A stretch of 64,000 nt of DNA from the NCBI RefSeq assembly GCF_032854445.1, contig NC_088295.1, positions 60,369,249-60,433,248 on the forward strand, in the 5' to 3' direction. Below, piece after piece: positions 1-64,000 of the stretch (the stretch's first letter is position 1; each line of letters opens with the position of its first letter). This DNA is from Liolophura sinensis. Its lineage: Eukaryota > Mollusca > Polyplacophora > Chitonida > Chitonidae. The translations under genes were made by a program, and so were the position numbers. The notes below the pieces were generated by a model. The model made no database searches, was not told the origin of the DNA, and saw only the letters and a list, made by a program, of their open reading frames with translations.

Positions 1-1285
1 TATTTCCCTGATTGTGAGTATCTTAATCTGGTATTTCCCAGATTGTGAGTATCTTAGTCTGGTATTTCCTAGATTGTGAGTATCTTAGTCTGGTGTTTCT
101 CAGATTGTGAATATCTTAGCCTGGTATTTCTCAGATTGTGAGTATCTTAGTCTGGTATTTCTCAGATTGTGAATATCTTAGTCTGGTATTTCCCAGATTG
201 TGAATATCTTAGCCTGGTATTTCTCAGATTGTGAGTTTCTTAGTCTGGTACTTCCCTGAGTGTGAGTATCTTAGTCTGGTATTTCCCAGATTTTGAGTAT
301 CATAGTCTGGTATTTCCTAGATTGTGAGTATCTTAGTCTGGTGTTTCTCAGATTGTGAATATCTTAGTCTGGTATTTCCCAGATTGTGAATATCTTAGCC
401 TGGTATTTCTCAGATTGTGAGTTTCTTAGTCTGGTATTTCCCTGAGTGTGAGTATCTTAGTCTGGTATTTCCCAGATTGTGAGTATCATAGTCTGGTATT
501 TCCTAGATTGTGAGTATCTTAGTCTGGTGTTTCTCAGATTGTGAATATCTTAGTCTGGTATTTCCCTGATTGTGAGTATCTTAATCTGGTATTTCCCAGA
601 TTGTGAGTATCTTAGTCTGGTATTTCCTAGATTGTGAGTATCTTAGTCTGGTGTTTCTCAGATTGTGAGTATCTTAGTCTGGTATTTCCCAGATTGTGAG
701 TATCTTAGTCTGGTATTTCTCAGATTGTGAGTTTCTTAGTCTGGTATTTCCCTGAGTGTGAGTATCTTAGTCTGGTATTTCCCAGATTGTGAGTATCATA
801 GTCTGGTATTTCCTAGATTGTGAGTATCTTAGTCTGGTGTTTCTCAGATTGTGAGTATCTTAGTCTGGTATTTCCCAGATTGTGAGTATCTTAGTCTGGT
901 ATTTCCTAGATTGTGAGTATCTTAGTCTGGTATTTCCTAGACTGTGTTTTTCCCAGATTGTGAGTATCTTAGTCTGGTATTTCTCAGATTGTGAATATCT
1001 TAGTCTGGTATTTCTCAGATTGTGAGTATCTTAGTCTGGTATTTCTCAGATTGTGAATATCTTAGTCTGGTATTTCCCAGATTGTGAATATCTTAGCCTG
1101 GTATTTCTCAGATTGTGAGTTTCTTAGTCTGGTATTTCCCTGAGTGTGAGTATCTTAGTCTGGTATTTCCCAGATTGTGAGTATCATAGTCTGGTATTTC
1201 CTAGATTGTGAGTATCTTAGTCTGGTGTTTCTCAGATTGTGAATATCTTAGCCTGGTATTTTCCAGATTGTGAGTATATACTTTC
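1..1285. repeat. 31-bp tandem satellite array, open at left window edge
   Basis: About 41 head-to-tail units of the form GAGTATCTTAGTCTGGTATT plus TCCCAGATTGT. Variant units (GAGTTTC, GAGTATCATAG, GAATATC) recur in a fixed order. The GAGTTTCT variant is at about 233, 419, 729 and 1117; the first two intervals are 6 and 10 units exactly, so segments of several units were copied together. One unit near 940-960 is broken. The array runs off the left edge and ends near 1285 in unique sequence leading to the family-1 gene a promoter. Confidence 0.95.
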
Positions 1286-1444
1286 CGTCTGAGTAATTTG
1301 TTTAATCTAAACTGTCCTCCCGAAGTCATTTACCAGCGTCACTGAATAACGCTAATACTTTGTTAACCTAATGTTTATGAGATGCATGAGATTTCGTTAC
1401 GATGGTCACAGGTTTTACTGTCATGATGTTGTACGCACCATGTC

Positions 1445-1547
1445 TATAAAAGATAGAAAATTTGGCCTTTGTTACCAGGCCATGTTTCAGACATCCACCA
1501 GACAACAACCTCTTGAAATCTAATCTTCTACAAGAAATCTTGTTCAT
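1445..1547 (+). promoter_or_regulatory. TATA box and non-coding exon 1 of family-1 gene a
   Basis: TATAAAA at 1445-1451 is followed by a short segment ending in a donor-like GTAAGG at 1548. This stretch aligns with 9150-9310 upstream of family-1 gene b: both have TTAACCTAAT.TTTATG, then TATAAAA, then a GCTACCAG/GTTACCAG-like block and CTTCTACAA. The matching acceptor is at 2596. Transcription start is inferred at about 1475. The donor could instead be GTATCA at 1553. The shared TATA and flanks are seen; the exon is inferred. Confidence 0.6.
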
Positions 1548-1886
1548 GTAAGGTATCATTTTTAGATGCCACGAACTGATCTATTTGAAGACATTTCCGA
1601 ACGAAATGCAATGTCACATTTTGTGATGACTTTCAATCACCTTATAACTTTTGTATGATTGACATTTTCCCGCCAGTTTAAGAGAACTCCAATCGACTGA
1701 AGATTTCTAAATCTTTACGCATTCCTTATAATGCCTTAAATGTATGCACTTTGTTTTCTTTTTAAATTTCAAAAAAAAAATTTGCAGAGAAGCTCACTTG
1801 ATGATTTCTTGTATTATTCTCTTGCCGTAGATTTTTATATGATGTCTGATACATATATACGGAGCGGGGTTCCACTAAAGCAACTA

Positions 1887-2072
1887 AACCTACAAATATG
1901 TCGACATAAGGACGCCCACCAATGTGATATGGGTGAAGTAATGTCGTAAACCTACAAATATGTCGACATAAGGACGCCCACCAATGTGATATGGGTGAAG
2001 TAATGTCGTAAACCTACGAATATGTCGACATAAAGACGCCCAACAATGTGATATAACTGAAGTAATGTCGAA
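1887..2072. repeat. 62-bp tandem repeat, three copies
   Basis: Three head-to-tail copies start at 1887, 1949 and 2011, each containing CTACAAATATGTCGACATAA and GGACGCCCACCAATGTGATA. The third copy has diverged. It lies within the proposed intron of family-1 gene a. Confidence 0.95.
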
Positions 2073-2211
2073 AGCTTTCTCAAACTGCAAATTGACATAG
2101 CAATTTGCATACGCCTTCACGATAGCGCCATGCCATTTTATTTATTCATGCTGCCATCTTTGAGGATATAGGAAATATCATGTTAGCTTTATAATTTATC
2201 AGTTTATAATT

Positions 2212-2350
2212 GATTTATTTATTTGATAGGTGTTTTACGCCGTACTCAAGAATATTTCACCTATGCGACAGCGGCCAGCATTATGGTGGGAGGAAGCCGG
2301 GCAGAGCCACGACCATCCGCAGGTTGCTGCAAGACCTTCCCACTTACTAT
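2212..2350 (-). mobile_element. Partial tRNA-derived SINE, SINE-1 family
   Basis: Reverse-complement tail of the commonest SINE: TTTGATAGGTGTTTTACGCC, CTCAAGAATATTTCAC, GCGGCCAGCATTATGGTGGG and CGACCATCCGCAGG in the usual order. The tRNA-like head is missing, so this copy is truncated. It lies in the intron of family-1 gene a. Confidence 0.85.
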
Positions 2351-2621
2351 CAGTTTATAGTACAGCTGACGAGGAAAAAGTCTTCGCAAATATCTACATC
2401 TTATGGCTATAGAGTATCTTAAAACCGTCAATTGTACTCTGCCGACCGTTACTCAGTTATTTTTGCACTGCAGTCCAAATAAATATGTTTTTATTACATA
2501 TCGAATCGTTCTTTCTGTAATTTTGGAATGATAGAACTTTTTTATAATAAGAGGTAGAAGTCACTTGACTTTATGTTTGCTGCGGGGTATTTACAGATCT
2601 GCAAATCTCCCAACCTTCAAG

Positions 2622-2843
2622 ATGAAAACAACTTTCATTCTGTGCGCAGTCTTCCTCGTGTGTTTACTGCTAACTTCAGAGACGCACGGAAGAGGCGATA
2701 ACGGAGGGGATAACGGAGGAGGGGATAACGGAGGAGGGGATAACGGAGGACGGGATAACGGAGGAGGGGATAACGGAGGAGGGGATAACGGAGGAGGGGA
2801 CAATGGAAGAGACAGTGATGAAGATAGTGGAGGAGATAGATAG
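2622..2843 (+). CDS. Family-1 gene a: small secreted Gly/Asn/Asp-repeat protein
   Basis: Predicted 73-residue protein, probably secreted. Residues 1 to about 20 (MKTTFILCAVFLVCLLLTSE) form a clear signal peptide with a hydrophobic core, followed by HGRG. Residues 25 to about 62 are imperfect repeats of GGGDN, and the end is acidic (DSDEDSGGDR). There are no cysteines after the signal peptide and no known catalytic domain. The start is chosen because this ATG follows a 3' splice site (TATTTACAG, exon from 2597) and matches the start of gene b (10840). An open frame extends upstream of this ATG without another ATG-led signal peptide. The frame is intact. A run of GGAGGGGATAAC units keeps the frame because unit lengths are multiples of three. 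A possible polyadenylation signal ATTAAA is near 3083. Function is unknown; composition suggests a structural extracellular product. Expression cannot be judged from sequence. Confidence 0.7.
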   Translation: MKTTFILCAVFLVCLLLTSETHGRGDNGGDNGGGDNGGGDNGGRDNGGGDNGGGDNGGGDNGRDSDEDSGGDR

Positions 2844-3400
2844 ACGAATTAAACAGAAGAACTTTTGACCAATCCAAGCCCTTCCATATTCCTAATATGA
2901 GCTCAATGATTTAAATTTCATTTTCTCGCTGGGAATATAATTCTGCACAATTCCACTATTTACATAATCTACTGTTATCGGTTTGCTCTCCAAACAGTTT
3001 TTGGTGATGCTTTTCAATTTCTCTAAAAATGTTTCTCTCAACATCTTTCCGAATCTGTTCACAATGATTTGAGATGAAAACGATTAAAAATTGTTAAGTG
3101 CTTAATACAGTTTTCGGCTTGGCTTGTGTCTGTACTTTGAATTGTTATTGTTTGAAAAGGTAATCACAGGTGAGAATATAAAAGGTAAAGGGCCACATCG
3201 TGGATTACCTAATAATTGTTACCATCGTTGCAGCTATTAACGTCAAGATTTGATTACTCAGTTATTCATTAATTAGACTAATTAGACATTAAATATCTGG
3301 AGAAAAGTGAAAAATATAACTTGCTTATACAGAGGGACCCTTTGAGGAAATCTGCGCAGCTAAGTTTCTTAATTTTCGAATTCTAGGGTCTTAGACTGGT
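2844..3400. other. 3' UTR and flank of family-1 gene a
   Basis: AT-rich sequence. Parts resemble the region after gene b (11101-11450), including GATGAAAACGATTAAAAATT near 3072 against AATGAAAACAATTAAATATT near 11349, which supports co-duplication of the 3' end. Nothing else is recognised. Confidence 0.5.
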
Positions 3401-3690
3401 AAAAACGTTGGTTTGATGACACGTCAGCCGACCGACTCCAGACCAGGAGTGGTATGAATGGGTGAATGATGAGGGTTGTCACTTCAGCCAGATTCGTGGC
3501 GGTGCATTGGTATGAGGAGGTAGAAGTGCAGCTCTGTCATGTTTGAACTGGCTTGCGGTCAGGGGGTTTGTCACGTAATTGGTAATGAGCCCAGGTTTAC
3601 TCCTGACAGTTCAGTTTCCTCACTCCATGCCTCACTGCTGTAATATATAAATTAAATACGAATAACGTTAAACACGGATTAAAACAATAT
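3400..3690 (+). repeat. Possible degenerate SINE-like dispersed repeat
   Basis: A moderately GC-rich block (GACTGGTAAAAACGTTGG to CTCACTGCTGTAATATATAA) ends in an AT-rich tail with AATACGAATAACGTTAAACA, reminiscent of the SINE tails elsewhere in the window. No second copy was found here, so the assignment is weak. Confidence 0.3.
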
Positions 3691-4690
3691 ACTTGTATAA
3701 AAAGGTGAAATATCACACGTTAAAGGAATATTTCATACCGTATAATAACACTTTCAAAATTACCTTGGATTTTAACCAACCCCGTGTATTCGTGCTTGTT
3801 TTCCGCTGATCATGTCGGTTGGCATGACATGACATGTAAGTTTGCATAATTGCTGTCAGCTCTGATCATAAATGTAAGTATACAGTAGATCTAGAATGAC
3901 ATTACAGTACTTATCAAGAGTCCATGATGGAATAGAGTAAGCCCGATGGTCGTTTCAAACTATTTTTTTTGGAGGAACTATTTCTTGCTAATCAAGCTTA
4001 ATATCGTTCAGTGATACTTAATAATGCAAGCTGCAACTTATTCAACGCATATAGTTTGGGAGCTAGCAGAGGTTTATCGGTCATGTCGCGTACGAAAGAT
4101 TTGATTCTTTAAACATACAGAACCGTGTGTGAAAATGCCAAAATGGTGATTCTTAAGTGCGGCAGCCGTGAGCAGCCCTCTAGGGGTGGGGTGGAAAGTA
4201 ACTAATTTTGTCCGTCACGACTGCGTACGAGGATTGAACTCATAGTATACATTCCACATGAGAACCTGCTCACTAAAAGCCAATTCTTAAGTTCCCAGCT
4301 CATCCACTACATGTACGCCACTCAAGAACGGCCTAACTAACGCTAATTATGATTTTTATCGATGTGCAAAGTACATTTGACGGTCAAAAATAATGGCAGA
4401 CTTCTCAGTTTTTCTGTTCAGATTTTGTTTTAAAAAGTGACTTTTGAGCATGTGCCCGATTGAGTTATTGTGAAACACTCGATTTATACCTCGCTAGAAA
4501 ATAATTTCAGCCATTTCATCAAATCTGATCCATTCTTAAGCCAATCAGAACAAAGGATTAAAGACATTAAGAATCACCAGTTTATAATGATGATATTCTA
4601 TTGCAGCTTGTGGCACAAGTTCACCGGCATAAGTAACATTACCATCATTTGTCAGAAAAGCGTGAATGACGTGGTTCTTCAGTGGACTGG
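3690..4690. other. Unassigned AT-rich intergenic sequence
   Basis: No gene, repeat array or recognisable element was seen. A short open frame at 4470-4694 has no recognisable domain and no supporting context. Confidence 0.4.
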
Positions 4691-5062
4691 TTAATTATAT
4701 TAAAGTATTGACTCGTGTTCCAGTCAACGTGGCGCTGTTTAGTCTGCGGCTCTAATTTGTGGTGAATGTACGAGTTCAAATCCGGCCTTAGACAATAAAT
4801 CCCTGTCTCTGAATTCCTGTAGGCCTTGGTGACAATAAGCTGACGAGTTTCCATTTGGGCAGTCTAACACTCATTGAAGCTGTCTTGCATCCATATGGTG
4901 TGCATATCTGTATGCTGTCACATGTTCGAAAGTGTGTCAGTGACTTACCAAAAGTCGGGGATTTACCCCGGACACTCCGGTTTATGCCACCCATAAAATT
5001 GATAGCGATCATATACGTAAAAATTTATTGAGTATAGCGTTAAGAAACAATCAAATAATTAA
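4690..5062 (+). mobile_element. tRNA-derived SINE, SINE-4 family
   Basis: Contains a B-box-like GAGTTCAAATCCGG near 4768. The body reads GCTGTCTTGCATCC..TGGTGTGCATATCTGTATGC, then CTTACCAAAAGTCGGGG and GGACACTCCGGTTTATGCCA, and ends with AAAATTTATTGAGTATAGCGTTAA and an AAT-rich tail. The same body is found at 36190-36535. Its tail is a diverged form of the SINE-1 tail (TGAAATATTCTTGAGTACGGCG). Confidence 0.75.
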
Positions 5063-5149
5063 ATCAATTAATGAATAAATAAACAAATAAAGAAAAAAGT
5101 CACGACATCGGTAAAAGGCTTTAGACGTCATAGGTAAATATGGACTGTA

Positions 5150-6670
5150 ATATTCATGCAAGCCTGCAAACATTCTCTGTGGTATACATATAAGCCTGGT
5201 GACATGAGTTGTGGTATACATGTAAGCCGGCTGACATGTGCTGTAATATACATGTAAGTCTGGTGACATGGGCTGTGGAATACATATAAGCCTGGTGACA
5301 TGAGTTGTGGTATACATGTAAGCCGGCTGACATGTGCTGTAATATACATGTAAGTCTGGTGACATGGGCTGTGGTATACATATAAGCCTGGTGACATGAG
5401 TTGTGGTATACATGTAAGCCGGCTGACATGTGCTGTAATATACATGTAAGTCTGGTGACATGGGCTGTGGTATACATATAAGCCTGGTGACATGAGTTGT
5501 GGTATACATGTAAGCCGGCTGACATGTGCTGTAATATACATGTAAGTCTGGTGACATGGGCTGTGGTATACATATAAGCCTGGTGACATGAGTTGTGGTG
5601 TACATATAAGCCGGCTGACATGTGCTGTAATATACATGTAAGTCTGGTGACATGGGCTGTGGAATACATATAAGCCTGGTGACATGAGTTGTGGTGTACA
5701 TATAAGCCGGCTGACATGTGCTGTAATATACATGTAAGTCTGGTGACATGGGCTGTGGTATACATATAAGCCTGGTGACATGGGCTGTGGTATACATATA
5801 AGCCAGGTGACATGGCCTGTGGAATACACGTAAGCCTGTTGACATGGCCTGTGGAATACACGTAAGCCTGTTGACATGGCCTGTGGAATACACGTAAGCC
5901 TGCTGACATGTGCTGTGATATACACGTAAACCTGCTGACATGGCTTGCGGTATATATGTAAGCCTGCAGACATAGCCTATGGTATACATGTAAGTCTGTT
6001 GACATGAGCTACGGTATACATGTAAGGCTGATGACATGGGCTGTGGTATACATGCAAGCCTGCAGACATGGCCTGTGGTATACACGTAAGCCTGCAGACA
6101 TGGCCTGTGGTATACATGTAATCCTGTAAACATGGGCTGTGGTATACATGTAGGCTAGCAGATATGGCCTGTGGCATACATGTAGGCCTGTGGTGTGCAC
6201 ATAAGCCTGTAAACATGGGGTGTGGTATATATGTAAGGCTGATGACATGGGCTGTGGTATACACATAAGCCTGTAAACATGAACTGTGGAATACATGTAA
6301 GCCTGTAGACATGGACTGTGGTATACACATGAACCTGTAAACATGGACTGTGGAATACATGTAAGCCTGCAGACATAGCCTATGGTATACATGTAAGGCT
6401 GATGACATGGGCTGTGGTATACATGTAAGCCTGGAAACATGGGCTGTGGTATACATGTAGGCCTGTAGACATGAGCTGTGGTATAGGTGCAGGCCTGTAG
6501 ACATGACCTGTGGTATACATGTAGGCCTGTAGACATGAGTTGTGGTATAGGTGCAGGCCTGTAGACATGACCTGTGGTATACATGCAGGCCTGTAGACAT
6601 GAGCTGTGGTATAGATGCAGGCCTGTAGACATGGCCTGTGCTATACATACAGGCCTGTAGACATGAGCTG
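5150..6670. repeat. 32-bp tandem satellite with a 96-bp higher-order unit
   Basis: About 47 units of 32 bp with core AAGCCTGTAGACATGGGCTG plus TGGTATACATGT. Between about 5190 and 5780 a three-unit block of exactly 96 bp is repeated: CTGACATGTGCTGTAATATA occurs at 5231, 5327, 5423, 5519, 5615 and 5711. The right part (5800-6670) is more varied. Because 96 is divisible by 3 and the units lack stop codons on the minus strand, long minus-strand frames are open in all three phases. These are read as repeat artefacts. Confidence 0.95.
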
Positions 6671-6769
6671 AAGCATAAACCTAGAGAGTCAGCAGTATCA
6701 GTATGCGGACATCGTCTTTATCATCTTTGGTATAAACCTTGGCGCTTCATATGCCTGATGAAATTAACC

Positions 6770-7400
6770 GAAACTGAGCGACTCGGGCATTTTTATAAAA
6801 ATGGGGCGTCCTCGCATCCCTCCACATTTTCTTATTCTAGAAAATTCCACCAGTCTATATAAGACCTATGAAAGCAGGTCAAAGGAGGAGAAAGGAGAAT
6901 TATTGAGAGTTTTGGATGCTTTCGCTGTGTGTTACTTTAGTACGCCTTTTGTGCTGAATTTTGGTGTCTTTATAGCCTCTGGCTTTGTTATATCATATCT
7001 CCACCGAGCACTTGTTCAGTCTGGACTTGTATATTTAATTTGTGCCCTTGTGTACACAGTGCTTATTAGTACACGGGCCCTGTCTGTGGAATTTTGTGTA
7101 TATTCCGTCATACACCCAGTTATACTGTGGATTTTTCCTCTTATTTGTGCATTTATGCCTTTATGGTTTTCCGCATTGTGGAATATATGCGTCCGTTTGG
7201 ACTTGACACCATTGTACATGTAATTACATTAGTATTTGTATAGATACTGCTATCCTTTCTTGTTAAACTTAAGTACTTTAGTATTTGTAAAAGTCTTGTT
7301 ATCTGTTCTTGTTAAACATAATAAATTGTTGTAAAATAAAATCTGCTGGTTTTGGTTACTTTTTTGTGCGGCTAAACTGTCGTGTATTTCGAACAAACCA
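6770..7400 (+). mobile_element. Possible LTR-like or unclassified element with TATA and polyA signals
   Basis: A TATA-like CTATATAAG near 6856 is followed by a T-rich region with an uninterrupted 140-codon frame (6801-7223; hydrophobic, no recognised domain), then AATAAA near 7318 and 7336. A compact promoter-plus-polyA layout without a sensible protein fits a solitary LTR. I could not define TG/CA ends or a target-site duplication, and no second copy is in the window. Confidence 0.25.
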
Positions 7401-7539
7401 TCTCTTTATAATACAGACAGTTTGGGTCGTAACAAATGTTTAGTCATCGCTGTATAACAACATTCGATTCAAAGCTCAACCTTTTCGACTGAATTTTCAT
7501 ATTGGAAAACTTGATATTAAAGGTTTCCATTGATACAGA

Positions 7540-8127
7540 GCACAAAAATTAATCGTTTCAAGTTGATTTTAATATTACAAATTGTGAGGAAAAGAGGCTT
7601 CGATCATTCTGGTATGTGCACATACAACACAAAGGTTTCATCTGGATTTTGTATAGTGTGAGAATAAAGGCTTACATCATACCGGTGTATACACATACGA
7701 AACAGGGATCAATCGTTTCAAGTTGATTTGTATATTAGAAGACTGGACAGTGTAAGAATAAAGTCTCTCAGTCATCCACGCATTTAAACGTTCTACTCAC
7801 GGCTCAGCCTATTCCACTCGATTGTAAGACGTAAGATGTATCCCAGTCACCCATGCATTAACATGTTCATGGCTCAGTATGTTTCACTGGATTGATATAT
7901 AAGATGTCTCTCAGTCATCCAGGCATTAACTCGTTCGAATCAAGGTTCAGTCTGTTTCATTCGATTGGTATATACGACGTCTCTCAGTCATCCAGGCATT
8001 AACACGTTCGTCTCAAGGCTCGATCTATTTCACTCGATTGGTATATTATGTGTCTTTCAGTCACCCATGCATTTATACGTTCGACTCAAGGCTCGGCCTA
8101 TTCAACACGATTTGTACATAAGATGCT
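7540..8127. repeat. Tandem repeats: degenerate repeat, then about 72-bp units
   Basis: From 7760 to 8127, five units of 69-77 bp contain TCTCAGTCATCCAGGCATTA, ACGTTCGACTCAAGGCTC and TTTCACTCGATTGGTATATA. The left part (7540-7760) repeats TCGTTTCAAGTTGATTT and GTGAGAATAAAG at longer spacing and appears older. The array abuts a SINE fragment on the right. Confidence 0.85.
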
Positions 8128-8275
8128 TGAACAAGTCGCCGGCAGACCCATCCACGTACGGCTGAAGAGGAGGCCAGCATGAACTAGGCTTGAACTCACA
8201 GCGACCGCATTGCTGATAGGCTCCGTGGTCATAGCGCCGCGTTGAAGTGCTCACATCCTCGAACACAGAGGCCCT
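8128..8275 (-). mobile_element. Partial SINE-1, head region
   Basis: Matches the tRNA-like half of SINE-1 in reverse complement: GAGGCCAGCATGAACTAGGC, TTGAACTCACAGCGACCGCA, a shortened CTCCGTGGTCATAGCGC, and ACAGAGGCCC at the end. The tail half is missing where it meets the tandem array. Confidence 0.75.
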
Positions 8276-8279
8276 CACT

Positions 8280-9150
8280 TTGTTTGTCAAGCAACTGGAC
8301 TGATTTCTCCGCGTCCAATAGAATTGACTATAGTCCTCTTTTAATACATATGGTGGTCCTCCTGGGGATAACCTATGACACACTGGATGATATTCCATGG
8401 ATACATTTATGTTAATCAGAATGGCTCTTTCCGGAAAGTAAAAGTTGCTCTTATGTGTAGGGTTAAAGAAAAAAAATTCATATTTTTCTCTCCGGATGGC
8501 CACTGAATTATTAAACAGTTCATATTTAAGGTTTTCTATAAATATTCGTGTCAATAAGAGCGGCTGAATCCTGATGTTATCCAAGTTATAGCGTGATCCA
8601 TATACAAAAACACTTCACAGAAAACCTTACCTTCTTCATAGAAATCTGTTGTTTTGAAACTTATCGAAAAAAACTGATGGAATTTCGTGATGTTTATGTC
8701 ATGCCAGACACTTCATAATATATACAGTCCCTTTTGTTCTATCATCTTTTGAACACCTAATAAATCTTACTCTAATCAGTTAATAAAGATTGGCCTTAAT
8801 TAGATGTATGTTACGTGCTACCAAATTGCTCTTCTGAACATCTCTTGGTGGTGATTTAAAACATTTCATTATTATGCATCCTCTGTAGGAAACCATGGCG
8901 TTCTAATTCACTGAAGCGTGAACCAAAATCCTAACATAATGAACATATTCTCAAAAAAGGTCGTAGAATAATTTTGTACGATATTCGCCTACAGGCATTA
9001 TGAATGAGAGAAAAGCATTGTTTCCAACCAAAGTCTGATATTTCTTTGTGAGGACTTACCTTCACCTTGAATGAGTTATATCATTTAATTATATAAAATC
9101 AGCACGAAAATAATAACCAATATTTTTTAAAGACATAGAGCACCTTATTA
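8280..9150. other. Unassigned intergenic sequence
   Basis: AT-rich. A 160-codon minus-strand frame (8102-8584) overlaps the SINE fragment, lacks a domain and is probably accidental. Nothing else is recognised. Confidence 0.4.
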
Positions 9151-9208
9151 ACCTAATATTTATGTCATCCGCGTGATTTCCTGACAATGTCCTACTGTAT
9201 ATTGCCTC

Positions 9209-9310
9209 TATAAAAGGTGGGAAATTTGACGCTGCTACCAGACGATACACCCGACTTTCACCCGACGACGACCCATTGAAGTTCTGTCTTCTACAAATTC
9301 CTTGTAAAAG
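9209..9310 (+). promoter_or_regulatory. TATA box and non-coding exon 1 of family-1 gene b
   Basis: TATAAAA at 9209-9215, then about 95 bp ending in TTGTAAAAG followed by GTAAGC at 9311, a strong 5' splice site. It aligns with 1445-1547 upstream of gene a. The partner acceptor is the TTTACAG ending at 10814, giving an intron of about 1.5 kb. Start of transcription is inferred at about 9240. Confidence 0.7.
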
Positions 9311-9527
9311 GTAAGCTCTAAAATATTCTTTTCTAAATGTGATATTTTTACTGCATTGTTTTTAAGCGCCATACTATAGAATTTTTCGCGTAATCTTTGC
9401 CCAGTTATATTGTCAAACTTTCCCGCTTGTGACGTGTCATATGAATGGAAGGCAAGTGGCCTCAAGCGAACGTTTTGTAACACTACACGAAAGAGAACAG
9501 ACCACTGTGTTTTGTCACCAAGGCCCA

Positions 9528-9775
9528 AGGCACATGAATGGATGAACTGACGTATCATGCGGAAGACACCAAGCATGATACCCCACCGAGGTACATTATA
9601 CTGACATCAGCCTGCCCCATTTCGTTAGTCTCACCTCGAAGTGATGAGCGCCATGCGAGGCAACAACAGGAACTACATGTCATTTTAAAGTCTTTCCTAT
9701 TATCCGACCCGGGTTTAATCCAGGTTTCTCGACTTCGAGGTGGACGCTCTAAACACTAGGCCACCGAAGGAGTAA
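9528..9775 (-). mobile_element. tRNA-derived SINE, SINE-2 family
   Basis: Same family as 12330-12595: CGGAAGACACCA.GCATGA, CACCGAGGTACATTATACTG, ATCCGACCCGGGTTTAATCC (B box in reverse complement) and GGACGCTCTAAACACTAGGC (A box in reverse complement). It sits in the intron of family-1 gene b. Confidence 0.8.
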
Positions 9776-9904
9776 CCTAGGAACATGTAATCACGGGACT
9801 ACAATATCGATTGTTTCCCCGCATCACTGGAAAGTGGGCAGTACTTCTCTCTTCAGCGTTACCTGCCTTATTTGCTATTTATGTAATATTTCTTACATAT
9901 TCCT

Positions 9905-10180
9905 TCCGGAAATGGTGTAACAGGTTCTTTACGAAATGGTGTAACAAGTTCTTTAGCAAATGATATAACAGGCTCTTTAGCAAATGATATAACAGGTTCT
10001 TTAGGAAATAGTGTAACAGGTTCTTTAGGAAATGATATAACAGGTTCTTTAGCAAATGGTGTAGCAGGTTCTTTAGCAAATGGTGTAGCAGGTTCTGAAG
10101 GAAATGGTGTAACAAGTTCTTTAGGAAATGGTGTAACAGGTTCTTAAGGAAATGGTGTAACAGATTCTTTGGGAAATGTG
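9905..10180. repeat. 24-bp tandem repeat
   Basis: About 11 units of the form AGGTTCTTTAGGAAATGG plus TGTAAC, with small variants. Since 24 is divisible by 3, a minus-strand frame of eight-residue repeats (LLHHLLKN type) stays open. This is read as a consequence of the repeat rather than a gene. Confidence 0.9.
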
Positions 10181-10439
10181 TCTTGCTATTATCGAATTGG
10201 AACGGACCTTCATGGTTGTTAATGAATGTCGGTCTTGACCACTAGATTCATAAAAACTCCTTGACTGAGAAGGGTACTGGACAAGCAATGTAACCGCTTG
10301 GTTTTCTAAAGGTTCCAATCTTGACATAAAGAAGAATAAACAGCACTTGTGCTCTTACAAGTGGAATGCCTTCATTGCGTCGTCCTCCACATCCTTAAAA
10401 ATTCAGAATGAGAAAGATCAAAATTTGGTTGTGTTTCCT

Positions 10440-10515
10440 TTACAGATTCTCGTCGTCATATGACTGAAAAATTGTTAAGTACGACGTTAAACCCTAAGCA
10501 CCCACTCACTTACCT
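10440..10515 (+). mobile_element. Tail fragment of SINE-3
   Basis: TCGTCGTCATATGACTGAAA, AATTGTTAAGTACGACGTTA and AACCCTAAGCACCCACTCAC are the reverse complement of the start of the copy at 14945-15300. Only the tail survives. Confidence 0.7.
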
Positions 10516-10839
10516 TTACAGGTTGAAATTTATTCTCATTCCAAGTTACTTTTTCCGTCGCTATTGTGTTACGTTACTGTCTAGTACATCTCAATCCAGT
10601 GATACAGCTAGCACTATGTCCATAACTGGGCGCGCATAGGGCTAGCAAACAAATATCATGACAAGATGACAGAACTAATGTTGAAGGCGACTTGAAATTA
10701 CTGTACAGGAAAACACAGATTAACCACCGTAATCGTATCTCTGTGGCAACTTATTTCTTTGGTGTAAAAACAAATGTGTCATTTTATTTCACCACTGGTT
10801 TTGTTTGTTTACAGATCGGCAATTCGTCCAATCGGCAAG

Positions 10840-11100
10840 ATGAAAACCAGCATTATTCTGTGTGCCGTGTTCCTTGTATGTTTACTGCTGACTTCAGAGA
10901 CGACCGCCTATGGAGACAACGGCGGCAATGGCAACGGAAATGGCAACGGCGACAACGGGAATGGCAATGGTAATGGCAACGGCAACGATAATGGGAACGA
11001 CAACGGTGGAGACAACGGTGGAGACAACGGCGGAGACAACGGTGGAGACAACGGCGGAGACAACGGTGGAGACAACGGTGGAAATGACGGCGATAGTTAG
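10840..11100 (+). CDS. Family-1 gene b: small secreted Asn/Gly/Asp-repeat protein
   Basis: Predicted 86-residue protein. Residues 1 to about 23 (MKTSIILCAVFLVCLLLTSE and TTA) are a signal peptide almost identical to that of gene a. Then come GN/GD dipeptide repeats (NGNGNGNGDNGNG type), a run of GGDN tetrapeptides, and a short acidic end (NDGDS). There are no cysteines after the signal peptide and no known fold. The ATG lies 26 nt after a strong acceptor (TTGTTTACAG, exon from 10815), and the sequence between acceptor and ATG (ATCGGCAA...CGGCAAG) resembles genes a and c. The frame is intact with TAG at 11098-11100. The repeat DNA (GGTGGAGACAAC, 12 bp) can grow or shrink without frame loss. 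This is the best-preserved family-1 copy. A structural extracellular role, possibly shell-related, is inference from composition only. Confidence 0.75.
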   Translation: MKTSIILCAVFLVCLLLTSETTAYGDNGGNGNGNGNGDNGNGNGNGNGNDNGNDNGGDNGGDNGGDNGGDNGGDNGGDNGGNDGDS

Positions 11101-11685
11101 AGAAATGAAACAAACAGACCATCTTGTCAATCCCAGCCGTACATGGTTTCCAATGTTTGAACTCTCATAAGTTTCAGTTTCATGCTGGAAATGTTTCTGA
11201 ATCGTTTCACTCTCTCTATACCGATAACGCGATCTCATAGTATCGGTTTACTCTTCTACCACTTTCAGTGCTTTAATTAGGATGACTTTCCACTGTTTTT
11301 ATTTTTTTTTATCTTTCTACCTTTGTTAACCTGTTCACAAAGAATCATAATGAAAACAATTAAATATTTCTGAGTGCACAACACAGATTTCGGGGTGGTT
11401 TGTGTGTCGTTTGCAGCTCCCTAGGGAGCTGAAGCATGGATGAAGCGCAATAAAAACAATCAACAGCAAACAAGCATTCAGAACACATTTAAGCAAATAG
11501 TGTAAATGACCAAGGAATGATTATCTATCTAATTTTATTATCGTCAGAAACAGGTTTGTCAATTGTTCACATAGTGGATTCTTACTTTATTGTATTTCAC
11601 TTGGATATAATGATCAGATCGCATGGATCGTGATGTTATGAAATTTCATAAGAGGCCGTTACATATTTAGTTCATATACCATGGC
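11101..11685. other. 3' UTR and flank of family-1 gene b
   Basis: AT-rich, with ATTAAA near 11362 as a candidate polyadenylation signal. It shares short blocks with the gene a flank. No other gene is seen. Confidence 0.5.
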
Positions 11686-11812
11686 AACCAGCATTATGGT
11701 GGGAGGAAACTGGGCAGAGTGCACAGTCGGAGAGGAAGGTAGCATGAGCTGGACTTGAACTCACTGCCATCGCATTGGTGAGAGGCCTCTGGGTCAAACC
11801 GCTTCAAGGGAT
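11685..11812 (-). mobile_element. Partial SINE-1
   Basis: CAGCATTATGGTGGGAGGAA, AGGTAGCATGAGCTGGACTT, GAACTCACTGCCATCGCATT and GAGAGGCCTCTGGGTCA follow SINE-1 order, with an internal deletion. Confidence 0.75.
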
Positions 11813-12034
11813 AAAGCTCCAAAATAAAGAACTTGACTCCAATGCATTTTTTTTTATTCTGAACACTTATAAAGTATTCAACAGATTTGATCACATCCTT
11901 CAAAATCAGAAGAAAGAAACATGCTGGGTAGTTTATCAACGCGGGTCTCGTGGGTTATTATTTCAGCATATCTCAAAATGTCTATGGTATTCAGTCGTCA
12001 CCGTGTAATATCCTCTACAAACACATCGGTTCTA

Positions 12035-12325
12035 GTATAAGCCTCTAGACTGGCATATTCATGCAAATATAGGTTTTGGTAAAATTAAGCTTGTACTGAA
12101 TAGCTGTAGTGTAAGTCATAGACTGCAGATAAGCCTGCAGATGTCGGCTGTAGTATAAGCATGTAGATCTAGGCTGTAGTATAGGCCTGAAGACGTTGGC
12201 TGCTGTATAAGCCTGTAGACGTCGGCTGTTCTATAGGCCTGTAGACGTCGCCTGTATTATAAGCCTGTAGACGTCGGCTGAAGTATAAGCCTGTAGACGT
12301 CGGCTGTAGTATAAGCCTGTAGACT
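12035..12325. repeat. 26-bp tandem repeat related to the 32-bp satellite
   Basis: Degenerate units on the left become regular from about 12180. GTAGACGTCG is at 12241, 12267 and 12293 and the next GTAGAC at 12319, a 26-bp period. The unit (GTATAAGCCTGTAGACGTCG plus GCTGTA) matches the 5-6.7 kb satellite unit apart from the absence of six bases (CATGTA). Confidence 0.9.
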
Positions 12326-12329
12326 CTTG

Positions 12330-12595
12330 TGGCAGGGCGTGTCTATGTGGCCAAAATACCACTGAAGCATCAGGCGGAAGACACCAGACATGACACCCCA
12401 CCCAGTTACATTACACTGACACCGGGCCAACCAATCCTGTTTCCTTGCTCTAACCTCTCAGTATTGAGCTCCAAGCGAGGCAGCAACTTGACCATTTTTA
12501 AAGCCTTTGGTATGACCCGACCCGGGTTTGATCCCAGGCTTCCAGACTTCGAGGCGGGCGCTCTAACCAGTAGGCAATCGAAGCAGTCTACTTAT
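12330..12595 (-). mobile_element. tRNA-derived SINE, SINE-2 family, near full length
   Basis: Read on the minus strand, it starts with CTACTGGTTAGAGCGCCCGC (A box) and GGGATCAAACCCGGGTCGGG (B box), then an unrelated body ending with CATGTCTGGTGTCTTCCGCC. A second copy is at 9528-9775. It directly abuts the 26-bp array. Confidence 0.85.
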
Positions 12596-13080
12596 TAAAA
12601 ATCAGTTGTTAGTCAAGAGAGTAACTGTACTGTATATGTGAAATGAAAACCTTCAAAATTTAGATGAGATTTCAATCGAAAAGCTTTAAGCAAAAGCTTT
12701 AAACTGTGAATAAATGTAGCCAATATAGGCTTAAAATCATATCATGTCGCGTTTTGATAAAGGAGTTGTCAATAAAAAAATTAACTAACATTATGTACCA
12801 TAATATCAGTATGGATTTAGAGCCAGACTCTGTGAAACAATTTGTTGAAATGTTGCACGTACACTACTAGCTAAAACATTGCACAACGTATATTTAAAAA
12901 AAAACAAAGAAAAAAAATTTTTTTTTGAGACGTCACTGGTCTGGAAATACTAAAAATGGTGTGTTGTCACAGATCGAGTGAAGGAATATAGGCCCACATG
13001 TATAAAGTTTTACCGTAAATCATGTACCACACATTGGGTGAAACGATGCGGACTCCCACAAATCAGCATCAGCAATTTGC
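12595..13080. other. Intergenic sequence with one dispersed satellite unit
   Basis: Mostly AT-rich and unassigned. At about 12993-13040 there is a single unit (ACATGTATAAAGTTTTACCG plus TAAATCATGTACCACACA) of the 51-bp satellite found about 1 kb away at 14060-14450. Confidence 0.6.
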
Positions 13081-13378
13081 GCTGATATTTTAGACTATGT
13101 TGGTGCACTTAAATCGAAATTCCAAATTCCAAGGATCTACATCAGCCAGCTTCTTTACCGTCAGGTAACTTGGCGAATTTTGGTCCACATTTATAATACA
13201 AAAATCCATGAAATTAACAAGAAGCTGACAAACACCCAATTGGCCACCTAGGGGACTGATCCGACAACAAAAGCAAATTCTAGCCAACGACGGAGTGCAC
13301 CTAAACACTCTTGTCCAGGAACTGTTCTGCCGGTCTATGAAACGTGCTTTCTGTGCCGCCATGGGAGGCCACGAATAA
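13081..13378 (+). pseudogene. SGNH/GDSL-hydrolase-like fragment, frameshifted
   Basis: The plus strand reads a frame with ADILDYVGALKSKFQIPRIY, then ISQLLYR and NTKIHEINKKLTN, ending at a stop near 13248. In a different frame it continues with ILANDGVHLN and ends FCAAMGGHE before TAA near 13375. An ISQLL.R strand followed by a DGVHLN block fits the C-terminal half of SGNH hydrolases, where the Asp-x-x-His of the last block is catalytic. Such domains occur in ORF1 of some CR1-type retrotransposons and in mollusc genomic repeats, so a transposon origin is likely. The N-terminal nucleophile block is absent. The frameshift and internal stop show that it is decayed. The family assignment is pattern recognition, not a search. 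Confidence 0.5.
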
Positions 13379-13379
13379 A

Positions 13380-14035
13380 AATTGGAAATAGGAAAGGAAA
13401 TCAAGTAAAGAAGAAGACAGGAAACACAACAAGAAGACCCATGGGACCAAAGAAAATTAACACCAAGGAAAATAAGACCAGAAACATGAAAGATATAATA
13501 ACAATAGGACTATCTCTTGCTTCAACTAAGTGGATGAGGCCTGACATCCTTGCTCCTCAACTATACTTGTCGCACCTGTTACAGGCACATGTTTCCAGTA
13601 CGCTGGTTTTTCCTGGACGGCGTCCGATATAAGCGGCGGGAGCTCCTAAACTCCACGTCAAAGAGGAGGAAACAAGAGAAAAAAAACTGTTAACCAATAA
13701 ATAAAAGCACTACTGTTGTTTTCTCTCTGTCTAAATTTCTGTATAGGCAACTCAATGTAATTCTGTAATGTAGATCTACGTATTTCTAATGTAAAGATAA
13801 CGTTAATCTCTGTAAATAGCTTATTATTTATCCCTTTTCCGTTAATTGACCATGGCTATATTTGAACCTATACAATAAACCATACATATGCTACCACAAA
13901 AAGAATTAATTCCACTAACTGACTCATGTACATATGTAAATAGTATACCAACGCACTGCCATTATCTATCCAAAATATTCATGTGTTAAAAAAAAAAAAC
14001 ACTGATTTGATGGGCCACGATATCCGCCAGAAAAG
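13380..14035. other. Unassigned sequence after the SGNH relic
   Basis: Contains a 63-codon frame (13441-13632) with a lysine-rich start and no recognised domain, possibly more of the same decayed element. The rest is AT-rich. Confidence 0.35.
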
Positions 14036-14059
14036 TGACCCTAAAACCAGTATTTAAAC

Positions 14060-14455
14060 AAAAATGTACCACACATTTCCACACATCGACATGTATAAAG
14101 TTTTACCGTAAATCATGTATCACACACTTCAACACACCTACATGCATAATGTTTTACGGTAAACCACTTACCACACACTTCAACACGCCTGCATGTATAA
14201 AATTTTACGTATCACGTATCACACTCCGACATGCATAAAGTTTTATTGTCAATCATGTATCACACACTTCAACATACCTACATGCATAATGTTTTACGGT
14301 AAACCACTTACCACACACTTCAACACGCCTGCATGTATAAAAGTTTACGTATCACGTATCACACTCCGACATGCATAAAGTTTTATTGTCAATCATGTAC
14401 CATACACTTTCACACACCTGCATGCATAAAGTTTTACCGTAAATCACGTACCATA
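14060..14455. repeat. 51-bp satellite with a 140-bp higher-order unit
   Basis: Units contain ACATGCATAAAGTTTTACCG and a TCACACACTTCAACACACCT-like end. Unit starts are at 14091, 14140, 14191, 14229, 14280, 14331, 14369 and 14420. The spacing 51, 51, 38 repeats, so a 140-bp three-unit block was duplicated (14140/14280, 14191/14331, 14229/14369). Confidence 0.9.
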
Positions 14456-14944
14456 ATAACGTAAATAATAACTCCCAGTAACAATCTATTGTGAATTTTG
14501 AAAGCTTAAAAAATGTCGCCAATGATTCCATGACGCTCATGTCACACATATATATAGATTTATAATTCATTTATGCAACCGGTTTTGTTCTGGTATCTCT
14601 TAAATCTTCATCAGTCAGTTTTGATCAGTTAATGAAGATGAATTTCACGATGTTGCATTACTGAACGTCTGTCTGATTAAGGTCATACAGATAACACCAG
14701 AGTCTTAACTGGTAAGTTATTTTAAAACCTTTAATATCTCTTGCTCATATTTTTCAGCCAATTCATATACAGGTATCTTTATCATTCCTTTCAAATTAAA
14801 GGATGTCCTGAGCCAAAGACGTTTTTTTCTTTCATAACCTAAGAGAGCAAGCATATTACTGAGTGCCTGTTGGATATTTCTGGTGCTTTTCTTCAGGTCA
14901 TGACTTGTTACTGACGATTCCCAAAGTCAACGGCCATTTGAGTG

Positions 14945-15300
14945 AGCGAGTGAATGAGTGCTTAGGGTTTAATGTCGCACTTAACAATTTTAGTCGCATG
15001 ACGACGAAGGAATCCATAGAGTGCATGTAATATGCCTCCTTATTGCAGGGTGGATTTCCACCGCTCTTTTATCTAGTGCTGCTTCACTGAGACGACTTAC
15101 CGATGAGTCGCCCCACCCGAGCAATTATACTGATACGGGTCAACCAGTCGTTGCACTATCCTTTTAATGCTGAACGCCTGAACGCTGAACGAGGAAGATA
15201 CAGCTTTCTCTGGTCTGACCTGATCAAGGATTGACCTTGGATCTACAGCTACCGAAGTGAACGCTCTACAAACTGTGCTGTCGGGCCGGTCTTACAACCG
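14945..15300 (-). mobile_element. tRNA-derived SINE, SINE-3 family, near full length
   Basis: On the minus strand the head carries GTAGAGCGTTCACTTCGGTA and GATCCAAGGTCAATCCTTGA (A- and B-box-like). The body then includes ATCAGTATAATTGCTCGGGT and AAGAGCGGTGGAAATCCACC, and the tail ACTAAAATTGTTAAGTGCGA. Copies or fragments lie at 10440, 38025, 52665 and 60705. Confidence 0.85.
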
Positions 15301-17000
15301 GTTCAATCTTTTACGAGATTCTCGGTTAAGGTTGATTTTCATACTTTGTACTTTTGCAGTTGGAGATAAGAATAAGCATGCATCCCCGGAGATTGAAAAG
15401 AAATATTAGGAAAGGTGGACAAAATGTGTTCATGCGGACGGATTACTGTATTAGCATCATTATCAAAGTCTTTTAAAATCTAGAATAGGTTTATTGAGGA
15501 AGACGATCAGTCTAAGGACAATGATTTTATATATTCACTAACGCCGTACTCAAGAATATTTCACTTATGCGATTTCGGCCAACATTACTCTAAAAATGTG
15601 TAAAAAAGTAACGTGTAGGTACACAATAAAAGACGATGTGTGCAGAGGTACATTATTAATGTTTGTGTGCAAGTTTGCAAGAATTAATGTTCGACTGTGG
15701 TACACATCATGTGTATTTCTGTATTCAACTGATTTTAGATGGTGGGAGGAAACATGGGGAAACCTATGACAATGATAGCGCGAGTTCGAGTCCAACTCCC
15801 CTTTTGAGCTTGGTTTTCATGCTTGGAAGTTTGTCATAAACCTAACCACAGCTAGCTACATACGCTGTATCGATTCGCTGTACATGTTACACAATATTTT
15901 TCTAATTTTTTCGACGCAGCAAAGCACTGAAAATACTTTACCATGACAAATGAATTAAATATTTAAAAAAGTATTCTATAAATGCAATTAACTACAACCC
16001 TATGTTTACAGCAATCGACTTACCATTTAATTAGTACGTTTAGTCATTTTATCTGTAACTGTACATAATTTTGGTGCATGAGTGGTGGGAATTTTGTAAC
16101 ACATTGACTGCGGTAAAACGTGAGATGATGATGTACTTTCACAGCATCTTGTAACTACGCTTTTTTGTTGTAAACAGAAGAAAACTCTCAGAAGAGAGCT
16201 GTGAATTTCAAAATCTTTGGAAATGGCGACCTTTGCACGGCCACAAGACATTCTCACATTATGGAAATTTAATTGGCATCCTCTGAATTACCTCCCTTGT
16301 CCAAAATTAAATCTTCAAATCCCGTCCGCTTGGCTTGAAAACTTATATAACGTTTATCCTCAGCTTTCCAAGTCTTTTTACAAAATTATTTTGGAAGGTA
16401 GGTCTTCAACTAACCTCCCTGCCTTCAAAACTCTCCACTGCTCATTTCCAGAGGAGCCAGTTAACCACAACATGTACTTAGAAACCCACCATTTCAACTG
16501 ACTTCGAGAGCGGTATTTCGAAAGGGCCTTCTGTATTTCTCGGAAGCCTGCCCTACAAGAAGCTATAATCCATCCAGTATAGTGACCAAGACACACGAGC
16601 TCATAAAGCATATTGCCATTGCTATACAAGTAGTTTGTTCTTTAAAGCTGTCCCCTTTTTTCTTCGTTGTGGTTGCATGGTGGCTGATGTATATAAATAT
16701 CCAGATATCATTTTCGGAATTACGATCTCGTTGTGATGATGATACATCTCTTAGCGCGACACCCTTGCTTTTCCCCCGCTAAAGATTACTCTTTGACATA
16801 GAATGAATTGAATGAGTGGAGGAATGTAGGAATCAACCACTCAATCAATCTATACGTAGAGAAAAACAAAATCAAGGTGTGATTTTCAGACAACAGTACA
16901 GCTGGCATTAAAAATATGCTTGCAAGTATAAATGCATATGTCTCTCTGCAAACTGTTCTGGAAATGTAAACTGTTAAAATTTGCAGAGCAAACACAAGGC
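15300..17000. other. Mostly unassigned intergenic sequence
   Basis: A SINE-1 tail remnant (ACGCCGTACTCAAGAATATT..CGGCCAACATTA) lies at 15541-15590. A 94-codon plus-strand frame (16217-16501) has no recognised domain. No promoter or splice context ties it to a gene, and it is left unassigned. Confidence 0.4.
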
Positions 17001-17173
17001 AAGACCTTTACAGATTTCTTAGGATTACGTAAGAGTTGCCAACAAATGTGCCGAAGTGATCTGGGTTTGACAATGCTTTTATCTATTTCTAATTATATTA
17101 TTCCTTACTATGTTATGTATATGCTCACTGACAATATGGCCAAGTACAATAAAGATCTATGACTTGTTTACAG

Positions 17174-17355
17174 ATCGGAGTATTTTCCAATCGGCAAGAT
17201 GAGAAAAAAACCTAGTTGTGTGCGCGTGACTCCATGCGTATTTAGTGCTATATTCAGAATTCTGAGACGGCTGCCCAAGACAACGACGATGACAACGATA
17301 ACGGAAATGACAACGGAGATAATGGAGATAACGGAGGGGACAATGAGCTATTGTA
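17174..17355 (+). pseudogene. Family-1 gene c: decayed paralogue
   Basis: A TTGTTTACAG acceptor ends at 17173 and is followed by ATCGGAGTATTTTCCAATCG and GCAAG before ATG at 17199, closely matching the 5' end of the gene b coding exon. The first codons (MRKKPSCVRV) have lost the hydrophobic signal core. In another phase the sequence reads SETAAQDNDDDNDNGNDNGD, then NGDNGGDNE, plainly equivalent to the SETTAYGDNGG part of gene b. At least one frameshift lies between about 17215 and 17260, and sequence encoding the signal core is damaged. The frame then runs into AT-rich sequence with AATAAA at 17390-17395. I saw no convincing TATA/exon-1 partner, although a donor-like TGGTAAGTTA is at about 14710. 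The homology is strong and the loss of function is an inference from the broken signal peptide. Confidence 0.65.
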
Positions 17356-17399
17356 TTTTTTATTCTCTTTCCACTTTCCTAAATTTATTAATAAAGAAC

Positions 17400-18040
17400 T
17401 GAGCCGAAAACAATGAGCTATGGTTCAATGTAAAATGTAGTTTTTGGTGTAGCGTGTGTGTATTTGTATAACTCCTAATATAGTATATGAGACACATCCG
17501 TGGATTAATTAATGACCATTAATAAACCAATCAACAGCGGTCAAGCCTTAAGCACACATATAAGCAAATAAGGCAAGTGGCTACACAGGGGATATCAAAT
17601 AACTTTTTTTGAAGCTAGTACAATCATTTACCTGACCTTAGTGTATTGTATTCTGCTTAGATCTAGGCGTCATTACATTCGTATATAAATTGTCAACAAT
17701 TTTGGACGTTCCAGGTCAATAATCACATGACCAGTTTACAAAACAATGTGCAACAGAAACTGACAAAATGGATGAAATGGATATATATTTAAACAATTAA
17801 TACAGTCATGTAAAGAGAGACATGCCCCAAATTCAGGAGTTAATATAAAGAGTTAATATAATAAGACTTACAGCACAGAAAGTAAAACCAGGGCAGCGAT
17901 GGCAGCGTGATAATTGGCGGTAGAATTACTGAAAAGGTTTGATGGAGTATCCTTTTTTCAGTCATACCTTGCGATGCTGGGTGAAATCACCACGCTATCT
18001 AACAAAAGCTACATGATATAGGATTCGTTTGCTTCGGTGT
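17400..18040. other. Unassigned AT-rich sequence
   Basis: No gene or repeat array was recognised. The start resembles the 3' flank of the family-1 genes (CACATCCGTGGATTAATTAA near 17486 against CACATCGTGGATTACCTAAT near 3193). Confidence 0.4.
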
Positions 18041-18180
18041 TTTTAGGTCGCACTCAAGACTATTTCACTTATGCCACTGCGGCCAGCATTATGGTAGAAT
18101 GATTATGGCGGGCAAGGCCAAACGGAAAGGCATGTTAATCCTTAGGTTGCTGGCAGAAGGCGAGATATGTACACCCTACT
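18040..18180 (-). mobile_element. Degenerate partial SINE-1
   Basis: TCGCACTCAAGACTATTTCACTT, then CACTGCGGCCAGCATTATGG and TTAGGTTGCTGGCAGA follow SINE-1 tail-to-body order with many substitutions. Confidence 0.7.
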
Positions 18181-18563
18181 TATTCGATGGCGGACAGTAT
18201 TACTCTCAAAAAGCAAATGTGTAAGATTTAACTCGTATCGTTATTTAATACTGACAGAAAACAAAATAAAATTGTTTTGTGCATTGCTTATATACGGGTC
18301 AGTAATATTCTGATTATTGCAAACAAGAAATTTGCTTGAAAAATGAATCCAGTATCCAGTAAAACTTAGTCAGCTATACTCAAACTGGTGACATTTTTAT
18401 CTTTAGTTAATTTTTAGTTCTTTTAAATAGTTGGGACGAAGGGTGTTATAGATGAGGTGTTGTTGTCGTTGAAAAGTATCAGTACCGTGAAGATGGTATG
18501 ATGATGGCCTTATCAGGTTCCGTGGAAAGGTGTTACGGGAGCAGCTTTCAAGTGTTTATATTA

Positions 18564-18660
18564 GCAGCAGGAATCGTGAACAACCCAGTATGGGTCATGA
18601 ACAACCCAGGATCAAGCGTGACCAACCCAGCAGGAATCGCGAACAACCCAGTAGCTCAAA
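18564..18660. repeat. 21-bp tandem repeat (seven-codon period)
   Basis: Four units of the type GTGAACAACCCAGTATGGGTC / ATGAACAACCCAGGATCAAGC, so the period is seven codons. Two plus-strand frames stay open across it: one reads REQPSMG, HEQPRIK, RDQPSRN, REQPSSS, and the other has NNPV/NNPG/TNPA. No signal peptide or splice context is visible, so coding is not claimed. Confidence 0.6.
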
Positions 18661-18919
18661 TCCTAGAGAGTTGCATTTCGGATATAAAGATCCAATTTCA
18701 AATTCCATTGAGTGAAGCACCCAATCTTTAAATGGAATGTGCGAAATATATAGGTGACGCTCGTTCACGTCGCTTGAACACCCGTCCTCAACCGTTTGAT
18801 CATCTAGCTTGAACACATCAACCTACGTGGTACGGCCGTCAGAACTAACAAATTGTAGAGTAGGCATACGTGGCGGCGAGACAACTCTATATTATTATAA
18901 TTAATAATAATAGATCTCG

Positions 18920-19095
18920 CCCTTTACCAGTGAGTCCGTGCGATCAAATCCCGCTATTGCTCTTTCAGCTCAGATTTCAAGTGAGTGGTTTAGTGTGGTA
19001 CCTGTAGTGGTTTGCCCTGACAAACCCATAAACATGAGCGCTGTCTTATGCATAAAATATTCTCGAGTACGACGTGACACACACTAATAAAAAAA
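18920..19095 (+). mobile_element. SINE-like element with a SINE-1-type tail
   Basis: A B-box-like GATCAAATCCCGC near 18943 is followed by GCATAAAATATTCTCGAGTA and CGACGTGACACACACTAATA, a diverged form of the shared SINE tail. The head is degenerate. Confidence 0.5.
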
Positions 19096-19545
19096 TCGGT
19101 ATGCTGATCTTAACGGTTTGAAGCAGGGGCCAACCGCCTGTATAGGAAAGACATGTCTAGTTTTACAAAGCCATACGTTGTATTTTACAGCTTACATAAC
19201 TAATGACAGAGCTAGGCTAAATTAGGTCATGAGAAAATTTGTACGTCCATGTAAAACATATACACGAAGCTAATTACGGAGTTCGTGATTTGCATAATTA
19301 ATTACTCTGAACTTGGTATATACTTACCCTCTTTTCACCATTTCGTCACTTATAAATGTTTCATGTTTGTGTCATGCAATAAGAAATTTCATGCAAACTG
19401 GGGGCGATCTTTCTTACTTTTAGGAGAAATAAACAATGATACAGTTTTTTGAGCATTGAGGTAACTAGCCATGTTTCGACCGGTCTGATAAACGTTCAAG
19501 ATCTCTATTCATTTTATCTTCAGAATTGGTCATCGTTTTTACAGG
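19095..19545. other. Unassigned AT-rich sequence
   Basis: No gene or repeat was recognised. It ends where the reverse-transcriptase relic begins. Confidence 0.4.
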
Positions 19546-19546
19546 T

Positions 19547-20260
19547 TCAAAAAGAGACGCGCAAAGGTATTAATTTTACATTCAATAATAATGTTAATGT
19601 CATCAACATAGATGAGAAATAGAGGTGAACGAAGAACTGAACCTTGAGACACCCCGGAGTAAATATACTCAGTGTCTGACTCGATTCATTTATACATACA
19701 CGAATTAATCTATTACACAAATAATTTTCTAACCTCTTCAACAAACTGTCTTCGATTCCAACTTTATACAAAAGTCCAACATGCCATACTTTACCAAAGG
19801 CTTTGCAAACATGCTTCCTCGCCTCTGTCTAAGGCTTATTTAAGGTATATATTGCGGGTACTGTTTTGGAAGTCTTCCTCCTTAAAACCAGAATTATCTG
19901 AGATTAACAGATCATTGTCCTTACAATAATCGTACAGTCGTTTGTAAACAAATTTTTCGATAATTTTGGACAATGATAGCAAAGAGATTGGTGTATAATT
20001 AACAGCATCGTAACGATCCCCTTTGTAAAATACAGAACTGAGGCAAGATAGTCTCCGTTCACACAGATAGGTTCCTGTTAACAGTTAAAAGCTAAACAGC
20101 CTAGACAGTGAAGGGACAATCATGTCGATATCACAGGCCTTTCTAATATTAAGGCGCTTGAGCAGTGAGATGATCACAGCTTTGTTAGTTTGATCGAGAT
20201 TTAGGCGTGAGTTAGAAACCTAGGAAAACAGAGGTAGGTTGGGTGGATTTTGTGTCATTC
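19547..20260 (-). pseudogene. Non-LTR retrotransposon reverse-transcriptase relic
   Basis: Read from 20260 down, several phases give successive pieces of a non-LTR RT: RLNIRKACDIDMIVPSLSRL (about 20150-20090), then a KGDRYDAVNYTPISLLSLSK-like block, SKIIEKFVYKRLYDYCK (about 19970-19925), LLKRLENYLCNRLIRVCINE (about 19745-19690) and SGVSQGSVLRSPLFLIYVDD (about 19660-19600). These match the conserved order ahead of the catalytic centre in Jockey/CR1-type elements. The YVDD here corresponds to the YINDL position after GxPQGSV, not the catalytic FADD. The sequence leaves the family right after ASLF, so the catalytic FADD and everything beyond are missing. Several frameshifts and stops show it is dead. 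Confidence 0.75.
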
Positions 20261-20309
20261 AAGAGATGGGTGAAAATAAGTTACAAGGCTCGTTTCCTTT
20301 GTCTTTATT

Positions 20310-20435
20310 GGTTGTATGGCATGGCATGGCATGGTATAGTTTGGTGTGGTATAGTATCGTATAATATAGTATAGTGTAGTATAGTAGAGTGTAGTATAAT
20401 GTGGCATAGCATAGCATAGCATAGTACATATATAC
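20310..20435. repeat. Pentanucleotide-type microsatellite
   Basis: Imperfect runs of ATGGC, TATAG and TGTAG units (GGCATGGCATGGCATGG then AGTATAGTGTAGTATAGTAG). The minus-strand Tyr/Leu-rich frames across it are artefacts. Confidence 0.9.
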
Positions 20436-20479
20436 TATGTTTATGTGTTGGCTTGTAGAGTTGAGTGTTGAGATGTGGT

Positions 20480-21360
20480 GCGCCAAAACGGATCAGTGGG
20501 TGGGTTGGATTTTTCCCCCGCTCGGATATCGTTGACACTCGCGTCGCGCCCTCCCTTGATCGACGAACGGGACGAACTAATGAGCGACCGTTGAGGGAAA
20601 CGTCAGCTTTTAAAGTTGGATTGAGCAGCTCTTTCGCGCCAAAATTGGCCAGTGGGTAACGACGCAGTGTTGGAGATGTGGGGAGCCTTAAAGTGGTAAG
20701 CTACTACGGTTATAATACCTGCTTAAGCAATGCTAGAATAGGTTCACCAAGACGCTGCCATTATGAAACGATCCGCTACTGCCAACCCTCTGCTGCCAGG
20801 GCCTGACGAGAAGGTGTGCATGTTATCTCCCCGTGAGACCGTGATCAGCCTTCAGCTTGCCTCCTACCTTGGCTGTGGGTGGGCGTGCTTGATGACCAGA
20901 TGACTGAGATTCTACATTGTCCCATAGACCCCGACTCCCCACCCAAGCGTGCCGTTCTTGATAGCCAGGGTTAGCTTGAAGGAACTGGCTGCAGATGTCT
21001 CCGAGGTCGGCTTGACGGTGCGCCATCCGTTATCCGGCGGCTGGTGTCTGTCTACTGTGTCCATTTCTGACGGCGCCATGCTCGTCTACGTGAATAAATA
21101 GAGGGCATACCGCAGTGTCACCCTCAAATACCTAACCAACCGGCAAAACCTCGTGAAATCCATCCCATATATATACAGTTGCAGCGCAAAGCGAAGGCCT
21201 TAACAAACAACGGCACGGCAAGACCGATCAAACTTTTTCTCCCTCCTTGCTGCAAGGCCGATAGCTGACCGTCACCATCGTGGCCGACGCCCGTACCCCC
21301 GTTACCCGAAAGAGAGGGCCAGGCTCGTCAATTTCATGCGCTAGGCCCGCAAGGTCTCAC
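20480..21360 (+). other. GC-richer unidentified island, possible coding relics
   Basis: The base composition is visibly richer in G+C than the flanks. Two plus-strand stretches look protein-like without full ORFs: from ATG 20764 (MKRSATANPLLPGPDEKV and onward to a stop near 20904), and a stop-free stretch about 20931-21101 with SLKELAADVSEVGLTVRHPL and a VYVNK end. I do not recognise either. They may be exons, or remains of a large mobile element or viral insertion. Confidence 0.35.
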
Positions 21361-21364
21361 TACC

Positions 21365-21868
21365 TTGGAGGCGGGGAAAGAAGTGAAGCAGCAACAGTTA
21401 TTGCAGGAGACGCCTATCAAGAACGCCAACCCTCACTTCTCCCGGATGTTTGTGGAGTATGTGGAAACCAACCTGACGAAGCCCTACATGACCGCCCAGG
21501 AAAAGCCTACAAAAAGTGCCCCCCCGCCCCCGACACCCCTGGAAACCTTCGTGTCGTTCATACCACCATTACCCATTGCCGTGACGTACGGTGATCATTC
21601 TTCCCCTGTGTTTACAGGGACGTTACCAGGGTGCGGAGTTCTGAACATAAACCATTGCCAAGACTTCAATATCCACATTCATTCACCGCCGTCACCAACA
21701 CTAGACATTTCCCACGGTGATCGGACATGTTCCCCCTGCATAAAATGCACACATCAATTTTGGAGACCCATATGCAATGAAAGAAAAGAAAGAAAAAAAT
21801 GTGACATTGAATCCCCGGTCTACTCGCTGGTTACTTTACACCTACACCGCGTGTGTAGTCCACCGTAA
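21365..21868 (+). CDS. Hypothetical 167-codon frame, unrecognised
   Basis: An uninterrupted plus-strand frame in the GC-richer island. The N-terminal third is polar and Gln/Lys-rich (GKEVKQQQLLQETPIKNANP), followed by FSRMFVEYVETNLTKPYMTA. The middle is proline-rich (SAPPPPTPLE) and includes FVSFIPPLPIAVTYG. The C-terminal part has several Cys and His residues (CSPCIKCTH) and a lysine-rich patch. There is no signal peptide or confident transmembrane segment. The first codon is not ATG (TTGGAG context), so the true start could be a splice acceptor or lie further upstream; the frame is open upstream to about 21260. The first 120 residues have the composition of real protein, while the end may be non-coding. 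It could be an exon of a host gene or part of a mobile element. I do not recognise a family. Confidence 0.3.
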   Translation: MEAGKEVKQQQLLQETPIKNANPHFSRMFVEYVETNLTKPYMTAQEKPTKSAPPPPTPLETFVSFIPPLPIAVTYGDHSSPVFTGTLPGCGVLNINHCQDFNIHIHSPPSPTLDISHGDRTCSPCIKCTHQFWRPICNERKERKKCDIESPVYSLVTLHLHRVCSPP

Positions 21869-22024
21869 GTGATTTCATTGATGACTTTATCGCTCGGTCA
21901 GTAACGGCACTAGAATAAAATGTACTCCGTAGTATGTTTTGAGGATGGTATTGACAATCATTGACGTCTGCACATCGTGCAAGCATCGCGGAAGCCGTCC
22001 TGCCGACACGTCAAGGATTCCCAG

Positions 22025-23245
22025 CCTATTCAGAAATATTATATGGACGCTGTTTTTCCCACATTAATGTAAGACTAGAGACCCTCCAACCAGGCGTCAC
22101 TACTGTATAGAAGTTCCGCGTGATATGAATTGTACATTGGTGTAAATACAAAACAGGCCCTTTATTAAGAAATATTATTTTGGACACTGTTTTCCCCACA
22201 TTAATGTACGACTAGAGACCCTCCAACCAGGCGTCACTACTGTATAGAAGCTCCGTGTGATATGAAATGTACATTGGTGTAAATACAAAACAGGGCCCTT
22301 TATTAAGAAATATTATTTGGACACTGTTTTCCCACGTTAATGTACGACTAGAGACCCTCTCAACCAGGCGTCACTACTGTATAGAAGTTCCGTGTGATAT
22401 GAATATACATTGGTGTAAATACAAAACAGGCCCTTTATTGAGAAATATTATTTGGACACTGTTTTCCCACGTTAATGTACGACTAGAGACCCTCCAACCA
22501 GGCGTCACTACTGTATAGAAGTTCCGCGTGATATGAATGTACATTGGTGTAAATACAAAACAGGCCCGTTTATTGAGAAATATTATTTGGACACTGTTTT
22601 CCCCACGTTAATGTACGACTAGAGACCCTCCAATCAGGCGTCACTAACTGTATAGAAGTTCTGCGTGATATGAATGTACATTGGTGTAAATACAAAACAG
22701 GCCCTTTATTGAGAAATATTATTTGGACACTGTTTTTCCCACGTTAATGTACGACTAGAGACCCTCCAGCGTCACTACTGTATAGAAGCTCCGTGTGATA
22801 TGAATGTACATTGGTGTAAATACAAAACAGGCCCTTTATTGAGAAATATTATTTGGACACTGTTTTCCCACGTTAATGTACGACTAGAGACCCTCCAACC
22901 AGGCGTCACTACTGTATAGAAGCTCCGTGTGATATGGATGTACATTGGTGTAAATACAAAACAGGCCGTTTATTAAGAAATATTATTTGGACACTGTTTT
23001 CCCACGTTAATGTAAGACTAGAGACCCTCCAACAGGGCGTCACTATTGTATAGAAGCTCCGTGTGATATGGATGTACATTGGTGTAAATACAAACAGGCC
23101 CTTATTAAGAAATATTATTTGGAGACTGTTTTCCCACGTTAATTTACAACTAGAGACCCTCCAACCAGGCGTCACTACTGTGAGATGTGGCTCCGTGTGA
23201 TATGCATGTACATTGATGTAAATACAATACCGTTTATGTTCACGG
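22025..23245. repeat. About 135-bp tandem array, nine copies
   Basis: The marker GAGACCCTCCAACCAGGCGT recurs with starts near 22078, 22215, 22351, 22486, 22621, 22758, 22887, 23021 and 23153 (spacing 129-137). Each unit also has TATAGAAGTTCCGTGTGATA, ACATTGGTGTAAATACAAAA and AGAAATATTATTTGGACACT. Small indels vary the length, so frames are not conserved and it is read as non-coding. Confidence 0.95.
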
Positions 23246-23397
23246 AACACTGGCGTGTTTGTTTGTTTTTTTAGGAGGGAGACGAGATCGTCTAGCAGCC
23301 CCAGTCAACTTGACCGGGTTCAAATATTAAAAAAAATACACATCTGGGGTAGGTCCACTCACACGTGAATTCCACCAAACCACACCTGCTATACCTC

Positions 23398-23431
<34 letters not shown>

Positions 23432-23495
23432 CCCCCCCCCCCCCCCCCCCCACCACCACCACCACCTAGAAACAGCAGCAGCAGCGGCGCGGCGG
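23398..23495. repeat. Compound microsatellite (CA)n-(C)n-(CAC)n-(AGC)n
   Basis: A CACACA run is followed by a C homopolymer of about 20, CACCACCACC, and AGCAGCAGCAGCGGCGCGGC. Length here is likely to be unreliable in any assembly. Confidence 0.95.
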
Positions 23496-23499
23496 TAAG

Positions 23500-23640
23500 G
23501 GCGGAAGCAGGGTCAGAGCACGCTCGTCGGCAATGACCCAGACCCCTTCGATGCCACTCACCATGCATTGTACAGCCGAGCGGCTTACAGCGGCATCCAG
23601 CAATTGCTCAAGACAGCCCGGCAACAAGCACCTAAATGAG
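23500..23640 (+). other. Short unrecognised coding-like stretch
   Basis: A stop-free plus-strand stretch reads STLVGNDPDPFDATHHALYS, then RAAYSGIQQLLKTARQQAPK, and stops with TGA near 23639. Composition and GC content are like the 20.5-21.9 kb island, and the two may be one element split by the 135-bp array. No family is recognised. Confidence 0.3.
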
Positions 23641-23699
23641 TTGGGTCCGCGTGTCGGCTTGACTGGCCCAACAGGACATGTACAACTGCACCGTCACGC

Positions 23700-23990
23700 T
23701 TGACGAGGCTACTCTCGTAACCAGGTCGTGGTTGGGGTATAGACAGTCAATGACAGGCGGACCTGGTTGACATGGGAACGAGCCGGCGATTTTGTGCGTA
23801 TAAGTGAAGTGTAAGGAAAGTTCCAAAAATCGAACCTCACCATCACGCTTGACGAGGCTACTCTCGTAGCCAGGTCGTGGTTGGGGTATAGACAGTCAAT
23901 GACAGGCGGACCTGGTTGACATGGGAACGCGCTGGCGATTTCGAGCGTATAAGTGAAGTGTAAGGAAAATTCCAAAAATCGCACCCTCTG
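23700..23990. repeat. 149-bp tandem duplication
   Basis: GACGAGGCTACTCTCGTA starts at 23702 and again at 23851, with near-identical sequence through GTAAGGAAA.TTCCAAAAAT at the end of each copy. Confidence 0.95.
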
Positions 23991-23999
23991 CATCATCCG

Positions 24000-24412
24000 C
24001 GTTAACCCACTTCTTCTGAAATTTAGACTGAAATATTGTCCATAAGTCTCGTGATTTAGCTGATATTCGTCAGCCAAACTGGCTGCGGTCTTGGCGTCCT
24101 TGACCTTTTGTTCACTTAAATAAACCTTGACCTCATTAGGAACACTGTTCTTAAATTCTTGCCAGGAAACTTGTACTTCAGAGCCCTGTAGCAGCTATAA
24201 AACATTGTTTTTTTTACCCCTGGCCCATGTCCACCTAAGTTTCACAAGAATGTTTCCTTAACTGTCTCAACTTCTGCCTATAGGCTCCGGCACAAACCAT
24301 AATCAGACAAGATCACTGGCTTAACTGTGTTGTAATCTGAAGACTGACCTACCGACAAAGCAGAGTAGACCTCTGCAGCGTTGTCTTCTAATATACTCTG
24401 CAACAACATTGT
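24000..24412 (-). pseudogene. LTR-retrotransposon gag-like fragment, downstream half
   Basis: Read from 24412 down, the minus strand gives TMLLQSILEDNAAEVYSALS followed by a SDYNTVKPVILSDY block, then after a stop the pieces WQEFKNSVPNEVKVYLSEQK and AASLADEYQLNHETYG. The order and motifs (LLQS..G.A.EVYSAL, EFKN..P..V..Y..EQK, ADEY.L.H) are those of the SCAN-like gag of Ty3/gypsy-type elements common in molluscs and fish. At least one stop and a frameshift (about 24290-24180) inactivate it. The upstream half of the same gag lies at 25430-25902, separated by a non-LTR insertion. No protease, RT or integrase is seen. Confidence 0.65.
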
Positions 24413-25425
24413 TCAATACCTCATCTTACGAGCTAGGAAAGCTGAACATTTGGTTCTGTGCAAACCGCCTTTCACTAAATGTTAACAAAACAAAGTACAT
24501 GTTAATCTCGGCCCGCGAGTAAACACAGACCAACACATTACTGTTCCCTTGACTGTTTCTGGGACAGAGGTTAAACAAGTCAGGGAGTTCAAATTCTTGG
24601 TTTTATGTTTAACGAAAAGATAAATTGACGTCACACATGGATTGTATTCGTAAAAAGGTCTCGAGGAATCTAGGTATATTAAACAACATTCTAGATTCGG
24701 TGAATAAAAAACACTTTTTATCCTTTATTATTCTTTGATCTACCCTTATTTTTTATACGGGAATATTTTATGGCAAACGCGTGTAAGTCTCACTTGCAAC
24801 CTCTGCAAATATTGCAAAAACGCGCTATTCGAAATGTCACTATGCCTAGGTCCCTAGAACACACAGGAACCACATTTTTTCTACTAATATGATATTACAT
24901 AAATTTTTTCATCACACACGAAGTATTACTACCTAGCTTTAATAAACATTAACGTCCGTCACTATGGCACAGCACGTCGGCATTAGATCTGTATCGAATC
25001 CCTTTTAAAAGTAATCTGTCCTGTCATTTACTTAAAGTAGTTGGCCCTCGGGAATGGAACAAACTCCCTTCATACCTATACAATATTCAGTCAGTTTCCT
25101 TATTCAAACTGAAATCGTATATGCTGCGTGACTTATTCTCCGTTTAGCCTAACACAAATAATATACTTGATAGTCGTTACCCATAAGCACCTGTATATAT
25201 TAGTTAGTTATTTACTTTTTTTTCACAGGAACAGGTAATCACCTTGTTTATAGTCAACATAGTTCACAATGCCTGTATTATATACAAATTGTATGTTAAA
25301 GCTCCATGGAGCTTTATTCCCACCAGTATATTTCTGTATGTTTATATGAATCTTATGTTTTGTATATTATAATGGTGAACAAACAAACAAACAAACAAAC
25401 AAATAAATAAACAAACACACAAACC
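24413..25425 (+). mobile_element. 5'-truncated CR1/Jockey-type non-LTR retrotransposon
   Basis: About 1.0 kb on the plus strand. It starts inside the RT domain with LGKLNIWFCANRLSLNVNKT, then EFKFLGFMFN-like and NLGILNNILDSVNKKHFL pieces. Next comes a block around 24790-24860 reading QKRAIRNVTM in shifted phases, and the C-terminal GPREWNKLPSYLYNIQSVSL-type motif near 25045-25110, ending at TAG near 25145. The 3' UTR ends in a (CAAA)n tail at 25379-25425, a microsatellite tail as is common for CR1-like elements. Several stops and frameshifts show it cannot move. It is inserted in the gag-like ORF of an LTR element in the opposite orientation. Confidence 0.75.
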
Positions 25426-25429
25426 TTTT

Positions 25430-25902
25430 AGGCCACTCCAAGCTAACAGTCACTTTCTCAAAGGATAGAAACAACCTTTCTACATCTTTTTCATTAAATC
25501 TGGGCATTAATCGAATGATTCGAGCGAAATCAAATCCTTGGCTATCACTATCACTGCTTTTTACCTGGAGTTCATTCAGTTTGAACTCTGTTTCTCTCTC
25601 TTCCTTTTCTAATTTGAAATTCTCTAACTCAAACTCTCTTTCTTCTCTTCCCCTTTCTCTTTCTTTTTCTCTTTCTTCCTTTTCCAACTTACACTTCCAA
25701 CCGAAATTTAATCCACTCAGTATCACCACTATGGCGTGTAATTGGCAAAGTATGACCTAAGTTCAAGTGTTTGCCAGCAACATCCACCATTTCACTATTT
25801 CTAAGATATTTTCCTTAAATCTGCCTTTCTTATCTTAGACAGCTTAACAAATGACAAATCCTCGAAATCAAGGAATGAATCTACATTAAACTCCTCAGCC
25901 AT
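25430..25902 (-). pseudogene. LTR-retrotransposon gag-like fragment, N-terminal half
   Basis: The minus strand begins at ATG 25902 (MAEEFNVDSFLDFEDLSF, then KLSKIRKADLRK). It shifts frame near 25800-25740, then continues with a charged coiled-coil stretch of Lys/Glu repeats (about 25680-25570) and SDSQGFDFARIIRLMPRFNE, KDVERLFLSFEKV and SLEWPK, where it is cut by the (CAAA)n end of the inserted element. The RLMPRFNEKDVERLF..FEK..V.L.WP block is the conserved start of SCAN-like gag domains. The AT-rich downstream extension of the frame into the microsatellite (FVCLFIYLF) is not gag. Confidence 0.65.
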
Positions 25903-26939
25903 AATGACACAATATAGTGTACAAAGAAACTATATAAATAGTTGAACAAAATGTGAATTTCTGTTTGATCCAAACCAGGAACCAAACACCGCTAAACAAG
26001 CCGACAAATAACGTACCACAATCTTGCACAAACAGGTATTAGTTCTCGCACAAGCCCGCAGTATGTTTGAAAAATTTAAATAATTTTATACATAATAGGA
26101 TAATATAAATTTATAACCACTAACATCTCATGATATAGGCTAATAGCCTCACACATGCAATGTAGGAAACCTTTATTACAAACATGTGGCGTGACGTAAA
26201 TCAAAACGTGGATTAAGTGGTTTTCGACAAAGCTCATTATGAGTAATTGGGTTAAGTTTTATATATGTTATATAGCCTGGTCACGATCGCTTTAAACAAT
26301 CTCCGGGCAGATCTTTTTAAATCACACGTACACAGATGTACCTACAAGAGTTATGTTTTCAAAACAGGGTACCCCCAGACTTACAAACCTGTAATCATCT
26401 GCCTGTCATTGTCGGAAACTTCTAAGGAGAGACACTATAAAGAGTGAGAGACATCGTATTAAGATATGGGCTATACCCAGTATACAGATGAGTTATGGCT
26501 TAAATGTCCGCAGGCTTTAGGAGAATTACATGAGCAGCATTTACATGTACACTACAAAATATAAGTCTGTTAATCTTAACATAAACTCTGTTGTCTAAGT
26601 GATGTTAGATGTATTCTGCTATGGCTGCGGATTGTTCTGTTAAACATAACACACATATTCTACTAATTCAACACAAAGATTCCATTAGGCTAACAAAATA
26701 ATATGTTGAATATGAAGTAATATTGTGTGCACTATATAAATGAATGCAACACTCAGACACCAGAATTTCTGTGAAAAAAGATTTTTAAGTGTAAATAGTA
26801 AATGCTTCATACGATTATGTATTTGCAAGTTTCTCCCCCCCCCCAAAAAAAAAACAAACAAAAAAACAAAAACAATTACGATTTCTTTTCGTATTCGAAC
26901 AGCAGTCAAATACTTATTTCATGTAACTAAAACGAGATA

Positions 26940-27100
26940 CGTATATGGGAAGGTCTCTCAGCAAGCTGCGGTTGGTCGTGGGTTTCCCTCGAGCTCTACC
27001 CTGTTTTCTCCCACCACAATGCTGGCCGCTGCTGTATAAGTGAAATATTCTTGAGTACGACGTAAAACATCAGTTAAATAAGTAAGTAAATAAATAAAAC
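26940..27100 (+). mobile_element. SINE-1 tail half
   Basis: GGTCGTGGGTTTCCCTCGAG, TCCCACCACAATGCTGGCCG, TATAAGTGAAATATTCTTGA and GTACGACGTAAAACATCA, ending in an AAAT-type tail. The same insertion is at the same place in copy B (40125-40282), so it predates the duplication. Confidence 0.85.
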
Positions 27101-27219
27101 GAGATAACTAAAGAATAAAGCGTGCTCGATTCAGTGGCTGTGACATCAGCATATGTACAAGTTCATCTCTAAAAATGCGGACTCTTTCTAACAGTGTAAG
27201 ATATGACAAGCTTAATAGT

Positions 27220-27420
27220 GGCAAAAAAAAAAAAAAGAAAGTACCCATTGGAGCCAGCTAAAACCCGATCAGAGCAGCAAGAAACCTTATAAGCGACAAG
27301 AAACTTCATGGCAGCCAGAGACATGATTTACGGCAAGCCTGGCGGTGTCAAATCTAACAGTGGCAAGCAAACATAATGGCGACAGAACCCTCTTGGATAG
27401 CAAGCCCGAGAATGGCAATG
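27220..27420. repeat. Degenerate about 50-bp repeats (ATGGCGGCAGAAACC type)
   Basis: Units with AAACTTCATGGCAGCCAGAG, GCAAGCCTGGCGGTGTCA and ATGGCGACAGAACCCTCTTG. Equivalent blocks are at 32897-33055, 40560-40835, 46830-46870 and 50560-50830. Confidence 0.65.
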
Positions 27421-28261
27421 TTTGCTCAAACCTATAGCTCTACATGCAGGCTCATATACGTGTTTGCAAATCCCGGAAAAAAAGAGGTGGCAGAGTTTAA
27501 GTATTTACAGTAGTCTATTCTTCAACCACAATGATAAACTTTGAAAAGTTTATGCCATGGAATACTTGCTTCTAAAAACAAATGGGGAGTACACTCTTTT
27601 GGAGAAGGTAAAGAACATCTCAAGTGTGCCTCGATGCGTGAAAAAAATATTTATAACCTTATCACTGGGCGTTTTGAAAAACTAAAGTTTAGATTAAATT
27701 GTTAGCCTCGGAACAGTTTTATCAATTTCAAAACCCCATAATATATGGTATTTTGAATAAATTAATCTCTCTCTAAAGATTGGCTTTGAATGTGTTCTTT
27801 TTGAACGCCTTTGCTATTTCGATGTTGTAAATTAGATGTCGCAATTAGATGTTGTAACTTAGGATCTGCCATCTGTAACATTAATATACTATCTTGACTG
27901 TTCCTTAGTTGTAGGTGACCCTTGTCATGGTCAAGCAGTTACTGATCAGTTATATTTTGTGAGCTATCATATTTACCACCTGTAGTTTCACACGCCATTG
28001 ATTTCTTTTTGTCCCTTGATACAGTTGTTCTAGTCTTAAATTTTAGGATATTCGTAACGATGGGTTGAAAATTTCAAGGCATTTTTGTGTTGAATGTTTG
28101 GCACCCAACACCAAAAACGATCTAATCCTCGGACTCAAAAAATGAATGTGATCAGGTGACCCGTCTTTTGGAAATATTCTTTTAAGCGCAGTGACGTGAG
28201 GTCAATTTCGCGGCCACTTCTCAAGTATTCAGCTTCAAAACACGTGACTGTCATATGATGT

Positions 28262-28356
28262 CCCTCTGCCAACCCCTGGATGGGCTTACATAACTTGGGC
28301 GCTTACAGTTGCAAAACTGACTAGATTTTCAGCGAGTGTCTGGAATCTCAACTGAA
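28262..28356 (+). promoter_or_regulatory. Promoter and non-coding exon 1 of family-2 gene A
   Basis: CCCCTGGATGGGCTTACATAACTTGGGCGC: the TATA position is weakened here to TACATAA (about 28287) compared with TATATAT in copies C-E. Exon 1 ends ATCTCAACTGAA before the donor GTAAGTTC at 28357. The acceptor GCCTTCAG ends at 29358, giving a 1,002-bp intron. The whole block is conserved in every copy. Confidence 0.65.
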
Positions 28357-29358
28357 GTAAGTTCTACTTAAATATCTGTTTACAGTTTGATTATTACACC
28401 TATGCCATTTGTTGATGATTGCAGTAATGTTTTGGTTGGGGGTTTTATTAAATAAGTACAAACGTTTCAGAACTGAATCCAAGATGAATAGGATATGGAA
28501 GCGCATCTTCATGAGATAAAGACTAGTTATTTGATTTTCTCTAGAATTTTCCCCTGTATGATTCTGATCAGTTCAATGGATGGTGGAAGCCGAATTCCCC
28601 AGGTTAAACCACCAGCATACTACTGACGGACTTTTGCAATATATATATTGGTGAATAACAACTGGCATTAAACGAACGAACGTAAAACTGCGCAAAGGCT
28701 ACGACGATAGTGAGGAATCTCGAACTGTCACCAAGGCTCAAAGAACAGACATAGTGAGGGAATCTCCAACTGTTTAAGTCCTTACATCGTGCTTTTGTGA
28801 ATTTTACTAAACTGCCGAAATGGCTATGTACAGAGTCCTCTTCTAAGAACTAGTCCTTCGTAGCGTAACTATGACTAAACAAAGATCCGTTTGCAAATGA
28901 ATCATCCACCTTTAGTGGATTGTTAGCATTGCCACTTTAGCTGGTGTATTGAGAAAATATTAATCTCAGTCTTTTTAGCTGATCATCGACGTAAAATCAT
29001 TTGTGAAATGAATATGTAGTTTTCACTAAACATTATCGTACAATATAATCAAAATCGTTAAGTCTTTGCTATGTGTTTGTTTACACAGAAACGTTAAAAA
29101 TTTAAGTAAACATCAGTTAAAAATATCTTGAATAGTATAAATATAATATTTTGATTTTTTTTTTCAACTGAATGCGGTTAAATTGTAGATTGTCAGATGT
29201 AATGTTTTAGTGTAGTGTATTTTGCCTATGACATCACACAATTTTAGTGGCATTTGAACAGATGTTTGACTTCATTTGGGGGGGGGGGAGGGTTCCTTAT
29301 AAATAGTTGTGACGCATGACAAAATAAGGAGGTCATAAGGAAATATTTTTGCCTTCAG

Positions 29359-29754
29359 AACAGACTGAACATCTCAAAAAGATGAGGGCATGTCTTCTCC
29401 TGCTGTGTGTTGTGCTGCTGTGCGTGCTCGTCTCACTCGAGGCCCACCCACTCAGTCGTGATGTTGGAAGTGGAGGTGGAGACGTGGAGGTGGTGAAGGT
29501 GGAGGCGGGGAGGTGGTGGTGGAGGTGGAGATGGAGGCGGGGGAGGTGGAGGTGGAGGCCGGGGGAGGTGGTGGTGGAGGTGGAGATGGAGGCGGGGAAG
29601 GTGGAGGCGGCGGTGGTTTTGTTGGTGTCTTTGATGTCGCACCAGGAGGTGGTGGCGGTGATTTTGGTGTGTGTGGGGGGGGGGGGGAGGGAGCAACTCA
29701 AAAGACAGCGGTAGTGATGAAGATGATAGTGGTGTCCCAGGTGGCGGACGTTGA
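29359..29754 (+). pseudogene. Family-2 gene A: secreted Gly-rich/acidic protein, frame disturbed
   Basis: The coding exon starts after TTTTGCCTTCAG. ATG is at 29382, 24 nt into the exon as in the other copies. Residues 1 to about 21 (MRACLLLLCVVLLCVLVSLE) form a strong signal peptide, followed by AHPLSRDVGSGGG. After that the annotated phase drifts into Trp/Arg-rich nonsense (RWWWRWRWRR), while another phase reads GGGGGGGGDGGGEGG..GFVGVFDVAPGGGGG. A third phase, after a G homopolymer near 29675-29690, reads GSNSKDSGSDEDDSGVPGGG then a stop at 29752-29754. The expected domain order for the family is signal, Gly-rich, acidic Ser/Asp tail. Thus at least two frameshifts, one in a G run, separate signal, glycine block and tail. 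This is either a decayed gene or homopolymer miscalls. A secreted structural role is inferred. Confidence 0.6.
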
Positions 29755-29985
29755 TTTTTAGCAACATCATACACTTGAAAACAATATTATAACCACAATA
29801 CAACAAGTTGATGTAATTATGTTTTTATCACTAATACCTAATTTGCAACATGTGCAAAGCTAATTATTTCACAAAGTGTATGTTAATACATAAAATGTTC
29901 TCTGCGCAAGTCTCAAAATGCTTGAATTACTATCACAATTCTCACTACAGTTTTTTGTTTGTTCTCTTCCTCTTTTATTTATTTC

Positions 29986-30218
29986 ATTGATTTATTGGGT
30001 TTTACGCCGTACTCAAGGATATTTTACTTATACGACGGCGGCCAGCATTATGGTGGGAGTTAACCGGGTACAGCCCGGGGGAAACCCACGACCATCCGCA
30101 GGACACACCTTCCCACGAACGTCCGCAGAGGAAGCCAGCATGAACGACGGCTTTGGTGAGAGGCTCCTGGGTCATTGCGCTGCGCTAGAGTGCTAATCCA
30201 CTGAGCCACGGAGGGCCC
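29986..30218 (-). mobile_element. SINE-1, near full length
   Basis: On the minus strand it runs from GGGCCCTCCGTGGCTCAGTG (A-box region), through AATGACCCAGGAGCCTCTCA and TTTCCCCCGGGCTGTACCCG, to TATAAGTAAAATATCCTTGA and GTACGGCGTAAAACCCAATA. This is one of the most complete copies. It marks the downstream end of the family-2 gene segment, as in copies B and E. Confidence 0.9.
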
Positions 30219-30479
30219 CTGTAACTTGGTTTCGATCCAAATGTGATGCATATCGGAACTGACGGTTAGTTTATGGAAGAGAAAGAGCGTATGGGAGAAA
30301 ATAGTTTCAATAGACCACCGTAATGCCAAACTTTGAAAGGTGTTCTATTGTATGAAATGGTTTGGAAAATTAATGAAGCGTACACATGTTGAAATGATGA
30401 TTAAAATGTTTTTTGTGGTTTTATGCATAGGTAACTGAACCCTAGATGCTTTGACACTAAACGTATACTTGAGACACAG

Positions 30480-30570
30480 TTATGAATTTCCTGTTATGTG
30501 AAAACACACACACACCCACACAGACCCACCCACACAGACCCCCCCCCCCCCCCACCACACACACACACGC
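30480..30570. repeat. (CA)n / poly-C low-complexity run
   Basis: AAACACACACACACCCACAC, then a C homopolymer of about 15 and CACACACACACACGCACACA. Confidence 0.95.
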
Positions 30571-31039
30571 ACACAAGTTGAGAGTAAACACTTATAGGGT
30601 GGTTATACGTCGTTAAGCTGCAAATAGTTTTATAAATTTCAAACATAATTTTCTGACATAATTTAGCCATAACAGATTGTAAGATCGTGTAGACAGATCT
30701 GCTAATGCATATTCTAATGATTCTAAGGCTTTATATGAGCCCATCTTGTCCAGGGTTGTATCAGAGAAAACGGATGTGTTCAGCATCAAAGGGCCTTCAT
30801 AATAATGAAGTTGTAATATTCACACACAAGGTTTTACCCGCATAGACCTGCATAGTAAGTCGGTTGGAGATGTTCAGAGGGACCTTGTATGCGTCGTGAC
30901 GTGAGGACAATGCCTCTGCCACTTATTCAGTCTTCAGTTTCAAATCCTGTGACTGTAAAATGATACCCCCCCCCCCCGCCCCCACCCCTAACCCACGCTC
31001 CACCCGCATTCATTCTCTTCATTCTCTTTATCTTTCTGG

Positions 31040-31133
31040 ATCGATCCTTGGATGGGTTTGTATAACCTGGAACATTTTACAATCGTCAGCAAAGTCAAGA
31101 AAACTTCTGCAAGTGTCTGGATCCTCATTTGAA
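31040..31133 (+). promoter_or_regulatory. Promoter and non-coding exon 1 of the 34.2-kb RGGY-repeat gene
   Basis: CCTTGGATGGGTTTGTATAA with a TATAA at about 31061, then exon 1 ending GTGTCTGGATCCTCATTTGA before the donor GTAAGTTG at 31134. It is clearly homologous to 28262-28356 and 61620-61713. The acceptor TTTGTCTTCAG ends at 34159, giving an intron of about 3.0 kb. The upstream G/C-rich run (30960-31000) replaces sequence present in the other copies. Confidence 0.65.
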
Positions 31134-31519
31134 GTAAGTTGTGTTTAAATATTTTAGAGTGTCTGTTTGCAGAGTAGTTATTGCATCAATATGTCAACTG
31201 GGTAGTGTTTTTAGGCCGGTAAAGTTCGAGGCCGGGAAAATGCTGGCATAAGGGGTGTCGTACGTTGATTTTGTGCACCACGATACATTTTAATTCTATA
31301 TGACAACGACAAAATAATCAGTGGATGAAGCTGTACTTTCATCGTTTGTAATACTTTTATACTGCCATTCCTCTCAATCGAATCTAATTGTTAACGTATC
31401 CACGCATGATTATTTCACAATCCGTATTTTCCATTAACATGTTTTCTGTACGTTTGAAAACAATTCAGTTATAGTAAAACGTCCCGCTACCATTTTGTTT
31501 CGTTCTCGTCCTTTATTTA

Positions 31520-31843
31520 GTTTGACCCATTAGTAGAACCTCAAGTTTCACCCATTAGTAGAACCTCAAGTTTAACCTATTAGTAGAACTTCAAGTTTTA
31601 CCCATTAGTAGAAGCTCATGTTTAACCCATTGGTAGAACCTCAAGCTTAACCCATTAGTAAAACCCCAAGTTTCACGGATTAGCAGAACCTCAAATTTCA
31701 CACATTAGTAGAACGTCAAGTTTCACCCATTAGTAGAACTTGAAAGTTTCACACATTTGTAGAACCTAAAGTTTCACCATTAGTAGAACCTCAAGTTTTA
31801 CCCATTAGTAGAACTTCAAGTTTAACCCATTAGTTGAACCTCT
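31520..31843. repeat. 24-bp tandem repeat
   Basis: About 13 imperfect units of ACCCATTAGTAGAACCTCAA plus GTTT, inside the proposed intron of the RGGY-repeat gene. Confidence 0.95.
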
Positions 31844-31844
31844 T

Positions 31845-32895
31845 TTATTCGATAGTTATTTTACGACATACCAAATGACATTTCACGTATATGAAGGGCC
31901 AACGGATGTCCGTCCGTTGATCAATGGGGTTCAGGTCTCCAATATTGCAGCTCTCCATGGTAAGGATGCGGTTTACAGTCAAAGGGGTTTATAAAGTGTT
32001 TGGGGAGAATGTTGGAGAGGGGTAGGGCTTCTGGCAGATTTATTCAAACCTTACCTAAACAGATGTGCCACTTTGACGCATCTGTCTTATTTATCACAAA
32101 AGGAATCCCTGAACTGAAGACCGTGTGAATCATCTGCCCGTCGTTGACAGAAACTACTGAGGCGTTACATCAAACTGCGCGGAACAGGTTAAGATATTGT
32201 CTGCCCACTATACAGGAGAACTATGGCTTAAAACACCAAAGCTTGATGCGATTATGCGCTTTAAGTTTTTTTTTCAAAATAATCATTGTGTGCAATTATG
32301 CAAAATGATTAACAGGACGTTCAGCATTCACGCTTTTAAACCTGTAAGAGTTTTGCTATGCCTTTGGCAAGAGATTGACGAACTTTTCACCTGTAACAAA
32401 CACGGATGCACACCATATCGTCAAATTGAATAGAACTTAAGAATAAGAGATAAACAACTGCTGCTTTTCACACACAAGAATCTTGGAACGTACAAGTTCA
32501 TCGTTAGTTGTGAAATTTATCCGGAACTAGGTATTCCGTCAAACTGATTTACTAGTAGATGTGATAAGACTATTGGTTATACCATTACAGACCACTGTAC
32601 TAACATTTATATAACATGTCGGCTCATTGGTATCAGATATTATTGAGTTATTCCCGTTATTCGACCAACCATGGACCACTGTGACTTCGGGATCGCATCC
32701 AGCTTTGACTGATTCGTAAACAGTTTTTATGTTTAGAGGTTTTGAATTGAATTTCACCCATAGGTTTGTTTCTCGTCTGTATAGTATTTCTAATTTGTTT
32801 CATATACTGATGCATCATTCCCCATGTTTCATCTGATTACCGATGAAACCGATGAAAGAAATTAAAAACAAATTAATTATGAAAAATAAAACAAA
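31845..32895. other. Intron sequence with duplicated-segment remnants
   Basis: A GATAGTTATTTTACGACATACC / ATGAAGGGCC remnant at 31850-31910 also occurs at 44310-44380. ATCATCTGCCCGTCGTTGAC near 32130 matches the segment-start landmark of copies A and B. Otherwise unassigned; a 78-codon frame at 32197-32433 is not supported. Confidence 0.5.
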
Positions 32896-32896
32896 A

Positions 32897-33055
32897 TGAT
32901 GGCGGCCAGAACCCTGATGAGCGGCGAGCCTGACGACGGCACAAAATTTGATGGCGGCGAAAACCCTCATGAACAGTGAGCCTGATAGGGGCAGCCACTT
33001 TGATGGCGGCAGAAACATGATGGACAGCAAGCCCGATAATGACAAAGTTTACAAA
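32897..33055. repeat. 52-bp tandem repeat, three copies
   Basis: GATGGCGGC starts at 32898, 32950 and 33002, each followed by AGAAACC.TGATG..CAG.GAGCCTGA. It belongs to the same degenerate family as 27220-27420. Confidence 0.85.
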
Positions 33056-33690
33056 GACCTTCCCATTGCAAAATTGCATATGTATTTACAAATCCGGCAC
33101 ACGTTACATCTATAGGGCATACATTGATACAGAATCAGTGCCAAACGTATGTATGCCTTTTGTCTTGTGTTATAATTATTACAAAGCCATAAGCACATGT
33201 TGTCTATGTTCGTGTTTGGAAAAACGCATGACTTTGGCATGAAAGAACCTTTATTGTAGTATTGCAGTTTTTCTGTATAATGGGTATTTTAACTACGATA
33301 ACTTGCAGTAAATTACGAGATTCCCGAAATGACGATTCACCTGATACTGCCAGTAAACTCTTGAAACGCAAAAGATCCAATTACTCATTCGATACGCTCA
33401 TGACCAGGCATTAGCATATGGTTGTTCTACCATTCAAGGAACACAAAACCTTATGCATTCAGTCTAGCATTCAGTACACATGTACTATGACCATGAAAGC
33501 AAATAATCAAATTATTAGCTTACAAAAATGTGATATGAATTCAAAAAAAAAAAAGAAGTCACGTGTCACTTATCTATCTTTTGTGCGTGTCTTCATACCG
33601 TAACAAGCCACTGTGTTCTTTTTCATACCGAATTAGGTAGATGCATATGTAAATAATAATTTTTTACGTTTGTAAAAGAAACTCCTTAGA
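33056..33690. other. Unassigned intron sequence
   Basis: AT-rich with no recognised gene or repeat. Short frames here are unsupported. Confidence 0.4.
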
Positions 33691-33694
33691 ATTA

Positions 33695-33820
33695 ACGCCC
33701 AGGTGGTCTTTGGTTTCCCCCATTTCTGACCGGTTTCCTCCCACCCTAATGCTGACTGCCATCGTATAAGTGAAATATTCTTGAGCTCGGCGTAAAACAC
33801 CAATCAAATAAATAAATAAT
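33695..33820 (+). mobile_element. SINE-1 tail half
   Basis: GGTTTCCTCCCACCCTAATG, CGTATAAGTGAAATATTCTT, GAGCTCGGCGTAAAACACCA and an AAATAAATAAATAA tail. Confidence 0.85.
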
Positions 33821-34159
33821 TCCCCTTAATACTTTTAAATGAAACCAGATGTTGGTGCAAATGTGATTGTCACACATAATCATCCTGTATCAATCGTTAT
33901 TTCCATCACATACTCAAAATACGCCTGGCTTGTTAGTGACAGACTTTATAGTTGAATTTTGTTTTCGCTTAATTGAATGCTGACAAATGTGTGGATTGTA
34001 AGGTGGTAATGTTTTTTAATACTGTATTTTGCCCATCATAACACACAGCTTGTAAGATGTCAGATGTTTACTTCATGTGAGTGTTTTTCGTTTAAATCTT
34101 GGTAGTTGAATGAGACATGACAACATCACGAGGTTATAATGAAATGTCTTTGTCTTCAG

Positions 34160-35242
34160 AAACGACTGGACATCCCAACAAGATGAGGGCATGTCTTCTG
34201 TTGTGCTGTGTGGTGCTGTCGTGTCTACTCGTCACACTCTGATGCCCGTCCTTTCAGGCGTGGTAAAAGGTCCCTTGGCGCCAGTGGTGGTGGAGGCGGT
34301 GGTGCTGAAGGCGGAAAAGGTGACAAACCAGAGGGCGGTGATGAACATGGCGACAAACCAGATGGTAATGACATACATGACGGTCATGACAAACCTAATA
34401 ACGGCGGAAAACCTAATGGGTTTGGTCGTGGTGGATATCCTCGTGGCGGACGTAGAGGTGGCAGACGTGGAGGTGGAGGCGGAGGCGGTGGTGGTGGAGG
34501 CGGGGAAGGTGACAAACCAGAGGGCGGTGATGAACATGGCGATAAACTAGATGATAATGATAGAGGTGACGGTCATGACAAACCTAAAGACGGCGGAAAA
34601 CCTGATGGTTTTGGTCGTGGTGGATATCCTCGTGGCGGACGTAGAGGTGGCAATGGAGGCAGACGTGGAGGTGGAGGCGGTGGTGGTGGAGGCGGGGAAG
34701 GTGACAAACCAGAGGGCGGTGATGAACATGCCGACAAACCAGATGGTAATGACATAGGTGACGGTCATGACAAACCTAATAACGGCGGAAAACCTGATGG
34801 TTTTGGTCGTGGTGGATATTCTCGTGACGGACGTAGAGGTGGCAGACGTGGAGGTGGAGGCGGTGGTGGTGGAGGCGGGGAAGGTGACAAACCAGAGGGC
34901 GGTGATGAACATGGCGACAAACCAGATGGTGATGACATAGGTGACGGTCATGACAAACCTAAAGACGGCGAGAAACCTGATGGGTTTGGTCGTGGTGGAT
35001 ATCCTCGTGGCGGACGTAGAGGTGGCAGACGTGGAGGTGGAGGCGGTGGTGGTGGAGGCGGGGAAGGTGACAAACCAGAGGGCGGTGATGAACATGGTAA
35101 CAAACCAGATGGCAATGACATAGGTGACGGTCATGACAAACCTAAAGACATCGAGAAACTTGATGGTGGTTACACTGGATTTGGTCGTGGTGGATATCAT
35201 CCTAGCGGACTTAGAGGTGGCATCGGAGGCTCCACATTTTGA
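34160..35242 (+). CDS. Family-2 gene with KPEGGDEHGDKPDG / RGGYPRGGRRGG repeats; one frameshift
   Basis: The exon follows acceptor TTTGTCTTCAG; ATG is at 34183. The first 19 residues (MRACLLLCCVVLSCLLVTL) are a family-2 signal peptide, then TGA at 34240. From 34241 the +1 phase is open for 333 codons (DARPFRRGKRSLGASGGGGG onward), and DARPFRRG aligns with EAHPLSRD of gene A, so a single extra T separates signal and mature parts. The mature part holds five repeats of 61-64 residues (starts 34322, 34511, 34703, 34886, 35069): an acidic/Lys segment (GDKPEGGDEHGDKPDGNDIG), an HDKPK.GGKPDGFGRGGYPR linker, a GGRRGGRRGG basic patch and a polyglycine run. All repeat lengths are multiples of three, so the frame was under selection until recently. 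No cysteines are in the repeats. Alternating acidic and RGG blocks suggest a charged extracellular matrix or adhesive protein, or a condensate-forming one. The ortholog is unknown, and the lone indel may be a sequencing error. Confidence 0.65.
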
Positions 35243-35814
35243 TTCTATATGACAACGACAAAATAATCAGTAGATCAAGTTGTGCTATTATCACTAATAC
35301 TTCTATACAATAATTTCTCTCAGTCGAAATTATAAATGCATCCACGGAGGTAAACATGATAATGTCACAACCGGAATGTTCCGTGAACATGTTTTCTGTG
35401 TAAGTTTCAAAATCTTTCAGTCACAGTAAAATATCCCGATACCGTTTTGTTATTCATTTGGTTTGGCCCATGCACTATAGTCTATTTCTTTTTGCCGGTC
35501 GTCTGTATTCAGCTGTCTATAAAATCCGTTGTTTTTGGTACCAAAATTGCCTTTAGTTTATGACGTTAAACAACACAAACGCCACATATTGATATGTAGT
35601 ACGTCTATATTACTGGAAGGAAAATGCTCTCAGGAGGTTCTGAGGCAGATATTTCCTGTTTCTAATTCACAATATTAAATTCCGAAAAGCCTGGTTTCAA
35701 CACCAACAGCTCATTGCCTTGGATGACTTTATAATATTTAGAAACGAGTTCCATACAACGAAATATTCTCGAGTACTGCGTAAAACACTTGCAATAATAT
35801 TTATTTATTTATTT

Positions 35815-35970
35815 TAGTTGATAGTTGTTTTACGCAATACTCAAGAATATTTCACTTATATGACGGCGGCCAGCGTTATGTTGGGAGCAAACCGGGCAGA
35901 ACTCGGTGGAAACTCACGACCATCCGCCGGTTGATGACAAACCTCCCGACATAGGGTAAACTAAGAAAAA
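35815..35970 (-). mobile_element. Partial SINE-1
   Basis: TTGATAGTTGTTTTACGCAA, CTCAAGAATATTTCACTTAT, GACGGCGGCCAGCGTTATGT and CGACCATCCGCCGGTTGATG. The head is missing. A second tail fragment (GAAATATTCTCGAGTACTGC) lies just upstream at 35760-35790. Confidence 0.85.
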
Positions 35971-36189
35971 ATGTCTCGTAAACATTATTTATGAATTACT
36001 CTCACAAAACTGATCATGATTTAAACATTAACATGTCAAATGACGCTTAACTGAGTTTAATCAAACTAGCTTCCTCCAGGAAGACATACACAGGTTGCAT
36101 AAATTGTAATATTTGGAGCAACACGATGCCCCTTGATCTTGATTGAGCTTTTACTTGATCGTTCTCACTGGATGGATATGGAATTATTG

Positions 36190-36535
36190 GATTATATCGG
36201 ACTGGTTCTTCTTGGTGGCCTTGTAAGCGTCAAATACATTATAGAACGATCGTTAGGACACACAAGGTGAGTGTTCAAACACAGCCCTGGACAGGTGAAT
36301 TTGTAGATTCCGCCCCTCTTGTCGGTTCACGACGCTTGTACACCGCTTGTCTACAGCAAAAATGGTGTGCATATCTTTACGACACACGGGAAAAAGTTGT
36401 TGAGTAACTGGCCAAAGGTCAGTGGTTTATCCCGGGTCACTCAGGTTTCCTCCACCTGTAAAATTGACCGCCTCGCACAAATGAAAAATTCTTGAGTATG
36501 GCTTTAAGCAACAAACAAATAAAATAAAACTGTCT
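36190..36535 (+). mobile_element. tRNA-derived SINE, SINE-4 family
   Basis: The B-box-like GTGTTCAAACACAGCCC is near 36270. The body matches 4690-5062: ATGGTGTGCATATCTTTACG, CTGGCCAAAGGTCAGTGGTT, TATCCCGGGTCACTCAGG and CCTCCACCTGTAAAATTGAC, then a GAAAAATTCTTGAGTATGGC tail and AAATAAAATAAAA. Confidence 0.75.
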
Positions 36536-36539
36536 GCAG

Positions 36540-37290
36540 TTTGTGGTTACCAAGATGTATTCTCACACAGTCTGGTGCTTCTGCCTTAGTTCAGGACCCG
36601 GTTGTTCAAATGTGTATTTGCGGTTAAGAGCTGTATTAGCTTTAGCCCCTCTTTACAGTCCATTAGTTTTGCATTACGATGCAAAGCCTGTTAATGCATT
36701 TTTGAACGACGGATTCCAAGACTTTCTACATTGCAATGTTTGTCACGTTTAATTGGGCTGGATAAAAATGGCAATTACAGCAGAAAACTGCATATGTCCT
36801 CTTTTGTCTAAGAACAATAATATACACCTTATTGTACAAAGTATAAGAAAAATCAACCATTTAGCTAAGTCTGCAGTACGATATGTTTGGTATATTGTGC
36901 AAAAAACCAGAATAGAGATATTGCAACTTTTGATCTTCAGCGCACTTATTTTAACATGTTTTTAAACTTTTTACAACAAAATTACCACGGGCTACCAGAG
37001 ACAAAAATAAAGGGCAATAGTTGATGTATCTACGGATCGATTATCAGATTCAGAGCACCAGTGGTTTCCGTTCAAGTGACTTAAAAAATAACAAAAACGC
37101 ACATCTGCGAGATTTAATTTGCAGGAAAACTGTCCATCGTAGGAAAAAATTAAAACAGATTAATCTTCAGGCCAAGCTTCAGCTAACTGCTATCTTGTAT
37201 TTTTTTTTCAAAATTCAGAAATATGTGAAATGGGATCCACACATGTAGGCCTATCTAAACAAAGTCTGGGACCTAATACACACTTTAGAC
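36540..37290. other. Unassigned sequence
   Basis: Three short plus-strand frames (36543-36752, 36753-36965 and 37021-37248) have no signal peptide or recognised domain. Nothing else is seen. Confidence 0.4.
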
Positions 37291-38260
37291 GTGTACACGC
37301 ATATCAATTTTCAAGTGCAATCGGATAAGCGCTTTCGGGGAACGTTGTTCTTTTCTAGGCATACTTCTCCACACAAGCAACAATGAAAGACATATTAGTT
37401 CCCCTTGGTGGCTTGAGGGGTCGCTATATAGATATGGAATACGAAGTGCTAGACGCTGTAATTCACCAGTTGATAAGTGTGTCAAGGGTTACATGCCTGA
37501 GTAATTTCTTGTCAAAGGGTGTATGGTAACTCATGCGTTCCAGTCGGTTGGCGGAGTTGTTTCTGAGTGCGGGACAATCTGGAGGACGGCAAGGCTTTAA
37601 AAACATATATCGGGTCTTCCTAGGAGTATGTTAACTCCAGGCGGTGTTAAATACTGACATTTATATACCAATAAAGATAATACACAAGAGCGTACACTGC
37701 TGTCAGTTTATATGGAATATGTGGAGCCAAAACATTTAATATTACTATAACCTAGATTCTTTTTTCCACGAGCGCTGTGTAAACACAAAAGAATGTATTT
37801 TACATTATTTCGACGTAAGTTGCTTATTGCGTCTAATGATGAAGAAAGTTTTCCCCAAAGCGGTGAAATGAAAAGAAATTCAGAACGACGTCGCACTCAT
37901 TTCTGACTATGTATAATGGAAAGGGATACAAAATCGAGTCTCATGGATGGGATGAGAGATAGGCATGCCCAGGGTATACCCAGCCTAAGATGAATTTTAG
38001 GTATGCCACATTTATTTAAGCGTGACACTGACTTGCCCGCATAGTTCTGTTGGTAAAACGTGAACATCGGAGGTGGTAGATCCAGGGTCAGTCCTGGCTC
38101 GGGTCACACCTAAGAGCTTGGCGTTCAGCATGAAGTAGTAACAACTGGTTGACTCGCATCAGAATGTTAGCTCAGGTAGGGTGGTTTACTTGCCTTCGTT
38201 AAGCCTTCTCCGTGAAGCATCATTAGATAAAAGAGCGGTGGAAATCCGTCCTGCAAGAAG
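37290..38260. repeat. Segment with an inverted copy at 52670-53360
   Basis: GCATATCAATTTTCAAGTGC at 37300 is mirrored by ATTGCATTGAAAATTGATAT near 53310. CGGCAAGGCTTTAAAAACAT near 37590 is mirrored near 53045-53060, and the TACCAATAAAGATAATACAC block near 37666 is mirrored near 52962-52982. This ties the 34-38 kb region to copy C. Confidence 0.75.
38025..38260 (+). mobile_element. SINE-3 copy
   Basis: The head GTTCTGTTGGTAAAACGTGA, ATCGGAGGTGGTAGATCCAG and GGTCAGTCCTGGCTCGGGTC (A/B boxes) is followed by a body with AGAGCGGTGGAAATCCGTCC. The inverted counterpart in copy C is 52665-52895, and in D 60705-60960. Confidence 0.8.
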
Positions 38261-38279
38261 GACTAAGTAAAACATGTTG

Positions 38280-39540
38280 AATAAAACTGAATTATTTTTA
38301 AGGGTTAATTTGTATATTGGGATCCCGGCACTTGAACTGTCGTGAGGTGCATAGCTGAAAGAATCTGTTGACATCGTATCATCTTGTTCACTCGATAAAC
38401 AAGCTTTACGGCTTATCAGCTTTTCGGTGCGCATACATATTAGGCTGGGCCGGCTGTCGTTGCATATGATTATGGTGGTTAAGTGGCTCACAGGAGAGTA
38501 ATATTAGCTACATGGTTACTCAGTGATTGGATACGCAAATATATGCTGTCATTAAATATGAAGATTACTAACACCATATATTTCCGTATCCTATCACTGA
38601 GTAACCATATAATGAATATACCCTGCTAAGACCCAACAATTCAGTGCAGAAAGCCGATGCATAAGTGAATCGCTTCAGTGGTGTAACCATTGTAATGCAG
38701 CGGATTTTTAAAAACCCAGACTTATGACGTTTAGAGATGAAGAATATAGGCTTTGCTCTGTTTATCACCAGTTAATCTCTATCGACTCCGAGATAAAAAA
38801 AAGTCTTTTGGTAACGTATGAGACCGATATTTATCTCGGGTATTTGGACACAGAACTACAGAGATATGAATTTACTCTCAACACTGCAATGATTCATTCA
38901 ATGCTGTTGTTCTATTTATCATACGAAATAGATTCCCAGTCTGTACTGTTACAGTACTTATTACATTGAATTGGTTTTCAGTTCCAACACTAAACAATGA
39001 AATCCATTTATTCACACATATACAGTCAAATGTTCCATCAGAATCAGCAATACTGTTTGTGACAGTGAGCTTTAGGGGGAATAACTCTGGTCTGCTTGTT
39101 GACACGGCTCTGGACGTGAACAGTCTCTACCATAGGTATATGTGCTGGAATTTCTACCTAACCTTAATGCTAAGGTACAGTTTAATACAAGAGAAGTAAC
39201 TCATCCAGTCAAAGTCCCTTCAGTATAAACTAAATCGTTCCTTTCGTAATATCCTAAAGATTGCTGATCTCCTGCCAGATCGAGCAAATCTCACGCGGGA
39301 GATACACTAGGATTGGCGATCCTTGGCAAATCTCTATGTTGATTCCCTACTGGATGTTCATTGCCTTGTAGGCTGTGTTTTGATACCGTAGAGCTGTCTT
39401 GCATCTGTATACTTCAGTAACTGAAAATTTTTGTTCTTGGTGTCTTCTAACGAATTCTCTGTAGCTTGCCTTTGCTTTTGCATTTGTCTCTCTTTTATCT
39501 TGATTGACTGAATAACCTGTCAGGCGCCATGATCGTTGCT
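38280..39540. repeat. Segment duplicated in inverted form in copies C and D
   Basis: 38280-38800 matches 60520-60030 in reverse complement; it is missing from copy C. 38750-39150 matches both 52450-52140 and 60040-59700 (for example TCCGAGATAAAAA and GACACGGCTCTGGACG against CGTCTTCAGCCGTGTC). The rest is unassigned. A SINE-4-like fragment (GTAGAGCTGTCTTGCATCTG) lies near 39390. Confidence 0.65.
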
Positions 39541-40124
39541 CTTTTATAGCGTGCAGACGTTAATCAAAACATGGATTAAATGGTTTCGATAAAACTCATT
39601 ATGAATAACTGGATTAAGCTTTATATGTGTTATGTAGGCTGGTCACGATCACTTTAACAATCTCCAGGGAGATCTTTTTAAATTACACCTACACAGATGT
39701 ACGTACCACGTTTTATGTTTACAACACAGGGTATCCCCAGACTGGCAAACCTGTAATCATCTGCCTGTCATTGTCGGAAACTTCTAAGGAGAGACACTAT
39801 AAAGAGTGAGAGACATCGTATTAAGATATAGTATAATCTTTAGTTAATCCAGTATACAGATGAGTTATGGCTTAAATGTCCGCAGGCTTTAGGAGAATTA
39901 CATAAGTGGAATTTACATTTACACTTAAGAAAATTAATCTTAAGAGAATGTCTGTTTTCTGAGTAATGTTAAAATGTATTTTGCTATGGCAGCGGATTTG
40001 TTCTGTTAAATGTAACACACATATTCTATTGATTCAACACAAAGATTCCATTAGACTAACAGGATATAGGATAACAGGCCTTCGTTTCGTATTTGAACAC
40101 CAATCAGATACTTATTTTATTGTA

Positions 40125-40282
40125 ACTAAAACGAGATACGTACGTGGGAACGTCCTCATCAACCTGCAGATGGTCGTGGGTTTTCTTCGAGCTCTACCCG
40201 GTTTCCTCCCACCACCGTCGTATAAGTAAAATATTCTTGAGTACGGCGTAAAACACCAATCAAATAATTAAATAAATAAAAC
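40125..40282 (+). mobile_element. SINE-1 tail half, same site as in copy A
   Basis: AGATGGTCGTGGGTTTTCTT, GGTTTCCTCCCACCACCGTC, GTATAAGTAAAATATTCTTG and AGTACGGCGTAAAACACCAA, then an AAAT tail. A short deletion removed the ATGCTGGCC part. Confidence 0.85.
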
Positions 40283-40559
40283 GAGATAACTGAAGAATAA
40301 AGCTTGCTCGATTCAGTGGCTGTGAGATTAGCATATGTACAAGTTCATCTCTAAAACAACGCGGACTCTTTCTAACAGCGTATAAATGTCCACATGAACG
40401 GTGACGCGGAACGTTTCAATAGAAACTGTTATCATTTATGTGAACTATATTTAAGCCAGGCATACACGTAACTTCCCTATAAAAGAAATATAAAAAAGTA
40501 TGATGAAGGACAAGCGTGATAGTGGCAAAAAAAAAAAAAAAGAAAGAATGGAAAAATAC

Positions 40560-40835
40560 CGGCCGTAGCCCTGCTAAAGCCCGATCGGAGCAGACAGAAA
40601 CTTAAGCGATGTACTGTAAGCCTTCTGATAACAACATCAAACTTAATGGTGACGAGAAATCTGGTGAGCTGCAAGCTCTACATAGGCAGCCTGCATGAAA
40701 CATGATAAACTGCAAGAAACTTGATGGCAGCCAGGAACCTGATGTACTGCAAGCCTGGCGGTGTCAAGTCTAACAGCAAGCAAACATAATGGCGACAGAA
40801 CCCTCTTGGATAGCAAGCCTGATAGTGGCAATGTT
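40560..40835. repeat. Degenerate about 50-bp repeats
   Basis: AAACTTGATGGCAGCCAGGA, CCTGATGTACTGCAAGCCTG and AATGGCGACAGAACCCTCTT are equivalent to the block in copy A. Confidence 0.65.
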
Positions 40836-42404
40836 TGCTCAAACCTATAGCTCCACATGCAGGCTCATATACATGTTTACATATCCTGAAACAAACAGAA
40901 GTGGCAGAGTTTTAGTAAATTGAGAGGATTTTTTCTCAGTAGACTATACTTCAACCACAATGGCAGACTTTGAAAGGCGGTTTTTGCCATGGAATACTTA
41001 CTTCTAAAAATAAATGAAGCGTACACCCGTATGAAGACGGTAAAGAACGTCTCAAATGTGTCTAGATACATGAAAAAAATATTTACAACCTTATCACTAG
41101 GCGTTTTGAACTAAAGTTTAGAATAAATTGTTAGCCTCGGAACAGTTTCATCAATTTCAAAACCCATAATTTATAGTATTATTAGTAAAGGTTGGCTTCA
41201 TTGTGTTCTTTTTGAAGGCTTCTGCTATTGGATATCGCATAACTTAACATCTGTCATCTGGAACATTCTTATATTATCTTGACCAAAATGGCTCATTTAC
41301 AACATAGGATATCCCCGGGCTAAAAAGGCATCTGCCTTCCAGTGACGGAAGGTTCTACTGAACCGAAAGGTTTTTACATAAAGGTTATTTCTTCTTGAGT
41401 CTATACATGGAAAAACAAAACCCACACATACACCCCTATTACTGAACATTCGGAATTTTCGAATAAATAATTACTTAAACAATGTTTTGGTGCAAAGAAT
41501 CTATTATATTTTACATGAGTCCAAAACACTCTATGCCAAAATGTTGCCATAAAAGATTATAATCCCGTCTCGACGGGATAAGTACTAGCGAAAACGAAAG
41601 TTTACAACATCAAAGCGGCTTTTAGATTTTTTTTATATATATATATTTATAATAGTTAAGGTTAGTATTTACACATAAGGCTTTGTCCAGGATGGGAGCG
41701 AAAATAATTTTGGTGCCTAGTTCAGGTTAATTGCCGATCCTTTTCAAATGAAGCACATCTGCATAATACACTTACATGTAGGCCTGCGTGTTTAGGGGAT
41801 GTGTGTGTCTTCAAGTTTCTAGCGAAGTGTGGGATTAATAGGATGCGTAATTACTTCAACACACCCACATTGTTTAAAATAAATTAATAAGCCACCATAA
41901 ACCGTAAGTAGGTCTTTCTATAAAACACCGAACGTATGGTTTCCTTTTTTGCTGCTTTTATAAATATTTATGACTTGTACAACATTACTTGCTATACTTG
42001 AAAATGTATTACATTCCAGCTAAGTTCGTAAGTTGTAGGGGACCCTTGTTATGGTCAAGCAGTTATTGCTCAGTTATATTTTGTGAGCTGTCCTATTTAC
42101 CACCTATGGTTTCACACGACATTGATTTCTCTTTGAACTTTGACACAGTTGTTCTAGTGAGAAATTTTAGGATTTTCGTAACGATGGGTCGAAAATTTCA
42201 TCGCATTTTTGTGTTGAATGTTTGGCACCCAATTATAAAAACATTCCAATCCTCGGACTCAAAAAAGATTACGATCAGGTGACCCATGGTTTGGAAATAT
42301 TCTCTTAAGCGCCATGACGCGAGGTGAACTTCACGGCCACTACTCAAGTATTCAGTTTCAAAACACGTGACTGTAATATGATGTCTCTCCTCCCTCCCCT
42401 GGAT

Positions 42405-42485
42405 GCGCTTGTATAACTTTGGCGCTATTACAGTTGCCAGCAAAACTGACGAGATTTTCAGCGAGTGTCTGGAAAGTCAGCTGAA
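42405..42485 (+). promoter_or_regulatory. Promoter and exon 1 of family-2 gene B, donor lost
   Basis: GGATGCGCTTGTATAACTTT with TATAA at about 42412. Exon 1 ends GTCAGCTGAA, but the expected donor GTAAGT reads ATAAAA here, so the splice site is destroyed. Confidence 0.6.
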
Positions 42486-43568
42486 ATAAAATTTGCTTAA
42501 AATTGTTTGAATATCTGTATGCAGTTTGATTATTACACCTATTCCATTATATATTATACCTATTTGTTGGTGATTGCAGTAATGCTTTGGTTGGGGTTTT
42601 ATTAAATAACTACAAATGTTTCAGAACTGATTCCAAGTTGAATAGGATATGGAAGCGCATCTTCATGAGAGAAGACTAGTTATTTGATTTTTGTTTAACT
42701 TCATTCTCTAGAATTTTCACCTGTACGATTTTGGTCAGTTCAGTGGATGGTGAAAACCGAATTCCCCAGGGTAAACCACCAGCAAATTAATGACGGACTT
42801 TTGCAATATATATATTGGTGAAAAACAAGTGGCATCAAACGAATGAAAGTAAAACTGCGCAAACGCTACGACTAATGCCGTCGGCGGCTTATTGTCCCCA
42901 AGGTTCAAGGAACAGAGATAGTGGGCGAATCTCGAACTGTCACCAAGGTTCAAGGAACAGAGCGGGGTATTCTCGAACTGTTTAAATCCTTGTATCATGT
43001 TTTTGTGAATTTTACTAAACTGCTCTTCTAAGAACTAATCCTCCATGGCTTAACTATGACTAAGCAAAGATCCCTTTTGCAAATGAATCATCCACCTTTA
43101 GTGGATTGTTAGTATTGCCACTTTAGCTGGTGTATTGAGAAAATATTAATCTCAGTCTTTTTAGCAGATCATCGACGTAAAATCATTTGTGAAATGAATA
43201 TGTAGTTTTTGCTAAACATTATCGAACAATATAATCAAAATCGTTAAGTCTTTGCTATGTGTTTGTTTACACACAAATGTTAAAAAAGTTAAGTAAACAT
43301 CAGAAAAAAATAGCGTCGAAAAACTTTATCTCAAAATACTTTTTACTTACTTGTTTTATATTTTTGTTTTCGCTGAACTGAACTGCAGTCAAAATGTAGA
43401 TTGTCAGATGGTAGTGTTTTAGTGTAGTGTATTTTGCCTATGACATCACACAACTTTTGGTGGCATTTGAACAGGTGTTGACTTTATTTGGGGGCTTTCT
43501 TTTTAAACAGCGGTAGCCCTAACGCTTGACAAAACAATGAGGTAACAGGAAAATATTTTTGCCTTCAG

Positions 43569-43897
43569 AGCAGACTGAACATCCCAAAAAGATGAGGGCA
43601 TATCTTCTCCCGCTGTGTGTTGTGCTGCTGTGCGTGCTTGCCTCACTCGTGGCCCACCCACTCAGGCATGATGTTGGCGGTTGAGGAGGGAGGTGATGGC
43701 ATCTGCGGCGATGGTTTTGGTTGAGGCGGGGAAAGTAGCAACTCCGAAGACAGCGACAGTGGCGAAGATGATCAAGGAAACATTCGTGCCCCACCATGAG
43801 GTGGTGGCGGTCGTTTTCGTGGAGGCGGGGAAAGTAGCAACTCAGAAGACAGCGATAGTGCTGAAGATGATCATGGTGTCCCACCAGGTGGCGGGGT
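43569..43897 (+). pseudogene. Family-2 gene B: early stop, pseudogene
   Basis: The coding exon follows GCCTTCAG (ending 43568). ATG 43592 opens MRAYLLPLCVVLLCVLASLV and AHPLRHDVGG, then TGA at 43682-43684, so only 30 residues are encoded. Another phase downstream shows the family's C-terminal module twice (GGESSNSEDSDSGEDDQGNI, and GGGESSNSEDSDSAEDDHGV then PPGGG), interrupted by a stop after FG and another after RAPP. The long polyglycine block of other copies is largely deleted. With the exon 1 donor also lost, this copy is very likely dead. It is useful because the acidic module is shown as a tandem duplication of about 35 residues. Confidence 0.7.
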
Positions 43898-44149
43898 TGA
43901 CTTGAAGCAACATCATACTCTTGAATACAATATTATAACCACAATACAACCAGTTGATGTAATTATGTCTTTATCTGTAATACCTAATGTGCAACATTTT
44001 CTCTCAAAGGAAACAAATTATAAAGATATACAGGTAAAGCTAATTATTTTACAAAGTGTATGTTAATAACATAAAATGTTCTGTGTGCAAGTTTCAAAAT
44101 GGTTGAATTACTGTCAAAATTCCCACTACCATGTTTGTTTTGTTCTCTT

Positions 44150-44280
44150 TCTCTTTTATTTATTTTATTGATTTTATTGGTGTTTTATTAGTGCCGTACT
44201 CAAGAATATTTCTCCTATAAGACGGCGGCCAGCATAATGGCGGGAGGAAACTGGGCTCGGAGCAAATGTTCTTCACTGCT
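44150..44280 (-). mobile_element. Partial SINE-1 after gene B
   Basis: TTTTATTGGTGTTTTATTAG, GCCGTACTCAAGAATATTTC, GACGGCGGCCAGCATAATGG and CGGGAGGAAACTGGGCTCGG. It is at the same position relative to the gene as 29986 in copy A. Confidence 0.8.
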
Positions 44281-44299
44281 TTTGACCTAGGAAAAAAAT

Positions 44300-44690
44300 A
44301 TTATTTATTTGATAGGTGTTTTATGTCATACCAAATAAAGATATTTTACCTACTTACATGAAGGGCCCTCTCTGGATTGGATGTTCTGGGTACTGACTTG
44401 GCCACTGGTGTCTTGTTGGATCAGTAGCGGGTTTTATTCATTTGATTTGTTTGATTGGTGTTTTACGCCGGACTCAAGAATATTTCATTTATACGACAGC
44501 GGCCAACATTATGGTGGGAATAAACCGGGCAGAGTTCGAGTGAAACCCACGACCATCCGCAGGTTGCTGTCAGACCTCCCCACATACGGCCGGAGAGGTA
44601 GCTTGAAGTCACAGCGTCCGCATTGGTGGTGAGAGGCTCCCAGGTCATTACACTGCGCTAACTGAGCCGTGGAGCGCCCCCCTCCCCCAT
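44300..44690 (-). mobile_element. Two adjacent SINE pieces, the second a near-complete SINE-1
   Basis: 44310-44440 carries a variant tail (GATAGGTGTTTTATGTCATA, ATGAAGGGCCCTCTCTGGAT) that also occurs inverted at 48000-48120 and 55760-55880. 44445-44690 is a near-full SINE-1 ending with CGCTAACTGAGCCGTGGAGC at the head. Confidence 0.8.
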
Positions 44691-44694
44691 GTCA

Positions 44695-45300
44695 TGAGGT
44701 TATATCACGTACGTGGCGAGGGGCCATTTTCTACTTCCGGTATACCGGTTTCCCTCTGTTCATAAATCTAGCCGCATAACTAGTCGGGCATATAAAAAGT
44801 GAAACATTCTTGAGTACGGCGTCAGATACCAATCATCTTAAATCAATTCACTGTAAATAAAAAGTGTCCAAAAATAAGACACATTATAGTACATTTTTCC
44901 CCCGCTTTGAAAACACTTCATTGTTACGATTTTATACATTTAGTGTTTTAAGGTTATATACAAAGCGTTTGACTGTGCAGGACACGTGTTGTACTTTAAT
45001 ACACATAAGTGTTTTTAATTAAAACCCTAAAAGTGTCCTTAAATAAAAGACCTATGGTGCTCTTAAATAAATAGGAATAGCGTTTTAAACAACATTGATT
45101 GCTAATGTTTTTAAAGAAAACACTGAAAGTGTTTTTAAGCTTGTCAGCACTATAAAGACATTTTCAGTGTTTATAAGCAAAACACTTTTGAAAAGTGTTG
45201 TAACATACATCACCAATAATAATTTCTCACTGAAATTGTTCTTAATAGTATATTTAAAGTTAGCTATATTTTGTAAATTGTTATGAAACATAGAAGTTTA
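44695..45300. repeat. AGTGTTTT-rich block, repeated at 54950-55440 (inverted) and 63770-64000 (direct)
   Basis: The shared start is TCCGGTATACCGGTTTCCCT, CTGTTCATAAATCTAGCCGC and GGCATATAAAAAGTGAAACA. A dense AT-rich stretch with many AGTGTTTT/AAAACACT words follows. It may be a short non-autonomous element; ends are not defined. Confidence 0.65.
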
Positions 45301-45690
45301 AAATGATTTTTAAGTCTGAAACCCAGTCTAATTGACAGTGTAAGCATTATGTATACTACTTCAAATATTTTATTTATGTTTCCAGGAACATAACCTTATA
45401 GACATAATATCAGCTTATGACTATTAACTAAACTGTCAGAGTCAAAACAAAAGAAAGTTTACTGTCCCAGTTCGGTAATTTTCGGTCAACAATACCCTGT
45501 TTATTTATGTGGACGAGACTGTGAGGCCTTAATGAGGGTTTGTTCACTAGATCGGTTTTATCAGAAATATCAAATTATAAAATACATATCTCAATCTTTG
45601 TTTATTCACTGTGAGAGAAAATAGTTAAGCAACTATTACAGATTAATCCTACGAATGGTCCAACATTTTGTTAAAGGACGCCCTTTGTAT
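45300..45690. other. Unassigned AT-rich sequence
   Basis: Nothing was recognised here. Confidence 0.4.
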
Positions 45691-45694
45691 TCGT

Positions 45695-45820
45695 TTATTT
45701 ATTTATTTATTTATTGATTTGATTGGTGTATTACGCCGTACTCAAGAATATTTTACTGATACAACAGTCGCCAGATTTATGGTGAGAGGAAACCGGGCAA
45801 AGCCCGGGGGAAACTAGGGT
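45695..45820 (-). mobile_element. Partial SINE-1
   Basis: A (TTTA)n start, TTTGATTGGTGTATTACGCC, GTACTCAAGAATATTTTACT and GAGGAAACCGGGCAAAGCCC. It is cut within the body. Confidence 0.85.
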
Positions 45821-46179
45821 TTGCTTTTATTCCTTATATCCCGCAAAATGACTAAGAGGCTGTTTAGCATGCATGCTTTAAAAGCTGCAATGTAATGCAA
45901 AAAAAAAAAATGCAGGACAAATTGGCTTTTGTAATGATAATAAATTATGTGCCTATTTAGTTTGTTTTCTTTTTTTATTTGATAGTTGCTTAATGTGATA
46001 CTCAACAACTTTCCTGACACGATGCGATCTTTGGCACGTTACTGACCAGTTTGTTGGTAGAAGACAAGTGGCATTGAACGAACTGCAGTCAACTCAAAAC
46101 GGTCACACGAGCCTCTATGACTATCGGCTTATTGTCTCTGAACAACGAGACAGTGAGAGTAATGAAAAGTTGTGAATAA

Positions 46180-46545
46180 GAGATAAACATCCGCTGGGGA
46201 AAACCCATGACCATCAACAGGTTGCTGTAAGACATTCCCAGCCACGACCAGAGAGAAAGCCAACTTGAACTGGTCTTAAACTCACAGCGACCACTTTGGT
46301 GAGATTTGATTTATTTGATTGGTGTTTTACGCCCTACTCAAGAATATTTCACTTATACGACGGCGGCCAACATTATGGTGGGAGGAAACCGGGCAGAGCC
46401 CGGGGGAAACCCACGACCATCCGCAGGTTGTTGGCAGACCTTCCCACTTACGGCCGGAGAGAAAGCCAGCATGAGCTGGACTTGAACTCACAGCGACGGC
46501 ATTGGTGAGAGGCTTCTGGGTCATTGCACCGTGCTGGTACATAAC
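46180..46545 (-). mobile_element. SINE-1 head fragment plus a near-full SINE-1
   Basis: 46190-46305 has GGGGAAAACCCATGACCATC, AGAAAGCCAACTTGAACTGG and ACTCACAGCGACCACTTTGG. It is followed directly by a second SINE-1 at 46308-46545, from TTTGATTTATTTGATTGGTG to GCACCGTGCTGGTACATAAC, in the same orientation. Confidence 0.85.
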
Positions 46546-46559
46546 CAACTCGGTCATAA

Positions 46560-47290
46560 ATCCTTTAAGAGAGTAAATATGTATTGTAAATAAACTAATA
46601 TGTAATTTAGCATTTTTTCCGGACCGAATAAGTCTTGTAAGGTCAGTACGTGTATTAAGTCCTCTCTAATTGAATTTGCCCAAGGTTTTATAAGGGCCCA
46701 CGCGAACATTTCTCTCCTAAAAGAAAGCGCTTTCATTTCAGTGAATTATATTTCAGTCAGGCATCGGAGTAAATCACCAATGAAACAATTTGAAATTAAA
46801 CAAAATTATGAGGGACAATTCTGGTGGTGTGCAAAAATTTGATTGCGACCAAAACCCCAATGAACGTCGATTATAATGTAAATCTAAGATCCGTTGGCCA
46901 TTTTCCCAGCTTAGCTCTCTACACATTAAGCTCGCTGAATCGCTGCATTCGCCAACGCATTCACCTGCGCTGTCCTCATTGTTTCAGATCTGTACGCGAC
47001 GAAAACATTTGTCTCGTAATCTGAAAAATTATTATATCACCATATTATGCTTAAATAATTAAGGATCATAACGTCGAAATTATGAATCTTTGCAATGGGC
47101 CACTTTTGAATCACGCGTCTCCGTTGCTAGGGCGGAAACGGGGGCTCTTCCGAAACTTAAGTCCTTCTTCTTTTTGCGCAATAGTTGTATATTGTTCCTA
47201 CTGTTCAATATAAAAACAAAAATTAATATTAAACCCAAACAAGCGGCCAATCGCCTTTTTAATGGTATAACTGTCTTGGTAAATTTATTT
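46560..47290. other. Unassigned sequence
   Basis: A trace of the GATGGCGGC repeat family (AATTTGATTGCGACCAAAAC) is at 46837. No gene was recognised. Confidence 0.4.
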
Positions 47291-47405
47291 ACTTATTTAT
47301 TTATTTGATTTGATTGGTGGTTTACGCCGTACTGAAGAAACCGGGGGCAGTACGGGGGGGGGGGGGGAACCCACGACCATCCGCAGGTTGCTGACACACT
47401 TCCCA
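47290..47405 (-). mobile_element. Partial SINE-1 with a G homopolymer
   Basis: TTTGATTTGATTGGTGGTTT, ACGCCGTACTGAAGAAACCG, then a G run of about 14 and ACCCACGACCATCCGCAGGT. An internal deletion removed the CGGCCAGCATTATG part. Confidence 0.8.
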
Positions 47406-47744
47406 TTAAGCAATGTGGGAGAAAACAGTCTCAATGTACCACCGTAATGCCAAACTTTGAAACGTGTTGTATGGTAAGAAATGTTTTGGAAAACAAACCA
47501 TGCGTACACAGTTTTAGATGGTAAATAACAGGTTTTTTGTGGTTTTATGCATAAGTAACTGAACCCGAGATGCTTTGACACTAAGCATATACTTGAGACA
47601 CAATTATGAATTTCCTGTCATGTGAAAAAAAACACATGCGTTTCGAACTTAGTGAAACCGGTATAGCCGGAGTAAAAAATGGCCCCTCTCCACTCACGTG
47701 ATATAACCCCCCCCCCCTCATATCTCGCTGGGGGGGGGGAGGAA

Positions 47745-47995
47745 CTCCTTGGCTTATTTGGCTAGCCCACTAGCGCAGCATAATGACCAAGGAACCTCTC
47801 ACCAATGCGGTCGCTGTGAGTTCGAGTCCTCCTCTTCGGCCATATGTGAAAGGTCTGCAGCAAGCCTCAGAAGGTTGTGGGTTTCCCCTGGGCTCTGCCC
47901 AGTTTCTTCCCACCATAATGCTGGCCGCTGTGGTATAAATGAAATACTCTTGAGTAAGGCGTGGAACACCAATAAACTGAATCAAATAAATAAAA
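47745..47995 (+). mobile_element. SINE-1, near full length
   Basis: Head CTTATTTGGCTAGCCCACTA, GTCGCTGTGAGTTCGAGTCC (B box), AAGGTTGTGGGTTTCCCCTG, TTCCCACCATAATGCTGGCC, tail AAATGAAATACTCTTGAGTA and AATAAATAAA. The same insertion is in copy D (55498). Confidence 0.9.
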
Positions 47996-48139
47996 CCCGC
48001 TACCAATTCAACAAGACCCCAGTGGCCATGCCAGTACCTAAAACATCCAATCCAATGAGGGCCCTTCATGTAAGAAAGTAAAATATCATTTGGTATGACG
48101 TAAAACACCAATCAAATAAATAACATTTTATTCGCCGGT

Positions 48140-48270
48140 CAAAAGCACTGAAGAAGATTTCCTCCAAGCCCAATTTCCTTTAACCTTCATGCCGGCCGCT
48201 GTTTATAGGTGAAATATTCTTTAGTATGGCACCAATAAAACACCAATGAAATCAATGAAATAAATAAAAG
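48140..48270 (+). mobile_element. Degenerate SINE-1 tail
   Basis: TTCATGCCGGCCGCTGTTTA, TAGGTGAAATATTCTTTAGT, and AAAACACCAATGAAATCAAT. It directly follows the 3' end of the minus-strand family-2 gene and is shared with copy D. Confidence 0.75.
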
Positions 48271-48517
48271 AGGAAAAGAACAAAACAAACATGGTAGTGG
48301 GAATATTGACAGAAATTCAACCATTTTGAAACTTGCACACAGAATATATAATGTATTAACAGTTTGTGAAATAATTAGCTTTGCCTGCATACATTGATAA
48401 TTAGTTTCCTTTGAGAGAAAATGTTGCACATTAGGTATTACAGATAAAGACATAATTGCATAAAATGGTTGTTTTGCGGTTTTGATATTGTATTCAAGAG
48501 TACGATGTCGCTTCAAA

Positions 48518-49090
48518 TCAATATCCGCCACCTGGTGAAACCCCAATGTTTTCATGGTCATCTTCGTTACTATGGCTGTCTTCTGAGTTTCTACTTTCCC
48601 CGCCTCCACCAAAACCAACGCCCCCACCTACTGGTGGGACACCAATGTTTCTGTGATCATATGAATCAATGTCGCTGTCTTCACAATTGCTGCTTTCCCC
48701 GCCTCCGCCAAAACCACTGCCACCATCACTGAAATGGCTATCGGAGTCATCACGCTGATTCGTCACCTCTTCCACCACCATCAAAACCACCGCCGCCTTC
48801 ACCTTCACTTCCACTTCCACCTCCACCTCCACCGCACTCGCCTCCGCCTCCATCTACACCTCTCTAACGTCGACGTCCACGCCCACCTTTCCCACGTCTC
48901 CTGGGTCCACCTCCATGTGCCCAGACTCCGTCTCCACCTCCATCTGCCCAGACTCCGTCTCCACCTCCCCCGCCTCCACCTACAACATCACGCCTGAGTA
49001 GGTGGGCCTCGATTGAGACGGAAATGCACAGCAGCACAACACACAGCAGGAGAAGACATGCCCTCATCTTGTTGAGATGTTCAGTCTGTT
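48518..49090 (-). pseudogene. Family-2 gene C: signal + Gly-rich frame, acidic tail out of phase
   Basis: The exon follows the acceptor complement at 49091-49092; ATG is at 49067. The first frame gives 67 residues: signal MRACLLLLCVVLLCISVSIE, then AHLLRRDVVGGGGGGGDGVW, two ADGGGDGVWAHGGG-type repeats and an Arg/Gly-rich end (RGKGGRGRRR), with TAG at 48864-48866. After this stop the same phase continues glycine-rich (VDGGGGECGGGG) to a second stop. Another phase, ending at 48518, reads DDSDSHFSDGGSGFGGGGES, a YDHRNIGVPPVGGG linker, a second GGGGESRNSEDSHSNEDD module and a GGGY end. The acidic tail is intact and repeated, so either the gene is frameshifted or a second splice joins the parts. 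The TAG is shared with copies D and E, so it predates their split; a short functional product of 67 residues is the other option. Confidence 0.6.
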
Positions 49091-50143
49091 CTGAAGGCAA
49101 AAATATTTCCTTATGACCTCCCTATTTTGTCATGCGTCACAACTACTTAAAAGGAAAGCCCCCAAATGAAGTCAACATCTGTTCAAATGCCATTAAAAGT
49201 TGTGTGATGTCATAGGCAAAATACACCACAGTAATATATTACCATCTGACAATCTACAATTTGACGGCATTCAGTTCAGCGAAAACAAGAATCAAAAACA
49301 AGTAAAAAGTATTTTGAGATACAGTTGTTGATGATATTTTTTACTGATGTTTACTTAATTTATTTACCGTTTATGTGTAAACACACACTTAGCGAAGAAG
49401 TAATGATTTTTATTACATTGGACAATAATGTTCAGTGAACACTACGTATTCATTTCACAAATGATTTTTCGTCGATGATCTGCTATAAACACTGAGATTA
49501 AAAGAAAAAGAAAATAGCATTTTCTCAACACACCAGCTACAGTGGCAATGCTAACAATGCAGGAAAGGTTGCACCATATGATTCATTTGCAAAAGGCATC
49601 TTTGTTCAGTCATAGTTAAGCCACGGAGGATTAGTTCTTAGAAGAGCAGTTTAGTAAAATTGACAAAAACATGATATAAAGATTTAAACAGTTGGAGAAT
49701 ACCCCGCTCTGTTCCTTGAACCTTGGTGACAGTTCGAGATTCGCCCACTATCTCTGTTCCTTGAACCTTGGGGACAATAAGCCGCCGACGGCATTAGTCG
49801 TAGCTTGTTTTTTACCAATATATATATATATTGCAAAAGTCCGTCATTAATTTGCTGTTGGTTTACCCGGGGGAATTTGGTTTTCACCATCCACTAAACT
49901 GACCAAAATCGTACAGGTAAAACTTCTAGAGAATGAAGTTAAACAAAAATCAAATAACCACTCTACTAGTCTTCTCTCGTGAAGATGCGCACCCATATCC
50001 TATTTAACTTGGACTGAATTCTGAAATGTTTGTAATTATTTAATAAAACCTCTACCAAAGCATTACTGCAATCACCAAAAAATGGCATAGGTGTAATAAT
50101 CAAACTACAAACAGATATTCAAACAATTGTAACTAGAACTTAC

Positions 50144-50235
50144 TTCAGCTGAGGTTCCAGACACAGGCAGAAAATCTTGTCAGTTTTGCTCGCAACTGTA
50201 AAAGCGCCCAAGATATATAAGCCCATCCAGGGTCG
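50144..50235 (-). promoter_or_regulatory. Promoter and non-coding exon 1 of family-2 gene C
   Basis: On the minus strand: CCTGGATGGGCTTATATATC with TATATAT at 50219-50213, then exon 1 ending GGAACCTCAGCTGAA before GTAAGTTC (donor at 50143). The intron is about 1.05 kb to 49091. Confidence 0.7.
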
Positions 50236-50559
50236 TAAGGTGGGATATCATGTAACAGTCACGTGTTTTGGAAACTGAATACTTGAGAAGTGGCCGCGAA
50301 ATTGACTTCACGTCACGGCGATTAAGAGAATATTTCCAAACGATGGGTCGCATATTTTTATTTTAGTCCGAGGATTGGATTGATTGGGTGCCAAACATTC
50401 AACACAAAAATGCCTTGAAATTTTCGACCCATGGAAAGGTTACATATATATTTTTCTCAAGTATCCAGACACACTTTCGACGTTCTTTACCGTCTTTAAA
50501 AGGGTGTACGCCTCATTTATTTTTACAAGTATGTATCCCATGCCATAAATCGCCTTTCA

Positions 50560-50830
50560 ATTGTGGTTGAGCCAGCATGCTTGCAGTACATCAGGTTCCT
50601 GGCTGCCGCCAAGTTTCTTGGAGTGTATCATGTTTTATGCAGGCTGCTTCTGTAGAGCGAGCCGGTGATCAGGTTTCTGGTCGCCTTTCAGTTTGGTGTT
50701 GCTATTAGATTTGCAGCCGTCAGACTTACCGTAAATCATGTTTCTGGCTGCCATTAAGTTTCTTGTCGGTTATCAGGTTTCTGGCTGCTCCGATCGGGTT
50801 GCAGCAGGGATCCGGTCGGCTTTATTCCCT
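50560..50830. repeat. Degenerate about 50-bp repeats (copy C)
   Basis: GGTTCCTGGCTGCCGCCAAG, CAGGTTTCTGGTCGCCTTTC and TTTCTGGCTGCCATTAAGTT. About 140 bp of this block is missing in copy D (58305-58390). Confidence 0.65.
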
Positions 50831-51119
50831 TTTTCTTGTTTGTTTGTTTGTTTGCTGTTGTTATATTTTTGCCACTATCAGCCTTGTCCTTCATTATACA
50901 TATATTTTTTTAAATTTCTTTTATTGGGGAGTTACATGTTCGCCATACTTAAATATAGTTCACATAAATGACAACAGCGTCTATGAAAACGTTCCTCGCC
51001 ACCGTTAATGTGGAATTTTATACACTGTTAGAAAGAATCCGTGTTTTTTAGAGATGAACTCTTACATATGCTGATCTGTCAGCCACTGAATCGAGCACGC
51101 TTTATTCTTCAGTTATCTC

Positions 51120-51285
51120 GCTTTATTTATTTATTTATTTATTTATTTGATTGATGTTTTACACCGTACTCAAGAATATTTCACTTGGCGGTCAGTGTTA
51201 TGGTGGGAGGAAACCGGGTAGAGCTCGGGGGAAACCCACGACCATCCTCAGGCTGTGCCAGTCCTTCCCTCGTAGTGTCACGTTT
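51120..51285 (-). mobile_element. Partial SINE-1
   Basis: A (TTTA)n start, TTGATTGATGTTTTACACCG, CTCAAGAATATTTCACTTGG, TGGGAGGAAACCGGGTAGAG and CCACGACCATCCTCAGGCTG. It is orthologous to the SINE tails at 26940 and 40125 seen in inversion. Confidence 0.85.
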
Positions 51286-51519
51286 CAGTTAAAATAAAAT
51301 AAGTCATTGTTTGGTGTTCAAATACGACAAGAAGACGTACATTTTTTGGAAAGAAACTTGCAAATAAATATATTAACGGCAGGAAGCATTTACTATTTAC
51401 ACTCAAAAATCAATTTTAACAGAAATACTGGTGTCTGAGTATTGCTTGAATGCATTCTATTATTATGACACACTACTCTGTCATATTCAGCATAACATCC
51501 TGTTAGTCTAATGGAATCT

Positions 51520-51720
51520 TTACTTATTTATTTATTTGATTGGTGTTTTTCCCCGTACTCAAGAATATTTCACTTATACGACGGCGGCCAGCATTATGGT
51601 CGGAGTAAACCGGGCAGAGCCCGGATAAAACCCACGACTATCCGCTGGCTGCCGACAGACCTTCCCACTTACGGCCGGGGAGGAAGCCAGCATGAGCTGG
51701 GCTTGAACTCACAGCGACTA
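51520..51720 (-). mobile_element. Partial SINE-1, head truncated
   Basis: TTTGATTGGTGTTTTTCCCC, CTCAAGAATATTTCACTTAT, GGCGGCCAGCATTATGGTCG and GCATGAGCTGGGCTTGAACT. It is present only in copies C and D (59087), so it inserted after they split from A and B. Confidence 0.85.
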
Positions 51721-52664
51721 ATGCAATCTTAATGTTGAATCAATAGAATATGTCTTTTATATTTAACAGAACAATCCGCTGCCATAGCAAAATACATATG
51801 ATATCACTCAGACAACAGACTTTCTGTTAAGATTAACAGATTAATTTTTTTGAGTGTACATGTAAATGCCGCTTATGTAATTCTCCTAAAGCCTGCGGAC
51901 ATTTAAGCCATAACCCGTCTGTATACTGTGTATAGCCTATGTCTTAATACGATGTCTCTCGCCCTTTATTTTGTCTCTCCCTGGAAGTTTCTGATAACGA
52001 CAGGTAGATGATTACATGTTTGTCAGACCTGGGGTATCCTGTGTTGTAAACAGGTAGAAATACCGGCACATATACCTGTTCCTATATTTTTATAAATTGC
52101 TAGACATTATTCACCGTCTTCAGCCGTGTCAACAAGCTTGCCAGAGTTATTCCCTCTGAAGCTCACAGTCACAAGCAGTATTGCTGATTCTGATGGAATA
52201 TTTGATGATTTTGACTGTATATTTGTGAATAAATGGATTTAATTGTTTGGTGTATGAACTAAAACAATTCATTGTAATAAGTCGTAAGACTTCTCTGAGA
52301 GTTATACTGGAACAATATAGACTGGGAATCTATGTCGTTTTATAAATAGAATTACATCATTGAATGAATCATTGCATTATTGAGAGTAAATCCATATTTC
52401 TGTAGTGCTGTCTCCAAATACCCGAGGTAAATATCGGTCTCATACGTTACCAAAAGACTATAAAAATTCAGTTTAATTCAATATGTTGTTAAAATTAGTG
52501 AAATATATATATTTACAAACCTATGCATGTGCCTAAAGTGTCGCATGGTTTAGTTAATTATTGTATATTGTTGTATATTATTGTTTACAAAGTGGATACA
52601 TGGTCGACGCTGATTGCCTCACAGTGGAGAGAAAGGTTTCCTGGGTTAAATCATGCTGGCTTGG

Positions 52665-52895
52665 TCATGCTTGAATGAGTGATTGCTTAATTTTTAACGT
52701 CGAACTTAACAATTTTTCAGTTATATGAGGAAGAAGGGGTCCTTCGAGTGCATGCACGTGTAATGTGCCTCCTTGTTGCAGGACGGACTTCCACCGCTTT
52801 TTTTATCTAATAGTGCTTCACGGAGAAGATTTAACTTCTTAGCCAGTAAACTGCCCTACCTGAGATAAAATACTGATACGGGTTATAATAGTATT
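52665..52895 (-). mobile_element. SINE-3 copy, partial
   Basis: GAATGAGTGATTGCTTAATT, CGTCGAACTTAACAATTTTT, CAGGACGGACTTCCACCGCT and CGGAGAAGATTTAAC, ending in TACTGATACGGGT. The head is missing. It is the inverted counterpart of 38025-38260. Confidence 0.8.
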
Positions 52896-53615
52896 AATGG
52901 CTTTGACTCCACATATTACCTATACACTCGAGTGCACATCTAAAAGTACTATACGCTTTTGTGTATTGTCTTTATTGGTATATAATTAAATGTCAATATT
53001 TAACACAGACTGGAGTTAACATACAGCTCCAAAGATCCGATATATGTTTGTAAAGCCTTGTCGTCCCCCAGGTTGTCCCGCACTTAAAAACAACTCGACC
53101 AATCCACTGGAACGGTTGCCTTATCATACACCTCTTTTTGACAAGAGATTACGTAATCCTTGGCACACTTCTCAAGTAGTGAATTACAGCGTCTAGCGAT
53201 ACATTGTGACCCCTCATGAGACCAAGGGGAGCTCAAGTGTCTCTCATTGTTGCTTACGTGGAGAAGAATGTCTAAAAAAAACAACATTCTTTACCTGAAG
53301 CGGTGATCCGATTGCATTGAAAATTGATATGGTGTACAAGTCTAATGGGTGTTGTTCAGACCAGTCCTAGACGTGTGGCAGCCGTTTCACCTATGTCTGA
53401 ATTTTGAAAAAAAAAACAAGATAGCTGTTAGATAGGTGTTTCACGCAGTACTCGAGAATATTTCCTTGTGTGGATCTCGTTTCTAAATAGTAATGAAGTC
53501 ATCTAAACTAAACGCAATTGTGGTTGTGAGTTTGACGGATTTTACAGACAGCTGATTACAGGCGAGTGGCTAAAAGAAGTAGACTATAGTGCATGGGTCA
53601 AAGCAAATGAATAAC

Positions 53616-54312
53616 TTCACCCACTGATTATTTTGTAGTTGTCATATAAAATCAAAATGTATGGTGTACCAATGCGACCTCTTTTGCCTCCACCTCGACG
53701 TTTGTCTCCACTGCAACCTCTTCGTCCGCCACGAGGATATCCACCACGACCAAAACCATCAGGTTTTCCGCCGTTATTAGGTTTGTCATGACCGTCACCT
53801 ATGTCATTACCATCTGGTTTGTCCCCATGTTCATCACCGCCCTCTGGTTTGTCACCTTCCCCGCCTCCACCACCACCGCCTCCACCTCCACGTCTGCCTC
53901 CATTGCCACCTCTACGTCCGCCACGAGGATATCCACCACGACCAAACCCATCAGGTTTCTCGCCGTCTTTAGGTTTGTCATGACCGTCACCTATGTCATT
54001 ACCATCTGGTTTGTCCCCATGTTCATCACCGCCCTCTGGTTTGTCACCTTCCCCGCCTCCACCACCACCGCCTCCACCTCCACGTCTGCCACCTCTACGT
54101 CCGCCACGACGATATCCAGCACGACCAAAACCATCAGGTTTTCCGCCGTCTTTAGGTTTGTCACGTCCGTCACGTATGTCATCACCATCTAGTTTGTCCC
54201 CATGTTCATCACCGCCCTCTGGTTTGTCACCTTCCCCGCCTCCACCACCACCGCTTCCACCTCCACATCTGCCACCTCTACGTCCGCCACGAGGATATCC
54301 ACCACGACCAAA
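53616..54312 (-). pseudogene. 5'-truncated copy of the RGGY-repeat gene
   Basis: On the minus strand the frame enters at FGRGGYPRGGRRGG near 54312 and runs through about three and a half repeats of the 34.2-kb protein (for example GDKPEGGDEHGDKLDGDDIR, FGRAGYRRGGRRGG, GDKPDGNDIGDGHDKP). It ends in a distinct C-terminus (CSGDKRRGGGKRGRIGTPYI, and onward to TGA at 53616-53618). There is no signal peptide, ATG or acceptor: upstream of the first repeat the phase meets stops at once. The repeat frame is uninterrupted. The 3' flank matches that of the 34.2-kb gene in inverted orientation (53420-53615 against 35243-35795). It is best read as an inverted duplicate cut inside the first repeat. The tail differs because of a one-base shift near the end relative to the 34.2-kb copy. 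Confidence 0.7.
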
Positions 54313-54718
54313 TCTAAATCACTTAATCTATATTTTGGTCAGCGTCAAGTCACATGTTCGTGACAAAAGTTTCCTACACTGTATGTAGGAAACCACTGGC
54401 CTATGTCATACGATAATAATGGTTACATGATATCTTTTTATGTTTTATAAAATATTTCAATTTTCTTTCCACCTTTAACCTTTGTTTTCATCTCTGCTTT
54501 CTTACAGCATGTATCTTTCCGTAATACACAAGTAGTGTAACTCCGAAAAACGAAAGCTTCATTTTGATTCAATATTTCAGCATTTCAATATGTCATCATC
54601 AGGAGCAATATAAAATAAGCAGCAACGACATATACATGTATAGGGCTAGGAATAACACAGGATCTTTAGATGCTTTTAACCCATTGTTTAGGGCTAGGCC
54701 TACGTCAACAAATACAAA

Positions 54719-54955
54719 GGGCGGCCTCCGTGGCTAAGCTGGTTAGCGCTCTAGTGCAGCGTAATGACCCAGGAGCCTCTTACCAATGCAGTCGTTGTGA
54801 GTTCATGTCCAGCTCATGTTGACTTATTCTTTGGCCGTAAGTTGGAAAGTCTGTCAACAGCCTGTGGATTGTCGTGGGTTCCCCCAGGCTTTGCACGGTT
54901 TCCTCCCACTATAATGCTACCCACTGTCGTATAAGTGGAATATAAAGTGAGTATT
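54719..54955 (+). mobile_element. SINE-1, near full length
   Basis: A box TGGCTAAGCTGG at 54731-54742, B box AGTTCATGTCC at 54800-54810, then GGATTGTCGTGGGTTCCCCC, GGTTTCCTCCCACTATAATG and TCGTATAAGTGGAATATAAA. It is the clearest tRNA-like head in the window. Confidence 0.9.
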
Positions 54956-55440
54956 TTTGGTGCTTTATGTTAAAACACTTTTCAAAAATATTTTACTTAT
55001 AAACACTGAAAATGTCTTTCAGTGTTTTTTGCTCTGACAAACTTAAAAACACATTCAGTGTTTTCTTTAAAAAAGGTAGCAATCAATATTGTTTAAAACA
55101 ATATTAATATTTATTTACGAGCGCCATTAGTGTTTTATTTAAGGACGTTTTTAAGGTTTTACTAAAAAACAATTGTGAGTATTAAAGTAAAACACATATC
55201 CTGCACAGTAAAACGCTTTACATATAACCTTAAAACACTAAATGTAAAGAATCGTAACACTGAAGTATTTTCAAAGCGGGGAAAAAATGTACTATAATTT
55301 TTATTTACCGTGAATTGACTTAACATGATTGGTGTGTAATGCCGTACCAAGAACGTTTCACTTTTTATATGCCTGATTATATATGCGGTTAGATTTATGA
55401 ACAGAGTGAATCCGGTATAGCCGGAGTAAAAAAATGGCCC
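54950..55440. repeat. AGTGTTTT-rich block, inverted copy of 44695-45300
   Basis: AAACACTGAAAATGTCTTTC, AAAACACATTCAGTGTTTTC and GTAAAACACATATCCTGCAC run opposite to the 44.7-kb block. It ends with the TATAGCCGGAGTAAAAAAAT element boundary. Confidence 0.75.
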
Positions 55441-55497
55441 CTCTCCAATCACGTGATATAACCCCCCCCCCCCCCCCTTCATATCTCGCTGGAGGGG

Positions 55498-55750
55498 GGA
55501 CTCCTTGGCTTAGTTGGCTAGCCCACTAGCGCAGCATAATGACCAAGGAACCTCTCACCAATGCGGTCGCTGTGAGTTCGAGTCCTCCTCTTCGGCCATA
55601 CGTGGGAGGTCAGCAGCAACCCTCAGAAGGTTGTGGGTTTCCCCCGGGCTCTGCCCGGTTTCTTCCCACCATAATGCTGGCCACTGTGGTATAAATGAAA
55701 TATTCTTGAGTAAGGCGTGGAACACCAATAAACTGAATCAAATAAATAAA
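55498..55750 (+). mobile_element. SINE-1, near full length (copy D)
   Basis: Same insertion as 47745: CTTAGTTGGCTAGCCCACTA, GTCGCTGTGAGTTCGAGTCC and AAATGAAATATTCTTGAGTA. It is preceded by a C homopolymer of about 17 at 55461. Confidence 0.9.
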
Positions 55751-56273
55751 ACCCGCTACCAATTCAACAAGACCCCAGTGGCCATGCCAGTACCTAAAAC
55801 ATCCAATCCAGGGAGGGCCCTTCATGTAAGAAAGTAAAATATCATTTGGTATGACGTAAAACACCAATCAAATAAATAACATTTTATTCGCCGGTCAAAA
55901 GCACTGAAGAAGATTTCCTCCAAGCCCAGTTTCCTTCAACCTTCATGCCGGCCGCTGTTTATAGGTGAAATATTCTTTAGTATGTCACCAATAAAACACC
56001 AATGAAATCAATGAAATAAATAAAAGAGGAAAAGAACAAAACAAACATGGTAGTGGGAATATTGACAGAAATTCAACCATTTTGAAACTTGCACACAGAA
56101 TATATAATGTATTAACAGTTTGTGAAATAATTAGCTTTGCCTGCATACATTGATAATTAGTTTCCTTTGAGAGAAAGTGTTGCATATTAGGTATAAGTGA
56201 TAAAGACATAATTGCATAAAATGGTTGTTTTGCGGTTTTAATATTGTATTCAAGAGTACGATGTCGCTTCAAA

Positions 56274-56829
56274 TCAATATCCGCCACCTGGTGAAACCCC
56301 AATGTTTTCATGGTCATCTTCGTTACTATGGCTGTCATCTGAGTTTCTACTTTCCCCGCCTCCACCAAAACCACCGCCCCCACCTACTGGTGGGACACCA
56401 ATGTTTCTGTGATCATATGAATCAATGCCGCTGTCTTCACAATTGCTACTTTCCCCGCCTCCGCCAAAACCACTGCCACCATCACTGAAATGGCTATCGG
56501 AGTCATCACGCTGATTCGTCACCTCTTCCACCACCATCAAAACCACCGCCTCCCACCACTTCCACCTCCACCTCCACCTCCACCTCCACCGCACTCGCCT
56601 CCGCCTCCATCTACACCTCTCTAACGTTGACGTCCACTCCAATACCAGCCTCCACGTCCATTTCCCCCGGTTCCACCTCCATCTGCCCAGACTCCGTCTC
56701 CACCTCCCCCGCCTCCACCTACAACATCACGCCTGAGTAGGTGGGCCTCGATTGAGACGGAAATGCACAGCAGCACAACACACAGCAGGAGAAGACATGC
56801 CCTCATCTTGTTGAGATGTTCAGTCTGTT
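56274..56829 (-). pseudogene. Family-2 gene D: signal + Gly-rich frame, acidic tail out of phase
   Basis: ATG is at 56806 in an exon starting at 56829. The first frame has signal MRACLLLLCVVLLCISVSIE, AHLLRRDVVGGGGGGGDGVW, ADGGGTGGNGRGGWYWSGRQ and R, then TAG at 56621-56623, giving 61 residues. One ADGGGDGVWAHGGG unit is missing relative to copy E. The acidic tail ends at 56274 in another phase: DDSDSHFSDGGSGFGGGGES, DIDS/GIDSYDHRN and IGVPPVGGGGGFGGGGESRN, then SHSNEDDHENIGVSPGGGY. The polyglycine stretch before the tail differs in length from copy C, but the relative phase problem persists. Its promoter and splice sites are intact. It could be translated as the short form only, or be recently dead. 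Confidence 0.6.
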
Positions 56830-57877
56830 CTGAAGGCAAAAATATTTCCTTATGACCTCCCTATTTTGTCATGCGTCACAACTACTTAAAAGGAAAGCCC
56901 CCAAATGAAGTCAACATCTGTTCAAATGCCATTAAAAGTTGTGTGATGTCATAAGCAAAATACACCACAGTTAAACATTACCATCTGACAATCTACAATT
57001 TGACGGCATTCAGTTCAGCGAAAACAAGAATCAAAAACAAGTAAAAAGTATTTTGAGATACAGTTGTTGATGATATTTTTTACTGATGTTTACTTAATTT
57101 ATTTACCGTTTATGTGTAAACACACACTTAGCGAAGAAGTAATGATTTTTATTACATTGGACAATAATGCTCAGTGAACACTACGTATTCATTTCACAAA
57201 TGATTTTTCGTCGATGATCTGCTATAAACACTGAGATTAAAAGAAAAAGAAAATAGCATTTTCTCAACACACCAGCTAAAGTGGCAATGCTAACAATGCA
57301 GGAAAGGTTGCACCATATGATTCATTTGCAAAAGGCATCTTTGTTCAGTCATAGTTAAGCCACGGAGGATTAGTTCTTAGAAGAGCAGTTTAGTAAAATT
57401 GACAAAAACATGATATAAAGATTTAAACAGTTGGAGAATACCCCGCTCTGTTCCTTGAACCTTGGTGACAGTTCGAGATTCGCCCACTATCTCTGTTCCT
57501 TGAACCTTGGGGACAATAAGCCGCCGACGGCATTAGTCGTAGCTTGTTTTTCACCAATATATATATTGCAAAAGTCCGTCATTAATTTGCTGTTGGTTTA
57601 CCCTGAGGAATTTGGTTTTCACCATCCACTAAACTGACCAAAATCGTACAGGTAAAAATTCTAGAGAATGAAGTTAAACAAAAATCAAATAACCACTCTA
57701 CTAGTCTTCTCTCGTGAAGATGCGTACCCATATCCTATTTAACTTGGACTGAATTCTGAAATGTTTGTAATTATTTAATAAAACCTCTACCAAAGCATTA
57801 CTGCAATCACAAAAAATGGCATAGGTGTAATAATCAAACTACAAACAGATATTCAAACAATTGTAACTAGAACTTAC

Positions 57878-57970
57878 TTCAGCTGAGGTTCCAGACACAA
57901 ACAGTAAATCTTGTCAGTTTTGCTCGCAACTGTAAAAGCGCCCAAGATATATAAGCGCATCCAGGGTCGT
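57878..57970 (-). promoter_or_regulatory. Promoter and non-coding exon 1 of family-2 gene D
   Basis: TATATAT at 57953-57947 on the minus strand within GATGCGCTTATATATCTTGG. Exon 1 ends CAGCTGAA, with donor GTAAGTTC at 57877 and an intron of about 1.05 kb to 56830. Confidence 0.7.
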
Positions 57971-58689
57971 AAGGAGGGATATCATGTAACAGTCACGTGT
58001 TTTGGAAACTGAATACTTGAGAAGTGGCCGCGAAATTGACTTCACGTCACGGCGCTTAAGAGAATATTTCCAAACGATGGGTCGCATATTCTTATTTTAG
58101 TCCGAGGATTGGATTGATTGGGTGCCAAACATTCAACACAAAAATGCCTTGAAATTTTCGACCCATGGAAAGGTTACATATATATTTTTCTCAAGTATCC
58201 AGACACACTTTCGACGTTCTTTACCGTCTTTAAAAGGGTGTACGCCTCATTTATTTTTACAAGTATGTATCCCATGCCATAAATCGCCTTTCAATTGTGG
58301 TTGAGCCGTAAATCATGTTTCTGGCTGCCATCAAGTTTCTTGTCGGTTATCAGGTTTCTGGCTGCTCCGATCGGGTTGCAGCAGGGTCGGCTTTATTCCT
58401 TTTTTTTGTTTGTTTGTTTGTTTGCTGTTGTTATGTTTTTGCCACTATCAGCCTTGTCCTTCAGTATACATATATTTTTTTTAAATTTCTTTTATTGGGG
58501 AGTTACATGTTCGCCATACTTAAATATAGTTCACATAAATGACAACAGCGTCTATGAAAACGTTCCTCGCCACCGTTAATGTGGAATTTTATACACCGTT
58601 AGAAAGAATCCGTGTTTTTTAGAGATGAACTCTTACATATGCTGATCTGTCAGCCACTGAATCGAGCACGCTTTATTCTTCAGTTATCT

Positions 58690-58850
58690 CGCTTTATTTA
58701 TTTATTTATTTATTTGATTGATGTTTTACACCGTACTCAAGAATATTTCACTTGGCGGTCAGTGTTATGGTGGGAGGAAACCGGGTAGAGCTCGGGGGAA
58801 ACCCACGACCATCCTCAGGCTGTGCCAGTCCTTCCCTCGTAGTGTCACGT
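58690..58850 (-). mobile_element. Partial SINE-1 (copy D)
   Basis: Identical layout to 51120-51285, with one TTTA unit fewer. Confidence 0.85.
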
Positions 58851-59086
58851 TTCAGTTAAAATAAAATAAGTCATTGTTTGGTGTTCAAATACGACAAGAA
58901 GACGTACATTTTTTGGAAAGAAACTTGCAAATAAATATATTAACGGCAGGAAGCATTTACTATTTACACTCAAAAATCAATTTTAACAGAAATACTGGTG
59001 TCTGAGTATTGCTTGAATGCATTCTATTATTATGACACACTACTCTGTCATATTCAGCATAACATCCTGTTAGTCTAATGGAATCT

Positions 59087-59288
59087 TTACTTATTTATTT
59101 ATTTGATTGGTGTTTTTCCCCGTACTCAAGAATATTTCACTTATACGACGGCGGCCAGCATTATGGTCGGAGTAAACCGGGCAGAGCCCGGATAAAACCC
59201 ACGACTATCCGCTGGCTGCCGACAGACCTTCCCACTTACGGCCGGGGAGGAAGCCAGCATGAGCTGGGCTTGAACTCACAGCGACTAA
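59087..59288 (-). mobile_element. Partial SINE-1 (copy D)
   Basis: Identical layout to 51520-51720, including the CCCCGTACTC change and the head truncation before GCGACTAATGCAATC. Confidence 0.85.
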
Positions 59289-60704
59289 TGCAATCTTAAT
59301 GTTGAATCAATAGAATATGTCTTTTATATTTAACAGAACAATCCGCTGCCATAGCAAAATACATATGATATCACTCAGACAACAGACTTTCTGTTAAGAT
59401 TAACAGATTAATTTTTTTGAGTGTACATGTAAATGCCGCTTATGTAATTCTCCTAAAGCCTGCGGACATTTAAGCCATAACCCGTCTGTATACTGTGTAT
59501 AGCCTATGTCTTAATACGATGTCTCTCGCCCTTTATTTTGTCTCTCCCTGGAAGTTTCTGATAACGACAGGTAGATGATTACATGTTTGTCAGACCTGGG
59601 GTATCCTGTGTTGTAAACAGGTAGAAATACCGGCACATATACCTGTTCCTATATTTTTATAAATTGCTAGACATTATTCACCGTCTTCAGCCGTGTCAAC
59701 AAGCTTGCCAGAGTTATTCCCTCTGAAGCTCACAGTCACAAGCAGTATTGCTGATTCTGATGGAATATTTGATGATTTTGACTGTATATTTGTGAATAAA
59801 TGGATTTAATTGTTTGGTGTATGAACTAAAACAATTCATTGTAATAAGTCGTAAGACTTCTCTGAGAGTTATACTGGAACAATATAGACTGGGAATCTAT
59901 GTCGTTTTATAAATAGAATTACATCATTGAATGAATCATTGCATTATTGAGAGTAAATCCATATTTCTGTAGTGCTGTCTCCAAATACCCGAGGTAAATA
60001 TCGGTCTCATACGTTACCAAAAGACTATTTACCTGGGAGTCGATAAACAGAGAGCAAAGCAAAGCCTATATTCTTCATGTATCAAGGTCATAAGTCTGGG
60101 TTTTTAAAAATCCACTGCATTACAAAGGTTACACCACTGAAGCGATTCAGCTATGCATCGGTTTTCTGCAATAAATGGGTGGGTCTTAGCAGGGTAAATT
60201 CGTTATATGGTTACTTAGTGATAGGATATGGAAATATATGGTGTCGGTAATCTTCATATTTACTGACGACATATATTTGCGTATCCTGTCACTGGGTAAC
60301 CATGTAGCTAATATTACCCTCCTGTGACCCACTTAACCATCATAATTATATGCAACGATAGCCGGCCCAGCCCAATACGCATGCCCACCAAAAAGCCGAT
60401 AAGCTATATAGCTTGTTTATTGAGTTAACACGATAATGGAATGTCAACAGATTCTTTCAGCTATCCACCTCACGACAGTTCAAGCGCCCGTATCCCAATA
60501 TACAAATTAGCTCCAATAAAAATTCAGTTTAATTCAATATGTTGTTAAAATTAGTGAAATATATATATTTACAAACCTATGCATGTGCCTAATGTGTCGC
60601 ATGGTTTAGTTAAGGTGTATGTTATTATTCACAAAAGGGATACAGAATCGACGCTGATTGGCTGACAATGGAGATTTGCTTGGTTAAACCACGCACGCTT
60701 GGTC

Positions 60705-60960
60705 ATGCTTGAATGAGTGAGTGCATAAGGTTTAACGTCGAACTTAACAGTTTTTCTCTCACATGAGGAAGAAGGGGTTCTTAAAGTGCATGTAGGTGCA
60801 ATGTGCCTTCTAGTTGTAGGATGGATTTCCACCGCTCTTTTATCTAACGATGCTTCACGGAGAAGACTTAACAAAGGCAAGTAAACTGCCTTACCTGAGC
60901 TAATATACTGATACGAGTCAACCAGCCGTTGCACACTATTTAATGCTGAACACACAAGCT
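60705..60960 (-). mobile_element. SINE-3 copy
   Basis: GAATGAGTGAGTGCATAAGG, TTTAACGTCGAACTTAACAG, AGGATGGATTTCCACCGCTC and AACCAGCCGTTGCACACTAT. It is the inverted counterpart of 38025-38260. Confidence 0.8.
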
Positions 60961-60974
60961 CTTAGGTGTGACTA

Positions 60975-61545
60975 AAATTTCTGACTATAACAACTGTGTC
61001 AAAGTGCAAAGAGAAATCAATGGCGTGTGAAACTACTAGCGGTAAATATGACAATAATGTTACAGATGGCAGTTCCCAAGTTATGCGAAATCTCATTTTC
61101 AATAACATCGAAATGGAAAAAGCGTTAAAAAATACCATAAATTATGGGTTTTTTAAACTGATAAATCTGTCCCGAGGCTAACAATTTATTCTAAATTTTA
61201 GATCAAAACGCCCAGGGATAAGGTTATATATATATTTTTCTCAAGTATCCAGACACACTTGCGACGTTCTTTACCGTCTTTAAAAGGGTGTACGCCTCAT
61301 TTATTTTTCGAAGTATGTATCCCATGGCATAAATCGCCTTTCAATAGTGGTTGAGCTGGCAGGCTTGCAGTACATCAGGTTCCTGGCGCTTAAGAGAATA
61401 TTTCCAAACGATGGGTCGAAAACTTCAACGCATTTTTGTGTTGAATGTTTGGCACCCAACACTAGAAACAATCCAATCATCGGACTAAAAGAAAGATTAT
61501 GATCAGGTGACCCATCGTTTGGAAATATTCTCTTAAGCGCTGTGA
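60975..61545. repeat. Rearrangement junction between copies D and E with a short inverted repeat
   Basis: 60975-61220 matches 28050-27660 inverted, and 61240-61384 matches 50455-50600 directly. At 61385 the orientation flips: GCGCTTAAGAGAATATTTCC AAACGATGGGTC (61386-61417) is mirrored by GACCCATCGTTTGGAAATAT TCTCTTAAGCGC (61510-61541), with a spacer of about 90 bp. Copy E starts here. Confidence 0.75.
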
Positions 61546-61619
61546 GGTGAGGACAATTTCGTGGCCACTTCTCAAGTATTCACTTTCAAAACACGTGACT
61601 GTCACATGATATCCCTCCT

Positions 61620-61713
61620 CGCGCCCCTGGATGGGCTTATATATCTTGGGCGCTTTTACAGTTGTGAGCAAAACTGACAAGATTTTCTGCCTGTGTCTGG
61701 AACCTCAGCTGAA
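61620..61713 (+). promoter_or_regulatory. Promoter and non-coding exon 1 of family-2 gene E
   Basis: TATATAT at 61638-61644 in GGATGGGCTTATATATCTTG. Exon 1 ends GGAACCTCAGCTGAA, with donor GTAAGTTC at 61714. The acceptor TTTTTGCCTTCAG ends at 62726, giving a 1,013-bp intron. A conserved CACGTGACTGTCACATGATA upstream (about 61595) contains an E-box-like CACGTG present in all copies except the diverged 31-kb one. Confidence 0.7.
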
Positions 61714-62726
61714 GTAAGTTCTGTTTACAATTGTTTGAATATCTGTTTGTAATTTGATTATTACACCTATGCCATTTTTTGGTGATTGCAGCACTGCTTT
61801 GGTAGGATATGGAAGCGGACCTTTATGAGAGAAGACTAGTAGAGTGGTTATTTGATTTTTGTTTAACTTCATTCTCTAGAATTTTTACCTGTACGACTTT
61901 GATCAGTTTAGTGGATGGTGAAAACCAAATTCCCCAGGGTAAACCAACAGCAAATTAATGACGGACTTTTGTAATATATATACTGGTGAAAAACAAGTGG
62001 CGTTGAACGAATGAAAGTAAAACTGCGCAAACACTACGACTAATGCCGTCGGCGGCTTATTGTCCCCAAGGTTCAAGGAACAGAGATAGTGGGCGAATCT
62101 CGAACTGTCACCAAGGTTCAAGGAACAGAGCGGGGTATTCTCGAACTGTTTAAATCCTTATATCATGTTTTTGTGAATTTTACTAAACTGCTCTTCTAAG
62201 AACTAATCCTCCGTGGCTTAACTATGACCGAAGAAAGATCCCTTGTGCAAATGAATCATATGGTACCACCTTTAGTGGATTGTTAGCATTGCCACTGTAG
62301 CTGGTGTGGTGAGAAAATGCTATTTTCTTTTTCTTTGAATCTCAGTCTCTATAGCAGGTCATCGACGAAAAATCATTTGTGAAATGAATACGTAGTGTTC
62401 ACTGAACATTATCGTCCAATGTAATAAAAATCATTACTTCTTCGCTAAGTGTGTGTTTACACTTAAACGTTAAAAAAAAATTAAGTAAACATCAGTAAAA
62501 AAAATATCGTCAACAACTGTATCTCAAAATACTTTTTACTTGTGTTTGATTCTTGTTTTCGCTGAACTGAATGCCATCAAATTGTCAGATGGTAATGTTT
62601 AACTGTGGTGTATTTTGCTTATGACATCACACAACTTTTAATGGCATTTGAACAGATGTTTTGATTTTAAGTAGTTGTGACGCATGACAAAATAGGGAGG
62701 TCATAAGGAAATATTTTTGCCTTCAG

Positions 62727-63320
62727 AACAGACTGAACATCTCAACAAGATGAGGGCATGTCTTCTCCTGCTGTGTGTTGTGCTGCTGTGCATTCCCGTC
62801 TCAATCGAGGCCCACCTACTCAGGCGTGATGTTGTAGGTGGAGGCGGGGGAGGTGGAGACGGAGTCTGGGCAGATGGAGGTGGAGACGGAGTCTGGGCAC
62901 ATGGAGGTGGAACCGGGGGAAATGGACGTGGAGGCTGGTATGGGCATGGACGTCGACGTTAGAGAGGTGTAGATGGAGGCGGAGGCGAGTGCGGTGGAGG
63001 TGGAGGTGGAGGTGGAGGTGGAAGTGGAAGTGAAGGTGAAGGCGGCGGTGGTTTTGGTGGTGGTGGAAGAGGTGACAAATCAGCGTGATGACTCCGATAG
63101 CCATTTCAGTGATGGTGGCAGTGGTTTTGGTGGAGGCGAGGAAAGTAGCAATTATGAAGACAGCGACATTGATTCATATGATCACGGAAACATTGGTGTC
63201 CCACCAGTAGGTGGGGGCGGTGGTTTTGGTGGAGGCGGGGAAAGTAGAAACTCAGAAGACAGCCATAGTAACGAAGATGACCATGAAAACATTGGGGTTC
63301 CACCAGGTGGCGGATATTGA
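62727..63320 (+). pseudogene. Family-2 gene E: signal + Gly-rich frame, acidic tail out of phase
   Basis: ATG is at 62750. The first frame gives 70 residues: signal MRACLLLLCVVLLCIPVSIE, AHLLRRDVVGGGGGGGDGVW, two GGG-DGVWA.GGG repeats, GGNGRGGWYGHGRRR, then TAG at 62960-62962. The phase stays glycine-rich after the stop (VDGGGGECGGGGGGGGGGSG, then GFGGGGRGDKSA, stop). The acidic tail is in another phase up to 63320: DDSDSHFSDGGSGFGGGEES, DIDSYDHGNIGVPPVGGGGG, GGGGESRNSEDSHSNEDDHE and NIGVPPGGGY. Promoter, both splice sites and signal peptide are intact, so transcription is plausible. Options: a short functional secreted glycine-rich peptide with the tail now 3' UTR, an unseen second intron joining tail and signal, or decay. 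The tail's conserved acidic phase in three copies argues that it was coding until recently. Confidence 0.6.
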
Positions 63321-63529
63321 TTTGAAGCGACATCGTACTCTTGAATACAATATTAAAACCGCAAAACAACCAGTTTATGCAATTATGTCTTTATCACTAA
63401 TACCTAATATGCAACATTTTCTCTCAAAGGAAACTAATTATCAATGTATGCAGGCAAAGCTAATTATTTCACAAACTGTATGTTAATACAGGTACTTGGC
63501 CATTGGGGTATTGTTGAACTGGTAGCGGG

Positions 63530-63748
63530 TTTTATTTATTTGATTGGTGTCTTGCGCCGTGCTCAAGAATATTTCATTTATACCACAGCGGCCAGCATTA
63601 TGGTGGGAAGAAACCGGGAAAACCCACAAGGTTGTTGACAGACCTCCTCACGTACTTTCAGAGAGAAAGCTGGGTTCGAAATCCCAGCGACGGCATTGGT
63701 GAGAGGTTCCTTGGTCATTACGCTGCCCTAGTGGACTAACCACTAGTC
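63530..63748 (-). mobile_element. SINE-1, near full length with body deletion
   Basis: TTTGATTGGTGTCTTGCGCC, GCTCAAGAATATTTCATTTA, ACAGCGGCCAGCATTATGGT, GAGAGGTTCCTTGGTCATTA and CTAGTGGACTAACCACTAGT, next to a C homopolymer of 10. Confidence 0.85.
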
Positions 63749-63769
63749 CCCCCCCCCCCCAACGTTATA

Positions 63770-64000
63770 TTAAGTAAGTGGGGAGGGGCCATTTTTTTAC
63801 TCCGGCTATACCGGTTTCCTTCTGTTCATAAATCTAACCGCATATATAATCAGGCATATAAAAAGTGAAACGTTCTTGGTACGGCATTACACACCAATCA
63901 TGTTAAGTCAATTCACGGTAAATAAAAATTATAGTACATTTTTTCCCCGCATTGAACACACTTCAGTGTTACCCTTTATACATTTAGTGTTTTAAGGTTT
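63770..64000. repeat. AGTGTTTT-rich block, start, cut by window end
   Basis: CTCCGGCTATACCGGTTTCC, CTGTTCATAAATCTAACCGC, GGCATATAAAAAGTGAAACG and TTTAGTGTTTTAAGG match 44730-44960 directly. Confidence 0.75.

Follow-up and report, generated by a model that had tools for sequence, protein, structure and literature searches.

The window analysed here, a stretch of 64,000 nucleotides of the chiton Liolophura sinensis (C1:60,369,249-60,433,248), holds members of two gene families, referred to as family 1 and family 2 (Table 1). Family 2 comprises nine loci, all on the chromosome-scale scaffold C1 (A-F and I, together with G and H, which lie outside the window), and A-F follow a common plan, namely a TATA-like box, then exon 1, which is short and non-coding, an intron of 1-3 kb and finally a signal peptide with an MRAC-type start at the ATG positions of Table 1. 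A CTTCAG acceptor lies 23 nt before the ATG in A, B, C and F, the four loci measured, and exon 1 ends directly before GTAAGT in A, B, D, E and F. The two family 1 genes have a similar layout, with a TATA box, a non-coding exon 1, an intron and an acceptor about 26 nt before the ATG; their open reading frames (ORFs) are intact and two copies were found genome-wide. Both family 1 genes lie outside the interval 26166-64000 that the preliminary description of this DNA covered.

Table 1. Coordinates and main features of the family 1 and family 2 loci (positions in the window unless C1 is given).
Feature	Position	Strand	Exon 1 end	ATG	Structure
Family 1, copy 1	1442..2843	+		2622	Intact MKTTFILCAVFLVCLLLTSET + DNGG repeats
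Family 1, copy 2	9209..11100	+		10840	Intact MKTSIILCAVFLVCLLLTSET + NG/DNGG repeats
Locus A	28288..29745	+	28356	29382	TATA-like TACATAAC 28288-28295; intron 28357-29358; 5'UTR 29359-29381
Locus B	31060..35242	+	31133	34183	Intron to 34159
Locus C	42410..43950	+		43592	Pseudogene
Duplicated segment with D	47735..52460	.			Paired with 55491-60033, which holds E
Locus D	48518..50219	-	50144	49067	TATATAT near 50215; acceptor before the ATG
Locus I	53617..54318	-			Front-less inverted KPEGG array copy: 3 units + RGRIG C-terminus
Locus E	56274..57955	-	57878	56806	7.7-kb-offset duplicate of D
Locus F	61639..63320	+	61713	62750	TATATAT 61639-61645; intron to 62726
Locus G	C1:48.928 Mb	-			A-like partial copy
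Locus H	C1:48.9236 Mb	-			B-like partial copy
Exon 1 + intron fragment	C1:65.241 Mb				

The relatedness of the family 2 loci is far beyond chance, as a 191-nt block of acceptor and signal peptide gives E values of 1e-23 to 1e-89 among them, and the exon 1 block gives E values of at most 4e-68 in A, C, D and E, while the exon 1 block of B was not found by the same homology search. Scored with a generic splice-site model, the real acceptors of family 2 reach 4.8-4.9 and the donors 4.7. The amplified family with a common gene architecture that the preliminary description had proposed is borne out by this homology, and each of the five exon 1 donors it gave (those of A, B, D, E and F) is exact to the nucleotide. 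The mollusc origin implied there also holds, the source being a chiton; in the six-locus layout it drew up, the architecture is real, but locus C has no donor and reads MRAY, not MRAC.

To read the coding part of the family, each copy was translated in its three frames, and in none of the family 2 copies, as assembled, does the ATG frame reach the payload. The ORF of locus A has 110 amino acids (aa), and its glycine frame is left after about 33 codons, so that a few glycine codons are followed by VEVVKVEAGRWWW; its acidic tail is degenerate and in a different frame from the ATG. In locus B, a one-base insertion in the signal peptide relative to A and H leads to a TGA at codon 20 (34240-34242), and the five KPEGGDEHGDKPDG/RGGY units downstream, open to 35242, form a repeat frame of 351 aa without an ATG. 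Counter to decay, the single insertion in B might reflect a rare allele or a fault in the assembly. In locus C, the splice donor near 42488 is destroyed (CTGAAATAAAA; the junction reads CAGCTGAA followed by ATAAAA), a TGA (43682-43684) stops the frame at codon 31, and the acidic tail is in another frame with further stops. Locus I has neither a signal peptide nor a start, and its KPEGG frame is open for about 229 aa.

In loci D, E and F, the promoter, both splice signals (donor and acceptor) and the signal peptide are intact, and only a short glycine stretch is present. Their ORFs of 67 aa (D, 49067-48864, minus strand), 61 aa (E, 56806-56621, minus strand) and 70 aa (F, to 62962) end at one common TAG, which falls at codons 68, 62 and 71, respectively. 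The lengths before this stop differ by 27 and 9 nt, both multiples of three, and the frame change of E comes after the stop. The acidic tails (to 48518 in D and to 63320 in F) lie in another frame than the ORF in all three, hence the NSEDSHSNEDD tail is out of frame with the MRAC start. A signal peptide and a repeat domain in one frame, the mark of RLCD or silk-like proteins, are thus present in full in family 1 and in reduced form in D, E and F, and are absent from A, B and C. The protein suggested earlier, in which a constant front precedes the payload, is encoded at no locus as assembled, as the ATG frame is broken before every payload. Since the site and kind of the damage differ among A, B, C, G, H and the D/E/F group, it represents several independent disabling events.

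The whole genome (GCA_032854445.1; 609,464,459 bases in 632 contigs) was searched with six queries, namely the acceptor/signal-peptide DNA, exon 1, the signal peptide, the acidic tail, the KPEGG unit and the 3' flank. Outside the window, this search returned three matches, all on C1: G, H, and a fragment of exon 1 and intron. These three and locus I are additions to the loci of the preliminary description, which had overlooked them. G and H are spaced by 5 kb, as are A and B. G has no exon 1 and no acceptor; it keeps the glycine tract, a deletion shifts its frame ahead of the tail, and a TGA lies inside the tail. In H, both the ATG and the donor are lost. No intact family 2 copy was found genome-wide by the six-query search, in which missed matches do not prove absence. 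That a 16-Mb inversion had divided a single gene into the two partial copies at C1:48.93 and 65.24 Mb was also considered; this was rejected, as they overlap by ~100 nt and differ by 13% there.

The front of the gene had been described as constant, and alignments of whole units, in which the identities of front, intron and 3' flank were compared by Fisher tests, do not bear this out, as its conservation is no higher than that of the intron and the 3' flank. Between F and A, identity is 89% from the TATA box through exon 1, 86-88% in the intron, 92% in the signal peptide and 88% in the 3' flank, and between F and G it is 85% in the signal peptide, 81% in the intron and 89% in the 3' flank. The signal peptide is more conserved between A and G (P = 0.03), the front is less conserved than the intron between F and C (P = 0.01), and the remaining Fisher tests are not significant, so that there is no consistent excess conservation in the family 2 front. 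The family 2 cluster arose by duplication of whole gene units, and it is this copying of whole units that makes the front appear constant. The segments around D and E, which are offset by 7.7 kb, are mostly 97-99% identical but include about 1.3 kb without a single difference (51.1-52.35 kb), which points to conversion or to an assembly mosaic.

Purifying selection on the family 2 signal peptide, tail and repeats was looked for and not found. In no pair does the pN/pS of the signal peptide fall below 0.8, or significantly below neutrality, with low power at 29 codons; for the acidic tail of F and G, which align over 229 nt without a gap, pN/pS is 1.8; and for the short ORF of D, E and F it is at least 1.5, which gives no sign of constraint. 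Over 99 well-aligned bases of the KPEGG units, 23 of the 31 changed codons are non-synonymous, compared with 75% expected (P = 0.84), and the probability that the KPEGG arrays stay free of stops by chance after 36 substitutions is about 0.48. A first-pass pN/pS of 0.54 for the KPEGG unit was set aside, as it took in poorly aligned poly-Gly ends. The substitution patterns of family 2 thus appear to fit neutral drift. The lengths of the KPEGG units (183, 189 and 192 nt) are all multiples of three, hence the arrays were probably coding until recently, while they were expanding, and would have lost their function only recently.

In family 1, the signal peptide has a pN of 0.10 vs a pS of 0.56 (P = 0.0002), and the introns of the genes at 2622 and 10840 cannot be aligned with each other. 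The substitutions thus indicate that the family 1 signal peptide is under purifying selection, which in turn demonstrates that the method detects constraint where it is present. On this sequence evidence, the pattern of the preliminary description, in which the front is kept and the repeats behind it change, is better supported in family 1 than in family 2.

The likely explanation is birth-and-death decay of a secreted, glycine-rich low-complexity gene family, apparently restricted to this lineage, in which D, E and F possibly still make short peptides. The ancestral gene would have had a TATA promoter, a non-coding exon 1 of roughly 40 nt, an intron of about 1 kb and a single coding exon with a signal peptide, a glycine tract and repeats of either acidic or KPEGG/RGGY type, and we infer that a signal-peptide front followed by low-complexity sequence was the ancestral design. 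The homology across introns and flanks shows that whole units were then copied, through duplication of segments, through inversion and in part as incomplete copies. Their payloads were altered by gain and loss of repeats and by indels in the glycine tract, and frame-breaking indels and stops accumulated. If transcribed and spliced, D, E and F would yield truncated glycine-rich secreted precursors of 61-70 aa. The homology, the retained intron, the disabling changes and the neutral pN/pS are the hallmarks of duplicated (unprocessed) pseudogenes, and most copies are so classed from their sequences; the status is clearest for C, G and H, applies to A and B by frame, and is uncertain for D, E and F. 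Evidence counter to decay comes from the long open KPEGG frames of B and I, from the gap-free alignment of the F and G tails and from the intact signals of D, E and F.

An active cluster, in which a single cassette of promoter, exon and signal peptide would drive rapidly diversifying structural payloads for shell, sclerite, mucus or adhesive, is very unlikely by comparison with the sequence patterns above. The donor, acceptor and MRAC start are intact in A, B, D, E and F, the KPEGG arrays are open with units of whole codons, and secreted repetitive low-complexity proteins are well documented in molluscs (PMC4897951), but signal peptide and payload share one frame at no locus, the substitutions look neutral and the front is conserved no better than the intron. 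Full-length proteins could still be made if unrecognised introns in exon 2 removed the stops and frameshifts. For D, E, F and G this is a formal possibility, and a candidate intron in F with a donor of 2.7 and an acceptor of -1.0 would join the frames. However, no GT-AG intron within exon 2 rescues all copies by splice-site scoring, the acceptors available for it have scores well short of those of the real acceptors, and the best sites disagree among the near-identical D, E and F. The best introns in A, B and C are very poor, with totals of -9 to -16 vs +4.7 to +4.9 per real site, and the purine-rich tract has no polypyrimidine stretches. Rescue by introns was hence rejected, as its sites are weak and inconsistent between copies, and the idea is extremely improbable. 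It is also highly improbable that artefacts of an assembly built from 14x HiFi coverage at 1.2% heterozygosity (PMC11068029) account for the frame breaks and for the duplication of D and E: this coverage and heterozygosity would allow for such errors, and the identical 1.3 kb of D and E amid 97-99% also fits a haplotype mosaic, but the breaks vary by locus, lie mostly outside homopolymers, include substitutions (loss of a donor, loss of an ATG, stops) and are seen again in G and H, which are independent copies.

Loci D, E and F could alternatively be living, shortened genes, in which a premature stop in the common ancestor cut a long low-complexity protein down to a secreted Gly/Trp precursor of 61-70 aa, and the gene was amplified in this truncated state. 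Their common TAG, the pre-stop length differences in multiples of three, the post-stop position of the frame change in E and the intact splice and promoter signals are what such genes would show, but the unconstrained pN/pS of the short ORF and the fact that young duplicates could simply inherit both stop and tail make this rather unlikely. It is decidedly unlikely that the stop in their ancestor made a new short secreted Gly/Trp peptide out of the first part of a longer gene for a structural protein, and that amplification now concerns this shortened version instead of the original; if true, D, E and F would represent a gene family that sheds its payload and keeps its secretion front.

Family 2 sequences have no match in Pfam at an E value of 0.1 and none in the PDB. 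The KRMP and shematrin families of the pearl oyster are secreted repetitive low-complexity shell matrix proteins (PMC4897951), and are encoded by intact, highly expressed genes, whereas no intact copy of family 2 was found. In a related chiton, Acanthopleura granulata, SilkSlider identified 31 silk-like protein genes, some of them expressed in the girdle (PMC7850002); by their description these resemble family 2 in combining a signal peptide with a low-complexity domain, and unlike them the copies in the window are broken. RTMP1 from the radular teeth of Cryptochiton stelleri, with 539 aa and Gly/Ser-rich, WF-rich and His-rich regions (PMC6351634), is likewise a secreted glycine-rich repetitive chiton protein, with a region predicted to be disordered, but the family 2 payloads are rich in Gly, Asp, Glu, Lys and Arg and have no WF-rich or His-rich regions of the kind described for RTMP1. 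By analogy with these proteins as a class, family 2 may have had a structural or biomineral role (PMC4897951, PMC7850002, PMC6351634).

As recent duplication of whole units imitates constraint, impressions of a constant front with a variable payload in repeat-rich mollusc genes need to be checked for reading frame and for divergence of the intron. Family 2 exemplifies gene birth and death in a secreted family of chitons, beside the constrained family 1.

The duplicated segments 47735-52460 and 55491-60033, which carry the family-2 loci D and E, share a stretch of ~1.3 kb with 100% identity (51.1-52.35 kb vs 58.69-59.92 kb), while the rest of them is 97-99% identical, a pattern that points to recent gene conversion or to an assembly that mixes haplotypes. 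Dispersed through the window are many copies of what is probably a SINE, recognisable by its conserved tail GCCGTACTCAAGAATATTTCACTTATACGACGGCGGCCAGCATTATGGTGGGAGGAAACCGGGCAGAGCC; copies lie directly 3' of most family-2 units. Elsewhere on C1, a broken gene pair at 48.92 Mb has the A-then-B order of the window, and the fragment at 65.24 Mb is split by a SINE-like insertion; a 335-bp element (91%) is common to both sites, near the ends of both.

Features in the window and related copies elsewhere on C1 (L044-L046, stretches outside the window)
Feature	Position	Strand	Remarks
Family-1 genes	1442-2843, 9209-11100	+	ORFs intact
GCCGTACTCAAGAATATTTCACTTATACGACGGCGGCCAGCATTATGGTGGGAGGAAACCGGGCAGAGCC-tailed copies, first half	2187-2308 (nt); 26.95-27.1, 29.97-30.17 kb
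Same, mid window	33.7-33.82, 35.8-36.0, 44.4-44.6, 46.3-46.5, 47.8-48.0 kb
Same, distal window	51.5-51.7, 55.6-55.75, 59.1-59.3, 63.5-63.7 kb
Long minisatellite arrays	1-1290, 5044-6700		units 31 bp, 32 bp
Tandem array	22044-23235		units ~134-137 bp
Retroelement-like fragment	19547-20084	-	reverse-transcriptase-like PISLLSLSKIIEKF.., by eye
Retroelement-like fragment	23709-24194	-	gag-like KVKDAKTAASLADEYQLNHE, by eye
151-codon open frame	6768-7223	+	several hydrophobic stretches, MGRPRIPPHFLILENSTSLYK..
Partial family-2 copies	L045 (C1:48.926-48.931 Mb), L044 (C1:48.9236 Mb)
Family-2 exon 1 + intron fragment	L046 4769-6077 (C1:65.241 Mb)

The 151-codon frame possibly encodes a small membrane protein, and the second minisatellite array is implausible as a gene despite a minus-strand frame open across 367 codons. 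Both family-1 genes encode a protein that begins MKT..LCAVFLVCLLLTSET and continues in DNGG/NG repeats; between them, the signal peptide is constrained and the intron unalignable. Judged from sequence, this pair illustrates a constant front joined to changing repeats better than family 2 does.
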